In this document: positions 1-64,000 of the stretch, one piece after another
How positions within the stretch are numbered: the stretch's first letter is position 1
How the letters are laid out: the number at the start of each line of letters is the position of its first letter
Assembly (NCBI GenBank): GCA_016926235.1
Contig: JAFGOZ010000723.1
Span: 1-64,000 of the forward strand
From: Bacteroidales bacterium
GTDB lineage: Bacteria; Bacteroidota; Bacteroidia; Bacteroidales; UBA10428
Direction: 5' to 3'
DNA: 64,000 nucleotides
Translations under genes and position numbers: made by a program
The notes under the pieces: generated by a model
Told to the model about the DNA's origin: nothing
Database searches by the model: none
What the model saw: the letters and a program-made list of their open reading frames with translations, nothing else

Positions 1-2
1 AG

Positions 3-75
3 TGATCCAGCTGGGATTCGAACCCAGGACCCCATCCTTAAAAGGGATGTGCTCTACCTGCTGAGCTACTGGATC
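3..75 (-). tRNA. tRNA-Lys (anticodon TTT)
   Basis: On the minus strand the sequence folds as a complete cloverleaf. The acceptor stem pairs GATCCAG with CTGGATC, followed by discriminator A. The D arm is GCTC...GAGC, the anticodon arm is CATCC-CTTTTAA-GGATG with anticodon TTT, and the T arm is CTGGG-TTCGAAT-CCCAG. No CCA is encoded. No other tRNA is seen beside it. Confidence 0.97.
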
Positions 76-352
76 GCTCTTTAAATTGAAGATGCAAAAG
101 TAAAATCTTTATCTATAAATACCAAGTTCTATATACATTTTTTTGAAAATTTATTCTAAGTAATTAATCAACAATATTTTATTATTTAAATTGAATATGT
201 TGAAATTATTTAAAGAAGAAAAGTACCTGTTCCATTTCGTTATAATACAAAATGTTGTAAACAATATTCAGTTACCTGTTTGTATGATTATTATCAGGAG
301 TTGTGAAATTTATTTGTAGATTTTATATATTTAGCCTTCATTTTATTTACAT

Positions 353-1174
353 ATGAGGTTTTCGTTAATCGATAAAGTTGTAATAATAACCGGTGCTTCA
401 TCCGGTATTGGTCTTGCGTGCACTAAAGAATTTTGTCATCGGGGTGCAAAAGTAGTGATGGCTGCCAGAAATTTTGATAAACTCAAGGAATTAGAATCAG
501 CGCTCATATTAAATGGTATGGAGGCTTATGCTGTGAAAACGGATGTAACCATTGAATCTGACTGTGAACATCTTATCAATGAGGCAATTAATAAATATGG
601 CAAAATTGATATTATGATCAATAATGCAGGAATATCCATGCGGGCACTATTTGTAAACTTAAAACTGGATGTGATACGTAAGGTAATGGATGTAAATTTT
701 TGGGGCACAGTTTACTGCTCAAAGTACGCATTACCACATTTGCTTGAAACAAAGGGTGCTTTGGTTGGAATGTCATCGGTAGCTGGTTTTCAAGGACTTC
801 CGGGAAGATCAGGATACTCGGCTTCAAAATTTGCAATGCACGGCTTGCTTGAATCAATAAGGGTTGAGCATTTAAAAGATGGATTGCACGTCATGATTTT
901 GGCAGCTGGCTTTACTTCATCAAATATTAGAAAAAGTGCACTTACAGCAGATGGCACCCCGCAAGGTGAATCGCCGCGAAATGAGGGAAAAATGATGACC
1001 CCGGAAAAAGTAGCCAGGGAAATGATTAAAGCATTAAAAAGACACAAAGGCAACAGGATACTTTCTGTAATAGGTCAATTAATGGCTGTTTCCCAGCGAA
1101 TTATACCAAATATTGTAGATAAAGAAGCATACAGAAGGTTTGCCAAGGAACAGGATTCTCCTTTAAATCATTAA
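353..1174 (+). CDS. Short-chain dehydrogenase/reductase (SDR family)
   Basis: This is a cytoplasmic NAD(P)-dependent oxidoreductase of the classical SDR family, 273 residues. The Rossmann cofactor motif TGASSGIG is at residues 13-20, the NNAG structural motif near 90-93, the catalytic Ser near 141-142, and the YxxxK pair is Y155/K159. R39 after the second beta strand suggests NADP preference, which is inference. The C-terminal tail of about 60 residues resembles SDRs acting on lipids or sterol-like substrates, but the substrate cannot be read from sequence. It lies 2 bp upstream of a thioesterase gene, so the two are probably co-transcribed and may act on acyl or keto-acyl compounds. Confidence 0.93.
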   Translation: MRFSLIDKVVIITGASSGIGLACTKEFCHRGAKVVMAARNFDKLKELESALILNGMEAYAVKTDVTIESDCEHLINEAINKYGKIDIMINNAGISMRALFVNLKLDVIRKVMDVNFWGTVYCSKYALPHLLETKGALVGMSSVAGFQGLPGRSGYSASKFAMHGLLESIRVEHLKDGLHVMILAAGFTSSNIRKSALTADGTPQGESPRNEGKMMTPEKVAREMIKALKRHKGNRILSVIGQLMAVSQRIIPNIVDKEAYRRFAKEQDSPLNH

Positions 1175-1176
1175 AC

Positions 1177-1596
1177 ATGTATATATACGAAACGCAAGTA
1201 AGAGTAAGGTATGGTGAAACCGACCAGATGGGCTATGCTTATTATGGGGTATATCCTTTATATTATGAAATGGGGCGAACAGATATGCTGCGAACCCTTG
1301 GGGTTACGTATAAGGAAATGGAAGCAAGGGGAATATTCTTACCCGTATTAAGTCTTAATATCAAATACATTAAACCTGCATATTACGATGATATGCTTAC
1401 TATAAAAACAATTCTCAGAAGAATACCCTTGTTAAAGCTGGAGTTTGAATATGAAATATATAATGAGGAAAATGAACTGTTAAATATAGGTGACACAACA
1501 CTTGTGTTTATTGATGCTAAAACCCGAAAACCGGCGAAAGCTCCCGATGATTTTCTTGAGAAGATTAAGATTTTTTTTAATCAAAAAGATGAATAA
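1177..1596 (+). CDS. Acyl-CoA thioesterase, 4HBT/YbgC type hotdog fold
   Basis: A 139-residue single-domain hotdog thioesterase. The N-terminal motif RVRYGETDQMGYAYYG (about residues 9-24) matches the YbgC/FadM signature, in which the Asp (D16 here) is the catalytic residue and the following aromatic and Met residues line the CoA site. Known family members hydrolyse acyl-CoA or acyl-ACP in the cytoplasm. The gene follows the SDR gene at once and its last 8 bases overlap the start of the YidD-like gene, so it probably lies in the middle of a five-gene operon. The specific substrate is unknown. Confidence 0.92.
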   Translation: MYIYETQVRVRYGETDQMGYAYYGVYPLYYEMGRTDMLRTLGVTYKEMEARGIFLPVLSLNIKYIKPAYYDDMLTIKTILRRIPLLKLEFEYEIYNEENELLNIGDTTLVFIDAKTRKPAKAPDDFLEKIKIFFNQKDE

Positions 1597-2026
1597 ACAA
1601 CTTCAAGCATCCAAATTTTTTTTCTTTTTTCTTATGTTTTTTTGTAAGTCCTTATTTTCTCAAACAGTTAATGATCTGTTACCTTATGAATCTTTTTCTA
1701 ATTCCCGGTTACATAGTACTTCTCACGAATATATTACAGAAAAATATCGGGATGATCGTCCGTTACAGAATATTTTAAAAGGATTTCATTTCTTTTATAA
1801 ACATTTCATTGCCTCTCAGGATGCCAGTAAATGTCCATTTCAAATATCATGCTCAAATTATTTCATATACTCAATTGATACAAATGGAATATTTTTGGGT
1901 GTTTTGGATGGAGCCGATAGATTATTAAGGTGTAATGGACTTAGTCATGATATGTATGATTTAGATTATGAAACAGGAATGCTTATTGATGAAGTTCCAT
2001 TATTGAAAAGACATAAACATGAATAG
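1589..2026 (+). CDS. Secreted or membrane YidD-like protein
   Basis: The protein is 145 residues, taking the ATG at 1589. That start gives a clean signal peptide (Phe-rich core, SLFSQ cleavage-like end at about residue 25); a longer reading frame upstream would bury it. The central part has the YidD (PF01809) signature: CPFQISCSNY at residues 82-91, a glycine-containing helix, and RLLRC ending at C115. Ordinary YidD is only about 70-85 residues, cytoplasmic-face and assists YidC-mediated membrane insertion. This copy carries an export signal, a 50-residue spacer and a C-terminal tail, so its role may differ. Its stop overlaps the next start, coupling it to two paralogous membrane proteins. 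Confidence 0.82.
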   Translation: MNKQLQASKFFFFFLMFFCKSLFSQTVNDLLPYESFSNSRLHSTSHEYITEKYRDDRPLQNILKGFHFFYKHFIASQDASKCPFQISCSNYFIYSIDTNGIFLGVLDGADRLLRCNGLSHDMYDLDYETGMLIDEVPLLKRHKHE

Positions 2027-2846
2027 GTATATTGGTATAATCCTTATGCTTGCAGTGGGAAGTATTTCAAGATTGCAATCACAGGATTTGTTTGATTATG
2101 CTCATTCGAAAGAATTTGCCAAATATCTATACAATTCAAAAAATTATGAGCAGGCAACCTGGGAATTTGAACGGCTCATTAGCTTGAGAGGAGATGATGA
2201 CACCATTAAGTTTTTTCTAATAAATAGTTATAGACATTCTGGAAATATCCGGAAAGGATCGTTAAGAACGCGTGAATTATATAAAAATTTGACTATTGCA
2301 CCTCCTGATATTGCTAATGAGTATTCAATTCTTCTCCTTCTAAATAATGATTTTGATACTCTCGATCACTATCTGAAGACATCGTTAACAATACCGGTTG
2401 ATAAAAAGCTGGAAATGTCAATGTATTCAAGTTTACTTAACAGGGACTGGGATAATGCCAGATTGCACTATATGGATTACCAAAAGTATAGCATTCAAAA
2501 TAATGACATGAATGATATATTCAACCAAATTGATGAATTGCAATATAAAAGTCCGTTTTTAGCCGCTACAATGTCTACATTTATACCTGGAACAGGGAAA
2601 ATATATTCGGGATATTGGAAAGATGGCCTTTTTACTCTTGGAGTTGTAGGTGTATCTTCATGGCAGGCTTATCGTGGTTTTAAAACAGATGGGAATGAAA
2701 GTGTATATGGTTGGATTTTTACAGGATTAACAGGTGTAATTTATTTGAGTAATATTTATGGTTCTCAAAAGGCAGCAAAGTCAATTAATACAAGACGTGA
2801 CAATGAAATACTTCGTAAAGTATATACTATTATTACTAATCAGTAG
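2019..2846 (+). CDS. Exported helical-repeat protein with C-terminal PGTGKIY membrane module
   Basis: A 275-residue protein starting with a signal peptide (MNRYIGIILMLAVGS, ending near LQSQ). Residues 25-175 are helical, with a TPR-like pattern (KYLYNSKNYEQATWEFERL). The C-terminal part has FIPGTGKIYSGYWKDG, followed by hydrophobic segments. This resembles the PGxGQxYNGxxxKG motif of DUF5683/TM2-like membrane modules; the assignment is from memory. The start overlaps the YidD-like stop, and the end overlaps the next gene by 44 bases, so translation is probably coupled. Function unknown; the arrangement suggests a small envelope complex with the YidD-like protein. Confidence 0.8.
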   Translation: MNRYIGIILMLAVGSISRLQSQDLFDYAHSKEFAKYLYNSKNYEQATWEFERLISLRGDDDTIKFFLINSYRHSGNIRKGSLRTRELYKNLTIAPPDIANEYSILLLLNNDFDTLDHYLKTSLTIPVDKKLEMSMYSSLLNRDWDNARLHYMDYQKYSIQNNDMNDIFNQIDELQYKSPFLAATMSTFIPGTGKIYSGYWKDGLFTLGVVGVSSWQAYRGFKTDGNESVYGWIFTGLTGVIYLSNIYGSQKAAKSINTRRDNEILRKVYTIITNQ

Positions 2847-3672
2847 CAAGGTATTGTTTTCTCAAGATATAAACAATACATTGCTAATGGCTGAAGGCCA
2901 GAAGAATATTGGTAACTATTCTTTTGCATATTCATTATACACACGGGCATTATATTTTGGTAATGAAGATATTACACAATATTGTTATATAGCTATGGGT
3001 GATTGCAATTTCCAGCTTAAAAGGTACGATGAAAGTATAGAGGAATATAAAAAGGCATTTATACATGCGGATACTGATAGCATAAAAAATGAATTGTATA
3101 TCCGAATTGCATATTGTTATCTTTTTCAAAATAAATTGAGAAATGCTATTGAGGAAATAGAAAAGATATGTGAAGGAAAAAATAATGAATTTCTGGCAAA
3201 AAAGCGATTTCATGCAGGATTAATTAAGTTCCTGTCATTTAATTTTATAGGCTCGCATGAAGATTTACATGCATTTATAAATGATATGTGTCCGGATAAG
3301 GCAGGGGAACTTGAGAATATTTTTGAAAAGACAAGGAAAATAGAAAGACAAAAAAAACAAAAGCTTTGGCTTACAAGCGCAATAGTTCCCGGATCAGGTC
3401 AAATAATGAACAGGGATTATAAAGATGGCATAAATTCATTTTTGCTAAACTCATCTTTAATAGCTCTAACATATTATGTAGGTTATTATTATGGCATACC
3501 TGAGGCAGCATTTACGGTATTTCCATGGAGCTACAGGTATTATTCAGGAGGTATAGTAAAAGCAAAAGATTCTGCTAAGGACCGTGTAAAAGAAAGACAT
3601 ACTGAGACCTTTAATGAAGCTATTGGTTTGTGCTATGAATGTATGAAAGAAAGGGCAGAGGATGTTCAGTAA
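2803..3672 (+). CDS. Paralogous exported helical-repeat protein with PGSGQIM membrane module
   Basis: A 289-residue protein from the ATG at 2803, chosen because it starts a signal peptide (MKYFVKYILLLLISSKVLFS). An earlier in-frame start would place the signal internally. It repeats the layout of its upstream neighbour: TPR-like helices at about residues 20-180, then IVPGSGQIMNRDYKDG and hydrophobic segments. The two are therefore likely products of an old duplication. It ends a compact operon (SDR, thioesterase, YidD-like, two paralogs) with overlapping junctions. No enzymatic motif is visible and the function is unknown. Confidence 0.8.
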   Translation: MKYFVKYILLLLISSKVLFSQDINNTLLMAEGQKNIGNYSFAYSLYTRALYFGNEDITQYCYIAMGDCNFQLKRYDESIEEYKKAFIHADTDSIKNELYIRIAYCYLFQNKLRNAIEEIEKICEGKNNEFLAKKRFHAGLIKFLSFNFIGSHEDLHAFINDMCPDKAGELENIFEKTRKIERQKKQKLWLTSAIVPGSGQIMNRDYKDGINSFLLNSSLIALTYYVGYYYGIPEAAFTVFPWSYRYYSGGIVKAKDSAKDRVKERHTETFNEAIGLCYECMKERAEDVQ

Positions 3673-3818
3673 TCTGATTTAAAACTGTTCTTTGGTCATA
3701 CTTTTACTGCTACTGCTACTGGTTATTATCCTTTCTTCTTTGCCTTTACCTTCAAATTGATATATATTATCCAAAATAATTATTAAATTAGTCTAATTGA
3801 TTTAAAAGAAATTAAACG

Positions 3819-4547
3819 ATGTGTTATCATATTGCTATACATATAACCAGGGAAGAGTTGGAAGAAAGGTTTAATGTTGATTATTCAAAAAATTTGCCTC
3901 ATGTTCCCCGTTATCATGTTTCGGCATTTCAGCTGCCTCTTGTACCCGTAATCCAATCGGGTGCAGCAAACAAAATATCACATTCACAATGGGGGCTTAT
4001 ACCGTATTGGTCAAAAGATAAGGCTTTTGCTGATCAAATACGGCTTAAAACATTTAATGCCCGAATAGAAGAGGCAATAGAAAAGCCATCATATAAATTA
4101 CCAATGAAGCAGAGCAGGTGCCTGATTCCCGTTAAAGGATTTTTTGAGTATCATACACATGAGAATAAAAAGTATCCATTCTACATTCAAAGTAAAAATC
4201 AGGAAATATTTGCCCTTGCAGGCATTTATGATCAATGGTTGGACAAGTCAACAGGAGAACAATATGATACTTTTTCGATCCTTACTATGGATGCTAATCC
4301 TATGATGGAGAAGATCCATAATACAAAAAAAAGGATGCCTGTGGTTTTGACCAAAAGAAATGAGCAATTGTGGTTAGATATTTCCATTACACCTTCGGAC
4401 CTAATTCCTTCTATTCTTAAGGAAAACAAAATTACTATGGATGCATACCCTGTTACAAAAAAGATTTCTCGGCAGGGTGTTGACACAAACACACCTGAAT
4501 TCATTACTCCATTTAAATACAGTGAATTAGAGCATTTCAACGTATGA
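3819..4547 (+). CDS. SRAP domain protein (YedK/HMCES family)
   Basis: A 242-residue SOS-response-associated peptidase family protein. In characterised members the Cys exposed after Met removal forms a thiazolidine DNA-protein crosslink with abasic sites in single-stranded DNA, protecting stalled forks. Visible key residues are Cys2 (MCYH), N80 in TFNAR, E110 in CLIPVKGFFEY, and H167 in the IHNTKKRMPVVL segment, all matching the family catalytic set. It is a single gene, separated from the operon before it and convergent with the FG-GAP gene. No LexA-type operator could be recognised upstream. Confidence 0.93.
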   Translation: MCYHIAIHITREELEERFNVDYSKNLPHVPRYHVSAFQLPLVPVIQSGAANKISHSQWGLIPYWSKDKAFADQIRLKTFNARIEEAIEKPSYKLPMKQSRCLIPVKGFFEYHTHENKKYPFYIQSKNQEIFALAGIYDQWLDKSTGEQYDTFSILTMDANPMMEKIHNTKKRMPVVLTKRNEQLWLDISITPSDLIPSILKENKITMDAYPVTKKISRQGVDTNTPEFITPFKYSELEHFNV

Positions 4548-4597
4548 TATAAAACATATAATTGTTTATAACTTTTTGGCTCAATATTTGTAAATAA

Positions 4598-4622
4598 GTT
4601 AGATAAATTGAATTTATATAAC
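4598..4622. promoter_or_regulatory. Palindromic operator-like site (TTAGATAAA family)
   Basis: GTTAGATAAAT is followed by TGA and then ATTTATATAAC, an 11-3-11 inverted repeat with one mismatch. Read as TTAGATAAA-N5-TTTATATAA, it matches the sites at 15494-15516 and 16587-16608. It lies about 80 bp upstream of promoter-like boxes. No binding protein can be named. Confidence 0.45.
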
Positions 4623-4701
4623 TATCTTTTCGATCGTAAAAAGTTTGTTATTTGATAATATAAGAATGGGGTTCGGGTTTTTATAATTTAGGGTGTTTGA
4701 G

Positions 4702-4730
4702 TTTGATTATACAATTCCAATGTAATTTTG
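4702..4730 (+). promoter_or_regulatory. Candidate promoter of a small RNA
   Basis: TTTG at 4702-4705 and TAATTTTG at 4723-4730 match the Bacteroidota -33 (TTTG) and -7 (TAnnTTTG) boxes, but the spacer is 17 rather than the usual 19-20. No coding gene follows on this strand before the terminator at 4771-4800, so a short untranslated transcript is the simplest reading. Tentative. Confidence 0.35.
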
Positions 4731-4770
4731 CACGACGCCTGGGGCCTCATTCTTTTTCAATGAAAATGAT

Positions 4771-4800
4771 AAAAATCCCGCTGAATGAAGCGGGATTTTT
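4771..4800. terminator. Bidirectional rho-independent terminator
   Basis: AAAAATCCCGCT and AGCGGGATTTTT form a perfect 12-bp stem around the loop GAATGA. The A-run on one side and T-run on the other make it work in both directions, which fits its position between the SRAP gene (+) and the FG-GAP gene (-). Confidence 0.88.
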
Positions 4801-4859
4801 ATTTGAACACATATAATTGTATTGCGAATGAAAAAAGTAGTTCTACTCCATTCGTTCTA

Positions 4860-5996
4860 TTACTTAGTCTCCTTCAGCATGTTCTTAAGATAGAAATTTT
4901 TGGATTCATTCCAGGAAGTAGCACAAATATCAATGTCTCCATCACCATCCACATCACCGCCAACGGCATCGTAGCATTCGTAATCTGTGAGAAGCTCGTG
5001 CTTTTCCCATTTTTCACCTTTTCCATCGGTATTTTCCCATATGTAGCACTTTTTGTGAAAATCTTTCGTTAATGCTCCTCCACCGGCAAAGATATCCATA
5101 TCACAGTCGTTATCAAAGTCAGCAACCACCAATGATTGCAGATCCTGTAAAGTGTTTATATCAACATAATATACATACAAGTTAAGACCCTTCTGTTTGT
5201 TTGCCAACCAGGCAACTCTGCAATTAGGCAAATTCGATTCTACTTGTATTATATCATTATCTCCATCACCATCCATATCATAGAGCCAACTTCGTGATGA
5301 GAAGGGATATTGGCCTTCACTGCTAAGAAATTTTATTCCAAGATGAGGTTCCCATTTTGTGCCTAAACCATCAACATTTTCATACCATCCGTTACCTCTT
5401 ACTATATCATTATCTCCATCCCCATCCAAATCTCCAATGGCATTTGGCATGATTCCGGTACGCAAACCATCACCAATTTTTACACGGGGCCATTTCTTAT
5501 CAGGTTTTTCCGAACAGTTATACCAGTTTAAACCATCAGCCTCGCTCATGGAAACAACATCTATTTTACCATCGCCATTAATATCTGCTGCTACATTATC
5601 TTGTGAAATCATCGCTTTATTTTCATATCTTGTAAAAGACATTCCATTGTTTTTGTACCAGGTCTGGCCTGCAACATGGTCAATCAGGCCATCTCCGTCG
5701 ACATCGAAAGCAACACCACCGGCTTCGGTCATGGCATCTTCTCCAATTATATGCTGCACCCATTCATCTGCACCTTTATATTCATACCACCATACGGTGC
5801 CGCCACTAGCTCCTACAATCCAGTCAAGATCTCCATCCTTATCCATATCCACCAGAGATGTTTGGCCGAGCAATTCTTCATCTGGTTCCCCTATATCATG
5901 CTTTTCAAATGCTGGAAACTGACTGTAAACCAAAGAAAATGAGAAGTTTATGAGTAAAAATGTAATATAAACAGATAAAAATGTATTGGATTTCAT
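4860..5996 (-). CDS. Secreted FG-GAP/VCBS repeat beta-propeller protein
   Basis: A 378-residue exported protein with a signal peptide (hydrophobic core ending SLVYSQ). Seven repeats carry the calcium-binding pattern DxDGDGxxD followed by I/V-rich strands, for example VDMDKDGDLD, FDVDGDGLID, ADINGDGKID and GDVDGDGDID. Seven blades fit a closed integrin-like beta-propeller. There is no catalytic domain, lipobox or T9SS tail. It is probably a periplasmic or surface binding protein; its ligand is unknown. It stands alone, converging on the SRAP gene through the shared terminator and divergent from the TerB-like gene. Confidence 0.85.
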   Translation of the reverse strand: MKSNTFLSVYITFLLINFSFSLVYSQFPAFEKHDIGEPDEELLGQTSLVDMDKDGDLDWIVGASGGTVWWYEYKGADEWVQHIIGEDAMTEAGGVAFDVDGDGLIDHVAGQTWYKNNGMSFTRYENKAMISQDNVAADINGDGKIDVVSMSEADGLNWYNCSEKPDKKWPRVKIGDGLRTGIMPNAIGDLDGDGDNDIVRGNGWYENVDGLGTKWEPHLGIKFLSSEGQYPFSSRSWLYDMDGDGDNDIIQVESNLPNCRVAWLANKQKGLNLYVYYVDINTLQDLQSLVVADFDNDCDMDIFAGGGALTKDFHKKCYIWENTDGKGEKWEKHELLTDYECYDAVGGDVDGDGDIDICATSWNESKNFYLKNMLKETK

Positions 5997-6119
5997 AATA
6001 GTATGTATTTTAAATTTGAGATTTTCGATTATATAAAAATAGGAAAATGTTATAATAATTGGAATGGATTAAGCATCAAAAAAAGATATAATTTGTATAT
6101 TGGAGCAAAAATACGACAT

Positions 6120-6539
6120 ATGGATAAAAGAAATGCAAGTCTGGATGTGAAGAAAACACATCTTTTTATGCTAATGTATATGAAAGAAGTTGACAGGTCC
6201 AGTCATCAGAATGAAGAACGTTTTCTATTGAACATTGCACACAAAATGGGATTATCTGAGGCAGATATTGAGGATGTGAAAAGACATCCTGAAAATATTA
6301 ATATTACTTATCCCTCAACTATGGAAGAGCGTATGACATTCTTCTACCATTTACTTTTTATGATGAAAATTGACGGGAAAGTGGATGAAGTAGAAAAAGA
6401 ATTGTGCCGTAAAATAGGTTTCAGATTATGCTTAAATCCTGCCTTAATGGATGAATTAATTGATATTATGGCTGATTATGCAAACAGGGATATTCCCGAT
6501 GAAGTGATGCTGCAGGCTACGTTGAAATACTTAAATTGA
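6120..6539 (+). CDS. TerB-like helical protein
   Basis: About 139 residues from the ATG at 6120. An earlier in-frame ATG at 6003 would add 39 residues of lower-quality sequence lying in the divergent promoter region, so the later start is preferred. All-helical, with two acidic segments of the TerB/DjlA type: MYMKEVDRSSHQNEERFLL, and MMKIDGKVDEVEKELCRKIG near residues 79-98, the classic D-G-x-V-x-x-x-E metal-binding pattern. TerB-fold proteins are linked to tellurite resistance and stress, but many stand-alone copies have no known role. The next gene starts 8 bp downstream, suggesting co-transcription. Confidence 0.7.
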   Translation: MDKRNASLDVKKTHLFMLMYMKEVDRSSHQNEERFLLNIAHKMGLSEADIEDVKRHPENINITYPSTMEERMTFFYHLLFMMKIDGKVDEVEKELCRKIGFRLCLNPALMDELIDIMADYANRDIPDEVMLQATLKYLN

Positions 6540-6547
6540 TAATACTA

Positions 6548-7441
6548 ATGAATGTCATAAAACTGTTAGGGGTGATTAGTTTTATTTTTATGGCTTCTTG
6601 TTCAAGAGAAGACGAGTATATCCCTGAATCGAGAAAAATTTCCTTCGATGATCCTGTGAAAGTACTAGTTACAGGTTATGATGACAACATTATGGAGCCA
6701 TTTCTCTCAAGGGATGGCAATACGTTGTTTTTTAACAACTCAAACGATCCTTTGGTGAATACTAATTTGCATTATGCTTCCCGGCTTAACGATTCCGTTT
6801 TTCAATATCGGGGAGAGATTAGCGGAACAAATACTGAATATCTGGAAGGAGTAGCCTCAATGGATAATTCAAATAAATTGTATTTTATTTCAAACCGGAG
6901 TTACGATGAGACTTTGGCAACCATTTATTGTGGTGATTATACAGAAGGAAATGTTACCAATGTTCAGATTGTTTCTGGCATTTCAAAGGATACGCCAGGT
7001 TGGGTAAACTTTGATGTGGAAATAAGTAGTGATGGTAATTATATGTTTGCAGTTGACGGCCGTTTTGATGCAATAGGAGGACCGTATGAAGCAAATCTTA
7101 TGTTAGCTGTAAAAAAGGGCAATGCATTTGAAAGAACAGATAATTCTTTGCTTGAGTATGTAAATTCAGATGCATTGGAATATGCAGCATGCATATCGTC
7201 CGATATGTTGGAATTGTATTTTACAAGGGTTGCAACCACAAACCCTGAAATATATTATTCCTCAAGAGTCAACATTAATGCACCTTTCGGACAGCCAAAA
7301 AAGATTGGGGAGATTACTGGTTTTGTCGAGGCACCCACGATATCACCTGATGATAATATCATCTACTTTCATAAAATGGTGAATGGAAAATTTGAGCTAT
7401 TTATGGTTAAAAAGCTTATTAACACAAATAGTAGAAAGTAG
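6548..7441 (+). CDS. Lipoprotein with WD40-like (PD40) beta-propeller repeats
   Basis: 297 residues from the ATG at 6548; a TTG 12 bases earlier is in frame but less likely. The lipobox FMASC places the lipidated Cys at residue 18. The body has repeated PD40/TolB-like segments: EPFLSRDGNTLFFNNS, VEISSDGNYMFAVDG and APTISPDDNIIYFHK, as in Bacteroidota surface propeller lipoproteins and TolB-like proteins. It is probably a periplasmic or outer-membrane binding protein. It follows the TerB-like gene closely. Its last 23 bases overlap the convergent lipoprotein gene on the other strand. Confidence 0.8.
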   Translation: MNVIKLLGVISFIFMASCSREDEYIPESRKISFDDPVKVLVTGYDDNIMEPFLSRDGNTLFFNNSNDPLVNTNLHYASRLNDSVFQYRGEISGTNTEYLEGVASMDNSNKLYFISNRSYDETLATIYCGDYTEGNVTNVQIVSGISKDTPGWVNFDVEISSDGNYMFAVDGRFDAIGGPYEANLMLAVKKGNAFERTDNSLLEYVNSDALEYAACISSDMLELYFTRVATTNPEIYYSSRVNINAPFGQPKKIGEITGFVEAPTISPDDNIIYFHKMVNGKFELFMVKKLINTNSRK

Positions 7442-8384
7442 CAATTATGCCTATCAATTTATCATTTTTGAATATGAGAAAAACGGTATCATCATAATTA
7501 TTTCCTCCTTCAATCTCAACAATAGCATCCGGAATATACTTTGGATAAACCAGGATACTATCAAAATCATAACTTGGCCTTCCTAGTTTTGCCAGTATAC
7601 TTTCCTTATGTTCTCCTTTTGAGATATTTAGGGTTGGAATTGTAAAATCAAGTGTCCATATTAAGCTTGGTTCTGTACCTCCGGTTATTATGGTCCGATC
7701 AGAGTAATATGCCCTGAAAACAGAGTCATCTGAACAATCATGCATTCCGATAAATACCTTTTGGATGCATTTTACATGCTCATATCTGAAATCTTCTTCA
7801 TAAAGTATATCTGATGAGTCATTTCTTAAGGCTTCTTCCCAGTTAATACTTTGCAAACGATCCATTAAATTTGCGGCTTCAATTTCCATTCGAATATAAA
7901 GTTTATCCTTATTCTCATCAAAAATGCTATCCAAAAGCTCAATAGATTCAATGATTCTTGAGTCTATAGTTTCGCCGTCAAAGGTCACTTGTTTTTTCTT
8001 TGAATAGCTTATTTTAAATTTTTTACCCTCAAGTTGTGTATTTGAAATAAAATCTCCTTCGGACTCAGAAATAAAGTTGTATTTAATTTGTTTTCGAAAT
8101 CTGGGGATGAAATAAAATTTTACTTCAGTATTGCTGTCATTCTTAAAAATTAGATAAAACTCATCCTCAAATATTCGTTCAATGGATTGAAAATAGAGTA
8201 TGGTGTCAAACATTACTTTTTTTATCTTATGAACAGGTGTTTTATACTCATCGCTATTAATAATTGTGTCTGTAAAATTATCTGTGTCGGATTGTTGATT
8301 TATTTGTATGTTATTGTTGGAATTTTTTGGTTTACAAGCAAATAGAAGGATAATAAACAGAATTACTAAAACTTTACTTTTCAT
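7419..8384 (-). CDS. Lipoprotein of unknown function
   Basis: 321 residues from the ATG whose complement ends at 8384. This start is supported by the lipobox LLFAC (Cys about residue 15) directly behind a hydrophobic core, and because a longer reading would translate through a hairpin terminator at 8406-8431. After the lipobox is an Asn/Gln/Asp-rich linker, then an alternating strand pattern and helical segments. The C-terminal part (GEHKESILAKLGRPSYDFDS) resembles a SmpA/BamE-like small motif, weakly. I do not recognise a family. It is convergent with the PD40 lipoprotein and lies downstream of the carboxylase operon, behind its own promoter-like boxes. Confidence 0.72.
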   Translation of the reverse strand: MKSKVLVILFIILLFACKPKNSNNNIQINQQSDTDNFTDTIINSDEYKTPVHKIKKVMFDTILYFQSIERIFEDEFYLIFKNDSNTEVKFYFIPRFRKQIKYNFISESEGDFISNTQLEGKKFKISYSKKKQVTFDGETIDSRIIESIELLDSIFDENKDKLYIRMEIEAANLMDRLQSINWEEALRNDSSDILYEEDFRYEHVKCIQKVFIGMHDCSDDSVFRAYYSDRTIITGGTEPSLIWTLDFTIPTLNISKGEHKESILAKLGRPSYDFDSILVYPKYIPDAIVEIEGGNNYDDTVFLIFKNDKLIGIIATFYYLC

Positions 8385-8405
8385 AATATCAAACCTGAAA
8401 ACGAA

Positions 8406-8431
8406 TAAAAAAGACTTCCAACCGGAAGTCT
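8406..8431 (-). terminator. Rho-independent terminator/leader hairpin, minus strand
   Basis: Read on the minus strand, AGACTTCC-GGTT-GGAAGTCT is followed by a run of U. It would end the carboxylase operon transcript. However, it lies only 20 bp before the lipoprotein start and just downstream of promoter-like boxes, so it could equally be a leader hairpin for that gene. Confidence 0.8.
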
Positions 8432-8435
8432 GATA

Positions 8436-8467
8436 CAAACTTATAAACTATTTTTCAGGATATCAAT
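8436..8467 (-). promoter_or_regulatory. Candidate promoter of the 7419-8384 lipoprotein
   Basis: On the minus strand TAAGTTTG (8443-8436) matches the -7 box TAnnTTTG, and ATTG (8467-8464) lies 20 bases upstream as a 3/4 match to the -33 box. Transcription would start near 8429, inside or just before the hairpin at 8406-8431. Confidence 0.4.
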
Positions 8468-8610
8468 ATATTGGTGGCGATATTTTATTAACATGCTTGA
8501 AGAAAGGGAATCATAGTTTTAGAAGATATTTAATGGGAAGTGGACGTTTTATTGGCAGTTCACTTGTTCTTGACTTCTTACATTGCACGTCGGTCTTTTG
8601 ATTTCCGAAA

Positions 8611-9144
8611 TTATTTATGTATTTCCACGAGTATATCATCCTTTAGCACGGTGTCTTCCTGCTTAATATTTATCTTACTGATACGCCCTGAAACATTGGC
8701 AACGATCTCATTTTGCATCTTCATTGCTTCAAGAACCAGTATTGGATCTCCTGCACTTACCTCAGCATTCACATCAATTAAAACATCTACGATTTTTCCG
8801 GGCATAGGAGCTGTAACACATTCTATCTTTGAATCTTTGCTGTGCTTTTTCAGATATTTCTTTCGTTTATATGAAATAGGTGTTTCAATGGAGAAAGTAT
8901 AGCTTACACCATTTATTAAAATATGGTATTTATTTTGATTCTTCTCAATGATCTCTGCAGGATATTTTTTATTCTGCCAAAGCAGGTAAGTAAATCCATC
9001 ATCACTTTCAAGAAGGATGATGTTTTGGCGTTTTTTATTTATCAATACTTCTTCTTCTTCGGTCTTGAAAACAATTTCGTACTTTTTATCGTTAAGGGCA
9101 ATGTACGTTGCATTCTCAATGGTTTCTTTTGTCTCTTTTGACAT
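8611..9144 (-). CDS. Biotin carboxyl carrier protein of acyl-CoA carboxylase
   Basis: 177 residues. The C-terminal biotinyl domain has EAMKMQNEI with the biotinylated lysine at K142, and a preceding APMPGKIVDV hairpin (residues 112-121), as in propionyl/methylmalonyl-CoA carboxylase and decarboxylase carriers. The first 100 residues form a beta-rich extension typical of Bacteroidota three-gene carboxylases. It carries carboxybiotin between the biotin carboxylase and the carboxyltransferase encoded just upstream in the same operon. It is the last gene; a hairpin terminator follows at 8406-8431, after about 180 bp with no recognisable gene. Confidence 0.95.
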   Translation of the reverse strand: MSKETKETIENATYIALNDKKYEIVFKTEEEEVLINKKRQNIILLESDDGFTYLLWQNKKYPAEIIEKNQNKYHILINGVSYTFSIETPISYKRKKYLKKHSKDSKIECVTAPMPGKIVDVLIDVNAEVSAGDPILVLEAMKMQNEIVANVSGRISKINIKQEDTVLKDDILVEIHK

Positions 9145-9179
9145 ATCTCTTCGTATTGGTTAATACTTGGGATCTTTTA

Positions 9180-10694
9180 TTATAATGACTTCATTCGTTT
9201 GTTGAGCAACCAGGGATCTATATGTTTGCCCTTTTCATAGTCAAGTACCAGGTCTTTATCCTGCTGAATTTCAAGAGTGTAATCCAAAGTGGCAAAATAT
9301 GCTGCCAGCATTTCTTCTTCTTCTTCCTGGTAATACATTTTTTTAAGCTCTTTTCCAATAAATGAAGTGTTGAAACTACCTTTTTTAAAAGCTTTGTTAA
9401 ATAATACAGCTTTATGAAATGGTATAGTAGTTTTAATACCTCGAATACGAATTTTACGCAAAGCAGCTATAGAACTGGCTATTGCCTTTTCTCTGTTTTC
9501 CCCCCATATGATAAGCTTGGCAATCATAGAATCGTAATAGGGTGTGATTACGGAGCAGTCTTCCACACCTGTATCAATGCGTATATATTTCCCTTTAGGG
9601 AAGATGATTTTTTCCAAAATGCCCAGGTTAGGAGAGAAGTTGGCCTGCACATCTTCAGCATTTATCCTGAATTCAAATGCCCATCCATCTAAAATTATGT
9701 CTTCTTGCTTAAATGGTAGTTTCTCATCTTCAGCAACTTTTATCATCATTTCAATAAGATCAATGCCTGTAATAGCTTCTGTAACAGGGTGTTCTACTTG
9801 AATACGAGTATTCATTTCCATGAAATAGTATTTTTTGTCTGAATCCAGTAAAAATTCTACAGTTCCGGCACTATAATAATTTACTGCTTTGGCAATTCTT
9901 ACAGCAGCTTCACCCATTTCTGTCCTTAATTTATCATCAAGAGCTGCTGATGGTGACTCTTCGATGAGTTTTTGGTGTTTTCGCTGTATGGAACATTCAC
10001 GTTCGCCTAAATGAACTACATTTCCCAGTTTGTCGGCAATTATTTGAAATTCAATATGTCTGGGGTTTTTTACATATTTTTCAATGAAAACAGAAGGATC
10101 TTTAAATGCTTTTTCTGCCTCGTTAGTAGCCATTTTAAACATATTTTCCATTTGTGAGGCCTTTTCAACAACACGCATTCCCCTGCCACCACCACCTGCC
10201 GAAGCTTTAATAATAACGGGGTACCCAATCTTGTCTGCTATCTCTAAAGCTTCTTTCGCGTTTTTTACATCGCCTTCGCTTCCTCCAAGAAGTGGTATAC
10301 CATGCTGTATAGCAAGTTGTTTGGCGATTATTTTATGTCCCATCTTATAAATTGCATCAGATGAAGGGCCAATGAATATTATCCCTTCTTCTTCACAACG
10401 TTTAGCAAAATCAGGACTTTCAGCTAAAAAACCGTAACCAGGATGAACAGCGGAGATTTTTTTGTCCTTAATAATTTTAATCAACAATTCAATATTCAAA
10501 AATTCCGGTGTTTCACCATCATAATCCGTACAATCTATTACTCCATCAGCATGCCTTAAGTAAAGTGCATTCGGTTCTTTACTTGTCTTAATTACATACG
10601 TTTTTATATCCAAAACTTTTGCTGTTTTAGATATACGTATTGCAATTTCTCCTCTATTGGCAATTAATATGCTTTTTATCTTCATAATTTTCAA
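9180..10694 (-). CDS. Biotin carboxylase subunit of acyl-CoA carboxylase
   Basis: 504 residues. It catalyses ATP-dependent carboxylation of carrier-bound biotin. Visible signatures are the N-terminal ILIANRGEIA (9-18), HPGYGFLAE, the ATP-grasp glycine loop GGGGRGM (167-173), the RECSIQR segment (232-238) and EMNTRIQVEHPVTE (293-306), which holds the Mg2+ and catalytic residues. The length is slightly above AccC, as for propionyl/acyl-CoA carboxylase A subunits; the C-terminal extension contains an acidic EEEEE stretch. It starts 3 bp after the carboxyltransferase stop and is followed 35 bp later by the carrier gene. Confidence 0.96.
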   Translation of the reverse strand: MKIMKIKSILIANRGEIAIRISKTAKVLDIKTYVIKTSKEPNALYLRHADGVIDCTDYDGETPEFLNIELLIKIIKDKKISAVHPGYGFLAESPDFAKRCEEEGIIFIGPSSDAIYKMGHKIIAKQLAIQHGIPLLGGSEGDVKNAKEALEIADKIGYPVIIKASAGGGGRGMRVVEKASQMENMFKMATNEAEKAFKDPSVFIEKYVKNPRHIEFQIIADKLGNVVHLGERECSIQRKHQKLIEESPSAALDDKLRTEMGEAAVRIAKAVNYYSAGTVEFLLDSDKKYYFMEMNTRIQVEHPVTEAITGIDLIEMMIKVAEDEKLPFKQEDIILDGWAFEFRINAEDVQANFSPNLGILEKIIFPKGKYIRIDTGVEDCSVITPYYDSMIAKLIIWGENREKAIASSIAALRKIRIRGIKTTIPFHKAVLFNKAFKKGSFNTSFIGKELKKMYYQEEEEEMLAAYFATLDYTLEIQQDKDLVLDYEKGKHIDPWLLNKRMKSL

Positions 10695-10697
10695 CTA

Positions 10698-12251
10698 TTA
10701 AAGAGGTATGTTACCGTGTTTTCTATGAGGAACATTCACATGTTTATTTTCCAGGGCTTCAAAAGCTCTGATAAGTTTTATCCGTGTATCAGCCGGATCA
10801 ATTACTTCGTCAATGTATCCTTTTTCGTCAGCAACATATGGATTGGCAACTTCGTCTCTGTATTTTGCAGCTAATTCCTTTTTTAGTTTTACCGGATCAT
10901 CGCTTTCTGCTAATTCTTTTCTAAACAGAATGGCTACTGCACCTTCTGGCCCCATTACGGCAATTTCAGCTGTTGGCCAGGCAAAGTTAAAGTCGCCACC
11001 CAGATTTTTACTGTTCATTACACAATATGCCCCACCGTATGATTTTCTTAATATTACCGTTACTTTTGGTACTGTGGCATCACTATATGCATACAATAGT
11101 TTTGCACCATGCCTTATTAAACCTCCATTTTCCTGGTTTATTCCGGGCAAAAAACCCGGAACATCTTCAAGTGTAAGGATAGGGATATTAAAAGAATCAC
11201 AAAATCTGATAAAACGGGCGGCTTTCATAGATGAATCGATGTCAAGACATCCGGCCAGAACCTTAGGTTGGTTGGCAATAATGCCAATTGATTTACCATT
11301 TAACCGGGCATAACCTATAACAATATTCTGTGCATATCCTTCTGCAACTTCCAAAAAGCGGCCATTATCTACAATAAATTTTATAACATCTTTTACATCA
11401 TAAGGTTTATTGGGATCATCGGGAACAACGTCTCTCAGACGTTCTTCGCGTCTGTTTGGATCGTCAGAAGGTTCAATATAAGGAGGGTTTTCCAGATTGT
11501 TTGAAGGAAAGTAAGACAGAAGCCTTTTTACTCCCATTATGGTATTTTCTTCATCTTCAAAAACAAAATGAGACACCCCACTTTTCTTGCTATGCACAGT
11601 TGCCCCGCCTAAGTCTTCGAAGGTAACATCTTCATTTAAAACTTCTTTTACCACATTAGGACCTGTAACAAACATGTAGCTTGTTATGTCCGTCATAAAT
11701 ACAAAATCAGTAATAGCAGGGGAATATACTGCGCCACCAGCTGCAGGGCCCATAATAACAGATATCTGAGGAATAACCCCGGAGGACATCACGTTACGGT
11801 GAAAAATACCAGCATAACCGGCTAGACTGGCAACTCCTTCCTGGATACGGGCACCACCTGAATCTATTAATCCGATCATAGGAGCACCCATTTTTAATGC
11901 CATGTCTTGTATTTTCATAATCTTTGCTGCATGAACCGAACCCAATGATCCTCCCATTGAAGTGAAGTCCTGTGCATAAACAAAAGCCAGGCGTCCCTGT
12001 ATTTTACCATGACCGATGGTTACTCCATCACCATATGTTTGTGCAATAGTGCCAAACCCTGAGCCAGATCCAGGTGTTACAAACCTGTCTATTTCCTCAA
12101 AAGTACCGGGATCGAATAATAGGGCTATTCTTTCTTCAGCGGTGAGCTTGCCTTTCGAATGCTGTTTTTCAGCTCTGGTTTTATCGTGTTGTTTATCGTA
12201 TACTTCTTGTCTCTCAAGAAATTTTTTAAAATATCTGCCGTTTACGTCCAT
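10698..12251 (-). CDS. Acyl-CoA (propionyl-CoA type) carboxyltransferase subunit
   Basis: 517 residues, full length for the PccB/MmdA family. It transfers carboxyl from biotin to an acyl-CoA, or the reverse. The oxyanion-hole glycines are visible in MGPAAGGAVYSPAITDF (N-half) and in RKSYGGAYCVMNS (C-half), along with IGLIDSGGARIQEGV and the C-terminal HRKHGNIPL. The neighbours (biotin carboxylase, carrier) make a soluble propionyl-CoA/methylmalonyl-CoA carboxylase more likely than a sodium-pumping decarboxylase, since no membrane beta subunit is present. First gene of the operon; an 8-4-8 inverted repeat sits 14 bp upstream of its start. Confidence 0.95.
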   Translation of the reverse strand: MDVNGRYFKKFLERQEVYDKQHDKTRAEKQHSKGKLTAEERIALLFDPGTFEEIDRFVTPGSGSGFGTIAQTYGDGVTIGHGKIQGRLAFVYAQDFTSMGGSLGSVHAAKIMKIQDMALKMGAPMIGLIDSGGARIQEGVASLAGYAGIFHRNVMSSGVIPQISVIMGPAAGGAVYSPAITDFVFMTDITSYMFVTGPNVVKEVLNEDVTFEDLGGATVHSKKSGVSHFVFEDEENTIMGVKRLLSYFPSNNLENPPYIEPSDDPNRREERLRDVVPDDPNKPYDVKDVIKFIVDNGRFLEVAEGYAQNIVIGYARLNGKSIGIIANQPKVLAGCLDIDSSMKAARFIRFCDSFNIPILTLEDVPGFLPGINQENGGLIRHGAKLLYAYSDATVPKVTVILRKSYGGAYCVMNSKNLGGDFNFAWPTAEIAVMGPEGAVAILFRKELAESDDPVKLKKELAAKYRDEVANPYVADEKGYIDEVIDPADTRIKLIRAFEALENKHVNVPHRKHGNIPL

Positions 12252-12599
12252 GTTATTTTTGTTTATTCAAATTCGAAAATTTGAACGAAATTGGTTGCTA
12301 AAATAGAACAATTTTTTAAAATATAATTCTTGTTATTTTCAATGAAAATTTGTATAGACTTCTAATGTATTCTTTATGACTGTGTTGCATTTTACTTTAA
12401 ATTTATATTGTAATCCAATCCTACTTTGCCATCATTTTTAGTATATTAAGTGCACAAATTCGTACGCATGATATACGAGCTGGTACATTTTCATACATCT
12501 TGAATTTAAAAATAAAAGTAGTTATTAATTGATTTTGAAATATTTAGGTTTTTTGGCATACTTAATGATTTAAAAATATAAATCATAAAATGTATTAGA
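12252..12599. other. Divergent intergenic region
   Basis: 348 bp between the carboxylase operon (-) and an unknown gene (+). Apart from the palindrome at 12266-12285 I see only AT-rich DNA. No ORF or RNA gene is recognisable, and no exact -33/-7 pair was found on either strand. Confidence 0.6.
12266..12285. promoter_or_regulatory. Perfect 8-4-8 inverted repeat before the carboxylase operon
   Basis: TTCAAATT-CGAA-AATTTGAA is a perfect palindrome 14-34 bases upstream of the carboxyltransferase start. Its place, without a U-tract, suits a repressor operator or a leader hairpin controlling the operon. No regulator gene lies nearby. Confidence 0.45.
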
Positions 12600-13685
12600 A
12601 TGCTTATAAGAAAGGTTTTTGTGTTCGTTTATATCTTAATAAATTGTTTTTTTTCATATAGTAGACAAAATGAAATTATCTCCAAAACTAAACAAGAATT
12701 TCTAAATATCGAAAGGAAAAATGATACAATTTCAAAATCAGTTTTTAATGGTTCTGATACACTGAATATTACAATTTTATTAAATCTTCATGAACTTTTA
12801 GCTGATACTTCAAAAACAAGTAAGGATTTTCCGGCAATTCTGATTTATGATGAATCTTCGACAACGAGTGATACATTGTTAATAGATATAGCAAAAAGAG
12901 GTAAATTCAGAAAGAAGACCGAAAACTGTGATTTTCCTCCTTTATCGATCAAATTCCATGATGATGCAAAAGGAAGTATTTTTGAAAATGGCGAGAAACT
13001 CAAGTTAGTGACACATTGCAATACATGTAATAAGGATTTTGAACAATATTTATTCCAGGAATATCTTATTTATAAGCTGTATAATATCATTACAGATGTA
13101 AGTTATAAAACAAAGCTTGTAAATATAACCTATAGGGATACTTTGACAGGAGAAGAAATTCATTCGTATGCTTTTTTCATTGAAAGTAACGAAAGCCTTG
13201 AAAACAGGTTAGGAGGGGACTTAATTAAAGCTAAAACCGCTCCAATTGATAAAATTGATAAGGAAAGCATGGCCAAACTCATTTTCTTTCAGAATATGAT
13301 TATTAATTCGGATTGGTCTGTTTCAATTATGCATAATATTAAAATGATATCATTAGATCCTTTTTATGCGCCGGTTCCAATACCTTATGATTTTGATTGG
13401 GCGGGTATTATTGACATTCCATACAGTACATATCTTTATACTGCAAAAGATGGACATACTCCACAACGGAAGTTTAAAGGTGTTTGTATTGAAAGAAAGC
13501 ATGTAAAACAGACTGTACGGTATTTTAATGAAAAGAAAGAAGAAATATATGATCTTTACACGAGTTTTAAATTATTGGATAATAAGCAATTAGAAAGAAT
13601 TCTGAAATCCTATGATGAATTCTACCGAACGATAAATAATTCATTTACATTACATAAAGAGCTAAAATCTCTTTGTAAAAAGTAA
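12600..13685 (+). CDS. Exported protein of unknown function, possibly CotH-kinase-like
   Basis: 361 residues with an N-terminal signal-like segment (VFVFVYILINCFFSY). I do not recognise an annotated family with certainty. The order of conserved-looking blocks recalls CotH protein kinases: R100-G101 followed by a basic FRKK stretch, KLKLVTHC (133-140), NSDWS (236-240), HN at 245-246, and YDFDWAG (263-269), which parallels the VWDFDAG metal-binding motif of the CotH protein at 52690-53991. The cysteine pair CNTC (140-143) is notable. This relationship is inference. It stands alone, divergent from the carboxylase operon. Confidence 0.6.
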   Translation: MLIRKVFVFVYILINCFFSYSRQNEIISKTKQEFLNIERKNDTISKSVFNGSDTLNITILLNLHELLADTSKTSKDFPAILIYDESSTTSDTLLIDIAKRGKFRKKTENCDFPPLSIKFHDDAKGSIFENGEKLKLVTHCNTCNKDFEQYLFQEYLIYKLYNIITDVSYKTKLVNITYRDTLTGEEIHSYAFFIESNESLENRLGGDLIKAKTAPIDKIDKESMAKLIFFQNMIINSDWSVSIMHNIKMISLDPFYAPVPIPYDFDWAGIIDIPYSTYLYTAKDGHTPQRKFKGVCIERKHVKQTVRYFNEKKEEIYDLYTSFKLLDNKQLERILKSYDEFYRTINNSFTLHKELKSLCKK

Positions 13686-14052
13686 AATTTGTTCTACCTT
13701 TATAGCTATTAGTTTAAACAGATACCCTGGTAGTATACCCTCAGACAGAAAATTATTGATTATATTTTGACGAGCCTCTAAAAAAATGGGGTCAAAGTAT
13801 AAATATAATTGATTAATGTCTTAAAATTATTAAGGAATCCTCCATATTTCCTGTTAGATAAGTTGCTTTCATCGGATAAACAGTATTCTCCAAAACAATG
13901 GATAATTAAGGGATGCAGAAGGCTATGTAAAGTTATGAACTATTTAAGCACGAACTTGTTGAAAATGTTTTCTGGGAGGTAAAAAAAAAACCTCTACATT
14001 TGTCGCGAAATTAAAATAACAAAGAAGGGTTATTTGCAAGACTCAAAAAGTC
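13686..14052. other. Intergenic region upstream of serine hydrolase gene
   Basis: 367 bp with no convincing ORF. It holds promoter-like elements near 13976-14002. Around 13788 the phrase GGGGTCAAAGTATAAA recalls a phrase at 29346 (GGGTCAGACTCTAAA), but two short matches are not enough to call a repeat family. The rest is AT-rich with no visible structure. Confidence 0.5.
13976..14002 (+). promoter_or_regulatory. Candidate promoter with short inverted repeat
   Basis: TACATTTG at 13995-14002 fits the -7 box TAnnTTTG, about 50 bp before the hydrolase start. Immediately upstream, GAGGT and ACCTC flank an A-tract (13976-13994), placing a small inverted repeat between the expected -33 and -7 positions. 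No clear -33 box is present. Confidence 0.35.
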
Positions 14053-15381
14053 ATGAAAATCAAAATATTTATTAAAGCAATCCTATTAGTAGTTTTGTTT
14101 TTCTGGGGGATAGAGTTCAGTTTCTCTGATAAGGACTCGACGGAGACGATTTATGCTGCTAATCATAAAGCCATCTCACACAGACTTAACAATAATCTTT
14201 CAACATTTAAGGAAACTTTGGTTATAGATGATATTGTAACCAGATTCATGAAAGAAAATGGACTTATAGGAGCTACAGTTGCTATTGCCAAAGACGGAAG
14301 ATTAGTCTATACAAAAGGCTTTGGCTATTCCGATAAAGAAAACCTTGAAATGGTTGAGCCGAAACATGTATTTCGTATAGCTAGTGTTTCAAAGCTGGTT
14401 ACAGGAATCGCAATAATGAAACTTGTTGAAGAAGGAAAGCTTTCTTTAGAAGATAAAGTCTTTGGACCTGAAGGCATACTTTCAGATAGCGTATACACGG
14501 ATGTTTTGGATAAACGTATCTATGAAATTAAAGTTAAGCATTTGCTCTATCATACTGGTGGATGGAGCCGCAATATGGGTGACCCTATGTTTGCTCCCGT
14601 AGCGATTGCGCATTATATGAAAGAAGATTTACCAATAGGACCTGAAACTATTATAAAATATACTCTGCAGCGTAAAAAGCTGGCTTACAAACCAGGAACA
14701 CGTTATAGTTATTCTAATCTGGGATATGCTATTCTTGGAGAAGTAGTCGAGGAGAAAACGGGTATGAACTACGAAGATTATGTTAAGCAAGAGATATTAG
14801 AGCCAGTTGGTATTTACGATATACATATTGGTACAAATTTCTACGAGGATAAAGCTCCTAATGAGGTGCGTTATTATGAACCCGCAGGTTCAAGAAAATG
14901 CCTTGCATGTGATGGTTCAGGCAGGTATGTTGCTAAAGCCTATGGTGGTAATAACATTCAGGCCCTTGGCGCTGCAGGAGGCTGGGTAGCATCATCATCC
15001 GAACTTTTAAAATTAGTCTTATCAGTGGATGGTTTTGATTCAAAACCAGATATTTTGCGGGAAGGTATTATTGACACTATGACTACCCGGGATCCTGTAA
15101 GCAGGAGTGTGATAGGTTGGAAAGGAAGTGATGGCTATGGAACCTGGTGGCGTACTGGAACTCTCTCAGGTACCACTGCACTTGTAATGCGTCATAAAAA
15201 TGGTATTAGCTGGGTGTTTATTACTAATACTTCTTCTAAGAGTCATCGTATACATAATGCTATATCAAGAATGATGTTTCAGGCGGTAAATAGTGTAAAG
15301 GAATGGCCCGATCATGACCTATATCTTTACTATCAACCTGAGAAGATTAATCCTATTGAATTATTAAGTGTAAATCCTTGA
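14053..15381 (+). CDS. Exported beta-lactamase-fold serine hydrolase
   Basis: 442 residues with a signal peptide (ILLVVLFFWGIEFSFS). It belongs to the class C beta-lactamase/DD-peptidase-like family (PF00144). The nucleophile motif SVSK is at 111-114 and the tyrosine motif YSN at 220-222. The third motif is probably the RTGTLSG segment near residues 371-377 in place of KTG/HxG. Family members are D-amino-acid peptidases, esterases or penicillin-binding proteins; which one cannot be told. A CLACDGSGR cysteine pair around residue 280 is an unusual insertion. It stands alone with its own promoter-like sequence. Confidence 0.88.
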   Translation: MKIKIFIKAILLVVLFFWGIEFSFSDKDSTETIYAANHKAISHRLNNNLSTFKETLVIDDIVTRFMKENGLIGATVAIAKDGRLVYTKGFGYSDKENLEMVEPKHVFRIASVSKLVTGIAIMKLVEEGKLSLEDKVFGPEGILSDSVYTDVLDKRIYEIKVKHLLYHTGGWSRNMGDPMFAPVAIAHYMKEDLPIGPETIIKYTLQRKKLAYKPGTRYSYSNLGYAILGEVVEEKTGMNYEDYVKQEILEPVGIYDIHIGTNFYEDKAPNEVRYYEPAGSRKCLACDGSGRYVAKAYGGNNIQALGAAGGWVASSSELLKLVLSVDGFDSKPDILREGIIDTMTTRDPVSRSVIGWKGSDGYGTWWRTGTLSGTTALVMRHKNGISWVFITNTSSKSHRIHNAISRMMFQAVNSVKEWPDHDLYLYYQPEKINPIELLSVNP

Positions 15382-15490
15382 TATCAGAGATTCTACTACT
15401 TACATTTTCACATTACTATAGTCTTAATATATGAGGTTTGTCAAAAACACGTATTTGTCGTGTTAAAAATTTCATGTATAATTCTAAAAT

Positions 15491-15520
15491 ATATTAGATA
15501 AAAATTCTTTGTCTAATATT
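15491..15520. promoter_or_regulatory. Palindromic operator-like site (TTAGATAAA family)
   Basis: ATATTAGATAAA-AATTC-TTTGTCTAATATT is a long inverted repeat with one mismatch in the arms, 56 bp upstream of the orphan gene at 15576. The core TTAGATAAA-N5-TTTGTCTAA matches sites at 4599-4621 and 16587-16608. Confidence 0.55.
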
Positions 15521-15575
15521 TTATTTATATCTTTACTGTACTCAAATATTACTAATCCATTTTATACCTAAAGGA

Positions 15576-16523
15576 ATGGAACTTGCACATAATTGCCAGA
15601 TTAATTTCAATGCTCTTGAAAATGAGGGTATTGATGTTTTTATCTTCACACCCGAACTATCGATTGAATCAAACATCAAGAGTAAATTTCATCACGAAGC
15701 TGAGAAAAAGATTGCGTTCTGCAAAACACAATCCATTGATTCAATATCAGTTAGTACGCTTGAAGCACTAAAAGAATACGAATGTGTCAATTTAAACGAA
15801 TCCTTTAATGAACAAATTGAGGATGTCCTTACCAAAACACTGCATAGCTTATCGAAGAATGAAATAAATATTCTGATAGATTATACCTGCATGCCAAGTA
15901 TTTGGTACAGTTCTATTATCAGTTATTTTGTCGAAAATGATCCTGAATTATATAAAGTTCAGCTTTTTTTTAGCTATTCGCAATCTTTAGGTACATCAGA
16001 AGCGAAGAAAAACAAAAGAAGATATGATTCATTAAGGGTTCCCCCATCTCCAATAGAACATCGAAACAGGCCAACAGCTCTGGTACTTGGTTTGGGGCAG
16101 GAAAAACTTCAAAAGCAGGATTTGAACTATGATGTTGAGGCTAGTGAAACATTCGCTTTTTTCCCGGATCCTTCTGGCGATATGGCCTATAGCAATACGT
16201 TGATCCGAAACAATACAAAGATACTTAAACAAATTAAAAACGAGAAGTTATACAAGTACCCGGTATCCAATACTGAAATGACCTATTCGTTGCTTTCTTC
16301 GGTATGTCTCGATTTAAGGCTTGATCATAAAGTTGTTATTGCACCAATGGGGCCGAAGCCTTTTAGTTTAAATTGTCATTTATTGGCTGCACAATATCCT
16401 GATATCCAGGTTTTATCTGATCTGAATGCAGAAAATGGCACACCTGATGGGAGGGAGTTTCAGGGTGAATGTATAATAAATAAAGTGGTTTTTTGTAATC
16501 CGGAAGATTGGGATAAGTTTTAA
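15576..16523 (+). CDS. Orphan alpha/beta protein of unknown function
   Basis: 315 residues, cytoplasmic, with no signal peptide. I do not recognise a named family. Distinct segments are IDYTCMPSIWYSSIISYF (residues about 105-122), ALVLGLGQEKL, AFFPDPSGD, KLYKYPVSNTEMTYSLL, and VVIAPMGPKPFSLNCHLL near the C-terminal third. The last two recall, from memory, uncharacterised proteins with a L-G-P-K motif found in some signalling or defence-like neighbourhoods; this is not firm. A palindromic site precedes it and a related one precedes the small zinc-ribbon gene downstream, suggesting shared control. No toxin, nuclease or NTPase motif is visible. Confidence 0.7.
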   Translation: MELAHNCQINFNALENEGIDVFIFTPELSIESNIKSKFHHEAEKKIAFCKTQSIDSISVSTLEALKEYECVNLNESFNEQIEDVLTKTLHSLSKNEINILIDYTCMPSIWYSSIISYFVENDPELYKVQLFFSYSQSLGTSEAKKNKRRYDSLRVPPSPIEHRNRPTALVLGLGQEKLQKQDLNYDVEASETFAFFPDPSGDMAYSNTLIRNNTKILKQIKNEKLYKYPVSNTEMTYSLLSSVCLDLRLDHKVVIAPMGPKPFSLNCHLLAAQYPDIQVLSDLNAENGTPDGREFQGECIINKVVFCNPEDWDKF

Positions 16524-16586
16524 AAAATATCAATTGAAATATTCCTTTGGGTTTGAAACAATAACCAGTGCCTATACGTAATTATA

Positions 16587-16608
16587 TTAGATAAAATTAA
16601 ATATCTAA
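16587..16608. promoter_or_regulatory. Palindromic operator-like site (TTAGATAAA family)
   Basis: TTAGATA-AAATTAAA-TATCTAA is a perfect 7-8-7 inverted repeat ending 4 bp before the ATG of the zinc-ribbon gene. A protein bound here would block translation-start-proximal transcription. It matches the site upstream of 15576. Confidence 0.5.
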
Positions 16609-16612
16609 CTGA

Positions 16613-16801
16613 ATGAAGGGGCAGAACAGGGAAACTTTAAAAAGATGTCCAAGATGTGGAAAATCATACACCTCTGAAGAGATTTGCATAATTTGTAAAA
16701 ATGAACTTCTACTCCAGTATAATCATAAGATTGACTGGAAAACAGCTTACCAGATTGAACAGGAAGTAAACGCAGGGAAAAGTATGCGTCTTAATTTCTA
16801 G
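16613..16801 (+). CDS. Small zinc-ribbon-like protein
   Basis: 62 residues. Four cysteines in two CxxC knuckles (CPRCGKSYTSEEICIIC, residues 12-28) would bind one zinc ion, followed by a helical, lysine/glutamate-rich tail. Such proteins often act as nucleic-acid or protein-binding adaptors; the specific role is unknown. It lies 89 bp after the orphan gene and has a related palindrome directly before its start, which supports a shared regulator. The coding reading is supported by codon-like periodicity and the intact Cys pattern. Confidence 0.68.
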   Translation: MKGQNRETLKRCPRCGKSYTSEEICIICKNELLLQYNHKIDWKTAYQIEQEVNAGKSMRLNF

Positions 16802-17110
16802 GTTCATAATTGCAGGATTACTTTCTAGATAGTGTTTTTTCTTTAATATAATAGTTGTTAGCAATTAGCGATAAGTTATTGGCCGTTAGCCATTACTTAT
16901 ATGTTATTTACACTACTTAATTTTCTATTACTAAAAGCCAAAGCCTTTTTTTATCTTCCCACCAAACAATTTCTTATCAATAGTGTTATTAAACATAAAC
17001 AAAGTATTCATCTCAATTCATTTGGAATGATGAATGATTAAATAGCTAAAAGGTGTTTCCTTTTAAAGTATAATTATTTAAATTTATGTAACTTATTAAA
17101 TAAAACATTC
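16802..17110. other. Intergenic region with TTAGC-rich short repeat
   Basis: 309 bp with no gene. At about 16858-16898 the units TTAGCAATTAGCG, TTATTGGCCG and TTAGCCATTA form a degenerate short repeat of the kind scattered between Bacteroidota genes. The rest is AT-rich leader DNA of the E2 gene with no exact promoter boxes. Confidence 0.45.
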
Positions 17111-18394
17111 ATGGCAAAGTTTGATGTAATAATGCCCAAGATGGGCGAAAGTGTTCAGGAGGCTACCATTACCAAATGGTTTGTCAAGGTAGGTGATAAG
17201 GTGGCAGAAGATGATGTGTTGCTTGAGATAGCTACTGATAAGGTAGACTCAGAAATACCGAGTCCGGTAGAAGGAATCGTTGTTGAGGTAAAATATAAAG
17301 AAAATGATGTTGTACCGGTAGGAAAAGTGGTGGCTGTAATTGATCTGGATGGCGATAGTGCTGTTGTGCCCGGAGAAACGAAGATAGAGGAATCGAAGTC
17401 GTTTCCGGAAGAGAAACCTCTAAAAGAAGATGTTAAAGAGACTCAGGTATTATCCAAAAAAGATTATAAAGACTCCGGTCGTTTCTATTCCCCTCTGGTA
17501 AAAAGCATTGCAAAAGTTGAAAATATATCACTTGATGAACTTAACAGCATAGAAGGCACTGGAAGAAATAAAAGGGTAACAAAAAGCGATTTATTGACCT
17601 ATATTGAAAATAGGGCAGGAAAAGGGACATACACCACTGTTCCTTCTTCTTCAAAACCGGCTAAAGCATCAGTGTCCCTTTCAGCAGGTGACGAGATTGT
17701 TGAGATGGATCGTATGCGTAAGATTATAGCAGATCATATGGTGATGTCGAAACAGGTTTCTCCTCATGTTACCAATATTTTAGAGGTGGATGTTACTAAT
17801 CTTGTAATGTGGAGGAATAAAGTTAAAGACAGCTTTCAGAAAAGAGAGGGAGAAAAAATTACCTTTTTGCCAATTATCATTGAAGCAACAGCTAAAGCCC
17901 TTAAAGATTTTCCGGGTGTAAATGCGTCGGTTGACGGGTATAATATTATTTTAAAGAAGAGGATTAATGTTGGGGTAGCTGTGGCATTACCTACAGGCAA
18001 CCTTATTGTTCCTGTTATTAAAAATGCTGATCAGAAGAATTTGCTTGGCATAACTAAAGACCTGAACAGGCTGGCTGATGCTGCAAGAAATAACAAGTTG
18101 AGTCCGGATGACATTCAGGATGGTACTTTTTCGATTTCAAATTTTGGAAGTTTCAGGAACCTGATGGGAACACCTATAATAAATCAACCCCAGGTGGCAA
18201 TTCTGGCAGTTGGAAGCATTGAAAAAAAACCTGCCGTAATTGAAACTCCTTTAGGTGACACTATAGGCATACGACATAAAATGTTTCTTTCGTTAACCTA
18301 TGATCATCGAGTAATAGACGGAGCACTTGGAGGTACATTCTTACGCAGGCTGGCCGACTATCTTGAAGCATTTGATATGGAAACGGATATATAA
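17111..18394 (+). CDS. 2-oxoacid dehydrogenase E2 (dihydrolipoyllysine acyltransferase)
   Basis: 427 residues. Domains in order: a lipoyl domain (1-80, lipoylated K44 in EIATDKVDSEIP), a charged linker, a peripheral-subunit-binding domain (about 128-165, beginning FYSPLVKSIAK and containing GTGRNKRVTKSDL), and a catalytic acyltransferase domain (195-427) with the active-site motif DHRVIDG (H399, D403). It moves the acyl group from E1 to CoA. The E1 partner is the next gene, a fused alpha-beta form. This E1 type in Bacteroidota is mostly annotated as branched-chain or pyruvate dehydrogenase; the substrate is not decidable from motifs. Confidence 0.94.
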   Translation: MAKFDVIMPKMGESVQEATITKWFVKVGDKVAEDDVLLEIATDKVDSEIPSPVEGIVVEVKYKENDVVPVGKVVAVIDLDGDSAVVPGETKIEESKSFPEEKPLKEDVKETQVLSKKDYKDSGRFYSPLVKSIAKVENISLDELNSIEGTGRNKRVTKSDLLTYIENRAGKGTYTTVPSSSKPAKASVSLSAGDEIVEMDRMRKIIADHMVMSKQVSPHVTNILEVDVTNLVMWRNKVKDSFQKREGEKITFLPIIIEATAKALKDFPGVNASVDGYNIILKKRINVGVAVALPTGNLIVPVIKNADQKNLLGITKDLNRLADAARNNKLSPDDIQDGTFSISNFGSFRNLMGTPIINQPQVAILAVGSIEKKPAVIETPLGDTIGIRHKMFLSLTYDHRVIDGALGGTFLRRLADYLEAFDMETDI

Positions 18395-18400
18395 GAATAC

Positions 18401-18467
18401 GGAATTAAGGAGTCAGGAGACAGGTTTAATTCTGAAATTCCTGAATTCTAACTCCTTACTCCTGTCT
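18401..18467. repeat. Intergenic GGAGTCAGGAG hairpin repeat, copy 1
   Basis: Between E2 and E1, the GGAGTCAGGAGACAGG arm pairs imperfectly with a downstream arm containing CTCCTTACTCCTGTC. The 67-bp element closely resembles the one at 20530-20595 after E1. It can form a long stem in RNA and may be a mobile palindromic repeat or a processing site. Confidence 0.65.
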
Positions 18468-18483
18468 ACTAATAAAACATACT

Positions 18484-20526
18484 ATGAAAAAAACAGATAA
18501 ATATTCAATTAAAACAACAGATAAGGAAACATTAAAGAAATGGTTTCATTTGATGGTGCTTGGGCGTGCACTGGATGACAGGGCACCAAATTATCTGAAA
18601 CAGGCAATAGGATGGTCTTATCACGCACCATTTGCCGGTCATGATGGTATTCAGCTGGCAATTGGCCAGGTTTTTAATAAGGAAGAAGATCATTTGTTTC
18701 CTTATTACAGGGATATGATGACATCGATTTCTGCAGGGCTTACCGCTGAGGAAGTTATTTATAACGGAATTTCAAAAGACTCAGATGTGGCAGGTGGAGG
18801 GAGACACATGTCCAATCATTTTGCAAAGCCGGCATGGAATATTCATAATGTTTCATCATGTACGGGAAACCATACACTTCATGCGGTAGGTGTGGGAAGG
18901 GCTATAAAGTATTACAAGTCAAAAGGAGTAGCTATAAGCTCGCAGGGCGAATCATCGGTTTCGGAAGGCTATGTATATGAAGCAATTAATGGGGCTTCGA
19001 ATGAAAAGCTTCCGGTAATATTTGTATTTCAGGATAATGGATATGGAATATCTGTTCCTAAAAAAGATCAAACAGCTAACCGCAAGGTTGCGAATAATTT
19101 TACAGGGTTTAAAAACTTAAAGATCATACACTGTAATGGGAAAGATGTGTTTGATTCCATGAATGCCATGACAGAAGCCAAGGAGCATGTAAAAAAACAC
19201 CAGGAGCCTGTAATTGTGCAGGCTAACTGCGTAAGGATGCATTCTCATTCCAATTCAGACAGGCATGAACTGTATAGGGATGATGCCGAGTTGAATTATG
19301 TGCAGGAGTATGATCCATTGGCAAAATTCAGGAGACTTTTGATAAGGTACAATCGGTTTACTGAAGAGGAAATAGTAGCTATTGAAAACGAAGTTAAAGA
19401 GGAAGTAAAAGCTGCACATAAAAAAGGTATGGTTGCACCCGATCCCGATCCTGCCTCTATTCATGATTTTGTTATTCCTGAACCTTACATCTCAACAAAA
19501 TATCCTGATGGATTAACAAATGGAGAAGGGGAGAACAAAAAACTAATTGAAGCGATTAATGAAACGTTAAAGGCAGAATTTCGCCAAAACCCGGATACGT
19601 TTATCTGGGGACAGGATATTGCCAATAAGGAAAAAGGCGGAATATTTAATGTGAGTAAGGGGATGCAGAAAGAATTTGGCAAACAACGCGTTTTTAATGC
19701 GCCCATTGCCGAAGATTATATTATGGGTACTGCCAATGGAATGAGTCGGTTTGATAAAAAGATACGTGTGGTTGTTGAAGGAGCTGAATTTGCGGATTAC
19801 TTTTGGCCGGCCATGGAGCAGTTGGTAGATTCTTCACATGATTACTGGAGATCAAAAGGCCAGTTTGCCCCAAATGTGACAGTACGACTTGCTTCGGGGG
19901 GCTACATAGGAGGTGGATTGTACCATTCGCAAAATATCGAGGGGGCTTTAACAACGCTCCCAGGCATACGGGTTGTATATCCTTCATATGCAGATGATGC
20001 AGCCGGTCTCTTACGAACAAGTCTTCGTTCAGAGGGAATTACTTTATTCCTGGAACCTAAAGCACTATACAATTCACCCATTGCGGCCACCACTGTACCG
20101 GATGATTTTGAAGTGCCTTTTGGTAAAGCCAGAATTCGCAAAGAGGGAGAATATCTGACCATCCTGACTTATGGTAATACAACGTATATGTCTCTTGAGG
20201 CTGCCGAAAAGCTGGTAACTGAAACAGGCAAATCTATTGAGGTAATCGACCTGAGGTCCCTTCTTCCACTGGATGAGGAAACTATTCTTGCATCTGTAAA
20301 GAAAACAGGAAAGGTTTTGATAGTTCATGAAGATAAGGTTTTCTCCGGCTTTGGAGCTGAGATTGCCGGAATAATCAGTGAAAAGGCATTTGAATACCTT
20401 GACGGGCCGATAAAAAGAGTTGGGTCTACTTTTACTCCTGTTGGCTTTAACCGGATTTTAGAAAGGGCTATTCTACCTAATACAGATAAAATATATGCTG
20501 CGGCAAAGGAGTTATTAAATTACTAA
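18484..20526 (+). CDS. 2-oxoacid dehydrogenase E1, fused alpha and beta subunits
   Basis: 680 residues. The alpha part (about 1-335) carries the thiamine diphosphate site (GESSVSEGYVYEAINGAS... with NGYGIS). The beta part (about 345-680) carries FNAPIAEDYIMGTANGMS, the E1-beta core, and a C-terminal transketolase-type domain ending in PVGFNRILERAILPN. The fusion of the two subunits in one chain is common in Bacteroidota. The enzyme decarboxylates a 2-oxoacid and acylates the lipoyl group of E2, the gene just upstream. No E3 (dihydrolipoamide dehydrogenase) gene is in the window. Confidence 0.94.
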   Translation: MKKTDKYSIKTTDKETLKKWFHLMVLGRALDDRAPNYLKQAIGWSYHAPFAGHDGIQLAIGQVFNKEEDHLFPYYRDMMTSISAGLTAEEVIYNGISKDSDVAGGGRHMSNHFAKPAWNIHNVSSCTGNHTLHAVGVGRAIKYYKSKGVAISSQGESSVSEGYVYEAINGASNEKLPVIFVFQDNGYGISVPKKDQTANRKVANNFTGFKNLKIIHCNGKDVFDSMNAMTEAKEHVKKHQEPVIVQANCVRMHSHSNSDRHELYRDDAELNYVQEYDPLAKFRRLLIRYNRFTEEEIVAIENEVKEEVKAAHKKGMVAPDPDPASIHDFVIPEPYISTKYPDGLTNGEGENKKLIEAINETLKAEFRQNPDTFIWGQDIANKEKGGIFNVSKGMQKEFGKQRVFNAPIAEDYIMGTANGMSRFDKKIRVVVEGAEFADYFWPAMEQLVDSSHDYWRSKGQFAPNVTVRLASGGYIGGGLYHSQNIEGALTTLPGIRVVYPSYADDAAGLLRTSLRSEGITLFLEPKALYNSPIAATTVPDDFEVPFGKARIRKEGEYLTILTYGNTTYMSLEAAEKLVTETGKSIEVIDLRSLLPLDEETILASVKKTGKVLIVHEDKVFSGFGAEIAGIISEKAFEYLDGPIKRVGSTFTPVGFNRILERAILPNTDKIYAAAKELLNY

Positions 20527-20529
20527 TTA

Positions 20530-20595
20530 GGAGACAGGAGTGAGGAGTCAGTATTCAGGAAGAACCAAATTTACTGACTCCTTACTCCTGATTCC
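20530..20595. repeat. Intergenic GGAGTCAGGAG hairpin repeat, copy 2
   Basis: A 23-nt arm (20530-20552, GGAGACAGGAGTGAGGAGTC...) pairs with 20573-20595 with about 19 of 23 matches, around a 20-nt loop. It relates to copy 1 at 18401-18467, so the E1 gene is flanked by two members of the same palindromic repeat. Confidence 0.72.
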
Positions 20596-20611
20596 TGTAT
20601 TCTAAAGAATC

Positions 20612-21118
20612 ATGAAAAAGACAGCAATCATATACAGTTTCAACAGCGTAAAATCAGCAAAAATTGCTGAAAAGATACAAGCTGCATTTAATGATAAAGC
20701 AATAAAAATGATAAATGCGGAAGATATTTCAGAAAAAGAATTTCTGGCATATGACAATTATGTGCTGGGTGTTCCTACATGGTTTGACGGTGAACTTCCC
20801 AATTATTGGGATGAGTTTGTGCCAGCCCTGGAGGATATGAAGCTGAAAGGAAAAACATTTGCATTGTATGGCCTGGGAGATCAAAAAGGTTATCCTGAAA
20901 ATTTTCTGGATGCAGTTGGGATACTAGGAGATATCCTGGAACAACAAGGTGGTAGGTTGGTAGGTTTTACATCCATTAACGAATATACATTTGAAAGTTC
21001 AAAAGCCTTGCGTGGAGATAAGTTTATGGGGTTGGCCATAGATTTTGAGAATCAGGGAAAAATGAATAACGAGAGGGTGAAAAGTTGGGTGGAACAGTTA
21101 AAAAAAGAGTTTGGTTGA
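20612..21118 (+). CDS. Flavodoxin
   Basis: 168 residues, the size of a long-chain flavodoxin. PTWFDGELPNYWDEF (about 53-67) supplies the first FMN-stacking loop (Trp) and YGLGDQKGYPENFLDAVG the second (with Tyr). The phosphate-binding loop is altered: the usual T/S-x-T-G-N-T is YSFNSVKS (residues 8-15), keeping Ser positions but not the Thr-Gly-Asn-Thr pattern. It would carry low-potential electrons. Possible partners are the 2-oxoacid metabolism next door or a glycyl-radical activase such as the one at 59677; that link is inference. Confidence 0.88.
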   Translation: MKKTAIIYSFNSVKSAKIAEKIQAAFNDKAIKMINAEDISEKEFLAYDNYVLGVPTWFDGELPNYWDEFVPALEDMKLKGKTFALYGLGDQKGYPENFLDAVGILGDILEQQGGRLVGFTSINEYTFESSKALRGDKFMGLAIDFENQGKMNNERVKSWVEQLKKEFG

Positions 21119-21231
21119 TGTAATTTATTGACAAACATTAGGTTTATATAAAAACTATTTTTTAGTTTAGCTAAATATATCAGCTAGGGTGATGGAAATT
21201 TTTTTTAAAAGGCATACGGATTTGTATCCTG

Positions 21232-21975
21232 ATGTATTTGATCTCCATTCTTCACACCTCCGCCATTCAAGCCCAGTTTGAACAAAAGTTTTCAATTGAT
21301 TTAGGGTTAGGGATGATTATGCCGCTAGGTCCTGAAGATTTTACATATGTTTATGATGGAGAAGAATACACTGATCCCTGGATTATGTCAAATTTTGGTA
21401 TTGGTTTTTCTTTCTTAGGAAGCCTGAGATATAATTTCAGCCGAAGGTTTTCACTGGGAGCTTCCATGCGAATATTGGAAAGCTGGAACTGGTATTATGA
21501 ATACTATGATCAGGATGATCAGGAATACTATTACTATCTTACATTTGGAGATTATGATGACGAGGGGGAATATTATGAATGGGATGATTACATGGGAGTT
21601 TGGAGAGTTGGTTTTGGAGTTTCACCAAAATATAATTTTATTCCGGGCAGCAAATTTAATCCTTACTTATATTTAGACCTGAATATAAATTATTCGGATA
21701 TTGTCTACATTGATAATTCACCGGAAGCTGAACTGGACCCGGAAGGTGGTTTTGAGAATGTCATCACGGGCAGTTTTGGATTTGGCTTTTATCCTGCAAT
21801 AGGAATTGACTACTCAATAAATGAAAAAATAGGCATGTTCCTACATGGAGGCTATTCATTTGTTGGAATGAATGAAAATGATTGGTGGGATGCTGACCTG
21901 GAAGCTGAAAATTTTAAAATGCTAAAAGTCGAGCTGGGAGTAAGGTTTAGTTTTTTGAAGTCAAAGGATATTTAG
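21232..21975 (+). CDS. Outer-membrane beta-barrel protein
   Basis: 247 residues. The alternating hydrophobic/aromatic strands, acidic Tyr-rich extracellular loop (YYEYYDQDDQEYYYY, about 85-99) and a C-terminal strand ending LGVRFSF indicate an eight- or ten-stranded OmpW/OmpA-like barrel. The ATG at 21232 gives a short signal peptide ending in IQAQ. In-frame hydrophobic codons continue upstream of this ATG back to about 21193 with no ATG available, so the true start could be a non-ATG codon. No enzyme motif; function unknown. Confidence 0.78.
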   Translation: MYLISILHTSAIQAQFEQKFSIDLGLGMIMPLGPEDFTYVYDGEEYTDPWIMSNFGIGFSFLGSLRYNFSRRFSLGASMRILESWNWYYEYYDQDDQEYYYYLTFGDYDDEGEYYEWDDYMGVWRVGFGVSPKYNFIPGSKFNPYLYLDLNINYSDIVYIDNSPEAELDPEGGFENVITGSFGFGFYPAIGIDYSINEKIGMFLHGGYSFVGMNENDWWDADLEAENFKMLKVELGVRFSFLKSKDI

Positions 21976-21980
21976 TATTT

Positions 21981-23351
21981 TTAAAACTCTATCAACTTTT
22001 CTACTCTATTCTTTTCCAAATAACTCTTAATAATATGCTGTACATCTCTGTTATCGGTATAATGATTGATGCAATCATCCAATTCTTCAATATTGCTAAA
22101 GGCATTTTGAGCATCAAAATACCCAAATCCTAAATATTTCCCTTTTTCTACTTTTATCGCTACTTTCTCATTACCATGTCTTCCTTTGTCAATAATCAGA
22201 AAATTGTTCTCCTCAACCTGGAATTTTTTTAGCGATTTTGTTACCCTCTGATTGTAACTATCCGGTTGTTCTTTACCTACACAAGCTCCCAGGCACATAC
22301 TAAGCTGATGATGAAAGCAACTTCCTTTTGCCTTGTAAATACCTGACAATTTCTGACAAAGCTGGTAGTCTTCTATCATCTTATTGAGTACCTGTTTTGC
22401 TTCTGGAAGATTATTAAATGTGGTTACAGGTATTTCATCCATTTCGGAGTTTTTTCTCAATCCCAGTTGTATGTATCCATTTTCATCCATCCATGTATAT
22501 AGCCCGTAATTAAAGATGGAGAATCGCTGGGAACGGTTATACAGGGGTTTGTGTTTCTTTATTTCATTGGATTCAAGTAACAATGCCACGAGCTCGCTGC
22601 CAGTGATTTCATAACCAATATCTGCAATACCTGCCTTCATCTCTATTGCCCGTTTCGACTTTGTATTGCTGAAGTGGGAGAGAAGCCGTTTTCTTATGCA
22701 CCGGCTTTTGCCAACATAGATTAGTTCCCTTCTATCGTTGTAAAAGTAATATACTCCGCATTGTTCAGGTGCATTTTTTATCTTTTGAATATCCAGAGAT
22801 GGATGAATACCTTTTAAAGACAATCCTGAAACTTCAGCAAGCAATACTTCATCGCATTGATTTAGTGAAAGCAGCTTTTCAAATAATTTTACCGTGGCTA
22901 ATGCGTCTCCTGCTGCCCTGTGACGGCTTTGGTTATTTATTCTTAATTCATGGCAAAGGTTTCCCAGTCCATATGATCTGAGGCCGGGGATTAATTTCCG
23001 GGACAGTTTCACGGTACATAGTTGTTCCCGCTCAAAAACATAACCCAGCTGACGGAATTCTTCCTTGATAAAGCTGTAATCAAAGTTGGAATTATGTGCA
23101 ACAAATATCTTCCCTTCGGTAAATTCAACGATTTTCTTTGCTACTTCGTAGAATTTTGGGGCATTGGCAACCATCTCATTCGTAATACCTGTAAGACCAG
23201 TGATAAAGTAGGGGATCGTCTTTTCGGGATTAATAAGGGTTACAAACTCATCAGTAATCTGATTACCATCGTGGATGAAAATGGCTATTTCAGTTATCTT
23301 TTCTGTCTTTGGGCTGCCTCCTGTCGTTTCAATATCTATAATGGCATACAT
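21981..23351 (-). CDS. DnaQ-type 3'-5' exonuclease fused to GIY-YIG (UvrC-like) endonuclease
   Basis: 456 residues in two nuclease modules. The N-terminal DEDDh exonuclease (1-175) shows D6/E8 in IIDIETTGG, HNSNFDYSFIKEEF, and the HRAAGDALAT segment. The GIY-YIG domain (about 195-280) shows CGVYYFYN..IYVGKS and RKRLLSHF. Further on, a Cys-rich CFHHQLSMCLGAC segment resembles the one in UvrC/Cho. The layout matches the DnaQ-Cho-like fusions known from several phyla, presumed to nick or trim damaged DNA. It is convergent with the barrel gene and followed by little intergenic DNA. Confidence 0.92.
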   Translation of the reverse strand: MYAIIDIETTGGSPKTEKITEIAIFIHDGNQITDEFVTLINPEKTIPYFITGLTGITNEMVANAPKFYEVAKKIVEFTEGKIFVAHNSNFDYSFIKEEFRQLGYVFEREQLCTVKLSRKLIPGLRSYGLGNLCHELRINNQSRHRAAGDALATVKLFEKLLSLNQCDEVLLAEVSGLSLKGIHPSLDIQKIKNAPEQCGVYYFYNDRRELIYVGKSRCIRKRLLSHFSNTKSKRAIEMKAGIADIGYEITGSELVALLLESNEIKKHKPLYNRSQRFSIFNYGLYTWMDENGYIQLGLRKNSEMDEIPVTTFNNLPEAKQVLNKMIEDYQLCQKLSGIYKAKGSCFHHQLSMCLGACVGKEQPDSYNQRVTKSLKKFQVEENNFLIIDKGRHGNEKVAIKVEKGKYLGFGYFDAQNAFSNIEELDDCINHYTDNRDVQHIIKSYLEKNRVEKLIEF

Positions 23352-23501
23352 GCTTACAAATTTAGCGGAATATTTTAAATGGGGAAGGGAATTTTATCCA
23401 AATTTCGGTTTGCAATACGGATGGCTGGTATGTATTTTCCTTTTGTGTTAATAAATAAAAACAGATTGTTAATAACCTGATCTTAATTATCAACCTAACC
23501 T

Positions 23502-23533
23502 ATTGAATTACCTTCTTTTATGCTGTATGTTTG
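23502..23533 (+). promoter_or_regulatory. Promoter of the PorP/SprF gene
   Basis: TATGTTTG at 23526-23533 matches the -7 box and ATTG at 23502-23505 the -33 box, spaced 20. Transcription would begin near 23540. This rules out the in-frame TTG at 23531 as a start and supports the ATG at 23555. Confidence 0.55.
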
Positions 23534-23554
23534 TCTAAATTATTTAATGAGGGA

Positions 23555-24499
23555 ATGAAAAGATCTATACTTTTCTTTCTGTTGCTAATTACCGTTAAAC
23601 TTTTATCCCAGGAACCTCCTATTTACTATCATTATTTGTTTAATAAAAGTTACATCAATCCTGCGTTTACTGGTTCTGAAATGAAAGCTAAAGTTAAAGT
23701 TGCTGATATGCACAGCCATCTTTTTAAAGCAAATATGCCAAATTATCAGGAAATAGCTCTTTCTGACAGGCTTGGCCATCACGGATTATCCTGGAGTATT
23801 ATGAGCGGTAAGGGAAGTAACCTGAATGTTAAAGCATTTCAGTTTAGCTATGCCTATCATTTTTTGGTAAAAGAAAACAGACCTTATAACAATAATACAT
23901 ATCTTTCTGTTGGAGTGTCAGCACTTGCCAGTTTGTTCATTGATGATGGGGGTATTCAGGAAGGAAATCCTGGTGTTTCATCTGCATCATCCAATAGTGA
24001 TTTATCACCAAACCTGAATACGGGAGCTTATTTATATAACAAGGATTATTATATAGGTATATCTGCAGCACGTTTTTTCCCATATCCCTATTCAGCTCTT
24101 GAAAGTGTAGATGGCGAAAATATGAATACTCCGCATGTGTTTACCATGGGAGGATATAAATTTTACAATGATGACAGGAAATCCTATCTGGAGCCTTCAG
24201 TGGTTGCGATAGTGAAGGGAAATGGAAATATCGCAACGGATGCAGGATTGACAGCAAGTATAAATAAACTGTATTGCATATCCCTTATGCACAGGATGAT
24301 TGAAAGATATGATAATTATAACCATTATATTGTTCCGGCTTTTGTATATAACTTACGAAATTATGAATTAGGATATTCTATTGATATACCCATAGTTGCC
24401 AATGATCCCTATACCTTCTTTCATTACCGTTTTTATGTATCATATACGGTTGCTGAAAGATGTGCAACAAGACTAAAAGATTGTCCCGCTTATTGGTAA
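23555..24499 (+). CDS. PorP/SprF family type IX secretion-associated outer-membrane protein
   Basis: 314 residues from ATG 23555, with signal peptide (ILFFLLLITVKLLSQ). The hallmark HYLFNKSYINPAFTGSE (about residues 28-44) is the N-terminal PorP/SprF motif; the rest is a predicted beta-barrel ending in a Cys-containing tail (ERCATRLKDCPAYW). In gliding and porphyromonad species SprF/PorP proteins help type IX secretion of particular cargo. The next gene encodes a pectate lyase with a T9SS tail, though PorP/SprF proteins are usually paired with type B cargo, so a direct link is uncertain. Confidence 0.9.
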   Translation: MKRSILFFLLLITVKLLSQEPPIYYHYLFNKSYINPAFTGSEMKAKVKVADMHSHLFKANMPNYQEIALSDRLGHHGLSWSIMSGKGSNLNVKAFQFSYAYHFLVKENRPYNNNTYLSVGVSALASLFIDDGGIQEGNPGVSSASSNSDLSPNLNTGAYLYNKDYYIGISAARFFPYPYSALESVDGENMNTPHVFTMGGYKFYNDDRKSYLEPSVVAIVKGNGNIATDAGLTASINKLYCISLMHRMIERYDNYNHYIVPAFVYNLRNYELGYSIDIPIVANDPYTFFHYRFYVSYTVAERCATRLKDCPAYW

Positions 24500-24524
24500 G
24501 TTTAGAGATTTCCATTTTGACATG

Positions 24525-24560
24525 AAGCACCACGTGTTTTTAACATAGCATGTGGTGCTT
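24525..24560 (+). terminator. Rho-independent terminator after PorP/SprF
   Basis: AAGCACCACGT and ATGTGGTGCTT form an 11-bp stem (one G-U pair) around a 14-nt loop, followed by ATGTTTTTG. It separates the PorP/SprF gene from the pectate lyase gene. Confidence 0.75.
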
Positions 24561-24676
24561 ATGTTTTTGTTACTTATTAAACAAGAAGTAACATTCTCTT
24601 CCAGAGTAGTATAAACAATATCATTTTGAATAACAAATCGTTTGGATATATGTATTAAATATACTAATATTGCATA

Positions 24677-24688
24677 AAAACGTTTACA
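24677..24688. promoter_or_regulatory. LacI-type operator-like site 1 upstream of pectate lyase
   Basis: AAAACGTTTACA has the central-CpG pseudo-palindromic form of LacI/CcpA-family operators. An identical 12-mer lies 67 bp downstream at 24744-24755. Both precede the pectate lyase gene. Confidence 0.4.
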
Positions 24689-24743
24689 TTATAATGTTAA
24701 TATAAATTTTTTAAATACCATATATTTAGGATTTTATATAATG

Positions 24744-24755
24744 AAAACGTTTACA
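24744..24755. promoter_or_regulatory. LacI-type operator-like site 2 upstream of pectate lyase
   Basis: Second exact AAAACGTTTACA, 53 bp before the pectate lyase start. Two identical sites suggest cooperative or loop-forming binding of a LacI-type regulator. The regulator gene is not in the window. Confidence 0.4.
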
Positions 24756-24807
24756 ATTATTTTCATATTTTAACTAGCTTACAATCGAAAACTAAATATT
24801 GAAAAGG

Positions 24808-26556
24808 ATGAAAAGCACAAAGAGTTTAATTTTGGTAATTGCGTTAGCAATTTTTGGCGAAAGTTTATTCTCTCAAACTCCGGCCTTCCCGACTGCAGAA
24901 GGTTATGGTATGTGGGCATCAGGTGGTCGAGGTGGTAAGGTAGTTGAAGTAATCAATCTGGAGGATAAAGATAAGTATGGAAATCCCGTTGTTGGGGGAT
25001 TTCGCTGGGCATTGGCACAATACCCTGGAGAACCTATTACGGTAGTTTTTAAGGTGTCTGGTATTATTGATTTGAAGGGATCTGATTTAAGGTGTAAGCG
25101 GGATGGTGTTACTGTAGCAGGACAAACTGCTCCTGGTGACGGTATTTGCATTAAAGGCGGAAAGGTAAATTTTGGCGGAAGTACAAATCTTATAATTCGA
25201 CATATGCGGTTTCGTGTAGGTCTGCTTAGTACGGGCGGGTTTATTGATGGTGCTGCTTTAGGGCTGGAAAATGGCGGCAGGTTTATTATTGACCATTGTA
25301 CATTTGGATGGTCTGGTGAGGAGAATATGACAATATATGATGATACAGCACTTACAATACAATGGTGTATTATACATGAAGGCTTATACGATGTTGGACA
25401 TCCGAAGGGTGTACGCAGCTATGGAAGTCAATGGGGAGGGCAATCATCTACATATCACCATAACCTGCTGGCGCATAATGTTAACCGGACACCACGATTT
25501 AATGGAGCCAGAAGTAATGATCACATAGTGCTTGTAGAGTATGTGAACAATGTAAACTATAATTGGGGAAAAGAAAATTCTCCATATGGTGCTGACTTTG
25601 ATGCCGGAGGTGTTTCTCATAAAGTAAATATGGTAAATAATTATTACAAACCGGGACCAGCCCGTCCGGGGACTTCAGCATCCTATTTTGTTCAATCATC
25701 ATTTAATTCAGAACAGAATACATCTCAAATCGCACACTGGTATATGAGTGGTAATTATATGGAAGGATCTGCGAATACAGCAAAGAATACAGATAATACT
25801 TTAGGGCTGGATGCAAGTGCTTATATAGCTAAAGGTGTTTCAAAGGATAAACTTATTGACACAGCTGCTTTTGCAGCACCTTATCCTGTGACAACAGAAT
25901 CTGCACAAGATGCTTTCTTAAGTGTATTGGCAGGTGCCGGAGCATTTCCAAGGGATACGAATGATCGTCGTATAATACATGAAGTAGAAACGGGCACGGC
26001 AATCGGAACAGGGAACTATAGTGCACAAGCCCTTGGAATCATAGACAATCCGGACGTGGTTGGAGGATTCCCTGTATTTGAAACATATCATACCGTTGCC
26101 GATAACGATCACGATGGTATGGCGGATTATTGGGAAGTAGCTAATGATTTGGACACTACGGATGCTGAAGACAGAAATATTATAAGTTATGCGGGTTATA
26201 CTAATCTTGAAGTGTATCTCAATGGACTAGCGGGTGAATATATCGATAGTTTTTCATATCCAACTCCAATTTATACTGATCCTCCTGAAGATACAACGGC
26301 AATTATAAACAGGCATGCTATTACAACCCAACCCAAAATTAGCACCTATATGAATTATTCAGAGAGCGTACTGGTAATTCAGAGTGAAGTATCTATTCGA
26401 TCCGTTACTTTATTTGATATGCACGGGAGAAAAGTTGGTCAATATAGAGGTTTAAATTTGACTGAAATAAATGTTTCCGAATTATCAAAAGGCTTATATA
26501 TAGCTCAATTTGAGACAGAAAGCAAATACATACGACGGTTGAAGTTTATCAGGTAA
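24808..26556 (+). CDS. Secreted pectate lyase (polysaccharide lyase family 1-like) with T9SS sorting domain
   Basis: 582 residues from ATG 24808, chosen because it opens a signal peptide (SLILVIALAIFGESLFSQ). The body is a parallel beta-helix of the PL1/pectate lyase type: GYGMWASGGRGGKVVEV, DGVTVAGQTAPGDGICIKGG, LIIRHMRFRVG, IIDHCTFGWSGEEN, HHNLLAHNVNRTPRFNGA. It cleaves polygalacturonan by beta-elimination. After DHDGMADYWE (a calcium-type thrombospondin-like stretch) comes a C-terminal T9SS type A domain (about 505-582) with LFDMHGRKVGQY and ELSKGLYIAQFE, sending it outside via type IX secretion. A terminator follows at 26579. Confidence 0.92.
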   Translation: MKSTKSLILVIALAIFGESLFSQTPAFPTAEGYGMWASGGRGGKVVEVINLEDKDKYGNPVVGGFRWALAQYPGEPITVVFKVSGIIDLKGSDLRCKRDGVTVAGQTAPGDGICIKGGKVNFGGSTNLIIRHMRFRVGLLSTGGFIDGAALGLENGGRFIIDHCTFGWSGEENMTIYDDTALTIQWCIIHEGLYDVGHPKGVRSYGSQWGGQSSTYHHNLLAHNVNRTPRFNGARSNDHIVLVEYVNNVNYNWGKENSPYGADFDAGGVSHKVNMVNNYYKPGPARPGTSASYFVQSSFNSEQNTSQIAHWYMSGNYMEGSANTAKNTDNTLGLDASAYIAKGVSKDKLIDTAAFAAPYPVTTESAQDAFLSVLAGAGAFPRDTNDRRIIHEVETGTAIGTGNYSAQALGIIDNPDVVGGFPVFETYHTVADNDHDGMADYWEVANDLDTTDAEDRNIISYAGYTNLEVYLNGLAGEYIDSFSYPTPIYTDPPEDTTAIINRHAITTQPKISTYMNYSESVLVIQSEVSIRSVTLFDMHGRKVGQYRGLNLTEINVSELSKGLYIAQFETESKYIRRLKFIR

Positions 26557-26578
26557 TATTTGGGTTTTATATCAAAAA

Positions 26579-26607
26579 CGGGTGAAGATATTTATTCACC
26601 CGGTTTT
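26579..26607 (+). terminator. Rho-independent terminator after pectate lyase
   Basis: CGGGTGAA and TTCACCCG form an 8-bp perfect stem around an 8-nt loop, followed by GTTTTATT. It ends the pectate lyase transcript before the GH51 gene. Confidence 0.82.
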
Positions 26608-26729
26608 ATTAACATACGATTCTTTCGGGAATAGAATCAATTATTTCCGGTTAGCATTAATCCTGTTTCTGACTTTTTGTGGAGAAAGTATTTTTTTCAT
26701 TATCTTACATCGGCAAAAAATTATTATCT

Positions 26730-29327
26730 ATGAAAAAAAACAATATCATCATTTTTATTTCACTTTTTCTTTTGCCCTGTAATGGATTAAAAGTGATTTC
26801 TAATGAACCTGATTCAGTCTATATATTCGCGTATGCAACAACTAAGAATAACAGTCATAATGGGCTGCATTTTGCATGGAGTATTGACAAAAAAAGCTGG
26901 CATGCAATAGGACCTGAACACATGTTCCTCTTTTGCGATTATGGCAGGTGGGGTGCTGAAAAGAAAATGTTTATGCCTTTTCTGTTTCAGGATCAGGACC
27001 AGATTTGGCATTGCATATGGAGCCTGAATGACTATGACGGTGTGTTTGCCCATGCTTTTACCCGGGATTTTATTCACTGGGATCCACAGGATTATCCTCA
27101 GGTAATGAAAGATAATAATTGCCAGGAGCCAGAAGTACACATTGATAAATCATCCGGGTTATACAAAATAAGCTGGTTAAGTACCAAAAATAATATGACG
27201 TTGGTATTTGGTTGTACATCCAAAGATTTTAAGCATTATTCTGAAACAAAACAGATTTCAGAAAAGGATCGGGAGGATAGCAGGGAAGAAGTTTTAATAA
27301 TGGGGGAAGCACAAACAGGTACAGTTCATAAGGTGTCCTGGAGTATGATTGATGAACTAATAAAAAGACAAAAAGTAGCGGCTTACAACACCCTGTTAAC
27401 AAATGAAAGCTTTCAGGATGACTCCCTCCGGTTTAAAGACTTGAAACCAGTTGAAGCAATTATTACAGCTGACTTAACCAATAGTAAAAAAATAAGCGAT
27501 ATGCTCATAGGTGTGTTTTTTGAAGATATTAATTATGCTGCTGACGGGGGATTGTATGCAGAGTTGGTTCAAAACCGAAGTTTTGAGTATGACATAAGCG
27601 ATAAAATAGGGAGGGACGCTACCTGGACAAGCACAAAAGCATGGAATATAACAGGTACTGCCGGAATATTTACTATTGATTCGTCGTCCCCGGTTCATCC
27701 AAATAATAAGCATTATGCAATTCTCAATATTATCGAAAAAGGCACGGGTCTGTCAAATGAGGGATTTAACGGTATTGTTGTAAAGGAGAATGAATTATAT
27801 GATTTTTCCATGTTTGTAAGGAATCCGGATAATAACAAGAAAAAAATCACAATCCGTCTTGTAGCTAAAAATGGCTCTGTTGTAGGAAAAACATCACTTG
27901 ATGCTAATTCCTCGAACTGGGGAAAAGTTACAGGTGTTATTAAAGCCGAGAAAACGATTGATGATGCCAAATTGGAAATAATTCCACAATCAGAGGGAAT
28001 TATTGAAATGGACATGATCTCTCTATTTCCACAAAAAACATTTAAAGGCCATAAAAACGGATTACGACCTGATTTGGCACAAGCCATTGCAGATTTGCAT
28101 CCGCGTTTTGTAAGGTTTCCGGGAGGATGTGTAGCACATGGTGATGGACTGGATAATATATACCGATGGAAAAACACCATCGGCCCGCTGGAAGCTCGTA
28201 AGCCGCAACGAAATATTTGGAATTATCATCAATCCTATGGTTTGGGCTTTTTTGAATATTTCCAGTTTTGTGAGGATATAGGCGCCGAACCCATACCTGT
28301 TATTGCAGCCGGGGTACCTTGTCAAAACTCTTCAGTTGGAGGAGCAGGACAACAGGGAGGTATACCCATGAGCGATATGGATGATTACATCCAGGATATC
28401 CTTGATCTGATTGAATATTGTAATGGAGATGTTAACACTACGTGGGGTAAAAAACGTGCAGAAGCCGGACACCCTGAACCTTTTAACCTGAAATATATTG
28501 GGATTGGTAATGAGGATCTTATTACAGATATTTTTAGGGAACGGTTTGAGATGATCTATAAAGCCATTACAAAAAAATATCCTGGAATCACTGTTATCGG
28601 CACTGTAGGGCCATTTAATGAAGGTTCTGATTACGAGGCAGGATGGAAGTTTGCCACTAAACTTGGATTGGAAATTGTGGACGAACATTATTACCAAAGA
28701 CCAGGATGGTTTATAAACAATCAGGACTTTTATGATCGTTATGATCGCTCAAAATCCAAGGTTTACCTGGGAGAATATGCTTCATGGGGAAATACCTTGT
28801 ATAATGCCCTTTCTGAAGCATTATACCTTGCTTCAGTTGAACGTAATGCTGATGTTGTAGTGATGGCCTCTTATGCTCCATTGCTGGCCAAAGAAGGGTT
28901 TATTCAATGGAGAACCGATCTTTTATTTTTTACAAATACAGATATATATCCGACGCCGAATTATTTTGTACAACATCTGTATGGTATAAACTCAGGCGAT
29001 ACATACATAGGGACCACAATTAAACTATCGGATTTCAATGATAAAGTGCAAAAAAGGATAGGTGCATCTATAGTACACGATAGCAAAACAGGCGATCTGA
29101 TTATAAAACTGGCAAACCTCCTTCCTGTGGATGTAGAAACAACAGTTAATCTTCCGGGAGTTGGGAAGATCAATCCAATTGCTTCAAGAACAATACTTAC
29201 AGGTAATCCGGGCGACAGGACGGTTTTCCCCTTAACGGAAAGTATTGAAATAAGTGATAGTTATACATTTACACTGCCTGCTTATTCGTTTACTGTAATA
29301 CGCATAAATCCATTGGATGTTAAATAG
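26730..29327 (+). CDS. GH51 alpha-L-arabinofuranosidase with N-terminal propeller-like module
   Basis: 865 residues from ATG 26730, which starts a signal peptide (IIIFISLFLLPCNG). Modules: about 28-200, a five-blade-propeller-like segment with HIDKSSGLYKISWLST and FTRDFIHWDP recalling GH43/GH32 folds; about 245-300 and 440-860, the GH51 core; about 305-430, a CBM4-like jelly-roll. The acid/base is E595 in GIGNED and the nucleophile E682 in YLGEYA, the GH-A clan pair of GH51. It releases alpha-linked arabinofuranose from arabinan, arabinoxylan or glycoproteins. Unusually long for GH51 owing to the N-terminal propeller, which lacks an obvious catalytic triad. Confidence 0.9.
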   Translation: MKKNNIIIFISLFLLPCNGLKVISNEPDSVYIFAYATTKNNSHNGLHFAWSIDKKSWHAIGPEHMFLFCDYGRWGAEKKMFMPFLFQDQDQIWHCIWSLNDYDGVFAHAFTRDFIHWDPQDYPQVMKDNNCQEPEVHIDKSSGLYKISWLSTKNNMTLVFGCTSKDFKHYSETKQISEKDREDSREEVLIMGEAQTGTVHKVSWSMIDELIKRQKVAAYNTLLTNESFQDDSLRFKDLKPVEAIITADLTNSKKISDMLIGVFFEDINYAADGGLYAELVQNRSFEYDISDKIGRDATWTSTKAWNITGTAGIFTIDSSSPVHPNNKHYAILNIIEKGTGLSNEGFNGIVVKENELYDFSMFVRNPDNNKKKITIRLVAKNGSVVGKTSLDANSSNWGKVTGVIKAEKTIDDAKLEIIPQSEGIIEMDMISLFPQKTFKGHKNGLRPDLAQAIADLHPRFVRFPGGCVAHGDGLDNIYRWKNTIGPLEARKPQRNIWNYHQSYGLGFFEYFQFCEDIGAEPIPVIAAGVPCQNSSVGGAGQQGGIPMSDMDDYIQDILDLIEYCNGDVNTTWGKKRAEAGHPEPFNLKYIGIGNEDLITDIFRERFEMIYKAITKKYPGITVIGTVGPFNEGSDYEAGWKFATKLGLEIVDEHYYQRPGWFINNQDFYDRYDRSKSKVYLGEYASWGNTLYNALSEALYLASVERNADVVVMASYAPLLAKEGFIQWRTDLLFFTNTDIYPTPNYFVQHLYGINSGDTYIGTTIKLSDFNDKVQKRIGASIVHDSKTGDLIIKLANLLPVDVETTVNLPGVGKINPIASRTILTGNPGDRTVFPLTESIEISDSYTFTLPAYSFTVIRINPLDVK

Positions 29328-29397
29328 TTATAGTCATTATAATATTGGGTCAGACTCTAAAACAATATGGGAAAACAAATTTTTTTAAAAGCTTATT

Positions 29398-29934
29398 ATG
29401 ACACCAAATAGTCAAAACGAAATACTGGTTAAGATTGGAAACTGGATCTCACCCCGACTAGATAAATATGAATCAATTATTGCTTTGATATTTGCAGTTG
29501 TAGTGATTTTAAAATTGAATACTGACTTAAAAGTTGGTATTTTATTAGTATTAACACTTTCGACATTGTCAACTTTATATTTTTTTAATGCATATTCATT
29601 TCCTGATAATGATAATGCAGGTGGATTGGAAAGATTTGTTTTTAAGCTATCTTTACTAAGTGGAAGTGTAGCATCAGTTGGAATATTATTTTGCTTGCAA
29701 CATTGGGTTGGATATGATATTATGCTTAGTTGTGGTTGTATAACGTTAGCTATTTTATTGCCGGTGGTTTTAATTATTAAGTCCAAAAAACCTGATTTGA
29801 TGATATTTAATAACAGATTAGTAATTCGTATAGTTGTAATAGCTGCAATAGGTTTGTTTTTAAATTTTGCACCTGGTAATATATTGATTAACATAGGATT
29901 AAATGAAAGGGTAACTATTGAAAATGTCGAATAA
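29398..29934 (+). CDS. Membrane protein of unknown function
   Basis: 178 residues with five likely membrane helices (IIALIFAVVVILKL; VGILLVLTLSTLSTLYFF; LSLLSGSVASVGILF; IMLSCGCITLAILLPVVLII; IRIVVIAAIGLFLNF). The N-terminal 24 residues are hydrophilic and the tail short. I do not recognise the family; it resembles small GldL/gliding-type hydrophobic proteins only in general hydrophobicity. An overlapping ORF on the other strand shows low-complexity composition and is not believed. A short inverted repeat (ATAACCA/TGGTTAT, 29931-29953) spans the stop codon. Confidence 0.65.
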   Translation: MTPNSQNEILVKIGNWISPRLDKYESIIALIFAVVVILKLNTDLKVGILLVLTLSTLSTLYFFNAYSFPDNDNAGGLERFVFKLSLLSGSVASVGILFCLQHWVGYDIMLSCGCITLAILLPVVLIIKSKKPDLMIFNNRLVIRIVVIAAIGLFLNFAPGNILINIGLNERVTIENVE

Positions 29935-30110
29935 CCAAATTTTATATGGTTATTGAAAAGTGTTTGGCGAATTACCACAAATACATAATATAAACAAAGT
30001 AATTGATAATAAGTAAAATATCAAAATTAGTTATATATTTAAAACATATTTAAATGTTGCCAATTAATATTCAGAACCCTTAATTATGTTATAATTTAAA
30101 AAGTAAAATT

Positions 30111-31646
30111 ATGAAAAAGAAACTAGTATTATTTTTATTATGTGTTGCAAGCATAACTCTTTATGCGCAAACAACATTAAAACTTGAAATTGTACCTCAA
30201 AAAGGGAAAGGACCTAAACTCAATGAAGAAATGTGGTTGGAAGCATGGCTTACCAATAATACAAATAAAGAAATAAAAATATTTAAGATTGGAAATTGCG
30301 AGGCTGATTGGGAAGGGTATCAGGCAGAATGGAAGATGCAAAAAGATGGAGAAGAAGTAGCTTTGCAAAGTTTTAGGGATGGAACAACAGAACGATTTTC
30401 AGAAAATCATATAATAACCATAGCTCCTGGAGGAAAAGTTTATGCAGGATTGCTTCGAAAAAAAATTGAAACATTCGGAAAATATAAAGTTGAATATCAT
30501 CTTAGTGCGGGACCAAACAAGGTAAATCTGAATTATGCAAAAAACAGCACTGCTAAAGAGCTAGCAAAGCAAATAACAAACTTTAATTCAAGTGCTGTTT
30601 ATGAATTTGAGATTAAAGGATATGAATTTGAAAAAGTAAATGTTCAACGTAGTGATATTTCGGAAGCTGCATTGAAAAAAAAGCCCGTTGTATATCTTAG
30701 AAATGCATTCAGTAATCCTTCAGAAGTTTACAAATTAAAAATTTCAGGTAATATTACTCCTGAGGAGTTGGCTCAGGTATGTAAATTTCAAAATGTACGA
30801 GAACTTGAATTAAATGGATTGAAAGGTATCACAGCTCTGCCAGCAAATTTATCTACACTTGATTTACATAAAGTGGCATTTAGTAACCTGCCTGTAAAAG
30901 AGTATCCTATTGAGTACGGAAATTGGAAAAATGTTAAACATCTTTCATTACAAAACATGAGAGGAGATTTCCCGCAGTTTATTAATAAATTGGAAAATCT
31001 GGAAGAATTATATATTACCTATAATAATATGAGGGAAGTGTCAACGGGGATAGGGAATTTGAGAAAACTTAGAATTCTGGTTTTAAACGGTTATGGCCAG
31101 AAATTAAAATTGCCGGCAGATATGTCTGAATTACCGGCATTGAAAGAAATATCCATTAACAGGGCGATACTGGACGAATTTCCACCTGTATGGGGTAGCA
31201 GGGGGTTAACGAATATAGGTTTAACTGAAACTTATGTTCCGGTAATTGGTGAAAATATTTCAAATCTGGTTGAATTACGATATCTTTCTATAGTACAGGG
31301 TAAATTAACAAAATTGCCTCAGGGTTTTTCAAAGCTAAAGAATTTAGAACTGGCTGATTTTACCCATAATGAGTTTACCACATTTCCAACCGAACTATAT
31401 TCTTGTACTTCACTAACAAGTATAAACTTAAACTTCAATTCTATAAATAAATTCGATGAAGGTATTGATAAATTAATAAACTTAAGTGTATTAAGTATAG
31501 AATTCAACATGCTTACCGAACTACCCTTAAGCCTTGCTGATTGCCCAAAATTAACCATGGTTGATGTAAGGTATAGTAAAGAGAAAATTTCAGGCAAAGG
31601 AAAAAAGAAATTAGAGGATAAACTGGGAGCAAAATTTATGCAATAG
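30111..31646 (+). CDS. Exported leucine-rich-repeat protein
   Basis: 511 residues with a signal peptide (LVLFLLCVASITLYAQ). Residues 20-180 form a beta-rich domain of unknown type (LEAWLTNNTNKEIKIF...). Residues about 210-490 hold ten or more leucine-rich repeats of 22-24 residues, such as NLEELYITYNNMREV, NLRKLRILVLNGYG, NLVELRYLSIVQGKLTKLP and NLSVLSIEFNMLTELP. Such proteins bind proteins or peptides at the cell surface or in the periplasm. No enzymatic motif and no T9SS tail (the end is KKKLEDKLGAKFMQ). It is followed by a terminator. Confidence 0.85.
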   Translation: MKKKLVLFLLCVASITLYAQTTLKLEIVPQKGKGPKLNEEMWLEAWLTNNTNKEIKIFKIGNCEADWEGYQAEWKMQKDGEEVALQSFRDGTTERFSENHIITIAPGGKVYAGLLRKKIETFGKYKVEYHLSAGPNKVNLNYAKNSTAKELAKQITNFNSSAVYEFEIKGYEFEKVNVQRSDISEAALKKKPVVYLRNAFSNPSEVYKLKISGNITPEELAQVCKFQNVRELELNGLKGITALPANLSTLDLHKVAFSNLPVKEYPIEYGNWKNVKHLSLQNMRGDFPQFINKLENLEELYITYNNMREVSTGIGNLRKLRILVLNGYGQKLKLPADMSELPALKEISINRAILDEFPPVWGSRGLTNIGLTETYVPVIGENISNLVELRYLSIVQGKLTKLPQGFSKLKNLELADFTHNEFTTFPTELYSCTSLTSINLNFNSINKFDEGIDKLINLSVLSIEFNMLTELPLSLADCPKLTMVDVRYSKEKISGKGKKKLEDKLGAKFMQ

Positions 31647-31671
31647 TCTAAATAACTAGATTATATTAAAG

Positions 31672-31708
31672 GAGGATTGCATGTAATTCTGCGTCCTCTC
31701 TTTATTTT
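31672..31708 (+). terminator. Rho-independent terminator after the LRR gene
   Basis: GAGGA-TTGCA and TGCG-TCCTC form a stem with a small internal mismatch, followed by TCTTTATTTT, 25 bp beyond the LRR stop codon. Confidence 0.6.
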
Positions 31709-31758
31709 ATAAAATCAAATACATAAGACAAATAACAGGAGAGAAAAAATTTGTTGTT

Positions 31759-32247
31759 ATGAAATCATTGAATGAATCCATTACCGAGTACAAAAAGCAA
31801 CTGGAAAAGGGGGATGTCAAAACTGCCTATAGAGGCTTGATGGAATACATTATGGCATTACGTGTGCATTTTGAGCACAATCATCCGGAATATAATGTGT
31901 CCGGCAGCATTTACCAGGGTTATATGGATATGAGCTTTTTTTCAATTACTACGGATGTGCTGAAGGAGAAAAAGCTCAGGATAGCTGTAGTTTTTCTGCA
32001 TGAGGCTGTATGTTTTGAAGCCTGGTTGGTGGGAAATAACCGGAAGATACAATCAGATTACATGAAATTGTTGAATGATATGAATTTTGATAAATATCTT
32101 ATTTCTTCTCCGGCACCAGGTGTTGATTCTATTTTAGAGTGCAAGCTGACTGATAGTCCTGATTTTAATAATCTGTCTGGCTTAACCAGCAAGATACAGA
32201 ATGTGACACTCAAATTTATTAAAGATATTGAAGCATTATTCAAATAA
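31759..32247 (+). CDS. Small cytoplasmic protein, DUF7000-like
   Basis: 162 residues, no signal peptide. The sequence (KKQLEKGDVKTAYRGLMEYIM, GSIYQGYMDMSFFSITT, LKEKKLRIAVVFLHEAVCFEAWLVGNN) resembles a widespread uncharacterised family in Bacteroidota and Firmicutes, which I recall as DUF7000; the name is from memory. Predicted alpha/beta, no catalytic motif visible. It lies between the LRR gene and the first HExxH peptidase, with about 56 bp to the latter. Function unknown. Confidence 0.7.
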   Translation: MKSLNESITEYKKQLEKGDVKTAYRGLMEYIMALRVHFEHNHPEYNVSGSIYQGYMDMSFFSITTDVLKEKKLRIAVVFLHEAVCFEAWLVGNNRKIQSDYMKLLNDMNFDKYLISSPAPGVDSILECKLTDSPDFNNLSGLTSKIQNVTLKFIKDIEALFK

Positions 32248-32303
32248 AAGAAGATTTTAGAACTAAGTTTATATCCCTACCTGACATTTAAAAAACATGA
32301 ATC

Positions 32304-33689
32304 ATGAAATTTATTTCAACTAGTAACTTATTAATGATTACCATATTAGTTACATTAACTTTTTGCGTAAATAGGACTAAAAATGAGGAAGACAATTCGA
32401 AAATCGGAGAAATACAGGAGAAAGAGTTATACCTTCCTGCCAAAGTTGAACGGGTGCCTGATAGTAATGATTATAATGATGACGAAAGCGATTTTTGTTA
32501 TGCACGGATGTCCCAGTCAGACAATATCGCCATATTCTGGCATAAGGAATATGGTTATGACCCAATGACTAATCCTGATACAACCAAACGCTTCGATGTA
32601 AACCTGGCGCTAAGCGAATGTGAACGTTTTTACCAGTATTATGTAAATGAACTGAAGCTGGTACATAAGGGAAATTCTTTAACAGATAAGTACAAAATGC
32701 TTATTTATATTTTTGGAGGAGAAGAGAATACAGCATTTGGAGGAGGAGAAGAAGATAAAATCGGTATTATTTGGACACCTGCCCGGCGGATAAATAAGGC
32801 ACCATATGGTGCTTTAGCCCATGAGATGGCACATAGTTTTCAATATATCAGCGATATTGAGAACGGGAGAGGAGTAACAGGACCCATTATTGAGATGTCG
32901 GCACAGTATATGCTCTGGCAGGTCTATCCTGAATGGATGACTTTTGAGAATTATCATCTGATAGATTATATGAAAGGAACACATTATGCATTTCTGCATC
33001 CTGAGAATATGTATCATTCTCCTTATGTACTGGAATATTGGGCAGATAAACACGGGAAAGAGTTTTTTGGAAACTTAAACCGGGCTACTCTGAAGGAAGA
33101 GGATCCGGTAATGACTTATAAAAGGATCAATGGACTGACACAGGAACAATTTAATGATGAAATGTTTGATGCATCACGCAGGTTTATTACCTGGGATTTA
33201 AAAAGGGTAGAAAAAGAGGCAAAAAAATATGCTAACCAACATCTGGCTAAACTTATAGATATGGATAATGGCTGGTATCGAATAGATTCCACCAATTGTC
33301 CGCAAAACTATGGCTATAATGGCATAAAACTTAAAGTTCCTGCAGCAAAAACTAAAGTTGTTTTGAATTTTAAAGGTATTGCCGGCAGCAAGGGGTATAC
33401 TAAAGTTAATACAGATAAAGCCGGATGGAGATATGGTTTTGTTGCATCACTAAAAGATGGTAGTCGTGTTTATAGTGACGTTTTCAATGAAACGTCAGGA
33501 TCTGCAGAATTTAAAGTACCTAAGAATACTGAGTTTTTATGGTTGGTAGTGAGTGGAGCTCCTTCAGAACACTGGCCTGTTGTAATAAAATGGGATGCTG
33601 AAGCTGAAGAAGCACCTGAGGAACAATGGCCATATAAGTTTAAACTAACAGGGACTACTATAGACGAATCTGTAAAGGTAAAACCATAG
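32304..33689 (+). CDS. HExxH lipoprotein, putative metallopeptidase (DUF6055-like)
   Basis: 461 residues. The lipobox-like LTFC places the lipidated Cys at 21. The zinc-peptidase motif AHEMAHSFQY has H173, E174 and H177, and E197 in IEMSAQYM is a good third ligand as in gluzincins. The segment DKIGIIWTP upstream and the C-terminal beta-sandwich (about 330-455) match its paralog at 41646-43532, but this copy lacks the DUF4859 domain. I recall this group as DUF6055. A role in cutting the protein backbone of glycoproteins is inferred from the neighbours. Convergent with the Xaa-Pro aminopeptidase gene. Confidence 0.75.
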   Translation: MKFISTSNLLMITILVTLTFCVNRTKNEEDNSKIGEIQEKELYLPAKVERVPDSNDYNDDESDFCYARMSQSDNIAIFWHKEYGYDPMTNPDTTKRFDVNLALSECERFYQYYVNELKLVHKGNSLTDKYKMLIYIFGGEENTAFGGGEEDKIGIIWTPARRINKAPYGALAHEMAHSFQYISDIENGRGVTGPIIEMSAQYMLWQVYPEWMTFENYHLIDYMKGTHYAFLHPENMYHSPYVLEYWADKHGKEFFGNLNRATLKEEDPVMTYKRINGLTQEQFNDEMFDASRRFITWDLKRVEKEAKKYANQHLAKLIDMDNGWYRIDSTNCPQNYGYNGIKLKVPAAKTKVVLNFKGIAGSKGYTKVNTDKAGWRYGFVASLKDGSRVYSDVFNETSGSAEFKVPKNTEFLWLVVSGAPSEHWPVVIKWDAEAEEAPEEQWPYKFKLTGTTIDESVKVKP

Positions 33690-33738
33690 TTTGATTGATA
33701 GTTTGATTATTAGTGTATTTTCTTCTACCAGGCTATCC

Positions 33739-34812
33739 TTAATTTATAATTATCAGCTCCCTGCTAAAATTACTTAAAGTTTCAGAGTTTTTCTCCTTCA
33801 CCAGGATGGTATCTTCAATCCGCAAACCACCCCAATGGGGTATATATATTCCTGGTTCAACGGTCACTACCATGCCTTTCTGGAATACGAAATCTGCATT
33901 CAGTTTTAAAAAAGGCTCTTCATGTATATCGAGGCCCACTCCGTGACCATATCCATGATATAAATATTCTTTATATTTATCTGGAATGATATTGTTTATG
34001 ATTTTATTAATGTGACTAATATGAACTTCGTTCTTTATTTCATGAACAATAGTTTGTTGACATTCATAAATAATAGAGTATAATTCCTTTTGCTTATCTG
34101 AAGTCTCACCAACAATTAGGGTACGGCTCACATCGGCGTGGTATCCATGAACTAATGCACCAAAATCGAAAAGTAGAAAATCTCCCTTACTAATTTTTCT
34201 ATTTGATGGTTTTCCATGTAACAAGGATGTTCTTTTTCCAGTTTGTAAAAGGGTTTCAAATGAGATATTGTCAGCTCCGCCTGTGCGAATATTATATTCT
34301 AATCTGGCAGCAATTTCAATTTCCGACATCCCAGGTTTAATTTTGGGTAAAGTGACCTGTAATGCCTGATCGGTCATTTTACATGCTGTTTTCAGGTTTT
34401 CAATTTCAGTTTCATCTTTTATGAGTCTTTTTTGTTCAATTAGGCTTTTAGTAATTTTCAATTCAACGTTTATAAGATTGTTCCTGAGATAATCGTAGGT
34501 TGACAGAGTGAGGTTCTCACCTTCAATACCAAGCTTTTTAACATTATATTTATCTATTAGAAATTGATAGGTCTTAAATCCATAACGAATATTATTAATC
34601 CAAAGCATTACCTTTAGGTTTGGACATTCATTTTGTGCCTGCTCAAAATACCGTTGATCTGTTATTAATACAGCTTGATCTTTAATAATGAACAATATTG
34701 AAGATTCCCCTGTAAAGGATGAGAGATAACTTACGTTGGATGTATTTGAAACCAGGATACCATCAAGATGTAAGTTGCTTAAGATAAGTATTAAACTGTG
34801 AATTCGCTCCAT
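33739..34812 (-). CDS. Xaa-Pro aminopeptidase/prolidase-like M24B peptidase
   Basis: 357 residues, cytoplasmic. The creatinase-type N-terminal domain (1-125) is followed by the pita-bread catalytic domain with the five metal ligands D216 (DFGAL), D227 (HADVSR), H290 (GYGHGVGLDIHEEP), E319 (VEPGIY) and E333 (GLRIEDT). It removes N-terminal residues preceding proline (or, in known cases, hydroxyproline) or cleaves X-Pro dipeptides. It is divergent from the NUDIX regulator, and two operator-like palindromes lie between them, which makes co-regulation with the SusCD operon likely. In this locus it would release free hydroxyproline from imported peptides (inference). Confidence 0.93.
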   Translation of the reverse strand: MERIHSLILILSNLHLDGILVSNTSNVSYLSSFTGESSILFIIKDQAVLITDQRYFEQAQNECPNLKVMLWINNIRYGFKTYQFLIDKYNVKKLGIEGENLTLSTYDYLRNNLINVELKITKSLIEQKRLIKDETEIENLKTACKMTDQALQVTLPKIKPGMSEIEIAARLEYNIRTGGADNISFETLLQTGKRTSLLHGKPSNRKISKGDFLLFDFGALVHGYHADVSRTLIVGETSDKQKELYSIIYECQQTIVHEIKNEVHISHINKIINNIIPDKYKEYLYHGYGHGVGLDIHEEPFLKLNADFVFQKGMVVTVEPGIYIPHWGGLRIEDTILVKEKNSETLSNFSRELIIIN

Positions 34813-34860
34813 TAATTGATTTATTTAATTAAGAATCAATTATATAAGATTTAGAAAAAT

Positions 34861-34885
34861 AATAATAGTAGAATTTACCATTATT
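34861..34885. promoter_or_regulatory. Operator-like palindrome A (NUDIX regulator region)
   Basis: AATAATAGTA-GAATT-TACCATTATT is a 10-5-10 inverted repeat with one mismatch in the intergenic region between the Xaa-Pro peptidase and the regulator. It shares the GTA-N5-TAC core with the sites at 34901-34925 and 35660-35684. Confidence 0.65.
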
Positions 34886-34900
34886 ATTTTAATTTTTACT

Positions 34901-34925
34901 TTTAATTGTAAAAAATACTATTTAT
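34901..34925. promoter_or_regulatory. Operator-like palindrome B (before NUDIX regulator)
   Basis: TTTAATTGTA-AAAAA-TACTATTTAT has the same 10-5-10 layout and GTA-N5-TAC core as palindrome A, 22 bp before the regulator start. This suggests autoregulation. Confidence 0.5.
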
Positions 34926-34947
34926 ATTGCGCCAATTAATTTAAAAT

Positions 34948-35643
34948 ATGAATCAGGCTGAATCCTATAATAAAAACCCTCGGCACTTACTTTCAGTTGA
35001 ATGTGTGATATTTGGCTATGAAGAAGAACAATTAAAAGTATTATTATGTCCAAGAGGATTCTCTCCATCATACGGACAATGGGCATTGTTAGGAGGATTT
35101 GTTAGGGCTAATGAAACGTTGGATGATGCGGCAAGAAGAATATTATTAAACAGTATGGGACTTAGTAATATTTTCCAGGAACAGGTTTATACATTCTCAA
35201 AACTTGATCGTGATCCGGTCGACAGGGTTGTTAGTGTTGCATATTATGCATTGATAAAGATAAACGAGCATGATAAGGATCTTGTAAGAGAGCATTGCGC
35301 GCACTGGTGGCCAATAAGCAAACTACCGGCATTAGCCTTTGATCATCGCGAAATGGTTGATGCAGCACTTGGAGCATTACAGCGTAAAGCAGTAATTGAA
35401 ATGGTTGGGAAGGACCTGCTGGATGATCTCTTTACCTTAGGTGAACTGAAAAAACTGTATGAATCAATATTCCAGAAAGAATTTGATAATAGCAATTTCA
35501 GAAAGAAGATACTGAGTATGAATATCCTGGAGAAAACAAATAAGAAGGACAAGAATGACTCCAGAAGAGGCTCATTCTATTACAAATTTAAGCCAGAAGA
35601 GGAGATTAGCTATAAAAAGAATGAAATTCTAGTACGAATATAA
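34948..35643 (+). CDS. NUDIX-fold transcriptional regulator, NrtR/AraR-like
   Basis: 231 residues. N-terminal NUDIX-fold domain (about 12-150), C-terminal winged helix (about 150-231, containing LFTLGELKKLYESIF and NFRKKILSMNILEKT). The Nudix box aligns as G50...E56...R64, but the catalytic REUXEE stretch reads RILLNS, so hydrolase activity should be lost and the domain acts as a sensor. NrtR-family proteins of this build include AraR of gut Bacteroides, which responds to L-arabinose (known from the literature). The arabinofuranosidases in this locus fit an arabinose effector. Matching palindromes flank it and precede susC. Confidence 0.88.
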   Translation: MNQAESYNKNPRHLLSVECVIFGYEEEQLKVLLCPRGFSPSYGQWALLGGFVRANETLDDAARRILLNSMGLSNIFQEQVYTFSKLDRDPVDRVVSVAYYALIKINEHDKDLVREHCAHWWPISKLPALAFDHREMVDAALGALQRKAVIEMVGKDLLDDLFTLGELKKLYESIFQKEFDNSNFRKKILSMNILEKTNKKDKNDSRRGSFYYKFKPEEEISYKKNEILVRI

Positions 35644-35659
35644 TTTTTTTACATTTAAT

Positions 35660-35684
35660 AATAATGGTAAAAAGTACTATAATA
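35660..35684. promoter_or_regulatory. Operator-like palindrome C (before susC)
   Basis: AATAATGGTA-AAAAG-TACTATAATA shares its left arm with the reverse arm of palindrome A (AATAATGGTA) and the same GTA-N5-TAC core. It lies 32 bp before the SusC start, where it would control the large operon. Confidence 0.6.
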
Positions 35685-35715
35685 ATATTTAAAATTAACC
35701 TAACTACAATTGCCT

Positions 35716-38700
35716 ATGAAACCTATTAATCTAAACCAATCAGAAAGGCCAATGTATACCAATATCAGAAGAATACTGATTTCATTAGCTTTTTTGTGTG
35801 CCTTTTTCCCAGCTGTTGCCCAGGTAAAAATTACGGGCACAATAATGGACCAATCAAACCAACCCCTTCCGGGTGTTTCTGTTACGATAAAAGGAACTAC
35901 TCAAGGGACTCTTTCGGGTATGAATGGTGAATTTTCTATCAATGCTGATGAAGGTCAGACACTGGTCTTTTCCTTTCTAGGGTATAAAGACCAGAGTATA
36001 GTGGTTTCTGCCAGCAGCACAAATCTCTTCATTGTTATGGAGGAAGAAATTATTGAATTAGCGGAAGTGGTGGCCATTGGCTATGGAACTGTGCGAAAGG
36101 CAGATGTTACCAGTGCAGTGGCCACAGTGAAAGCGGAGGATTTTTTACCAGGGAAAACACAGGATGCAGCTGAATTAATTAAAGGTAAAGTGGCCGGACT
36201 GTCTATTACAAAGAGTTCTGGTGATCCGAATGCGACTTCTACAATTTTATTGAGGGGAATAAGCTCAATTTATAGCAGCTTTACACCCTTGATATTAATT
36301 GATGGTATTCCGGGTGAATTGACAACAGTAGCTCCTGAAAATATTGAATCTATTGATGTTCTGAAGGATGCATCCGCAGCAGCTATTTATGGTACAAGAG
36401 GCGCGAACGGTGTAATTATTATTACCACCAAAACAGGTCAACGTCAACAGCCAATAACCGCGGTTTATTCGAGCTATTTTTCAGCATCAACATTTATGAA
36501 AGAGGCTGAGTTTATGACAGTGGATGATATTATTGCCGGTAAAACGGTCTTCCCTTTTAGAGGTTATGAGACTGATTGGGTGAATGCAGTTACCCGAACC
36601 GGATTAACTCAAAACCATTCTCTGAATTTAAGTGGAGGGACGGAAAAAATGGCATATTCCGGAAACATTTCTTATCGCAATGAAGCAGGAACCATCAAAA
36701 GATCAGATAATGAGGAACTTAAAATGCAAATGGACATTAAGCAATACATGTTTAATGATAAATTAAAAATCAATTTAAACATTTTAAAAGGATTGCATGA
36801 AAATAGTGCCAATAATACCGGAGAAACTAATTGGAATAACATATACCGCCAGGCGGTTATACGTAATCCTTCTGAACCCATCTACGATGAAAATGGCGAC
36901 TATTATGAAGATTTTAATCGATTCCAGTATTATAATCCGGTAGCTATGTTAAATGAACTTGAAGGTACCAAAAGCAAGGAATGGAGTCATTTAACAGGGA
37001 ATATAACTCTGGAGCCTGTCAAATCATGGGAGACAAATCTAATGTTATCAACCCAACAGGCAAATATAATCGAGTCAAGGTATACAACACCCGATTACTG
37101 GTCCAATAGGTTAAATGAAATACAGGGTGTTGCCAGTAAAGATTATGACAGAGAAATAAGTAACATACTCGAACTTACCTCACGTTACGAGCTCACAGCT
37201 TTAAATAAACATCGTGCAAGTTTGATGTGTGGATATAGCTATACTTATGAAGCCTATGATGGTTTTAATGCCAGTAATTCTGATTTTCCTAACAATGCTT
37301 ATCTATATAATAATTTGGAAGCAGGAAGCTATTTACAGGATGGAGAAGCAGGTATGGATAGTTATAAGAATGATAGCAGGTTGATAGCCTTTTTTGGTCG
37401 TGCTACCTACAATTATGATAATAAATACAATATAATGACTAGTTTACGACGCGAAGGCTCATCCAAATTTGGTGAAGATCACCGATGGGGATGGTTTCCA
37501 TCTTTATCCACTGCCTGGACCATGAGTAATGAAGATTTTATGTCCGGTTTAACATGGCTTGATCATTTGAAATTACGTGCTGGTTACGGCGTTACAGGTA
37601 AATTTCCCGATGATCCTTATCAATCATTATTGACATTCCAATTTGATAATGCATATGGTAATTATTTAAGCACGGATGGAAACTGGTTACCAGGGTTGCA
37701 AGTTAATCAAAATGAAAACAGTTTATTACATTGGGAAAAAACTTCTGAAATAAATATTGGACTGGACTTTAGTCTGATAAAAAACAGGATTGGTGGATCC
37801 ATCAACCTATATAATAAAGAAACCGATGACATGCTATTTTTATATACAGTACCCGTACCCCCTAATCTAAACATTGAAACGATGGCAAATGCTGCTTCAA
37901 TAGGAAACAAAGGTATTGAGATATTATTAGAAGGAGTCCCGGTAAAAAAAGGTAAATTCTTATGGAATTCAACCCTTACATTTTCTCACAATAAGAACAA
38001 ACTATTAAGTCTGTCTAATGACCTATATAAAACCGAAGATACTAAGGATGTAGGTTGGTTGGGTGATCCAGTATCAGCACCTACGCATCGTTGGGAAGTA
38101 GGTACAAATTTGGATAATTTTTGGGGTTTAAGAGCAGTGAGTGTTACTGAAGACGGATATTGGATCATTGAACATCCGGAAACTGGTAGGACTGAGATAT
38201 ACACCAATATTTCAGATCGCGAAGAGTACAGGCAATACCTTGGAAACGGATTACCAAAATATTATCTTGGATTGAATAATACCTTAAGGTATGGAGCTTT
38301 TGATTTAGGAGTTCAAATGAGCGGACAGTTTGGATTTAAAATCTTGAACCAACAACGTTTATTTTATGAAAATAATTACATTCAGTATAACAAGTTGGTA
38401 TCTGCTTCTGATCCGGTGTTTGGAATTGCTCCTCTGTCACGATCTCAAAGCCAGGTGTTTGTTGACTATTATCTTGAAAAAGGTGATTTTGTAAAATTTG
38501 ATAATGTAACTTTCGGATATACATTAAAATTAAATGAACGCACGCAATACATGAAAAGTCTGAGATTATATTTCTCAGGTCAAAACCTTTTCTGTATTAC
38601 GGGATATAAGGGACTCGATCCTGAAATAGGGCAAGGCAGTATAGAAGAGCTTGGGAATGATCCAAGAGATAAGTATCCGACTATTCGTTCATTTACTTTC

Positions 38701-38721
38701 GGACTTAATGCAAACTTTTAA
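35716..38721 (+). CDS. SusC-like TonB-dependent outer-membrane transporter
   Basis: 1001 residues from ATG 35716; a TTG six bases earlier is less likely. Signal peptide ends at AVAQ. Residues about 38-115 form the carboxypeptidase-regulatory-like domain (GTIMDQSNQPLPGVSVTIKG); the TonB-dependent plug follows (VVAIGYGTVRKADVTSA; GIPGEL; VLKDASAAAIYGTRGANGVI) and then the 22-strand barrel ending FTFGLNANF. It imports oligosaccharides or glycopeptides together with the SusD partner just downstream. It is the first gene of a probable 21-kb operon and is preceded by the operator-like palindrome at 35660-35684. Confidence 0.96.
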   Translation: MKPINLNQSERPMYTNIRRILISLAFLCAFFPAVAQVKITGTIMDQSNQPLPGVSVTIKGTTQGTLSGMNGEFSINADEGQTLVFSFLGYKDQSIVVSASSTNLFIVMEEEIIELAEVVAIGYGTVRKADVTSAVATVKAEDFLPGKTQDAAELIKGKVAGLSITKSSGDPNATSTILLRGISSIYSSFTPLILIDGIPGELTTVAPENIESIDVLKDASAAAIYGTRGANGVIIITTKTGQRQQPITAVYSSYFSASTFMKEAEFMTVDDIIAGKTVFPFRGYETDWVNAVTRTGLTQNHSLNLSGGTEKMAYSGNISYRNEAGTIKRSDNEELKMQMDIKQYMFNDKLKINLNILKGLHENSANNTGETNWNNIYRQAVIRNPSEPIYDENGDYYEDFNRFQYYNPVAMLNELEGTKSKEWSHLTGNITLEPVKSWETNLMLSTQQANIIESRYTTPDYWSNRLNEIQGVASKDYDREISNILELTSRYELTALNKHRASLMCGYSYTYEAYDGFNASNSDFPNNAYLYNNLEAGSYLQDGEAGMDSYKNDSRLIAFFGRATYNYDNKYNIMTSLRREGSSKFGEDHRWGWFPSLSTAWTMSNEDFMSGLTWLDHLKLRAGYGVTGKFPDDPYQSLLTFQFDNAYGNYLSTDGNWLPGLQVNQNENSLLHWEKTSEINIGLDFSLIKNRIGGSINLYNKETDDMLFLYTVPVPPNLNIETMANAASIGNKGIEILLEGVPVKKGKFLWNSTLTFSHNKNKLLSLSNDLYKTEDTKDVGWLGDPVSAPTHRWEVGTNLDNFWGLRAVSVTEDGYWIIEHPETGRTEIYTNISDREEYRQYLGNGLPKYYLGLNNTLRYGAFDLGVQMSGQFGFKILNQQRLFYENNYIQYNKLVSASDPVFGIAPLSRSQSQVFVDYYLEKGDFVKFDNVTFGYTLKLNERTQYMKSLRLYFSGQNLFCITGYKGLDPEIGQGSIEELGNDPRDKYPTIRSFTFGLNANF

Positions 38722-38732
38722 ACTAAGGAACT

Positions 38733-40403
38733 ATGAATTCAATATATAAAAAAATAATAGGTTTAGTAACTGTACTTGTTTTATTAGTGTGCAGTTCTTG
38801 TACAAAACTTGATGAAACTCCCTATGAAGATTTAACGGCAAACAACCTGGAATTTAATGATCAGGATATTGAAGCGTTATCTGGATCAATTTATGCGCGT
38901 CTTCGATTTTTGTATTGGGGATGGAATGGTTTGTTCGATATTCAGGAAGAATCATCCGATTGTATTATGACTCCACTTCGGATTGGTATTGGCTGGGGTG
39001 AATTATACATTGCCATGCACCAGCATACATATCACTCAAACATTGATCATTTTTGGACAATTTGGAAATATGGTTTTGACGGAATTGGATATGCCAATAT
39101 GTGTCTTGACTTTGAAGAGGTAAAAGCAGATAAGGAACAATATGCAAAAATACGTACTATGCGTGCATTGATTTACTATATACTTTTTGATTGTTTTAGG
39201 AATGTTCCGCTGTTAACTACGATGGATTTACCTGCGGGCTATTTACCTGAGCAAGCTGATCCTCAGGATGTATATGATTTTATTATTAGTGAATTGAAAG
39301 AAGCTAAAAAAGATCTTGGCACTGAAAAAGTATTTGGGCATCCAAATAAATACGTGGCGCATATGGTATTAGCTAAAATGTATTTAAATCATAATGCATG
39401 GTTTAAAGATTTTTCCAGTAATGAATACTATGAATTAGCATTAGCCGAAGCTGATAGTGTAATACAATTCGGTGGCTATACGTTGGAAGCAAATTATAAG
39501 GATTGTTTTTTAGAAGATATTTCAACTAGTTCGGAAATAATTTTTGCCATCCCATTAGATTATACCTACGCAAATCACAATTATCTTGCCCAAAAATGTT
39601 TATTGAATGCTGGAGCTAAAGCTTATGGTTATACAGGAGAATGTTGGGGAGGAAGTTGTGCTATTCCTCAGTTTATAGATACCTACGATCCTAACGACAA
39701 ACGTTTTGATGATACATGGGCACACGGTCAGCAATATGATTACGAAACAGGTGAGGCATTAAAAGCAGACGTGGATGACCAGGGAAATGTTGCTTTGGTA
39801 TATACAAAAGAGGTTCACTCCATTAATAACCCGGGTGCTTATATGCTGGAAGGATATCGTTATGTAAAAAATGAAATACTACCTGGTGTATATGGCACCC
39901 GTGGTGACGATGTTCCTTTTTTCCGCCTGGCTGATGCTATGTTTATCAAGGCTGAGTGCTTGTTACGGTTAGGACGCAACCAACAGGAGGCTGCTGATTT
40001 GATTACCGAGGTTCGTCAGCGTGCTTTCGATAGTATTGCTGACGCAACGAGAACTATTGCAGATTTAACCGGAGGAAGTGTTTACGATTATGGCCATCGT
40101 GAATATACCAGCGAGGGACCTAAGAATTTTTCAACATTTGTAGCTACCTATGAGGGAGGCGATGATGTTGAATTAGGAGGTTTATTAGATGACCTGGCTT
40201 GGGAGTTCGTGGGAGAACATCATCGTCGTCAGGATCTCATACGTTTCCGATTGACAAGTAATAATAATATGAATGTATACAATGGGAAATCATGGTTTTG
40301 TAAAGACGCCGATTTTGATATGGACAAAGACATATTCCCGATCCATCAATCATTTTTAGATGCAAATCTTAATCTCGTTCAAAATCCGGGATATGAAGAA
40401 TAA
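38733..40403 (+). CDS. SusD/RagB-like surface glycan-binding lipoprotein
   Basis: 556 residues. Lipobox VCSSC (Cys 23). Helical TPR-rich SusD fold with typical segments: KIRTMRALIYYILFDCFRNV, HPNKYVAHMVLAKMYLN, FFRLADAMFIKAECLLRLGRN (RagB/SusD C-terminal) and EFVGEHHRRQDLIRF. It acts as the lid of the SusC transporter and binds the incoming ligand. It follows susC by 11 bp. The many surface Trp residues around 65-115 (YWGWNGLF, WTIWKYG) could form the sugar platform. Confidence 0.95.
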   Translation: MNSIYKKIIGLVTVLVLLVCSSCTKLDETPYEDLTANNLEFNDQDIEALSGSIYARLRFLYWGWNGLFDIQEESSDCIMTPLRIGIGWGELYIAMHQHTYHSNIDHFWTIWKYGFDGIGYANMCLDFEEVKADKEQYAKIRTMRALIYYILFDCFRNVPLLTTMDLPAGYLPEQADPQDVYDFIISELKEAKKDLGTEKVFGHPNKYVAHMVLAKMYLNHNAWFKDFSSNEYYELALAEADSVIQFGGYTLEANYKDCFLEDISTSSEIIFAIPLDYTYANHNYLAQKCLLNAGAKAYGYTGECWGGSCAIPQFIDTYDPNDKRFDDTWAHGQQYDYETGEALKADVDDQGNVALVYTKEVHSINNPGAYMLEGYRYVKNEILPGVYGTRGDDVPFFRLADAMFIKAECLLRLGRNQQEAADLITEVRQRAFDSIADATRTIADLTGGSVYDYGHREYTSEGPKNFSTFVATYEGGDDVELGGLLDDLAWEFVGEHHRRQDLIRFRLTSNNNMNVYNGKSWFCKDADFDMDKDIFPIHQSFLDANLNLVQNPGYEE

Positions 40404-40445
40404 TATTCACAATTATCAAATTAATTAACCTTTAAACCTTTTATT

Positions 40446-41561
40446 ATGAAAAGAACTATTTTGAAAAATTTATTAGTATTGCTTGCACTTATAGCAGGAT
40501 TTGTAGCCTGTGAAAAGGACGAAGCTAGTAAAGAAAGAAAACTCACACCTGAGGAAATAGAGATCATACGGATTCAGGATAGCTTAAAAAACCTGATAGA
40601 TGCGGATACTTTTATCATCTATGCTGTTGTTCTGCCTCGTGACGCAGCGGATTATAGACTGGTTGAGATACAACATGATTCTACCAGGATTGCAAAATCT
40701 CTAGGATTTAGTACTCCAGCCGCATTAACAACTGCTTTAGGGACTGTTGTGGATAAAGCTCAAACAGGCAACACTGTTAAATGGATGGCCATTAACGCTT
40801 CTACTCGCAGTGATTATTTGGATTTATATACGGCCAATGGTCTTGGTTTCTGGTATGATAAAAACGGTGATGTTGTAAGCTGGGATGATAGTGAAACAGG
40901 AACTTCTGTATTGTTTACGGAACATGATTATACTGCTTGGATAACCTATCTTGGACAATTTCCTGACCGTCTTGTAACGGGAGATAAACACAGTCTCATA
41001 AATGTGCTTGAAAATGCCTCTGGATATAGGGTTGCGCTAATTTTTAATGTTACTGTTGGTGAGGACTATGTAGAGCCTCCTTATGAAGATCCGGAAACAC
41101 CACCTACAGGAAGTCCCGTAGCTTTAGATACAACAATTACTGTTTCACATCCTTATGATTCTAACTGGGCAAGCAATTCATCTGTAAACGTTCGCAACAT
41201 AATGCGTAATGCATTTAAACAGACAACTTACCAGATATATCAGGCAATTGATGAAGGTACTTTTGTATATAAAGGTATTAATGCCGATGAATCTGTATAT
41301 GTGGATGGAGATGGAAATCCTGCTTCTACTGCAAATTATCCGGGACATTGGTTTGACATTGATGGTAATGTAACTACATGGGGTGATACCATAAATAAAC
41401 CTGCAGTTTATTCCGAAATTGGATGGACTAAAGAGTCATTAAATATGAATATTGGTCATCATCCTGATAATATAACTTCAGGGGCTGTAGTTTCTTTCAA
41501 ACAAAAAGCTGAGTTAAACGGAGGTAGTGTAACCTTTACGGTTAATTTAACGGTTGAATAA
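40446..41561 (+). CDS. Surface lipoprotein with two DUF4859 domains
   Basis: 371 residues. Lipobox GFVAC (Cys 22). Two tandem DUF4859-type modules (about 55-205 and 225-371), each with the pattern G-x-W-x-D-x-x-G-x-V-x-x-W-x-D (GFWYDKNGDVVSWDD; GHWFDIDGNVTTWGD), then a valine-tyrosine-rich strand and the IGxxPxxxxxGD turn. A third copy forms the C-terminus of the next gene product. It sits in the SusE/SusF position and probably binds ligand at the surface. DUF4859 has no settled function, so binding is inferred. A strong terminator follows at 41573. Confidence 0.88.
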   Translation: MKRTILKNLLVLLALIAGFVACEKDEASKERKLTPEEIEIIRIQDSLKNLIDADTFIIYAVVLPRDAADYRLVEIQHDSTRIAKSLGFSTPAALTTALGTVVDKAQTGNTVKWMAINASTRSDYLDLYTANGLGFWYDKNGDVVSWDDSETGTSVLFTEHDYTAWITYLGQFPDRLVTGDKHSLINVLENASGYRVALIFNVTVGEDYVEPPYEDPETPPTGSPVALDTTITVSHPYDSNWASNSSVNVRNIMRNAFKQTTYQIYQAIDEGTFVYKGINADESVYVDGDGNPASTANYPGHWFDIDGNVTTWGDTINKPAVYSEIGWTKESLNMNIGHHPDNITSGAVVSFKQKAELNGGSVTFTVNLTVE

Positions 41562-41572
41562 TTTTAGGTTAA

Positions 41573-41608
41573 TTTCAGGCACAGGAATATTCCTGTGCCT
41601 GAAACTCT
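41573..41608 (+). terminator. Strong intra-operon hairpin terminator/attenuator
   Basis: A perfect 32-nt palindrome with 16-bp arms (TTTCAGGCACAGGAAT paired with ATTCCTGTGCCTGAAA) is followed by CTCTTTT. Lying 11 bp after the DUF4859 gene, it should lower expression of the enzymes relative to SusCDE-like surface proteins. Confidence 0.88.
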
Positions 41609-41645
41609 TTTATTTAGCAAACGACTTTCTCTATTTATTACAATT

Positions 41646-43532
41646 ATGAAAAGATACAATTTAGCCAGCATTATTTTTCAATTATTTGTGACTCTGATAT
41701 TATTATCAATAGTAACAGTAGGGTGTGATAAGGATAAGGATTCTGATAATAAACCGGATGAAGAAATTCCGGTTGATACCACTGTCACTCTTGATCCATC
41801 TGAAGTAGATACTAGTAAAATCTATATTCCAGTCGAATTCAGGAGCAGTAACTGGTATAAGAGCTCAAGTCAGTGGTATTATGGTAGAAGTAAACAATCC
41901 GAGCATTTCATAGTCTTTTGGGATATTGAATATGGGAATAATGATCCAAATTCGACTGCCATCCCAGAAGCTTTACGAGTGGATATTGATGATTTGCTTG
42001 AAAAAGCCGAAGGATTCTACGACATAAATGTAAATCAACTCAAGTTTGCAGAAACCGGTATCGATAAATCAAATCTGGACAATTACAAAATGATGATTTT
42101 TATTTTTTATCAAACGGATTGGATGGCTACCGGAGCTGGTTATGATGATGTTATTGGTGCCTTATGGGTAAACCCGGGGACATGTCATCCTGTTGGTTCC
42201 GTAATTGCCCATGAGATAGGCCATAGTTTTCAGTACCAAGTATATTGCGATTTAGGCGGTAAAAGTGGTTATCGATATGGTTTTGGGGGAAATGGGGGAA
42301 ATGCTTTCTGGGAACAGACTGCACAATGGCAGTCGCTTCAGAGTTATCCCGAGCAGGCATTTACTACCTACGACTTTCCTGAATATATGGATAATTACCA
42401 CCGTCATATTTGCCATGAATGGCAACGCTATGCAAGTTACTGGATTCATTACTATTGGGCCGATAAACACGGGATCGATTTCATAGGCAAACTTTGGCGA
42501 ATGGCCGAGGAACCTGAAGACCCAATGCAAACCTATATGCGCATTACAGATATAACTGTTGCAGAACTTAATGCTGAACTCTATGATGCTGCAACTAAAT
42601 TTGTGACCTGGGATTTAGATGCAATCCGGGATTTGGGCGAAAATTATATAGGTCAGCATAAATATGGTTTAACTACTTTAACGGATGGAAGTTACAGGGT
42701 TACCTATGAAAGATGTCCAGGGTCTACAGGTTATAACGTTATTCCATTAAATGTCCCAGCCTCAGGAACTGTTATTTCAACACAATTTACCGGTTTATAT
42801 TATGAATCTGGTTTCAATCCTATGACAGATGTCAAAAGGGCTGGCTGGCGATATGGATATGTGGCTTTGCTGGAAGATGGTACCCGGATATATAGCGATA
42901 TGTACGATAAAGCGAGCGGAATAGCTAGTTTTACTGTCCCTGATAATTGCAGTAAGATTTGGTTTGTAGTAACAGGTGCCCCCAATACTTATCAGCCACA
43001 TCCATGGGATGAGGATGAAAGTAATGACGATCAATGGCCTTATAAGATTAAATTTACAAATACCGATTTATATGGCAATGTAACCTTTGATGGTTCTGAG
43101 ACTCCAAAGGATACAACTTTAACTTACAATATAAAATTTCCATTTAGTTCAAGCGTTTATCCCGGAGCTACAGTAACTGCTGATTTTGTTGCAATGGCTT
43201 ATGCATTTGTGCTTCAACCCACTGATATTTCAAGCAAAATGGGCAGTTCTATCAAGTTCTATGCAGTTGAAAGTGATAGTTCTCTCAATTCAAATACAAC
43301 AGCCAATGGCTATGGTCACTGGTTTGATGCAAATGGAGATGTTATTGCATGGGGTACTGGTGCACAGGTTTATTCGGAATATGATGAATCCAAGTTCACA
43401 TTTACTATTGGTCAATATCCCGGACATTGCGCATCGGGTGACAAATATACTATTAAACAGGCTCTGGTTTATGAATATGAAACCGGAATGACTGTTCAGA
43501 CAACTTTTGTCTTTCATATTACTATAGAATAG
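41646..43532 (+). CDS. HExxH lipoprotein with C-terminal DUF4859 domain, putative metallopeptidase
   Basis: 628 residues from ATG 41646, which opens a signal with lipobox VTVGC (Cys 27). The catalytic-type domain (about 65-350) has VIAHEIGHSFQY (H189, E190, H193) and a candidate third zinc ligand E223 in FWEQTAQWQ. A beta-sandwich follows, paralogous to that of 32304-33689. The last 125 residues are a DUF4859 module (GHWFDANGDVIAWGTG), like those of the upstream lipoprotein. It would act on a protein or glycoprotein held at the cell surface. Peptidase activity is inferred from the motif only. Confidence 0.8.
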   Translation: MKRYNLASIIFQLFVTLILLSIVTVGCDKDKDSDNKPDEEIPVDTTVTLDPSEVDTSKIYIPVEFRSSNWYKSSSQWYYGRSKQSEHFIVFWDIEYGNNDPNSTAIPEALRVDIDDLLEKAEGFYDINVNQLKFAETGIDKSNLDNYKMMIFIFYQTDWMATGAGYDDVIGALWVNPGTCHPVGSVIAHEIGHSFQYQVYCDLGGKSGYRYGFGGNGGNAFWEQTAQWQSLQSYPEQAFTTYDFPEYMDNYHRHICHEWQRYASYWIHYYWADKHGIDFIGKLWRMAEEPEDPMQTYMRITDITVAELNAELYDAATKFVTWDLDAIRDLGENYIGQHKYGLTTLTDGSYRVTYERCPGSTGYNVIPLNVPASGTVISTQFTGLYYESGFNPMTDVKRAGWRYGYVALLEDGTRIYSDMYDKASGIASFTVPDNCSKIWFVVTGAPNTYQPHPWDEDESNDDQWPYKIKFTNTDLYGNVTFDGSETPKDTTLTYNIKFPFSSSVYPGATVTADFVAMAYAFVLQPTDISSKMGSSIKFYAVESDSSLNSNTTANGYGHWFDANGDVIAWGTGAQVYSEYDESKFTFTIGQYPGHCASGDKYTIKQALVYEYETGMTVQTTFVFHITIE

Positions 43533-43554
43533 CTTTTGGTTTTGGTTTTAGTAT

Positions 43555-43614
43555 AATGAGGGTGGATAAAAAGAGGACATTAAGTAATCAAATATACTTT
43601 TAAACGCCCTCATT
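43555..43614 (+). other. Intergenic hairpin between peptidase and GH43 genes
   Basis: AATGAGGGTG pairs with CGCCCTCATT (9 of 10, one G-U) around a 40-nt loop. ATTAAGTAA inside the loop can pair instead with TTACTTAAT just after it, so two alternative folds exist. It may tune read-through or mRNA stability within the operon. Confidence 0.4.
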
Positions 43615-43638
43615 TTACTTAATTTCGAATGGAGAAAT

Positions 43639-45771
43639 ATGCAAAAGATAAGTTTAACAATAATAATAATTTCCATTATTTCCTGTGTGAAACAACAGGA
43701 AGTAAAATGGGATAGTCCTGAGAATAATAATCCTCTCGTTCCGGGATATTTTGCTGATCCGACAATCAAGAAGTTTGATGGTATGTATTATATCTATTCC
43801 ACTACCGATGGGGTAAAACTTGCATCAGGCGAACCTACGGTTTGGATTAGTACGAACCTGGTTGACTGGTATAATATTAAACTTGAAATGGATCTGCCGT
43901 CAGGTTTAACGAATTGCTGGGCACCTGATGTATTGAAAGGAAATGATGGAAAATATTACTATTTCATGGGAAACTGTCAGTATGGATGCAATATCTATGG
44001 GTATGTTTCTGAAAATCCTATAGGTCCGTGGAAACCTCTCAATAATGGAGAAGCTGTAATCCCGGTAGGGACCGGAGCAGAAAATTTACCCGCCCTTGAT
44101 GCTCAATACTTACAATGTGAGAATGGTGACCTGTACAGTTACTTCGGAACATGGTGCCATGTTTTTAAAGGATTGGGATGGGCAAAAATTGATCCTCAGG
44201 ACATGTATAGTATTTTAGAATCCGGTTATATTCCAAATGAACAATTACCTCAACTATTTGAAGCTGTTTACCCTGTTGAACGAAATGGTAAGTATTTTCT
44301 TATATACTCTGCAGGTGATTGCCGGAAAAGTAGTTATGCAGTTCATTACGCTTATGCAAATAGTCCAACAGGCCCCTTCCGATATGGTGAAAATAACCCC
44401 ATCCTGGAAAGTAATAATGATTTCACTGTTGATGGTCCGGGGCATCATTCACTAATAGAGGTTAATAACCAGTATTATATTTTTTATCACCGCCACGATA
44501 ATCCCCATAGTTCAGGGGGTGAATTCCGACAAATTGTTGCTGATAAACTTGTATTTATTAACGATAGTGCCATTGCAAAAATTACACCTACGCATTCAGG
44601 TATTAAAGATTTTGGACTGGGACAAACACGTCCTAAAAACATTGTTCTAAATGCCACGGTAAAAGCAAGTTCGCAATATCATTTGATGGCGGAGCAATCT
44701 CCTTTTACTCATTCCGAAATAGATCATGTATTTAAAGCTGAATTTGCAATTGATGATAACAACGGCACTTTATGGAAGGCCTCTTCCTCAGTTTTGCCTC
44801 AAAGCATAGTTATCGACCTGGGCAAAAAGAAAGCAATAAAAAGAATTTTTACGGAATTTGAATATGCCACCTACTACTATCAATATACAATTGAGGTCTC
44901 ATCTGATAGTTTAAACTGGGAACATGTTGCAGACAAAACAAATAATCATATATGCGGGTCGCCCGTAATTGATGATATGGATATCAAAGGTCGTTACATC
45001 CGTTTAACTATTACGGGAACGGAAAAGGCAGGCACGTATGCCGCCCTCTGGAATATTAAGGTCTTTAGCGAACGTTTTGACATACCTTCTTTTGTAAATA
45101 AAACCAATCCTATAGGGCCGGCACCTTTAGCCTCAAATAAGCTGGAAGTTGATTTTAGTGCCAGCGAATTGCCTGTTGGCAGGGTGATAAATGAGATTGA
45201 AAACAAGGGAGCTCTTAACGGACATTTCAAACCTTTGGGGAATTGTGTGATTAAAGAGATTGAAGGTATTAAAGCCTTGTATCTGGATGGCAAATCCTGT
45301 CTGGAATTAACCAAACCAGCACCTCCAACCTTTGACTGGAATGCCCCATTTACGGTTTCTGCATGGATTTATGTACCGGAGCTTAGCAATGGTCATTGCA
45401 TATTACTTTGGAATAGTCGTGAAGACATGCTTCAGTCCTCCTATGCTGCCCTGATGTTTGGAAATGGACCTTTTGGCGCCATGGCGCATGGAGATGGATA
45501 TGTCGATTTAGGATTTAAAAACATTCCTCCGGCCAATCAATGGCACCAGATAACTGTTACCTTTGATGGCATGCTGGAAACCATTTATATAAATGGTGCG
45601 AGAGACCGGCGTTTTCCTTTAAATTTATTTGTAAAAGCCGATCAGGTACGTATTGGTTCATCAGGTATGCCTTCAGAAAATTTTGTAGGGTACATCGCCA
45701 ATGTTCAGCTCTACAACAAATCATTGTCGGCTGATGAAGTTTATAAACATTTTGATAATTCAAAACCTTAA
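43639..45771 (+). CDS. GH43 arabinofuranosidase/xylosidase-like lipoprotein with CBM and LamG modules
   Basis: 710 residues. Lipobox IISC (Cys 16). The five-bladed GH43 domain (about 30-320) has the catalytic triad: base D40 (ADPTI), pKa modulator D154 (ALDAQY) and acid E208 (LFEAVYP). Next comes an F5/8-type discoidin CBM (about 345-485, NATVKASSQYHL...SSDSLNWEHVA), then a LamG/concanavalin-like domain (about 510-705, PFTVSAWIYVP). GH43 enzymes remove alpha-L-arabinofuranose or beta-xylose; here alpha-arabinose is likelier from the neighbours. Surface-exposed. It is followed by two beta-arabinofuranosidases. Confidence 0.92.
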   Translation: MQKISLTIIIISIISCVKQQEVKWDSPENNNPLVPGYFADPTIKKFDGMYYIYSTTDGVKLASGEPTVWISTNLVDWYNIKLEMDLPSGLTNCWAPDVLKGNDGKYYYFMGNCQYGCNIYGYVSENPIGPWKPLNNGEAVIPVGTGAENLPALDAQYLQCENGDLYSYFGTWCHVFKGLGWAKIDPQDMYSILESGYIPNEQLPQLFEAVYPVERNGKYFLIYSAGDCRKSSYAVHYAYANSPTGPFRYGENNPILESNNDFTVDGPGHHSLIEVNNQYYIFYHRHDNPHSSGGEFRQIVADKLVFINDSAIAKITPTHSGIKDFGLGQTRPKNIVLNATVKASSQYHLMAEQSPFTHSEIDHVFKAEFAIDDNNGTLWKASSSVLPQSIVIDLGKKKAIKRIFTEFEYATYYYQYTIEVSSDSLNWEHVADKTNNHICGSPVIDDMDIKGRYIRLTITGTEKAGTYAALWNIKVFSERFDIPSFVNKTNPIGPAPLASNKLEVDFSASELPVGRVINEIENKGALNGHFKPLGNCVIKEIEGIKALYLDGKSCLELTKPAPPTFDWNAPFTVSAWIYVPELSNGHCILLWNSREDMLQSSYAALMFGNGPFGAMAHGDGYVDLGFKNIPPANQWHQITVTFDGMLETIYINGARDRRFPLNLFVKADQVRIGSSGMPSENFVGYIANVQLYNKSLSADEVYKHFDNSKP

Positions 45772-45853
45772 TTTTAGAAGTGATAATATAATGCCAAATC
45801 TGCAGATGTCAATTTATGCTGTATTGGAAAACGGGAAATAAAATAACATTACT

Positions 45854-48265
45854 ATGAAAAAGGAAAATATTAATAAGATTTTAGCGGGGATAACAATGTT
45901 GTCGCTGTTGATAAGCTGTACACCAAAATCTGCTGAGAAAGAAACCATAGAAGGTGTACCTTTTACCAGTGTAAAAGCAACAGATAATTTTTGGGCTCCA
46001 AAAATAAAAATTAATCATGAAGTAACTATTCCTATAGCTATTGAGCAATCAACCATCACCGGACGTATTAAAAATTTTGAAATTGCCGGCGGTCTTACTG
46101 AGGGTGATTTTTGTTCAGAATATCCTTTTGATGATTCGGATATTTATAAAATTATTGAAGCAGCAAGTTATTCCATGCAGACATACCCTGATGCAGCATT
46201 AGATGCCCGTATTGATTCATTGATTTATAAGATTGGAAAAGCACAGGAAGAGGATGGATATATTTATACCATCCGTACCATTATGGGCGACAATTCACAT
46301 TCCTGGATAGGGGACAGTCGTTGGTCAAAAGTAAATGAATTAAGCCATGAACTATATAATCTGGGACATATGTTCGAAGGAGCTGTAGCTCATTTCCAGT
46401 CAACTGGTAAACGAAATTTTCTTGATATTGCCATTAAGGCTGCCGATATGTTGGTTGATGCTTTTGGCTGGGGAAAAATTGAAAATTTTCCGGGGCACCA
46501 GGAAGTTGAATTGGGATTGATTAAATTGTACCATGTCACCAATGACCAGCGCTATCTTGATCTGGCTAAATTCTTTTTAGACGTGAGAGGCACAGTTCCC
46601 GGAGGTGACGAATACAACCAAAGTCACGAAAAAGTGGTGGAACAAACAAAAGCTGTGGGACATGCCGTAAGGGCTACCTATATGTATTCAGCCATGGCCG
46701 ATATAGCGGCTCTTTACAACGATGAATCATACTCAAAGGCTTTGCATGCTATCTGGGAAGATATAGTGTATACTAAAATATATGTAACCGGAGGTATTGG
46801 TGCTTCTGGTGGTAATGAAGGTTTTTCAGAAGATTATAACCTGCCCAATATGTCGGCATACTGCGAAACTTGTGCCTCTATTGGTATGATGATCTGGAAT
46901 TACCGTATGTTTCTTGCCGAAGGCAACTCAAAGTATTTTGATATATTTGAACGTACCCTTTATAATGCTTTCCTATCGGGAGTTAATCTAAAGGGCGACC
47001 GCTTTTTCTATCCTAATGTATTGGAATCAATGGGACAACACGATAGGGGAAAATGGTTTGGATGCGCATGTTGTCCTCCCAATTTGGCACGTATGCTTCC
47101 ATCCCTTCCGGGTTATGTTTATGCTACTTCGGGAAATAACTTATATGTTAATTTATATATGAATAGTGAAGCAACTATTCAAATAACTGGCACAAATGTA
47201 GCTGTCATCCAAACCACTCAATATCCCTGGAAAGGACAAATAAGTATTTCCATTAATCCAGAAGTAAATAAGAAGTTTGGAATTAAAGTGAGAATCCCTG
47301 GGTGGGCAATGAATTCTGCTATTCCTGGCGATTTATATACCTTTATAAACGAGCCTGAAAATGAGGTCAATGTTAAAGTTAATGGCAAGAAACAAAAATT
47401 AAAGCTTGATAATGGATATCTTACCATAACCCGCACATGGAAACCAGGTGATAAAATAGATATGGACCTGCCTATGAATCCTCGTTATATATCGGCCGAT
47501 GAACGTGTTAAGGCCAATAATAATAAGGTGTCTGTTGAGCGGGGACCAATAATGTATTGTGCTGAATGGCCTGATAATAAAAATGGCAATGTACTAAGTT
47601 TACTTTTTGATAAGGAACCGCAAACTACCGTTGAGTATAAAGATGACCTGCTTAATGGTGTTCCGGTAATAAAAACCAGTGCTAGCGAGGTAAGCAGAAA
47701 TATTGATGATACCTATAAGATTGCTGATTCTGTAGAAGTTACATTAATTCCTTATTTTTCATGGAATAATCGCGGACCGGGTGAAATGATGGTTTGGTTA
47801 CCCACTGATACAAGTTCTGTGTATCCTCAACCGGCCCCAACCATTGCTAATAGAAGTTCAGTAAGTGCAAGTCGTATGTTACCTTCATTAAAAATTGCAC
47901 TAACCGATCAATATGAACCTGATAATTCAAACGATCATAATCGACCATATTATCACTGGTGGCCAGAAAATAATTCATGGCAATGGGTTCAATACGAGTT
48001 TGAAGATACGGAAACCATATCATCTTCCCGTGTTTATTGGTTTGATGATGGTCCATTTGGCGGGTGCAGGATTCCTGTTGACTGGAAACTGGAATACCTT
48101 GATAACGGGAAATGGAAGCCGGTAAAACCTGAGGGTGAGTATACAATTACCAAAGACGGCTGGGATGAAGTACAATTTAAACCTGTTACCACCAAGAGTA
48201 TTAAAATGAAAGTCAAACTAAGCGAGGAATTTTCATCCGGGATTCATGAGTGGGAAGTGAAATGA
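45854..48265 (+). CDS. GH127 beta-L-arabinofuranosidase lipoprotein
   Basis: 803 residues. Lipobox LLISC (Cys 22). The (alpha/alpha)6 GH127 domain shows the zinc-Cys site of the family: E338 and C340 in YCETC, and the C406/C407 pair in GCACCPPN, matching the Glu/Cys/Cys/Cys set of Bifidobacterium HypBA1, whose nucleophile is a cysteine. HypBA1 releases arabinose from the beta-1,2-linked arabinobiose of hydroxyproline-linked glycans. A C-terminal F5/8-like beta domain (about 665-803, VYWFDDGPFGGCRIPVDWKL) follows. It is adjacent to GH43 and to a GH146 gene. Confidence 0.95.
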   Translation: MKKENINKILAGITMLSLLISCTPKSAEKETIEGVPFTSVKATDNFWAPKIKINHEVTIPIAIEQSTITGRIKNFEIAGGLTEGDFCSEYPFDDSDIYKIIEAASYSMQTYPDAALDARIDSLIYKIGKAQEEDGYIYTIRTIMGDNSHSWIGDSRWSKVNELSHELYNLGHMFEGAVAHFQSTGKRNFLDIAIKAADMLVDAFGWGKIENFPGHQEVELGLIKLYHVTNDQRYLDLAKFFLDVRGTVPGGDEYNQSHEKVVEQTKAVGHAVRATYMYSAMADIAALYNDESYSKALHAIWEDIVYTKIYVTGGIGASGGNEGFSEDYNLPNMSAYCETCASIGMMIWNYRMFLAEGNSKYFDIFERTLYNAFLSGVNLKGDRFFYPNVLESMGQHDRGKWFGCACCPPNLARMLPSLPGYVYATSGNNLYVNLYMNSEATIQITGTNVAVIQTTQYPWKGQISISINPEVNKKFGIKVRIPGWAMNSAIPGDLYTFINEPENEVNVKVNGKKQKLKLDNGYLTITRTWKPGDKIDMDLPMNPRYISADERVKANNNKVSVERGPIMYCAEWPDNKNGNVLSLLFDKEPQTTVEYKDDLLNGVPVIKTSASEVSRNIDDTYKIADSVEVTLIPYFSWNNRGPGEMMVWLPTDTSSVYPQPAPTIANRSSVSASRMLPSLKIALTDQYEPDNSNDHNRPYYHWWPENNSWQWVQYEFEDTETISSSRVYWFDDGPFGGCRIPVDWKLEYLDNGKWKPVKPEGEYTITKDGWDEVQFKPVTTKSIKMKVKLSEEFSSGIHEWEVK

Positions 48266-48320
48266 CCCCAGTTTAATTTACTTTTATTTAATTGGAAAGC
48301 AAACTTAAATATTAACTATA

Positions 48321-50684
48321 ATGCAAATAATGAAATACTTACAAAAAATATCGTTTGGAATCATACTGATATCAATGTTATCATGCGGCCAAAAGGAAAA
48401 ACCAACTATTAGATCCGATCAGGCTGGTGTTATTGAATACCGAGTTTTACTTTTTTCCATCAAGGATGTTAAGCTTCTGGATGGACCATTTAAACATGCC
48501 ACTGAAGTCAATTATAAATATCTGTTAAACATTGAACCGGACCGTTTGCTGGCTAAGTTCAGGATTGAAGCCGGTTTGGAGCCAAAAGCCAAGCATTATG
48601 GCGGTTGGGAAGATGAATCATTGGCAGGGCATAGTTTAGGACATTACTTAAGTGCTTGTGCTTTAATGTATCAAACATCTGACAACATCGTTTTTAAGCA
48701 ACGTGCCGATTATATTGTTGATCAGTTAGAAGAATGTTATAAGGCAGAAGGATCAGGTTATTTAGGAGCACCTCCGGGAGCCAAGAAAATGTTTGAAGAC
48801 GAAGTGGCTAAAGGTAATATACGCTCAAGAGGTTTTGACCTGAATGGCTATTGGGCACCAATTTATACTCAGCATAAAATCATGGCGGGTTTACTGGATG
48901 CCTACAATTTATTGGGAAATGAAAAAGCTCTTGAACTGGCAAAACATTTTGCTGACTGGATGATATCCTATACTTCACAAATGACGAATGATCAGATGCA
49001 GGATATGATGCATTGTGAAATCGGAGGAATTAATGATGTACTGGCACAGCTATATAATTTTACCGGCGAACAAAAATATCTAGATTTATCAAGAAGGTTT
49101 CATCATGAGGAAATCATCGACTCCCTTGCAAAAGGAGTGGACATTCTGCCATACAAACATGCCAATACCCAGATTCCAAAAATAATAGGCAGTTCACGAA
49201 TTTATGAACTTACCGGCGATACAATTGAATATAATACAGCACGGTTTTTTTGGGATCGGGTAGTTAACCATCACTCCTATATAACAGGAGGCCATTGTAA
49301 TCATGAATATTTTGGCCCCCCGGATACTTTACGCAACCGTTTAAGTAACGAGACCACTGAAACCTGCAACATCTATAATATGCTAAAGCTCTCTATGCAT
49401 CTGTTTGAGTGGGATGCTGAGGCCAATGTAGCTGATTTTTATGAGAGGGCACTTTTCAACCAGATACTATCTTCACAGCATCCGGAAACAGGAAATGTAG
49501 TGTACAACCTTTCATTAGAGATGGGGGGATTTAAGGATTTTCAGGATCCAATGTGGTTTACATGTTGTATTGGAACCGGTATGGAAAACCATTCCAAATA
49601 CTCCGAAGCCATCTATTATCATAATAATGAAGAATTATTTGTAAGCCAATTTATAGCCTCTGAACTGAACTGGGCTGATAAGGGTTTAGTTATAAGGCAG
49701 GTTACCAACTTTCCGGAACAACACAGTTCAAGTTTTGAAATTATCAGTGATCAACCTCAAAAACTAAGTATAAATATAAGATACCCATATTGGGCTGCAA
49801 ATGGTTATGAAATACTCGTAAATGGCAAAACTCAAAAAATCCGTGAAAAGCCCGGAAGTTTTGTGGCTTTGAACAGAACCTGGAAAAATGGTGATAAGGT
49901 TGAAGTAAAAATGCCTTTCAGCCTTCGCCTGGAAGCTATGCCCGACGATAGTAACCGTGTTGGAATTATGTATGGGCCGTTAGTTTTGGCAGGAGACTTG
50001 GGCCCTGTAGAAGACGAGAATGCAAAAGATGCAATGTACGTTCCGGTATTTATGACAGAAGACAGGAATCCCAACAGTTGGCTGGAACCGTTTACTGGAG
50101 GACCAAACACCTTTAAAACAAAGAATATAGGACGTCCGCGTGATGTGGTGCTCAAACCATTCTACAAAACATATGACAGGCGTTATTCCGTTTACTGGGA
50201 TCTGTTTACCGAAGAAAGATGGACAGCCCAGCAGGAAGAATATCAGCGCAAACAGGCTTATCAAAAAGAACTGGAAAATAAAACCATAGATTTCTTTCAA
50301 CCTGGCGAAATGCAGCCTGAACGAGACCATAAATTCATTTGTGAACAAGGCTGGGCCGGAGTCCATAATGGAAAGAAATTCAGAGAAGCTGATAAAACAT
50401 GGATGTCATTTGTTATGAAAACAGATCCGAAGATAAAAATTACTCTGGTTGTGGAATATTGGGGTGCATTCCCGGGTTCAAAAACCTTTGATATTTTGAT
50501 CGACGAGGCAAAAATTGCTACTGAAAATATATCCAATATGAATGACGGCTTTTTCGAATATATAGAATACCCGATTCCCGCAGAACTAACAAAAGGGAAA
50601 TCCAAGGTAACTGTTAAATTCGACCCGCATGTAGGGCACAGGGCGGGGCCTATTTTTGGAGTTCGTACAATAAAAGAAGAATAA
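48321..50684 (+). CDS. GH146 (or GH127-related) beta-L-arabinofuranosidase lipoprotein
   Basis: 787 residues. Lipobox MLSC (Cys 22); the ATG at 48330 is an alternative start. It has the family opening LLDGPFKHATEVNYKYLL, GGWEDESLAGHSLGHYLSA, the zinc-cysteine site E347/C349 (TTETCNIY) and C415/C416 (FTCCIGTG), as in the GH127/GH146 superfamily of beta-L-arabinofuranosidases. Overall length and the C-terminal extension fit GH146 (B. theta BT0349 type). Second beta-arabinosidase in tandem, so the operon handles more than one beta-arabinosyl linkage. Confidence 0.92.
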   Translation: MQIMKYLQKISFGIILISMLSCGQKEKPTIRSDQAGVIEYRVLLFSIKDVKLLDGPFKHATEVNYKYLLNIEPDRLLAKFRIEAGLEPKAKHYGGWEDESLAGHSLGHYLSACALMYQTSDNIVFKQRADYIVDQLEECYKAEGSGYLGAPPGAKKMFEDEVAKGNIRSRGFDLNGYWAPIYTQHKIMAGLLDAYNLLGNEKALELAKHFADWMISYTSQMTNDQMQDMMHCEIGGINDVLAQLYNFTGEQKYLDLSRRFHHEEIIDSLAKGVDILPYKHANTQIPKIIGSSRIYELTGDTIEYNTARFFWDRVVNHHSYITGGHCNHEYFGPPDTLRNRLSNETTETCNIYNMLKLSMHLFEWDAEANVADFYERALFNQILSSQHPETGNVVYNLSLEMGGFKDFQDPMWFTCCIGTGMENHSKYSEAIYYHNNEELFVSQFIASELNWADKGLVIRQVTNFPEQHSSSFEIISDQPQKLSINIRYPYWAANGYEILVNGKTQKIREKPGSFVALNRTWKNGDKVEVKMPFSLRLEAMPDDSNRVGIMYGPLVLAGDLGPVEDENAKDAMYVPVFMTEDRNPNSWLEPFTGGPNTFKTKNIGRPRDVVLKPFYKTYDRRYSVYWDLFTEERWTAQQEEYQRKQAYQKELENKTIDFFQPGEMQPERDHKFICEQGWAGVHNGKKFREADKTWMSFVMKTDPKIKITLVVEYWGAFPGSKTFDILIDEAKIATENISNMNDGFFEYIEYPIPAELTKGKSKVTVKFDPHVGHRAGPIFGVRTIKEE

Positions 50685-50692
50685 CATATTTT

Positions 50693-52648
50693 ATGAAACA
50701 CATATTCAGACTTGCTTGTTTTGGTCTTCTTATAGTAGGTTTTCCGGCGATAGGCAAAGATTATAAATTACTATCGCCGGATAAAAAAATATCGGTTATT
50801 ATCAAGACTGATGGTACAACCTCTTTCACTTTACTGATGAATGGGAAAACTGTGGTGACCGATTGTCAGGTAGGACTAGTGTTGGAAACCGGAGAAACGC
50901 CTGGAATTAATGCGAAAGTCGTAAAAGCAGAAGAAAAATCGGTGAATTCTGAACAAATGCCTGTTGTTCCATGCAAAAGCAAAAGTATTAATGACTTGTA
51001 TAATGAATTGAAGCTGGTCTTTGAAGGGAATTATACTATTTGTTTTCGATTATATAATAATGGTTTAGCTTACAGGTTTGAAACCATTTACGATTATCAA
51101 ATTCAGGTAAAAAATGAACTGGTTAGTCTCAATTTTCCATTAAAAACGACCACCTATTTTCCACAGGAGGATAGACTTATTTCACATTATGAGAGATTGT
51201 ATAAGGTTTGTGAAACAGGTCAGTTATCCGATACCCAGTTTTGTTCATTACCAGTTTATTTTAAAACTCACGATGAAATAAGAGCTTTGATTACGGAAGC
51301 TGATCTCTACGATTATCCGGGGCTTTTCTTAAAAGCAGATGGCAAGGGGGGCTTAAACTCTCTTTTCCCGAAGGTAATATTGAAACTTGAACCAGGCAAG
51401 CGCGGACCCGACCGGAATGAACAGATAATTGAAGAAGCAGGCTATATTGCAAAAACAAATGGAACCAGAACTTTTCCATGGAGAATTATAATGCTTGGCG
51501 AAAGCGATGCGGATATATTTCTGAATCAAATGGTGTATCTGCTGTCTACTGACAAAAAGGTTGAAGATCCTTCATGGATAAAACCAGGCAAGGTGGCCTG
51601 GGACTGGTGGAATGCCAATAATATTTACGGAGTTGATTTTGAATCCGGGATCAATAACCAAACCTATAGGTATTATATCGATTTTGCATCAGCATTCGGA
51701 CTTGATTACATAATTCTGGACGAAGGCTGGTCAAAAAGCACTACTAATATCATTGAGTGTAAGGAAGATATTGATGTAAAGGAACTGGTTAAATACGGAG
51801 TCGAAAAAAATGTAGGAATAATTCTATGGACATTATGGAAACCATTGGATGAGGACATGGAAAATATTCTGCAAACATATAATAAATGGGGCGTAAAGGG
51901 CGTAAAAGTAGATTTTATGCAACGTTCTGACCAGTACATGGTTAATTATTATACTCGTGTAGCTGAAACAGCTGCAAAATATCATCTGTTGGTTGATTTT
52001 CACGGAGCATACAAGCCATCTGGATTAAGCAAAACATACCCAAATGTATTATCATTTGAAGGAGTGAAAGGACTTGAAAATAACAAATGGAGCAGGGACG
52101 TTACTCCCGTACATGATGTTACTTTACCTTTTACACGCAATGTTGCCGGACCTATGGATTATACGCCCGGTGCTATGGACAATGCCATGGGGGAAAATTT
52201 TACAGATCGCTTTTACCGACCGATGAGTCAGGGTACAAGGGCCCACCAGGTGGCTATGTATATAGTTTATGAAAGTCCATTGCAAATGCTGGCAGATTGT
52301 CCTTCCAATTATTATAAAAATGAGGAGTGTGCCCGATTCATCTCAAAAATGCCAACTACCTGGGATGAAACCAGAGTCTTACATGCTGCAATAGGTGATT
52401 ATATTGTGGTAGCCCGGATAAAAAATGAACAATGGTACGTAGCTGCCATGGGAGATGAAAATATACATGATTTTGAACTCGACCTTTCTTTTATCAGCGA
52501 TGAATATAAAAACATTGAATCAATTGCAGATGGGGTCAATGCAAATAAGATTGCCATTGATTATAAATATCAGCGAGGTTCTTTGAGTAAGAAACTAAAA
52601 ATTCATTTGGCACCCGGGGGAGGATATGCAGCAATAATTTCAAAATGA
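50693..52648 (+). CDS. GH97 glycosidase (retaining, alpha-galactosidase-like)
   Basis: 651 residues with a signal peptide (LACFGLLIVGFPAIG), no lipobox, so periplasmic. GH97 layout: N-terminal beta-sandwich (20-290), catalytic barrel (290-555), C-terminal domain. GVKVDFMQRSDQ with D407 matches the nucleophile motif of the retaining GH97 branch (alpha-galactosidases, and beta-L-arabinopyranosidases); E456 (LSFEGV) is the likely acid/base. A calcium ligand set fits the family. Specificity is not readable, but galactose on serine (as in extensin) or arabinopyranose would both suit the locus. Confidence 0.92.
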   Translation: MKHIFRLACFGLLIVGFPAIGKDYKLLSPDKKISVIIKTDGTTSFTLLMNGKTVVTDCQVGLVLETGETPGINAKVVKAEEKSVNSEQMPVVPCKSKSINDLYNELKLVFEGNYTICFRLYNNGLAYRFETIYDYQIQVKNELVSLNFPLKTTTYFPQEDRLISHYERLYKVCETGQLSDTQFCSLPVYFKTHDEIRALITEADLYDYPGLFLKADGKGGLNSLFPKVILKLEPGKRGPDRNEQIIEEAGYIAKTNGTRTFPWRIIMLGESDADIFLNQMVYLLSTDKKVEDPSWIKPGKVAWDWWNANNIYGVDFESGINNQTYRYYIDFASAFGLDYIILDEGWSKSTTNIIECKEDIDVKELVKYGVEKNVGIILWTLWKPLDEDMENILQTYNKWGVKGVKVDFMQRSDQYMVNYYTRVAETAAKYHLLVDFHGAYKPSGLSKTYPNVLSFEGVKGLENNKWSRDVTPVHDVTLPFTRNVAGPMDYTPGAMDNAMGENFTDRFYRPMSQGTRAHQVAMYIVYESPLQMLADCPSNYYKNEECARFISKMPTTWDETRVLHAAIGDYIVVARIKNEQWYVAAMGDENIHDFELDLSFISDEYKNIESIADGVNANKIAIDYKYQRGSLSKKLKIHLAPGGGYAAIISK

Positions 52649-52689
52649 AAAAGTGTTTCAAGAAATAAAACTAATAAACAGATGATTGT

Positions 52690-53991
52690 ATGAAGATGGA
52701 TTTTAAATGGAGAAGTATATTGCTTTTTGCTATAGTTACAGGGTTATTAATATCCTGCGAGGAAGATGAAGTTTCAAAACCACTACCTGAGATCATTGAA
52801 GAAGATACTTCAACATTTGTCGGGCCGGGAGTATATCAGGTATTTGAGATAGATATACAGGTAGAGAACAATGCACCCGTTGTATCAAAAGATAAGGCTG
52901 ATTACCTGAATTGTAGCATTAATATTGATGGCAAAGGTGTATATGATGATTACCAGGGGACTGCCCGTATAAGGGGAAGAGGGAACTCTACATGGTTCTG
53001 GTATGATAAAAAACCTTATCGCATTAAACTGGATGAGAAATCTGAAATACTGGGCTTAAAAAGTGATAAGGATTGGGTTTTACTTGCCAACTACCGTGAT
53101 CCGACTGATTTGATGAATACATTTGGATTTGAGGTGGCCCAATTTCTGGGTTTACCATATACCAACAACACCCGATATATTGAGGTGACACTGAATGGTG
53201 ACTATATCGGCCTGTATCAGCTCACCGAACAAGTGGAACAGGGTACAAACAGGGTAAATGTGGATAAAGATGAAGGCTTACTTATATGCCTTGATCTGGA
53301 CGATGGTCCATCCCTCAATCCGGGAGTTGGCGATAACTTCTGGTCCGAAGTGTTTAAAATGCCTGTATGTGTAAAGTATCCTGAGGATCCCACAGTCGTA
53401 CAAATTTCGGCCATTAAAGCGGACTTTGCAAAACTGGAAAAAGCCATCAATGACCACAATTACTATGCTGTGGATGCTCTCATTGATATACAAACATTTA
53501 TCGATTATCTGATTTTACAGGAGTTGGTTTACAATGTTGAGATTGACGCACCCCGAAGCACATTTCTCTATAAGGACAAAGCCGGAAAATATGTAATGGG
53601 GCCAGTATGGGACTTTGATGCAGGATTTGATTTTGACTGGGGCACCATGTATACGGGTCATAACTTTTTTAATGCTCAGGAGCTGGTGCTTGGCACTGAT
53701 CCAGCTAACCATAAAGGAGGCTACAGGATACCTGATTTCTTCACCCAGATGTTCAGAAACAGACAATTTATTGAAGAATATAAATCCAGGTGGAACGGTG
53801 TAAGAGATACTATTTTTGAACAGGTATGGATGAGTATGGAATGTTATGCGGATGCTTTGCAAGATGCTTTGGCACGTGATTTTGAACGTTGGCCAATTGA
53901 CAGGAATTATACTACTGAAACTGAAAGGATGAAGAACTGGTTGTCAAACAGGGTTTCATATCTCAATACCGTCATTAATAATTATCCTTAG
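52690..53991 (+). CDS. CotH-kinase-family lipoprotein
   Basis: 433 residues. Lipobox LLISC (Cys 23). CotH-fold motifs: RGRGNSTW (95-102), the ATP-binding Lys region YRIKL (110-114), LLANYRDPTDLMN (131-143), ITEQ-like YQLTEQVE (176-183), and the metal-binding WDFDAGFDFDW (307-317). Known CotH enzymes phosphorylate serine in spore-coat proteins; Bacteroidota members are often surface proteins in polysaccharide loci with unknown targets. Here it lies between the GH97 and the P5C dehydrogenase gene, 41 bp after the former, and is probably co-transcribed. Confidence 0.92.
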   Translation: MKMDFKWRSILLFAIVTGLLISCEEDEVSKPLPEIIEEDTSTFVGPGVYQVFEIDIQVENNAPVVSKDKADYLNCSINIDGKGVYDDYQGTARIRGRGNSTWFWYDKKPYRIKLDEKSEILGLKSDKDWVLLANYRDPTDLMNTFGFEVAQFLGLPYTNNTRYIEVTLNGDYIGLYQLTEQVEQGTNRVNVDKDEGLLICLDLDDGPSLNPGVGDNFWSEVFKMPVCVKYPEDPTVVQISAIKADFAKLEKAINDHNYYAVDALIDIQTFIDYLILQELVYNVEIDAPRSTFLYKDKAGKYVMGPVWDFDAGFDFDWGTMYTGHNFFNAQELVLGTDPANHKGGYRIPDFFTQMFRNRQFIEEYKSRWNGVRDTIFEQVWMSMECYADALQDALARDFERWPIDRNYTTETERMKNWLSNRVSYLNTVINNYP

Positions 53992-54025
53992 TAATTAATT
54001 TTGGGTTACAAGTATTGGTAAATTA

Positions 54026-55651
54026 ATGGAAAATTCAATTCTCCATATCAGCACTCCGGTTAATGAGCATGTGTTTCATTATGAAAGAAACAGTGAGGAA
54101 CGCAGGTTATTATTAGATGCCATTGAATCATTGGGTAAAAATTCGGTTGAAATACCTTTGATCATTGGAGGAAAAGGGATCAGGACAGGAGATACAGGGA
54201 AGGTAGTATGTCCTCATGACCATCAAAAAGTACTGGCTATCTATCACAAAGCCACTGAGAAGGAGATATTGCTTGCAATTGAAACATCTCTGGAGGCTAA
54301 AAGGAGGTGGGAAGAGGTATCCTGGATCGACAGGGCATATATTATGAACCGGGCAGCCGAACTGATCTCAAAAAAGTACAGGTTTACCATAAATGCCGCT
54401 ACGATGCTGGGGCAAAGCAAAACACCTTACCAGGCAGAAATAGATTCAGCATGTGAGGTAATCGATTTTTTAAGGTACAATGTGTATTTTGCCTCCCTGA
54501 TATATCAACTACAGCCTAATTCGAATACCAGCCAGGTAAACAGGATTGATTACAGATCTCTCGAAGGTTTTGTATTTACAGTTTCTCCGTTTAACTTTAC
54601 CGCCATTGCTTCAAATCTGAATATGTCTGCTGTAATGATGGGCAATACAACAGTTTGGAAACCTGCCTCAACGGCATTACTATCCAATTATTTCCTGATG
54701 AAAATATTTCAGGAAGCTGGATTGCCGGATGGTGTAATAAATTTTTTACCTGGGAGCGGATCCTTAATAGGAAAAGCTGTAACAAGCCATAAGGACCTTG
54801 CCGGAATTCATTTTACAGGATCAAATAATACCTTTAATTACCTGTGGAAGAGTATTGCCAATAACCTTGAGAGCTTTAAATCCTATCCAAAACTGGTAGG
54901 AGAAACCGGGGGCAAAAATTTTATATTTGCACATAGATCAGCCGGTATTAAGGAATTGGCAACAGCGATAGTTCGCGGAGGATTTGAATACCAGGGTCAA
55001 AAATGTTCGGCTGCATCACGTGTTTATATTCCTAAATCTTTGTGGAAGGAATTGAAAGATTTGTTGCTGGAAATGGTTTCAGAAATAAAGATGGGGGATG
55101 TACTTGATTTTTCCAATTTTATGAATGCAGTAATTGATGAGCCATCCTTTGATAATATTATGGAGTATATTCAAAAGGCTAAGGATTCAAAAGATTGTGA
55201 AATAATGTTCGGAGGCAATGGGGATAAAACCGTGGGATACTTCATAGAACCTACATTAATCCTTACTAAGGATCCCAATTTTATAACTATGCGGGAAGAA
55301 ATTTTTGGTCCGGTAGTTTCCCTTTATTTGTATGACGATATTAAATATGAAGAAACACTAGAAATTTGTAATCACACATCTCCCTATGGGCTTACCGGCG
55401 CCATTTTTGGAAATGATATTTATGCTGTTGCAAAAGCAGAGGAAATATTGAAACATGCCGCCGGTAATTTTTATGTAAATGATAAACCTACAGGAGCAGT
55501 TGTTGGAATGCAGCCATTCGGTGGGGCAAGAGCCTCAGGAACAAATGATAAAGCGGGAAGTATATTTAACTTGTTGCGATGGACCAATCCAAGGAACATC
55601 AAAAAACAGTTGTATCCTTCAACAGACTATAAATATGTTTTTATGCAATGA
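54026..55651 (+). CDS. pruA: L-glutamate gamma-semialdehyde (delta-1-pyrroline-5-carboxylate) dehydrogenase
   Basis: 541 residues, cytoplasmic, no signal. ALDH fold with VSPFNFTAI, the catalytic E293 (GETGGKN), nucleophile C327 (YQGQKCSAASR) and the C-terminal ASGTNDKAG of single-domain P5C dehydrogenases (ALDH4 type), with the typical family length. It oxidises glutamate semialdehyde, in equilibrium with pyrroline-5-carboxylate, to glutamate with NAD. In an operon of extracellular glycosidases and peptidases it is otherwise out of place; the HypD gene nearby supplies its substrate from hydroxyproline, which gives it a clear role. No proline dehydrogenase (PutA) domain is fused. Confidence 0.95.
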   Translation: MENSILHISTPVNEHVFHYERNSEERRLLLDAIESLGKNSVEIPLIIGGKGIRTGDTGKVVCPHDHQKVLAIYHKATEKEILLAIETSLEAKRRWEEVSWIDRAYIMNRAAELISKKYRFTINAATMLGQSKTPYQAEIDSACEVIDFLRYNVYFASLIYQLQPNSNTSQVNRIDYRSLEGFVFTVSPFNFTAIASNLNMSAVMMGNTTVWKPASTALLSNYFLMKIFQEAGLPDGVINFLPGSGSLIGKAVTSHKDLAGIHFTGSNNTFNYLWKSIANNLESFKSYPKLVGETGGKNFIFAHRSAGIKELATAIVRGGFEYQGQKCSAASRVYIPKSLWKELKDLLLEMVSEIKMGDVLDFSNFMNAVIDEPSFDNIMEYIQKAKDSKDCEIMFGGNGDKTVGYFIEPTLILTKDPNFITMREEIFGPVVSLYLYDDIKYEETLEICNHTSPYGLTGAIFGNDIYAVAKAEEILKHAAGNFYVNDKPTGAVVGMQPFGGARASGTNDKAGSIFNLLRWTNPRNIKKQLYPSTDYKYVFMQ

Positions 55652-55691
55652 GAAATAATTATATTTGGTTAACATATCAAAAATATCAAAA

Positions 55692-57167
55692 ATGAATAAA
55701 TCTTTTATAATATTAGTACTAACTACAACAATGAACCTCAATGCCCAGGTAAGGTTCAATGAATACTTCACTGATGAAGCCCTGAGAATTGATTATTTCC
55801 ATACGGGGAATGCAGATCAGGAAACATTCGCACTGGATAAAATATACAGATATAACAAATGGGCCGGAAATCCCAATCACTGCATACAAAATTCACAAGT
55901 CGGAGATTATAGAATAGAGGTGTATAATGCCGTAAATAATAATTTGATATATTCGAAAGGGTATAACTCCATTTTTTTTGAATACCAAACAACACAACCA
56001 GCTCATGATGGAATAAACAAGACCTGCCATGAAAGTGTTTGGATACCAAATCCCAAAAACCCTGTGATATGCAAAATTACAAAAAGGGAGAAAGATCAAA
56101 AATTCAATGCCATTTATTCCTTTGAAATAGATCCGGGAGATTATCACATTCATAACGAAAAACCAGCTTCATTAGATGGTGTAATAGTTAACTCCATAAA
56201 GAGCGGGGATCCTCATTTTAAAGTAGATTTGGTTATTGTAGGAGAGGGGTATACAGACCAGGACGAAGAGAAATTCAGAAAAGACCTGGACTATTACATA
56301 ACATTATTTTTAAATACTGAACCATACAAAAGTCACAAAGATGAATTTAATATTACCGGTATAATGCCTTTCTCTGATGAAGGTGGACCGGATGAACCCC
56401 GTAAAGGGATATATAAGAATACTGCTCTGAACAGTAGTTTTAATCTGTTTGATCTGGAGCGTTATATGTTAATTGAGGATAACAAAACATTGCAGGATGT
56501 TGCATGCAGTGTACCCTTTGATGCTCTTTTAATCATGGTTAATACAAGCAGATATGGAGGTGGGGCAATCTATAATTTTCAAACTGTTTTCTCTTCAGAC
56601 AACCCAAAGAAAGAATATGTTTTTCTTCATGAACTAGGACATGGTCTTACCGGTCTGGCCGATGAATACTATTCGAGCAGTGTTGCATATGTCGATTTTT
56701 ATCCTTCTGGTGTTGAACCTCCGGAACCGAACATCACTGCACTTTTGAACCCTGATAGTGTAAAATGGCTGGATTTACTATCACCGGGCATTGAAATACC
56801 TACAAAATGGGGTAAGGAATTATTCGACAGTTTAAACATTGCTGCCTATAAACTTAGGATGGCGAAGGAGGATACACTTAATTTCTTGTATAATACTTCT
56901 GTTTCGGAGGAGGTTATAAATTCAGTTATTTTGCACTATGACAAAAAAATTGAAGCCTTCATCGATGAAATTGAAAGTTTCATCAGGAATCACCCTCTAA
57001 AAGATGAGGTTGGTGTTTTTGAAGGTGCAGGATACCAATCACACGGTTTATATCGCCCAACACTGTATTCAATGATGCACGGCTTTGATAAAGAAAACAT
57101 TTCATATGGCCCTGTAAATGAAAGGGCTATTCTGAAAATAATCAGGTACTATACTGATCAGGAGTAA
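55692..57167 (+). CDS. Secreted M64 family zinc peptidase
   Basis: 491 residues from ATG 55692, which opens a signal peptide (FIILVLTTTMNLNAQ). The N-terminal beta-sandwich (20-165, M64_N-like) is followed by the peptidase domain with VDLVIVGEGYTD, and the zinc motif HELGHGLTGLADEYY (H313, E314, H317, D324), the HExxHxxxxxxD form of IgA peptidase M64. It would hydrolyse proteins in the periplasm or outside. It has no lipobox or T9SS tail. It is the last + strand gene, 41 bp after the P5C dehydrogenase, and converges on hypD. Confidence 0.93.
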   Translation: MNKSFIILVLTTTMNLNAQVRFNEYFTDEALRIDYFHTGNADQETFALDKIYRYNKWAGNPNHCIQNSQVGDYRIEVYNAVNNNLIYSKGYNSIFFEYQTTQPAHDGINKTCHESVWIPNPKNPVICKITKREKDQKFNAIYSFEIDPGDYHIHNEKPASLDGVIVNSIKSGDPHFKVDLVIVGEGYTDQDEEKFRKDLDYYITLFLNTEPYKSHKDEFNITGIMPFSDEGGPDEPRKGIYKNTALNSSFNLFDLERYMLIEDNKTLQDVACSVPFDALLIMVNTSRYGGGAIYNFQTVFSSDNPKKEYVFLHELGHGLTGLADEYYSSSVAYVDFYPSGVEPPEPNITALLNPDSVKWLDLLSPGIEIPTKWGKELFDSLNIAAYKLRMAKEDTLNFLYNTSVSEEVINSVILHYDKKIEAFIDEIESFIRNHPLKDEVGVFEGAGYQSHGLYRPTLYSMMHGFDKENISYGPVNERAILKIIRYYTDQE

Positions 57168-57255
57168 TCTACATTACAAGGATAAATGGATGAATGGATT
57201 AGTTTATAAATATCTATCTTTAATGTATTGATTTTTTAAATATCCTACTTCTCTA

Positions 57256-59613
57256 CTAAATCTCCTGATGTTCGGTTCTCCTGATAATTTCATTCTGTAG
57301 ATCTACTCCCAGATCATTAAAATAATCGGAATAACCCGCTACCCTTACAATTAAATCCGTATGAAGTTCAGGATGAAGTTGAGCATCACGTAGTGTATCG
57401 ACATCCACTACATTAAACTGAATATGATGACCATTCAACCTGAAATAGGACCGTACCAGTGAAGTCAGGTTTTCCAGAGCACCTTCATATTCAAAGAAAG
57501 AAGGGGTAAACTTCTGATTCATCAACGTTCCTCCGGTTTTTAGTTGGTCGATTTTTGAGGCAGACTTTATGGCTGAAGTAGGTCCATTTCTATCAGCACC
57601 CTGCACCGGACTTATCCCTTCCGAAGTGGGTTTCTTTGCCAGTCTTCCATCGGGGGTTGCTCCTGTAACAGCGCCAAAATAGACATGGCAGGTTGTAGGC
57701 AGCATATCAATGCAATATACACCTCCGGTTGAAGTTGGCTGGCCATCAACTGCATTAAAGAATGCATCAAAAACGACTTTTGCCTGGGTATCGGCACTGT
57801 CATCATCGTTCCCGTATTTGGGTGTTTCAAAAATAAGTTGCCTGCGAATTTCAGGATATTCGCCAAAATTGGTGTCTATAGCCTTTATTAAATCAGGGAA
57901 GGTCATATTTTTTTGATCAAATACATGATACTTAATGGCTGTAAGCGAATCGGTGATGGTCCCCAGGCCTACTCCCTGGATATAACTCGTATTGTACCTG
58001 GCTCCACCAGCGTTATAGTCTTTTGCATTAGCAATACAATCTTCAATTAATAATGAAAGAAAAGGTGCAGGCAGATTTTTTGCCCAGGTTTGTTCAATAA
58101 AGCGATTACCTCTTATTTTGATATCAATAAAATAGTTTAACTGCCTTGTATAAGCTTGAAAGAGTTCTTCATACGATTTAAAATTTAGCGGATTACCTGT
58201 TTCAATACCGATTTTTCTACCACTTTGTGGATCGATACCATTGTTTAGTGTTATTTCAAGAACTTTCACCAGGTTAAAATACCCCGTAAGAACAAAACTT
58301 TCGGTTCCGAAGGCACCTGTTTCAACGCAACCGGATGCACCCCCATTCCTGGCATCAACAATGGTTTTTCCTTGTCTGACCAATTCTTCAATTATGGCAT
58401 CAGTGTTAAATAATGAGGGTTGTCCGAAACCTGTTTTTATTATATTAAGTGCCCGTTGAATGAACTGATCTGAATTTTTCCTGCTTACCTGGATCATGGA
58501 ACTGGGTTGTAATAACCTCATTTCTTCAATAACGTCCAGAATTATATAGGAAACCTCATTTATAGCATCATGCCCTTCTTCTGTAAGACCACCCAGATTG
58601 ATCATGCAAAAATCAGTATAGGTATTGCTCTCCATTGCGGTAACACCGACTTTTGGAGGAGCCGGATGGTTATTAAATTTGATCCAGAAAGCATGCAAAA
58701 GTTCATATATTGCCTCCTTTGATACACCCTTTTTAATGTCATTCTGGTAAACAGGTAATAAATGCTGGTCCAGCCGTCCCGGGTTGAATGAATCCCAGGG
58801 ATTTAATTCGGATATTACTCCCAGATGTATAAACCAGTAATGCTGTAACATTTCATGAACTGTTTCAGGTGCTTCGGCTGGTACTTTGTTGCAAATACGG
58901 GCCATTTCGATCAGTTCATCCTGACGTTTCTGGTCAGTCTCTTTTTCAGCCATTTTCCCTAATTCAACAGCATGACGCTGTGCAAATTCAATAACAGCCT
59001 TACCGGCAATTTGCATAGCTTTTAATTCTTCTATAGCATCCGAATCATTTTCCTTGTCAACGGTCTTCATCCGGTCATCAATTTCTTTTAACAGATCATT
59101 TATGCCCAACGTGAACATTTTTTTTCCAAGTACAGTATGTCCGGGAGCGCGTTGTTCCTGAAACTCGGTAAATATTCCGGCTTTATAAACTTCTTTCCAT
59201 TCATCAAATATCCCATCCATGATCCGTTCGCGGTTTGACTTGCCTTTCCAGTAAGGAATTATTTCAAAGCGGTAAATATCCATTACTTCCTGGCTTACTT
59301 TAAAGGATATTTTTGTCCTGCTGTTTAAAATCTCAAGATCTTTAATGCTATGCAAGTTTATTTCGGGGTAGGTTGGAGTACCTTTGGGTGCGGGACCTCT
59401 TTCACCTACAATAAGTTCATAGGGATTAATACATATCGTTTTATTCCTGAATAAATACTCTAAAGCTTTAGCTCTAAGAACAGGGGCTGATAAACTTTTA
59501 GAAGCATCACTCTTATAAAAGGCAGTGATCAATTGTGCCCTCTCGGGCGATATGTACTCAACAGCATGGAGGCTTTGAGTTCTTAATTTGCTGATTCGTT
59601 CAGTACATTTCAT
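57256..59613 (-). CDS. hypD: Trans-4-hydroxy-L-proline dehydratase (glycyl-radical enzyme, HypD)
   Basis: 785 residues, choosing the ATG whose complement ends at 59613 (an upstream ATG adds 14 hydrophobic residues and is less likely). Glycyl-radical enzyme fold. Radical site G760 in RVAGYSD; catalytic C429 and E431 in GASGCVETGAFG. From memory of the Clostridioides difficile enzyme (C434, E436, G765), the substrate-site residues F151, H159, D274, S329 and F335 are also kept (FQEQRAPGH, NPWD, ESNTYTDF). It dehydrates trans-4-hydroxyproline to pyrroline-5-carboxylate, the substrate of the neighbouring P5C dehydrogenase. Oxygen-sensitive, needs the activase just upstream. Confidence 0.93.
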   Translation of the reverse strand: MKCTERISKLRTQSLHAVEYISPERAQLITAFYKSDASKSLSAPVLRAKALEYLFRNKTICINPYELIVGERGPAPKGTPTYPEINLHSIKDLEILNSRTKISFKVSQEVMDIYRFEIIPYWKGKSNRERIMDGIFDEWKEVYKAGIFTEFQEQRAPGHTVLGKKMFTLGINDLLKEIDDRMKTVDKENDSDAIEELKAMQIAGKAVIEFAQRHAVELGKMAEKETDQKRQDELIEMARICNKVPAEAPETVHEMLQHYWFIHLGVISELNPWDSFNPGRLDQHLLPVYQNDIKKGVSKEAIYELLHAFWIKFNNHPAPPKVGVTAMESNTYTDFCMINLGGLTEEGHDAINEVSYIILDVIEEMRLLQPSSMIQVSRKNSDQFIQRALNIIKTGFGQPSLFNTDAIIEELVRQGKTIVDARNGGASGCVETGAFGTESFVLTGYFNLVKVLEITLNNGIDPQSGRKIGIETGNPLNFKSYEELFQAYTRQLNYFIDIKIRGNRFIEQTWAKNLPAPFLSLLIEDCIANAKDYNAGGARYNTSYIQGVGLGTITDSLTAIKYHVFDQKNMTFPDLIKAIDTNFGEYPEIRRQLIFETPKYGNDDDSADTQAKVVFDAFFNAVDGQPTSTGGVYCIDMLPTTCHVYFGAVTGATPDGRLAKKPTSEGISPVQGADRNGPTSAIKSASKIDQLKTGGTLMNQKFTPSFFEYEGALENLTSLVRSYFRLNGHHIQFNVVDVDTLRDAQLHPELHTDLIVRVAGYSDYFNDLGVDLQNEIIRRTEHQEI

Positions 59614-59676
59614 TTTTTTTTCATTTATAGAGATGATAAAGTATGGAAAATACACACCTAAGCGGCCTGACCCGTC

Positions 59677-60474
59677 TTAGTGAATTTTTACTTTAAAGCC
59701 TTCTTTTTTAAATAATTCTATATAATTCTCAATTTCCTGCCTTTTTGGTTCATTTACTTCCTTCATGCCATTGGAGTAACCAAACTTTGCATTTTTTGAT
59801 TTTCCCAGTTTATGGTAAGGCAGTAAGTGCACCTCACTGAAGTTATCACTCTTAAGAGGCCGTATAATGTTTGCTATTCCTTCCAGTTCTGTTTGATTCA
59901 GGTTAACACCCGGAACAACCGGAATACGGGCAATAACATCTTTCTCTGATCCTACTGCATGTTTCAGATTTATAATTATAAGCTTATTGTCAACCCCCGT
60001 ATGGGTTTTATGTCCGTTGGAGCCGGCCATTTTTAGATCAAACAGGAATAAATCGGTAAAAGGAACAACTGATAAGAAATCTTCTTCTTTAGCGAAGCCT
60101 GATGTATCCAATGCGGTATGAATACCAAAAGATTTGCAGAGTTCAAGTATTTCCCGGCTGAACTTTGCCTGGTAGAGAGGTTCTCCGCCTGACAAGGTAA
60201 CACCACCCTTGCCTTCTTCCATAAACACTCTTTCCTTTTCAATTTCTGCCATTACTTCTTCTGTGGACATCCAACGGCCAATCTCACGCAATACTTCATA
60301 CTGGTTGCCTTCAATTTTATCGATGGATTTGTATTTTTGTATATGAGGATCTTTGCTTTCAGGATTATGGCACCACCAGCAGTCAAGTGGGCATCCCTTC
60401 ATGAAAATAGTGGTACGGAGACCATTCCCATCATGGATAGCAAAGCGTTTAATATCAAAAACTATTCCTCGCAC
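59677..60474 (-). CDS. hypE: Radical-SAM glycyl-radical-enzyme activase for HypD
   Basis: 265 residues. The radical-SAM motif CPLDCWWC (C28, C32, C35) follows IHDGNGLRTTIFMKG, with the SAM-binding GGVTLSGGEPL near 90-100 and DTSGFA further on. It installs the glycyl radical on HypD, whose gene lies 63 bp downstream on the same strand. Unlike typical HypE-type activases with a ferredoxin-like insert that binds two extra [4Fe-4S] clusters, the segment between C35 and GGEP is only about 60 residues and has no further cysteine, so it is a minimal, pyruvate-formate-lyase-activase-like form. Its target is inferred from gene order. Confidence 0.9.
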   Translation of the reverse strand: MRGIVFDIKRFAIHDGNGLRTTIFMKGCPLDCWWCHNPESKDPHIQKYKSIDKIEGNQYEVLREIGRWMSTEEVMAEIEKERVFMEEGKGGVTLSGGEPLYQAKFSREILELCKSFGIHTALDTSGFAKEEDFLSVVPFTDLFLFDLKMAGSNGHKTHTGVDNKLIIINLKHAVGSEKDVIARIPVVPGVNLNQTELEGIANIIRPLKSDNFSEVHLLPYHKLGKSKNAKFGYSNGMKEVNEPKRQEIENYIELFKKEGFKVKIH

Positions 60475-60654
60475 AGAAAAAAGATAAAAGTTTACAAAAA
60501 AGTAAAAAAGGAATATCCCCGAAAAGAATTAATCAGGGAAGAAAACGGAAGAATTAAGAAGGATTATTGAATCCAGCATTCATATAATCCTTTCCCGTTG
60601 CGGGTGTACATTTTAACTAGATGAAATAGGTTCATTTGTACAGAATTATTTGAC

Positions 60655-60662
60655 CAAATATA
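60655..60662 (-). promoter_or_regulatory. Candidate -7 box for hypE-hypD
   Basis: On the minus strand TATATTTG matches TAnnTTTG exactly, 181 bp upstream of the activase start. I see no -33 TTTG at the right distance, so confidence is low. No GTA-N5-TAC palindrome was found here. Confidence 0.3.
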
Positions 60663-61145
60663 TGTAATTAAGTCAATATTTCCTAATTTGAATCAGATAA
60701 TTTATTGGAATTTGATTTAGTATATTTAGGTAATAATTAACTAAAAAAAATTACAGGTGAGAAAACGGAATTTAGTATAAAATATTCTTCTTCAATACAC
60801 AATATTAAATATGATTCAATGCATTGACTTTTTAAAAATTGATATAGCTTATAGTCCTTAGCATTGACCCTATTATTAAATGATTTGATCATTCTACATT
60901 ATTTTTACTTCCGATACATCCAAGATGCAGGAATTATTCTTTGTGTACAACCCTTATAGCCTTTAAATTTATTTGCAAATATATTCTCAAGTAGCTTTTC
61001 TTCTCTACTAATAAAAAAAAGGAAAACTAAAAAAATATTATAGGAATTCTGAGCAATAGCCATGAATTAAAAAAAAGCAATATTCCTGGCAAAAGCAAGA
61101 AAATTACTATGGCAAAAAGAGGATCCCGGCATATTTAAAAAACTC

Positions 61146-61176
61146 TTTGAAAATATTAAATTTAAATATATATTTG
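61146..61176 (+). promoter_or_regulatory. Exact Bacteroidota promoter
   Basis: TTTG (61146-61149), 19 bases, TATATTTG (61169-61176) is an exact match to the -33/-7 consensus with ideal spacing. Transcription would start near 61183, giving a 100-nt leader for the lipoprotein gene at 61282. Confidence 0.72.
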
Positions 61177-61281
61177 ATTGCATTATGCTTCATAACCATT
61201 TTATTAGTAATAAAACCTGAAGTGCAAGATTTTTTAACAACATCTATTTTATAAAGTATTTACGTAAGTCAAGTAATTATT

Positions 61282-62310
61282 ATGAAAAAAAGTAATAAAC
61301 TTAAAATCAAAAATGGATTCATAAAATTTGCAATCCTGTCAGTTATTATCGGATTCATAAGTTGTGAAAAAGAGAATGATAAAGATGATGATAATACCGA
61401 AAATCCAGAAATTGAACTAAATGATACTATCTTTATGGAAGAACTTATCGTTGATAATTCGTATTTTAATCAGGATAGTATAGATAATCTTAATTTAATC
61501 AACGAAATATATAATAATTTGGGTATTGGGAGAAATATGTCAACTGGTAGTGATGAAATTTCGATATTTAATGTTACTTCATCTTTTAAACCTATTGTTA
61601 AACACCATTACAATGAGTTATTTACTAAAAAGATTATTGTATCAACCGATTATCAATTAAACAGAAAAGTGATAGATTCTTTAAGAAGGGAATTTCTTGA
61701 GATTGACTCCAACTATTTGATTGGTAATTATTCTGGTTTAATTGATGAAATAACAGAAGATACAACCTATATATATATTAGCATAGTTTTAATTAAAAGG
61801 ATTGGTATCGCAGAGTTGGATATAAATAATCCTGATATTAATGATTATTTAAGATATAAATCAAGTATTGTTGATGGAGTAGATACAGATAGTATTAACC
61901 TCACTCCGGATCTTTTCCAAAGTATTTATGGCGACAGGTTTTGTTCTGCATTTGTACTTGGGGTATCAATGTTTTTTGATATAAAAGTTGATATTGATTT
62001 TGTAGAAGAAGATATGAGAGCCGCTACCTTGGAAGCATTTGATATGATAACAAAGGCTGCAAAAGGTTTGGGGACCTGGGAGGATATGAAAACAAACAGT
62101 AAATTCTTTAAAGAATCAGATCTTTGTGAATATGATGGTGAAGAAATTCCTAGATCAGAAAGTTATCCATGGTCTATTGATGATATAATTTCAGAATTGA
62201 ACTATGTTGAAAATCTATATCAAAAAGCTGATTTCGGTATCCTGGTAAAAAAATATGAACACTTCTCAACATTATATCCTACATATACTTTTGCACCAGT
62301 AGCCAAATAA
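61282..62310 (+). CDS. Lipoprotein of unknown function
   Basis: 342 residues. Lipobox GFISC (Cys 28), then an acidic Asp/Glu-rich linker (ENDKDDDNTENPE). The globular part has alternating strands and helices: SSFKPIVKHHYNELF, YLIGNYSGLIDEI, and the segment YGDRFCSAFVLGVSMFFDIKVDIDF (about 215-239, shown here in parts), which weakly recalls the YGDxFxxG motif in MACPF-like pore proteins. This similarity is from memory and may be chance. It stands alone with a strong promoter, between the hypED pair and the pectin esterase. Function unknown. Confidence 0.7.
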   Translation: MKKSNKLKIKNGFIKFAILSVIIGFISCEKENDKDDDNTENPEIELNDTIFMEELIVDNSYFNQDSIDNLNLINEIYNNLGIGRNMSTGSDEISIFNVTSSFKPIVKHHYNELFTKKIIVSTDYQLNRKVIDSLRREFLEIDSNYLIGNYSGLIDEITEDTTYIYISIVLIKRIGIAELDINNPDINDYLRYKSSIVDGVDTDSINLTPDLFQSIYGDRFCSAFVLGVSMFFDIKVDIDFVEEDMRAATLEAFDMITKAAKGLGTWEDMKTNSKFFKESDLCEYDGEEIPRSESYPWSIDDIISELNYVENLYQKADFGILVKKYEHFSTLYPTYTFAPVAK

Positions 62311-62666
62311 ATTTAGGAGGCTAAAAGTATTTTTTCAATAAAGGGTAAGTTTCAAGTGTTCTACTGATAGTTTTCTTATAAAGAAAAATTAAATGCATTA
62401 AGTGGAGTTTGAAAAGAATCAATATGTAGAATTATTTACCAAAATTTGGGAAAATACTCATCCTCAAATTTAATATTTATAAAGACATTTGTTTCTGAGA
62501 GAATAAATGTCTATGCTTAAATATATCTAGTCTAAGATTAACTTAATATTATCTAAACAAGCATTAAATGATTGGATAATGTTTTAAGTTGTTGTAAATT
62601 AGGTGTAATTTTTTAGGAAAAAACTTTAAGGTAGATAAAATACGAATAATCAAAACAATAAAAACT
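62311..62666. other. Intergenic region upstream of pectin esterase
   Basis: 356 bp, no gene. A hairpin AGACATTT...AAATGTCT (62483-62512, 8-bp stem) has no U-tract and may be a leader or operator element. No exact -33/-7 pair or GTA-N5-TAC palindrome is seen. Confidence 0.45.
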
Positions 62667-64000
62667 ATGGGAAAACTTATAGTATTTATCTTTACGGCTT
62701 TAATAGGTATACAACTTATAACCGCCCAGACTTTACAAGAAAAACTTGCCGGTAAAATAGATATTGTGGTTGCACAGGATGGAAGCGGAGACTATACAAC
62801 ATTTACTGCAGCAATAGCAGCAGCTCCCGATAATAGCAGTTCGAGAACAATCATTTTTGTAAAAAAAGGGATTTATAATGAGCGTATTCAAATACCGGCA
62901 ACTAAGAAAAAGCTTACAATCATTGGGGAAGATGTGCAGGAAACGGTATTGTCATATCGTGATTATGCCGGTTTAAACCCGGAGATTTATGTTCTACAGG
63001 TTTTAGCTGACGATGTATGGTTAATGAACCTGACTATTGAAGATAAACAGGGTTATCTTTATTCAGGGCCGCAGGCTTTAGCATTGCATTTAAAAAATTG
63101 CGACAGGACTATTGTATACCATTGTAAACTTTTTTCATATCAGGATACCTGGTATTTAAATACAATATACAGGGCTTATGCCAAAGATTGTTTTATTGAG
63201 GGTTCGGTAGATTATATTTATGGGCCGGCGGTAGCCGTATTTGACAGCTGTGTGTTATTCTGTAACAGAAGTACCGGCGCAGTTATTACCGCTGCTAATA
63301 CCAATCAGGATGACCTTGATCCTCCTTATAATAAATATGGTTTTGTATTCTTTAATAGTAAAGTGTTTTCAATGCCAGCCTGGAATAATAAAGTGCATGC
63401 TCTTGGTCGTCCCTGGAGAGAAAAGGCCAGTGTTATTTATTATAAATGCGATGAAAGCAATTATATTAAAACCGAAGGCTGGAATGAGATGAGCGGTCAT
63501 CTGCCTGAAGATGCATTTTTTTATGAATTTCGATGTACCGGCACCAGTGCAATACCAAGAAGTGGTTATATATTGCCTCAGCAAATGGCTCTCGCAGTGT
63601 CAAAAACAGATACCAGCGCTCCCAGTTCAGTTCCTTGTTTTGACAGTTTGTATAATCCCAATGTAATACCTGCTAAAAGAGGAACATTTTCAGGCATGTG
63701 GAATCCTGAAGAAAATATGCAGAATGATAATGACTCTGTCTTATTTGTGCTTAAACAATTCATTCATCCATATATGGATTCAATAGGCTACAGTAATACG
63801 AATATTGTGCATTTGCAGTACGATACTATGAATATTCTTGTAGAACCGAATAAAACCATTTTTTGTGTAAATATTGATACCATAGATGTTAATCATTGTT
63901 TTTATCCGGCATTTGAATATCCGGGTTGTGGATTTATTGTTACAAAACCTACTGAGATTCCCGGAATGGCAACCATTGATGTAGTTGCTAAAAACAAGAC
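62667..64000 (+). CDS. Secreted pectin methylesterase (CE8), 3' end beyond window
   Basis: At least 444 residues, open to the window edge, so partial at the C-terminus. Signal peptide (LIVFIFTALIGIQLITAQ). The CE8 right-handed beta-helix has AQDGSGDYTTFTAAIAAAP (36-54), the catalytic aspartates D160 (YQDTW) and D182 (EGSVDYIYG), and R248 (LGRPWRE). It de-esterifies pectin, making it a substrate for the pectate lyase at 24808. Beyond the esterase core (about residue 330) the chain continues with a Cys-rich, beta-strand-like extension whose end, perhaps a T9SS sorting domain, is not in view. Confidence 0.9.
   Translation, partial: MGKLIVFIFTALIGIQLITAQTLQEKLAGKIDIVVAQDGSGDYTTFTAAIAAAPDNSSSRTIIFVKKGIYNERIQIPATKKKLTIIGEDVQETVLSYRDYAGLNPEIYVLQVLADDVWLMNLTIEDKQGYLYSGPQALALHLKNCDRTIVYHCKLFSYQDTWYLNTIYRAYAKDCFIEGSVDYIYGPAVAVFDSCVLFCNRSTGAVITAANTNQDDLDPPYNKYGFVFFNSKVFSMPAWNNKVHALGRPWREKASVIYYKCDESNYIKTEGWNEMSGHLPEDAFFYEFRCTGTSAIPRSGYILPQQMALAVSKTDTSAPSSVPCFDSLYNPNVIPAKRGTFSGMWNPEENMQNDNDSVLFVLKQFIHPYMDSIGYSNTNIVHLQYDTMNILVEPNKTIFCVNIDTIDVNHCFYPAFEYPGCGFIVTKPTEIPGMATIDVVAKNK

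Follow-up and report, generated by a model that had tools for sequence, protein, structure and literature searches.

Described systems related to the locus

The use of extensin-type hydroxyproline (Hyp) arabinosides has been described for Bifidobacterium longum, in which the hypBA1-hypBA2-hypAA system combines GH127 and GH43 enzymes with a GH121 enzyme and an ABC transporter and is presented as taking arabinose (PMC6085000, PMC7263609). Xanthomonas euvesicatoria encodes arabinosidases for Hyp-rich glycoproteins (HRGPs), xehypBA1/BA2/AA, and a prolyl oligopeptidase-type gene, reported to be a pseudogene, adjoins the Hyp-arabinoside hydrolase gene of Xanthomonas; the available part of this source mentions neither SusC/SusD nor Hyp catabolic genes (PMC6085000). 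The breakdown of Hyp by the glycyl radical enzyme HypD and its activase is known from Clostridioides difficile, for which the HypD assay couples P5C to proline by means of P5C reductase (PMC7077986). BtAraR (BT0354), a Nudix-winged helix protein, belongs to the arabinose regulon of Bacteroides (PMC4666351). For the gluzincin Svx of Pectobacterium, cleavage of extensins and recognition of the arabinose chains they carry have been reported (PMC13164431).

In a window of 64,000 nucleotides from a Bacteroidales bacterium (contig JAFGOZ010000723.1) we have identified a locus (32304-60474) that is probably a SusC/SusD-type system harvesting arabinosylated extensin-type HRGPs for their sugars and their hydroxyproline both. 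It resembles the B. longum system in its GH127 and GH43 genes and the X. euvesicatoria system in having peptidase genes near the arabinosidases. Unlike the former, it adds SusC/SusD, GH146-like and GH97 proteins, zinc peptidases, an Xaa-Pro peptidase and Hyp breakdown, and no GH121 has been identified among the Pfam scans of 32304-60474. HypD and an activase are shared with C. difficile, whereas the P5C dehydrogenase encoded here, in the context of a glycan locus, points to glutamate. Polysaccharide loci are usually interpreted as serving sugars alone, and a literature search, with most subscription journals and all preprints outside its coverage, found no described locus of this make-up.

Gene organisation and domain composition

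The features of the locus are listed in the table. SusC/SusD, GH43, GH127, GH146-like and GH97 proteins had been predicted in one stretch of ~28 kb, and Pfam scans and NCBIfam models have recovered all the families named in that original prediction, with intact catalytic motifs wherever these were examined. From SusC through M64 the genes are co-oriented, with intergenic gaps of 8-106 bp, so that adjacent SusC and SusD genes share a single run with the glycosidases, as in SusC/SusD-type utilization loci; the P5C dehydrogenase and M64 genes are within this same run.

Table. Features of the locus and its surroundings in the window
Feature	Coordinates	Strand	Evidence and remarks
GH51-type alpha-L-arabinofuranosidase	26679..29327	+	PF22848, PF22847, PF06964; upstream of 32304
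DUF6055 (MEROPS M106) 'a', predicted secreted zinc peptidase	32304..33689	+	PF19527 469.5 bits; HEMAH at residue 173
M24 peptidase, Xaa-Pro dipeptidase-like	33739..34812	-	PF00557, PF01321; no secretion signal by eye
Candidate AraR operator copy 1, GTAAAAAATACTAT	34908..34921	+	between M24 and araR; matches GTAAAAARTACTAT
AraR-type Nudix/winged-helix regulator, predicted L-arabinose sensor	34948..35643	+	closest solved relative BtAraR 5bs6, E 5e-70
Candidate AraR operator copy 2, GTAAAAAGTACTAT	35667..35680	+	just upstream of susC; matches GTAAAAARTACTAT
SusC-type TonB-dependent transporter	35710..38721	+	PF13715, PF07715, PF00593
SusD-type binding protein	38733..40403	+	PF07980, PF14322
DUF4859 lipoprotein, possible surface binding protein	40446..41561	+	PF16151, two stretches; lipobox pattern
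DUF6055 (M106) 'b' fused to DUF4859	41595..43532	+	PF19527 570.7 bits, PF16151; HEIGH at 206
GH43 with F5/8C and LamG-like domains, predicted alpha-L-arabinofuranosidase	43639..45771	+	PF04616, PF00754, PF13385
GH127, predicted beta-L-arabinofuranosidase	45854..48265	+	PF07944 351 bits, PF20736, PF20737; ETC and CC motifs; PDB relatives 6ex6, 4qjy
GH146-like, predicted beta-L-arabinofuranosidase	48321..50684	+	PF07944 401 bits; ETC and CC motifs
GH97, retaining alpha-galactosidase type	50693..52648	+	PF10566; best solved relatives 3a24/5e1q
CotH-family lipoprotein	52690..53991	+	PF08757; lipobox pattern
P5C (L-glutamate-gamma-semialdehyde) dehydrogenase	54026..55651	+	TIGR01236 740.5 bits, cut-off 613.6; PDB 4idm
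M64 peptidase	55665..57167	+	PF09471, PF16217; HELGH; PDB 4df9, weaker IgA proteases
HypD, predicted trans-4-hydroxy-L-proline dehydratase (glycyl radical enzyme)	57256..59655	-	NF043068 1188 bits, cut-off 1100
HypD activase, short radical-SAM form (265 aa)	59677..60474	-	TIGR02494 254 bits, cut-off 174
Pectinesterase-family gene	at 62667		downstream of the locus

The GH127 and GH146-like proteins both belong to the GH127/GH146 superfamily by PF07944 and by their ETC and CC motifs, which are presumably the cysteine-rich active-site residues of these enzymes. The best solved relative of the GH146-like protein is 5opj, which we take to be BtGH146, followed by 8k7x/8k7y (beta-L-arabinofuranosidase). 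A zinc-coordinated cysteine has been reported for the beta-L-arabinofuranosidase active site (PMC10728902). The GH97 protein scores just under the cut-off for retaining alpha-galactosidases (NF053844, 729/800 bits); its closest solved relatives are alpha-galactosidases and it keeps an aspartate where 5e1q has glycine.

The three predicted zinc-peptidase-type proteins have proved to be two DUF6055 proteins and one M64 protein. DUF6055 corresponds to MEROPS family M106, which is listed without a described function (PMC11241649). Both proteins are assigned to it by PF19527 and HExxH...E, and H173, E174, H177 and E197 of DUF6055 'a' are invariant in 71 sequences. The AlphaFold2 model of 'a' (pLDDT 89) has M1 aminopeptidases as its closest solved folds, and DUF6055, modelled as a gluzincin, is likely to be the endopeptidase of the locus. 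The HExxH...E motif is reminiscent of Svx and of the M60-type O-glycopeptidases, gluzincins that act on O-glycosylated proteins (PMC13164431, PMC9266454).

Predicted hydroxyproline module

The closest solved relative of the window HypD is the Hyp dehydratase 6vxc (E 1e-295), far ahead of HplG 7vua (E 3e-114). The protein also passes the curated family cut-off, and HplG and other glycyl radical enzymes were rejected on these grounds; its predicted activity is to dehydrate Hyp to P5C. The residues H160, D278, S334, D339, F340, C434, E436, Y450, T645 and G765 (CdHypD numbering), which were mutated in the study of the C. difficile enzyme (PMC7077986), are all kept (10/10), as they are in nine further aligned HypDs. 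The dehydratase and the P5C dehydrogenase of the original prediction are upheld by their family models. The activase passes the broader TIGR02494 model only and falls below that of HypD activases (NF043069, 258/425 bits). For the predicted Xaa-Pro aminopeptidase the M24 family is confirmed, and the finer assignment is not, the protein being below every NCBIfam cut-off (best PepQ, 255/630 bits). A copy of this M24 protein, 50% identical, adjoins hypD in G792 (related genomes carry our G numbers).

Regulator and candidate operators

The AraR-type regulator is encoded directly upstream of the SusC/SusD run. All ten residues of the arabinose pocket are identical to those of BtAraR (10/10). Among the six DNA contacts of BtAraR (K179, R180, N181, K184, K204, R205) three are kept; K179, R180 and K204 are changed. 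Unlike BtAraR, the regulator appears from its position to be dedicated to this one locus. A 14-bp pattern with one variable base, GTAAAAARTACTAT, has two mismatch-free matches in the whole window and 0 in 100 shuffles, the pattern having been derived from the same two sites that it later matched. No candidate operator has been found in the window upstream of the activase-hypD pair.

Related loci in other genomes

In G013, G449, G521 and G792, hypD has GH127-family and proline-peptidase genes as neighbours. G013 has a related locus, with a DPP-IV-type S9 gene inside, that is followed on the same strand by genes for GH31, a CotH-family protein, DUF6055 'a' (68%), M61, activase, HypD and aminopeptidase P. 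In G792, genes for a GH146-like protein, DPP-IV, M24, HypD, activase and a GH127 protein cut by the contig end are all on 13 kb, hypD being situated between the GH146-like and GH127 genes. G449 and G521 show a looser version of this arrangement, and in these three genomes 18 kb or less separates hypD from GH127-family and DPP-IV-type genes. The interleaving of DUF6055 genes with glycosidases, seen here with two copies, also recurs in other genomes.

Loci in four genomes without a HypD match (G225, G245, G366, G044) carry DUF6055, GH43, a GH127-superfamily gene and DPP-IV, and have a Pro_racemase-family (4-hydroxyproline-epimerase-type) gene within ~26 kb of DUF6055. The DUF6055 proteins of G044 and G366 are distant (24-26%). 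The G225 gene passes the 4-hydroxyproline epimerase model NF010578 (593 bits, cut-off 376); its neighbours are of the D-amino-acid-oxidase, DapA, aldehyde dehydrogenase, Xaa-Pro M24 and GH36 alpha-galactosidase types, and a DUF885 gene is also present in G225. HypD-linked and epimerase-linked loci are both found, and the coupling to Hyp breakdown therefore recurs with two chemistries. Since similar combinations recur in other genomes, the gene make-up looks like more than chance, and such combinations have likely been put together more than once in related bacteria.

The idea of one locus for sugar, protein and Hyp is supported by these loci and by the conserved arabinose pocket of AraR. The expected GH127/GH146 genes beside hypD were found in a minority of hypD genomes, and pruA beside hypD was not found in the relatives searched. 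A GH127-family gene is found within 25 kb of hypD in 5/70 hypD genomes and is absent within that span in 65/70. A simple simulation gives 1.7 expected (P about 0.025), for a count that includes G013, known beforehand. The count also includes G539, whose GH127-like gene near hypD is distant (27%) and has no recognised partner genes; it is therefore unlabelled in the HypD tree. P5C dehydrogenase is close to hypD in this window alone: 13 relatives were searched, and in none of the seven having the enzyme is it on the hypD contig (0/7). On a different contig from hypD, G521 has it at a distance of 4 kb from a GH127 gene, with a DUF6055 gene 26 kb away on that contig.

The linked HypDs, five in all, are spread over the HypD tree, needing 5 changes, equal to the number forced by the starred branches; label shuffles average 4.9 changes, and the scatter fits repeated gain and chance neighbours alike. 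DUF6055 and HypD co-occur weakly (10/20 genomes vs 119/373, Fisher p 0.08), by a HypD threshold that missed HypD fragments in G494 and G709. HypD is inside the fetched stretch in 1/41 DUF6055 regions. The peptidase occurs in 1/20 members of the family of G013, namely G013 itself, and the stretches read around the DUF6055 genes of G1171, G1146 and G1190 (~40%) hold none of the partner genes except one distant M24. HypD and DUF6055 are ~17 kb apart on one contig of G595, where the queries recognised no glycosidase between them; this pair was left uncounted.

Proposed mechanism and alternatives

The proposed role starts from what is observed, namely the gene families, the catalytic residues, the 14-bp sequence that occurs twice and the sugar-peptidase-Hyp combination that recurs in other genomes; we infer every enzyme activity from the protein family, and extensin is likewise our inferred choice among HRGPs. 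Surface lipoproteins would bind the glycoprotein, from which GH43 would take off alpha-Araf, GH127/GH146 beta-Araf from Hyp, and GH97 alpha-Gal from Ser. The DUF6055 (M106) and M64 zinc peptidases would then cut the exposed Pro/Hyp-rich chain, the pieces of which would enter via SusC/SusD and peptide uptake. The cytosolic M24 Xaa-Pro peptidase may then free Hyp, which HypD would convert to P5C and P5C dehydrogenase to glutamate. The AraR-type repressor, likely sensing released L-arabinose, would control the main run from the two candidate operators flanking araR.

An unlikely alternative is a locus for arabinan or pectin side chains, in which alpha- and beta-Araf are those of pectic arabinan and the peptidase, P5C dehydrogenase and hypD are chance neighbours. 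Carriers of beta-Araf include arabinan and RG-II besides extensin (PMC10850190), pectinesterase-family and GH51 genes lie nearby, the GH43 protein has a weak match to the endo-arabinanase AbnA model (45/480 bits) and few hypD genomes have a GH127-family gene close by. The proteins scanned in 32304-60474, however, include no polysaccharide lyase or GH28, and the recurrent interleaving of DUF6055 peptidases with glycosidases, as well as the recurrence of two unrelated chemistries of Hyp breakdown beside such loci, argue for a glycoprotein. That this glycoprotein is another HRGP (algal wall HRGPs, arabinogalactan proteins or solanaceous lectins) and not extensin itself appears rather improbable, given that the extensin motif is marked by Ser-alpha-Gal (PMC9266454), which suits the GH97 found here and in the G245 and G366 loci and the GH36 of G225, and that no galactanase or glucuronidase families for arabinogalactan-protein chains occur in the scanned range, the unassigned GH43 aside. 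The chemistry of Hyp-linked arabinose would be the same for such substrates, some hypD relatives seem to be lake MAGs, and an in silico claim of algal HRGP use, with GH127 for extensin, has been made for Latescibacteria (PMC4454575).

HypD, M64 and M24 may also serve the general use of Pro/Hyp peptides, as from collagen-like food, independently of the sugar part. The 80 hypD loci, with aminopeptidase-P-type M24 near hypD in 16, DPP-IV-type genes in 6, M64 in 4 and GH127-family genes in 0, agree with this, but only 28 of them reach 20 kb, so the missing GH127 weighs little. With P5C dehydrogenase and M64 placed in the glycosidase run and the hypD of G792 set between GH146-like and GH127 genes, we consider such independence improbable.

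If this reading as a system for harvesting extensin-type HRGPs is correct, a bacterium draws on a structural glycoprotein of plants (or algae) with a single gene set that covers its sugar, its protein and its modified amino acid. The breakdown of Hyp by a glycyl radical enzyme would then have a natural source on the plant side, and peptidase family M106, so far uncharacterised, would gain a testable function. DUF6055 with GH127/146 and hypD or a Hyp epimerase would then be a genomic signature for finding HRGP eaters. With evenly divided confidence we further propose 'hydroxyproline-glycoprotein utilization loci' as a new modular class, in which arabinose-sensing SusC/SusD glycosidase systems, M106 as a novel type of extensin endopeptidase and an interchangeable Hyp module (HypD radical dehydration in anaerobes, epimerisation/oxidation elsewhere) would have been independently assembled in several Bacteroidota lineages.

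Additional genes

The AraR-type regulator, the CotH-family lipoprotein and the GH51-type and pectinesterase-family genes had been overlooked in the original prediction. The GH51-type gene possibly belongs to the locus. A CotH-family gene is close to DUF6055 'b' in 9/41 DUF6055 regions.

Organisation of the locus

Between positions 32304 and 60474 of the window (GC content 36%) lies a run of forward-strand genes, from araR through the M64 peptidase gene. The gene for the first DUF6055 protein (DUF6055a) precedes the run, the M24 peptidase is encoded on the opposite strand and the activase-hypD pair converges on the end of the run. The families named in the original prediction, including SusC/SusD, glycosidases, peptidases and the enzymes of hydroxyproline (Hyp) breakdown, have been confirmed by Pfam, NCBIfam and PDB searches. 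The ETC and CC motifs are kept in the GH127 and GH146-like proteins, and the GH97 protein is nearest to the retaining alpha-galactosidases (729 bits, narrowly under the curated cut-off of 800). The P5C dehydrogenase scores over its curated cut-off and is encoded 34 bp 3' of the CotH-family gene and 13 bp 5' of the M64 gene. Two flanking genes, of the GH51 and pectinesterase families, may extend the locus further.

Features of the locus and of related loci (positions in the window unless a locus is named)
Feature	Position	Strand	Remark
GH51-type arabinofuranosidase	26679-29327		upstream of the run
DUF6055a	32304-33689		predicted zinc peptidase
M24, Xaa-Pro dipeptidase-like	33739-34812	-	
GTAAAAARTACTAT match	34908		before araR
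AraR-type regulator	34948	+	
GTAAAAARTACTAT match	35667		before susC
DUF6055b	41595-43532		fused to DUF4859
CotH-family lipoprotein	52690-53991		kinase-like; regular neighbour of DUF6055b
M64 peptidase	55665-57167	+	
Activase	59677-60474		under cut-off of HypD-activase model
342-aa protein	61282-62310		lipoprotein-like start; upstream of activase-hypD, other strand; no family in Pfam search
Pectinesterase-family protein	62667-63998		downstream of the run; window ends inside it
283-286 aa family	L093:6199-7059, L285:6081-6932		no Pfam match (L093), no NCBIfam match (L285)
DUF885 (563 aa) and DUF5695 (896 aa)	L140:10981-15426 (G225)		between GH127-superfamily gene and GH43

The window HypD scores 1188 bits against a curated cut-off of 1100 and aligns with the solved Hyp dehydratase at E 1e-295 (6vxc), much better than with HplG (7vua, E 3e-114). 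It keeps all ten of the residues that, according to the available text of PMC7077986, were mutated one at a time in the C. difficile enzyme. The activase of the window and those of L092, L281, L284, L285, L286, L292, L294 and L295 are short (261-267 aa), as if without an iron-sulfur insert. Divergent HypDs of G550 and G595 (49-50% identical) are paired with longer activases of 302-306 aa.

Putative arabinose-responsive regulator

Among solved structures, the L-arabinose regulator BtAraR of Bacteroides is the nearest to the AraR-type protein, and the ten residues of BtAraR that touch L-arabinose (taken from the available text of PMC4666351) are identical in it. Of six DNA-contact residues compared, K179, R180 and K204 differ. 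The 14-bp pattern GTAAAAARTACTAT has two mismatch-free matches in the window and none in 100 shuffles, a count that is not an independent test because the pattern was derived from those same two sites. With up to two mismatches allowed, 9 matches are seen in the window against 3.2 expected, none of them 5' of activase-hypD. In our reading of these sequences the protein would be a repressor released by arabinose, with a candidate operator of its own; this reading does not extend to the control of hypD.

Recurrence of the combination with hypD

The predicted combination of sugar, peptidase and Hyp functions recurs in other genomes, with two Hyp chemistries. One hypD-bearing case is a single contig of G013. 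One of its strands encodes GH146 along with a hybrid two-component sensor. The other strand carries, in order, SusC, SusD, DUF4859, DUF6055b (62%), GH43 (66%), two GH127-type proteins (one 70%), a T9SS-sorted protein, a DPP-IV-type S9 peptidase, GH97 (59%), a 286-aa protein, GH31, a CotH-family protein, DUF6055a (68%), M61, activase (41%), HypD (65%) and aminopeptidase P. A family of 283-286 aa proteins is found in or near the loci of G013, G792, G261, G630, G022 and G521.

In G792 a single 13-kb contig holds GH146-like, DPP-IV, the 283-aa protein, M24 (50% to that of the window), HypD, activase and a GH127 truncated by the contig end. The activase-hypD pair of G449 is adjoined by GH127, a GH43-like gene (25%) and DPP-IV. 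The G521 locus spreads over 30 kb and comprises, in order, aminopeptidase P, a hybrid-sensor-like gene, activase, hypD, SusC-like, SusD, GH97, DPP-IV, GH127, M64, a second GH127-type gene and a GH43-like gene (27%).

Eighty hypD loci, 28 of which reach 20 kb, gave no GH127-family match; one has DUF6055 (L024, from G013), six have a DPP-IV-type peptidase and four M64. An aminopeptidase-P-type M24 lies within a few kb downstream of hypD in 16 of the 80 (L006, L007, L011, L014, L016, L018, L020, L023, L024, L027, L034, L044, L072, L073, L076 and L077), which ties HypD to the use of proline peptides in Bacteroidota. Seven loci (L010, L014, L023, L027, L044, L046 and L078) carry, downstream of hypD, a Pro_racemase-family gene that is distant from the G225 epimerase (29-33%).

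At the genome level, 70 hypD genomes were searched (68 out of 129, with G017 and G022) and 37 have a GH127-family gene. Five of the 70 (G013, G449, G521, G539 and G792; 8 genes) have it within 25 kb of hypD, where a simple simulation expects 1.7 (P 0.025 for at least five). Taken alone this figure is weak, because G013 was known beforehand and the G539 gene is distant; the weight rests on the partner genes around linked hypD. A HypD tree of 107 rows was built by a quick method and carries SH-aLRT support alone. On it, the HypDs labelled as linked (those of the window, G013, G449, G521 and G792; five in all) require five changes, the minimum forced by well-supported branches. This means repeated gain, or a single gain with many losses. 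Such scatter is also the expectation for chance neighbours, since shuffled labels average 4.9 changes. We favour repeated gain, because partner genes are shared while gene orders differ.

The P5C dehydrogenase was not found near hypD in relatives. It is present in 7 of 13 genomes searched (including G013, G449, G521 and G792) and lies on another contig than hypD in all seven, so that, of the genomes seen, the window alone has it placed between hypD and glycosidase genes. In G521 a GH127 gene lies 4 kb away from it and a DUF6055 gene 26 kb away.

According to the available text of the papers, Hyp-arabinoside hydrolases are known from Bifidobacterium and Xanthomonas (PMC6085000, PMC7263609), HypD from Clostridia (PMC7077986) and an extensin-cleaving gluzincin from Pectobacterium (PMC13164431), and use of Hyp-rich glycoproteins has been proposed for Latescibacteria on GH127 and AGP enzymes (PMC4454575). 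A literature search of incomplete coverage, in partial texts, found no locus uniting SusC/SusD arabinosidases with Hyp catabolism. Extensin would be the best single guess for the substrate, because the alpha-galactosidase, the beta- and alpha-arabinofuranosidase families, the Pro-directed peptidases and Hyp catabolism all fit the Ser-Hyp4 motif.

Extent of the sugar-protease part

The regions around DUF6055 genes came from genomes sampled at the levels of phylum, order and class and, in addition, by way of hypD loci. Among the 41 compared, a GH127/GH146-type match (at least 30% identity) is found in 19, CotH in 9 and a DPP-IV-type S9 match (at least 40%) in 8, counting G013, from which that query was taken. 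A recognisable core of SusC-SusD-DUF4859-DUF6055b-CotH-GH43-GH127 is repeated in G022, G494, G630 and G658. HypD falls within the fetched region only in G013, and a HypD model matched 8 of 27 DUF6055 genomes (6 over the cut-off and 2 fragments), a count that left out six with known HypD (G013, G440, G449, G521, G523 and G551). The sugar-protease part is therefore more widespread than its link to HypD. Both DUF6055 types are also encoded by Labilibaculum species, which are cultured relatives. The 36-kb contig G595:C29 carries a DUF6055 gene about 17 kb from the gene of a divergent HypD that scores above the NF043068 cut-off.

Loci with an epimerase-type gene

A Pro_racemase-family gene is encoded in 8 of 18 DUF6055 genomes searched, and a HypD model had no match in any of the eight. 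In G225, G245, G366 and G044 its distance to DUF6055 is 12 to 26 kb, and these loci also hold GH43, DPP-IV and a GH127-superfamily gene, which scores 237-253 bits to PF07944 in each of the four. In G284, G386, G1099 and G1114 it is away from the DUF6055 locus, with the same aldehyde dehydrogenase and oxidase neighbours.

The gene order in G225 is SusC, SusD, M61, an opposite-strand gene, DapA-type, aldehyde dehydrogenase, epimerase, D-amino-acid-oxidase-type, amino acid permease, DPP-IV, GH127-superfamily, DUF885, DUF5695, GH43, Xaa-Pro M24, DUF6055a and GH36 alpha-galactosidase. The DapA-type, aldehyde dehydrogenase, epimerase and oxidase-type genes are of the kinds that make up the epimerase pathway of Hyp breakdown. 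The epimerase scores 593 bits to NF010578 (cut-off 376); the other three proteins are under their curated cut-offs. Since the epimerases of G225 and G044 are 96% alike and a common gene order is found in G245 and G366, the four loci perhaps represent two lineages rather than four independent cases. The genomes may be those of aerobes. BLAST finds copies of the G225 DUF885 and DUF5695 proteins at the G245, G044 and G366 loci.
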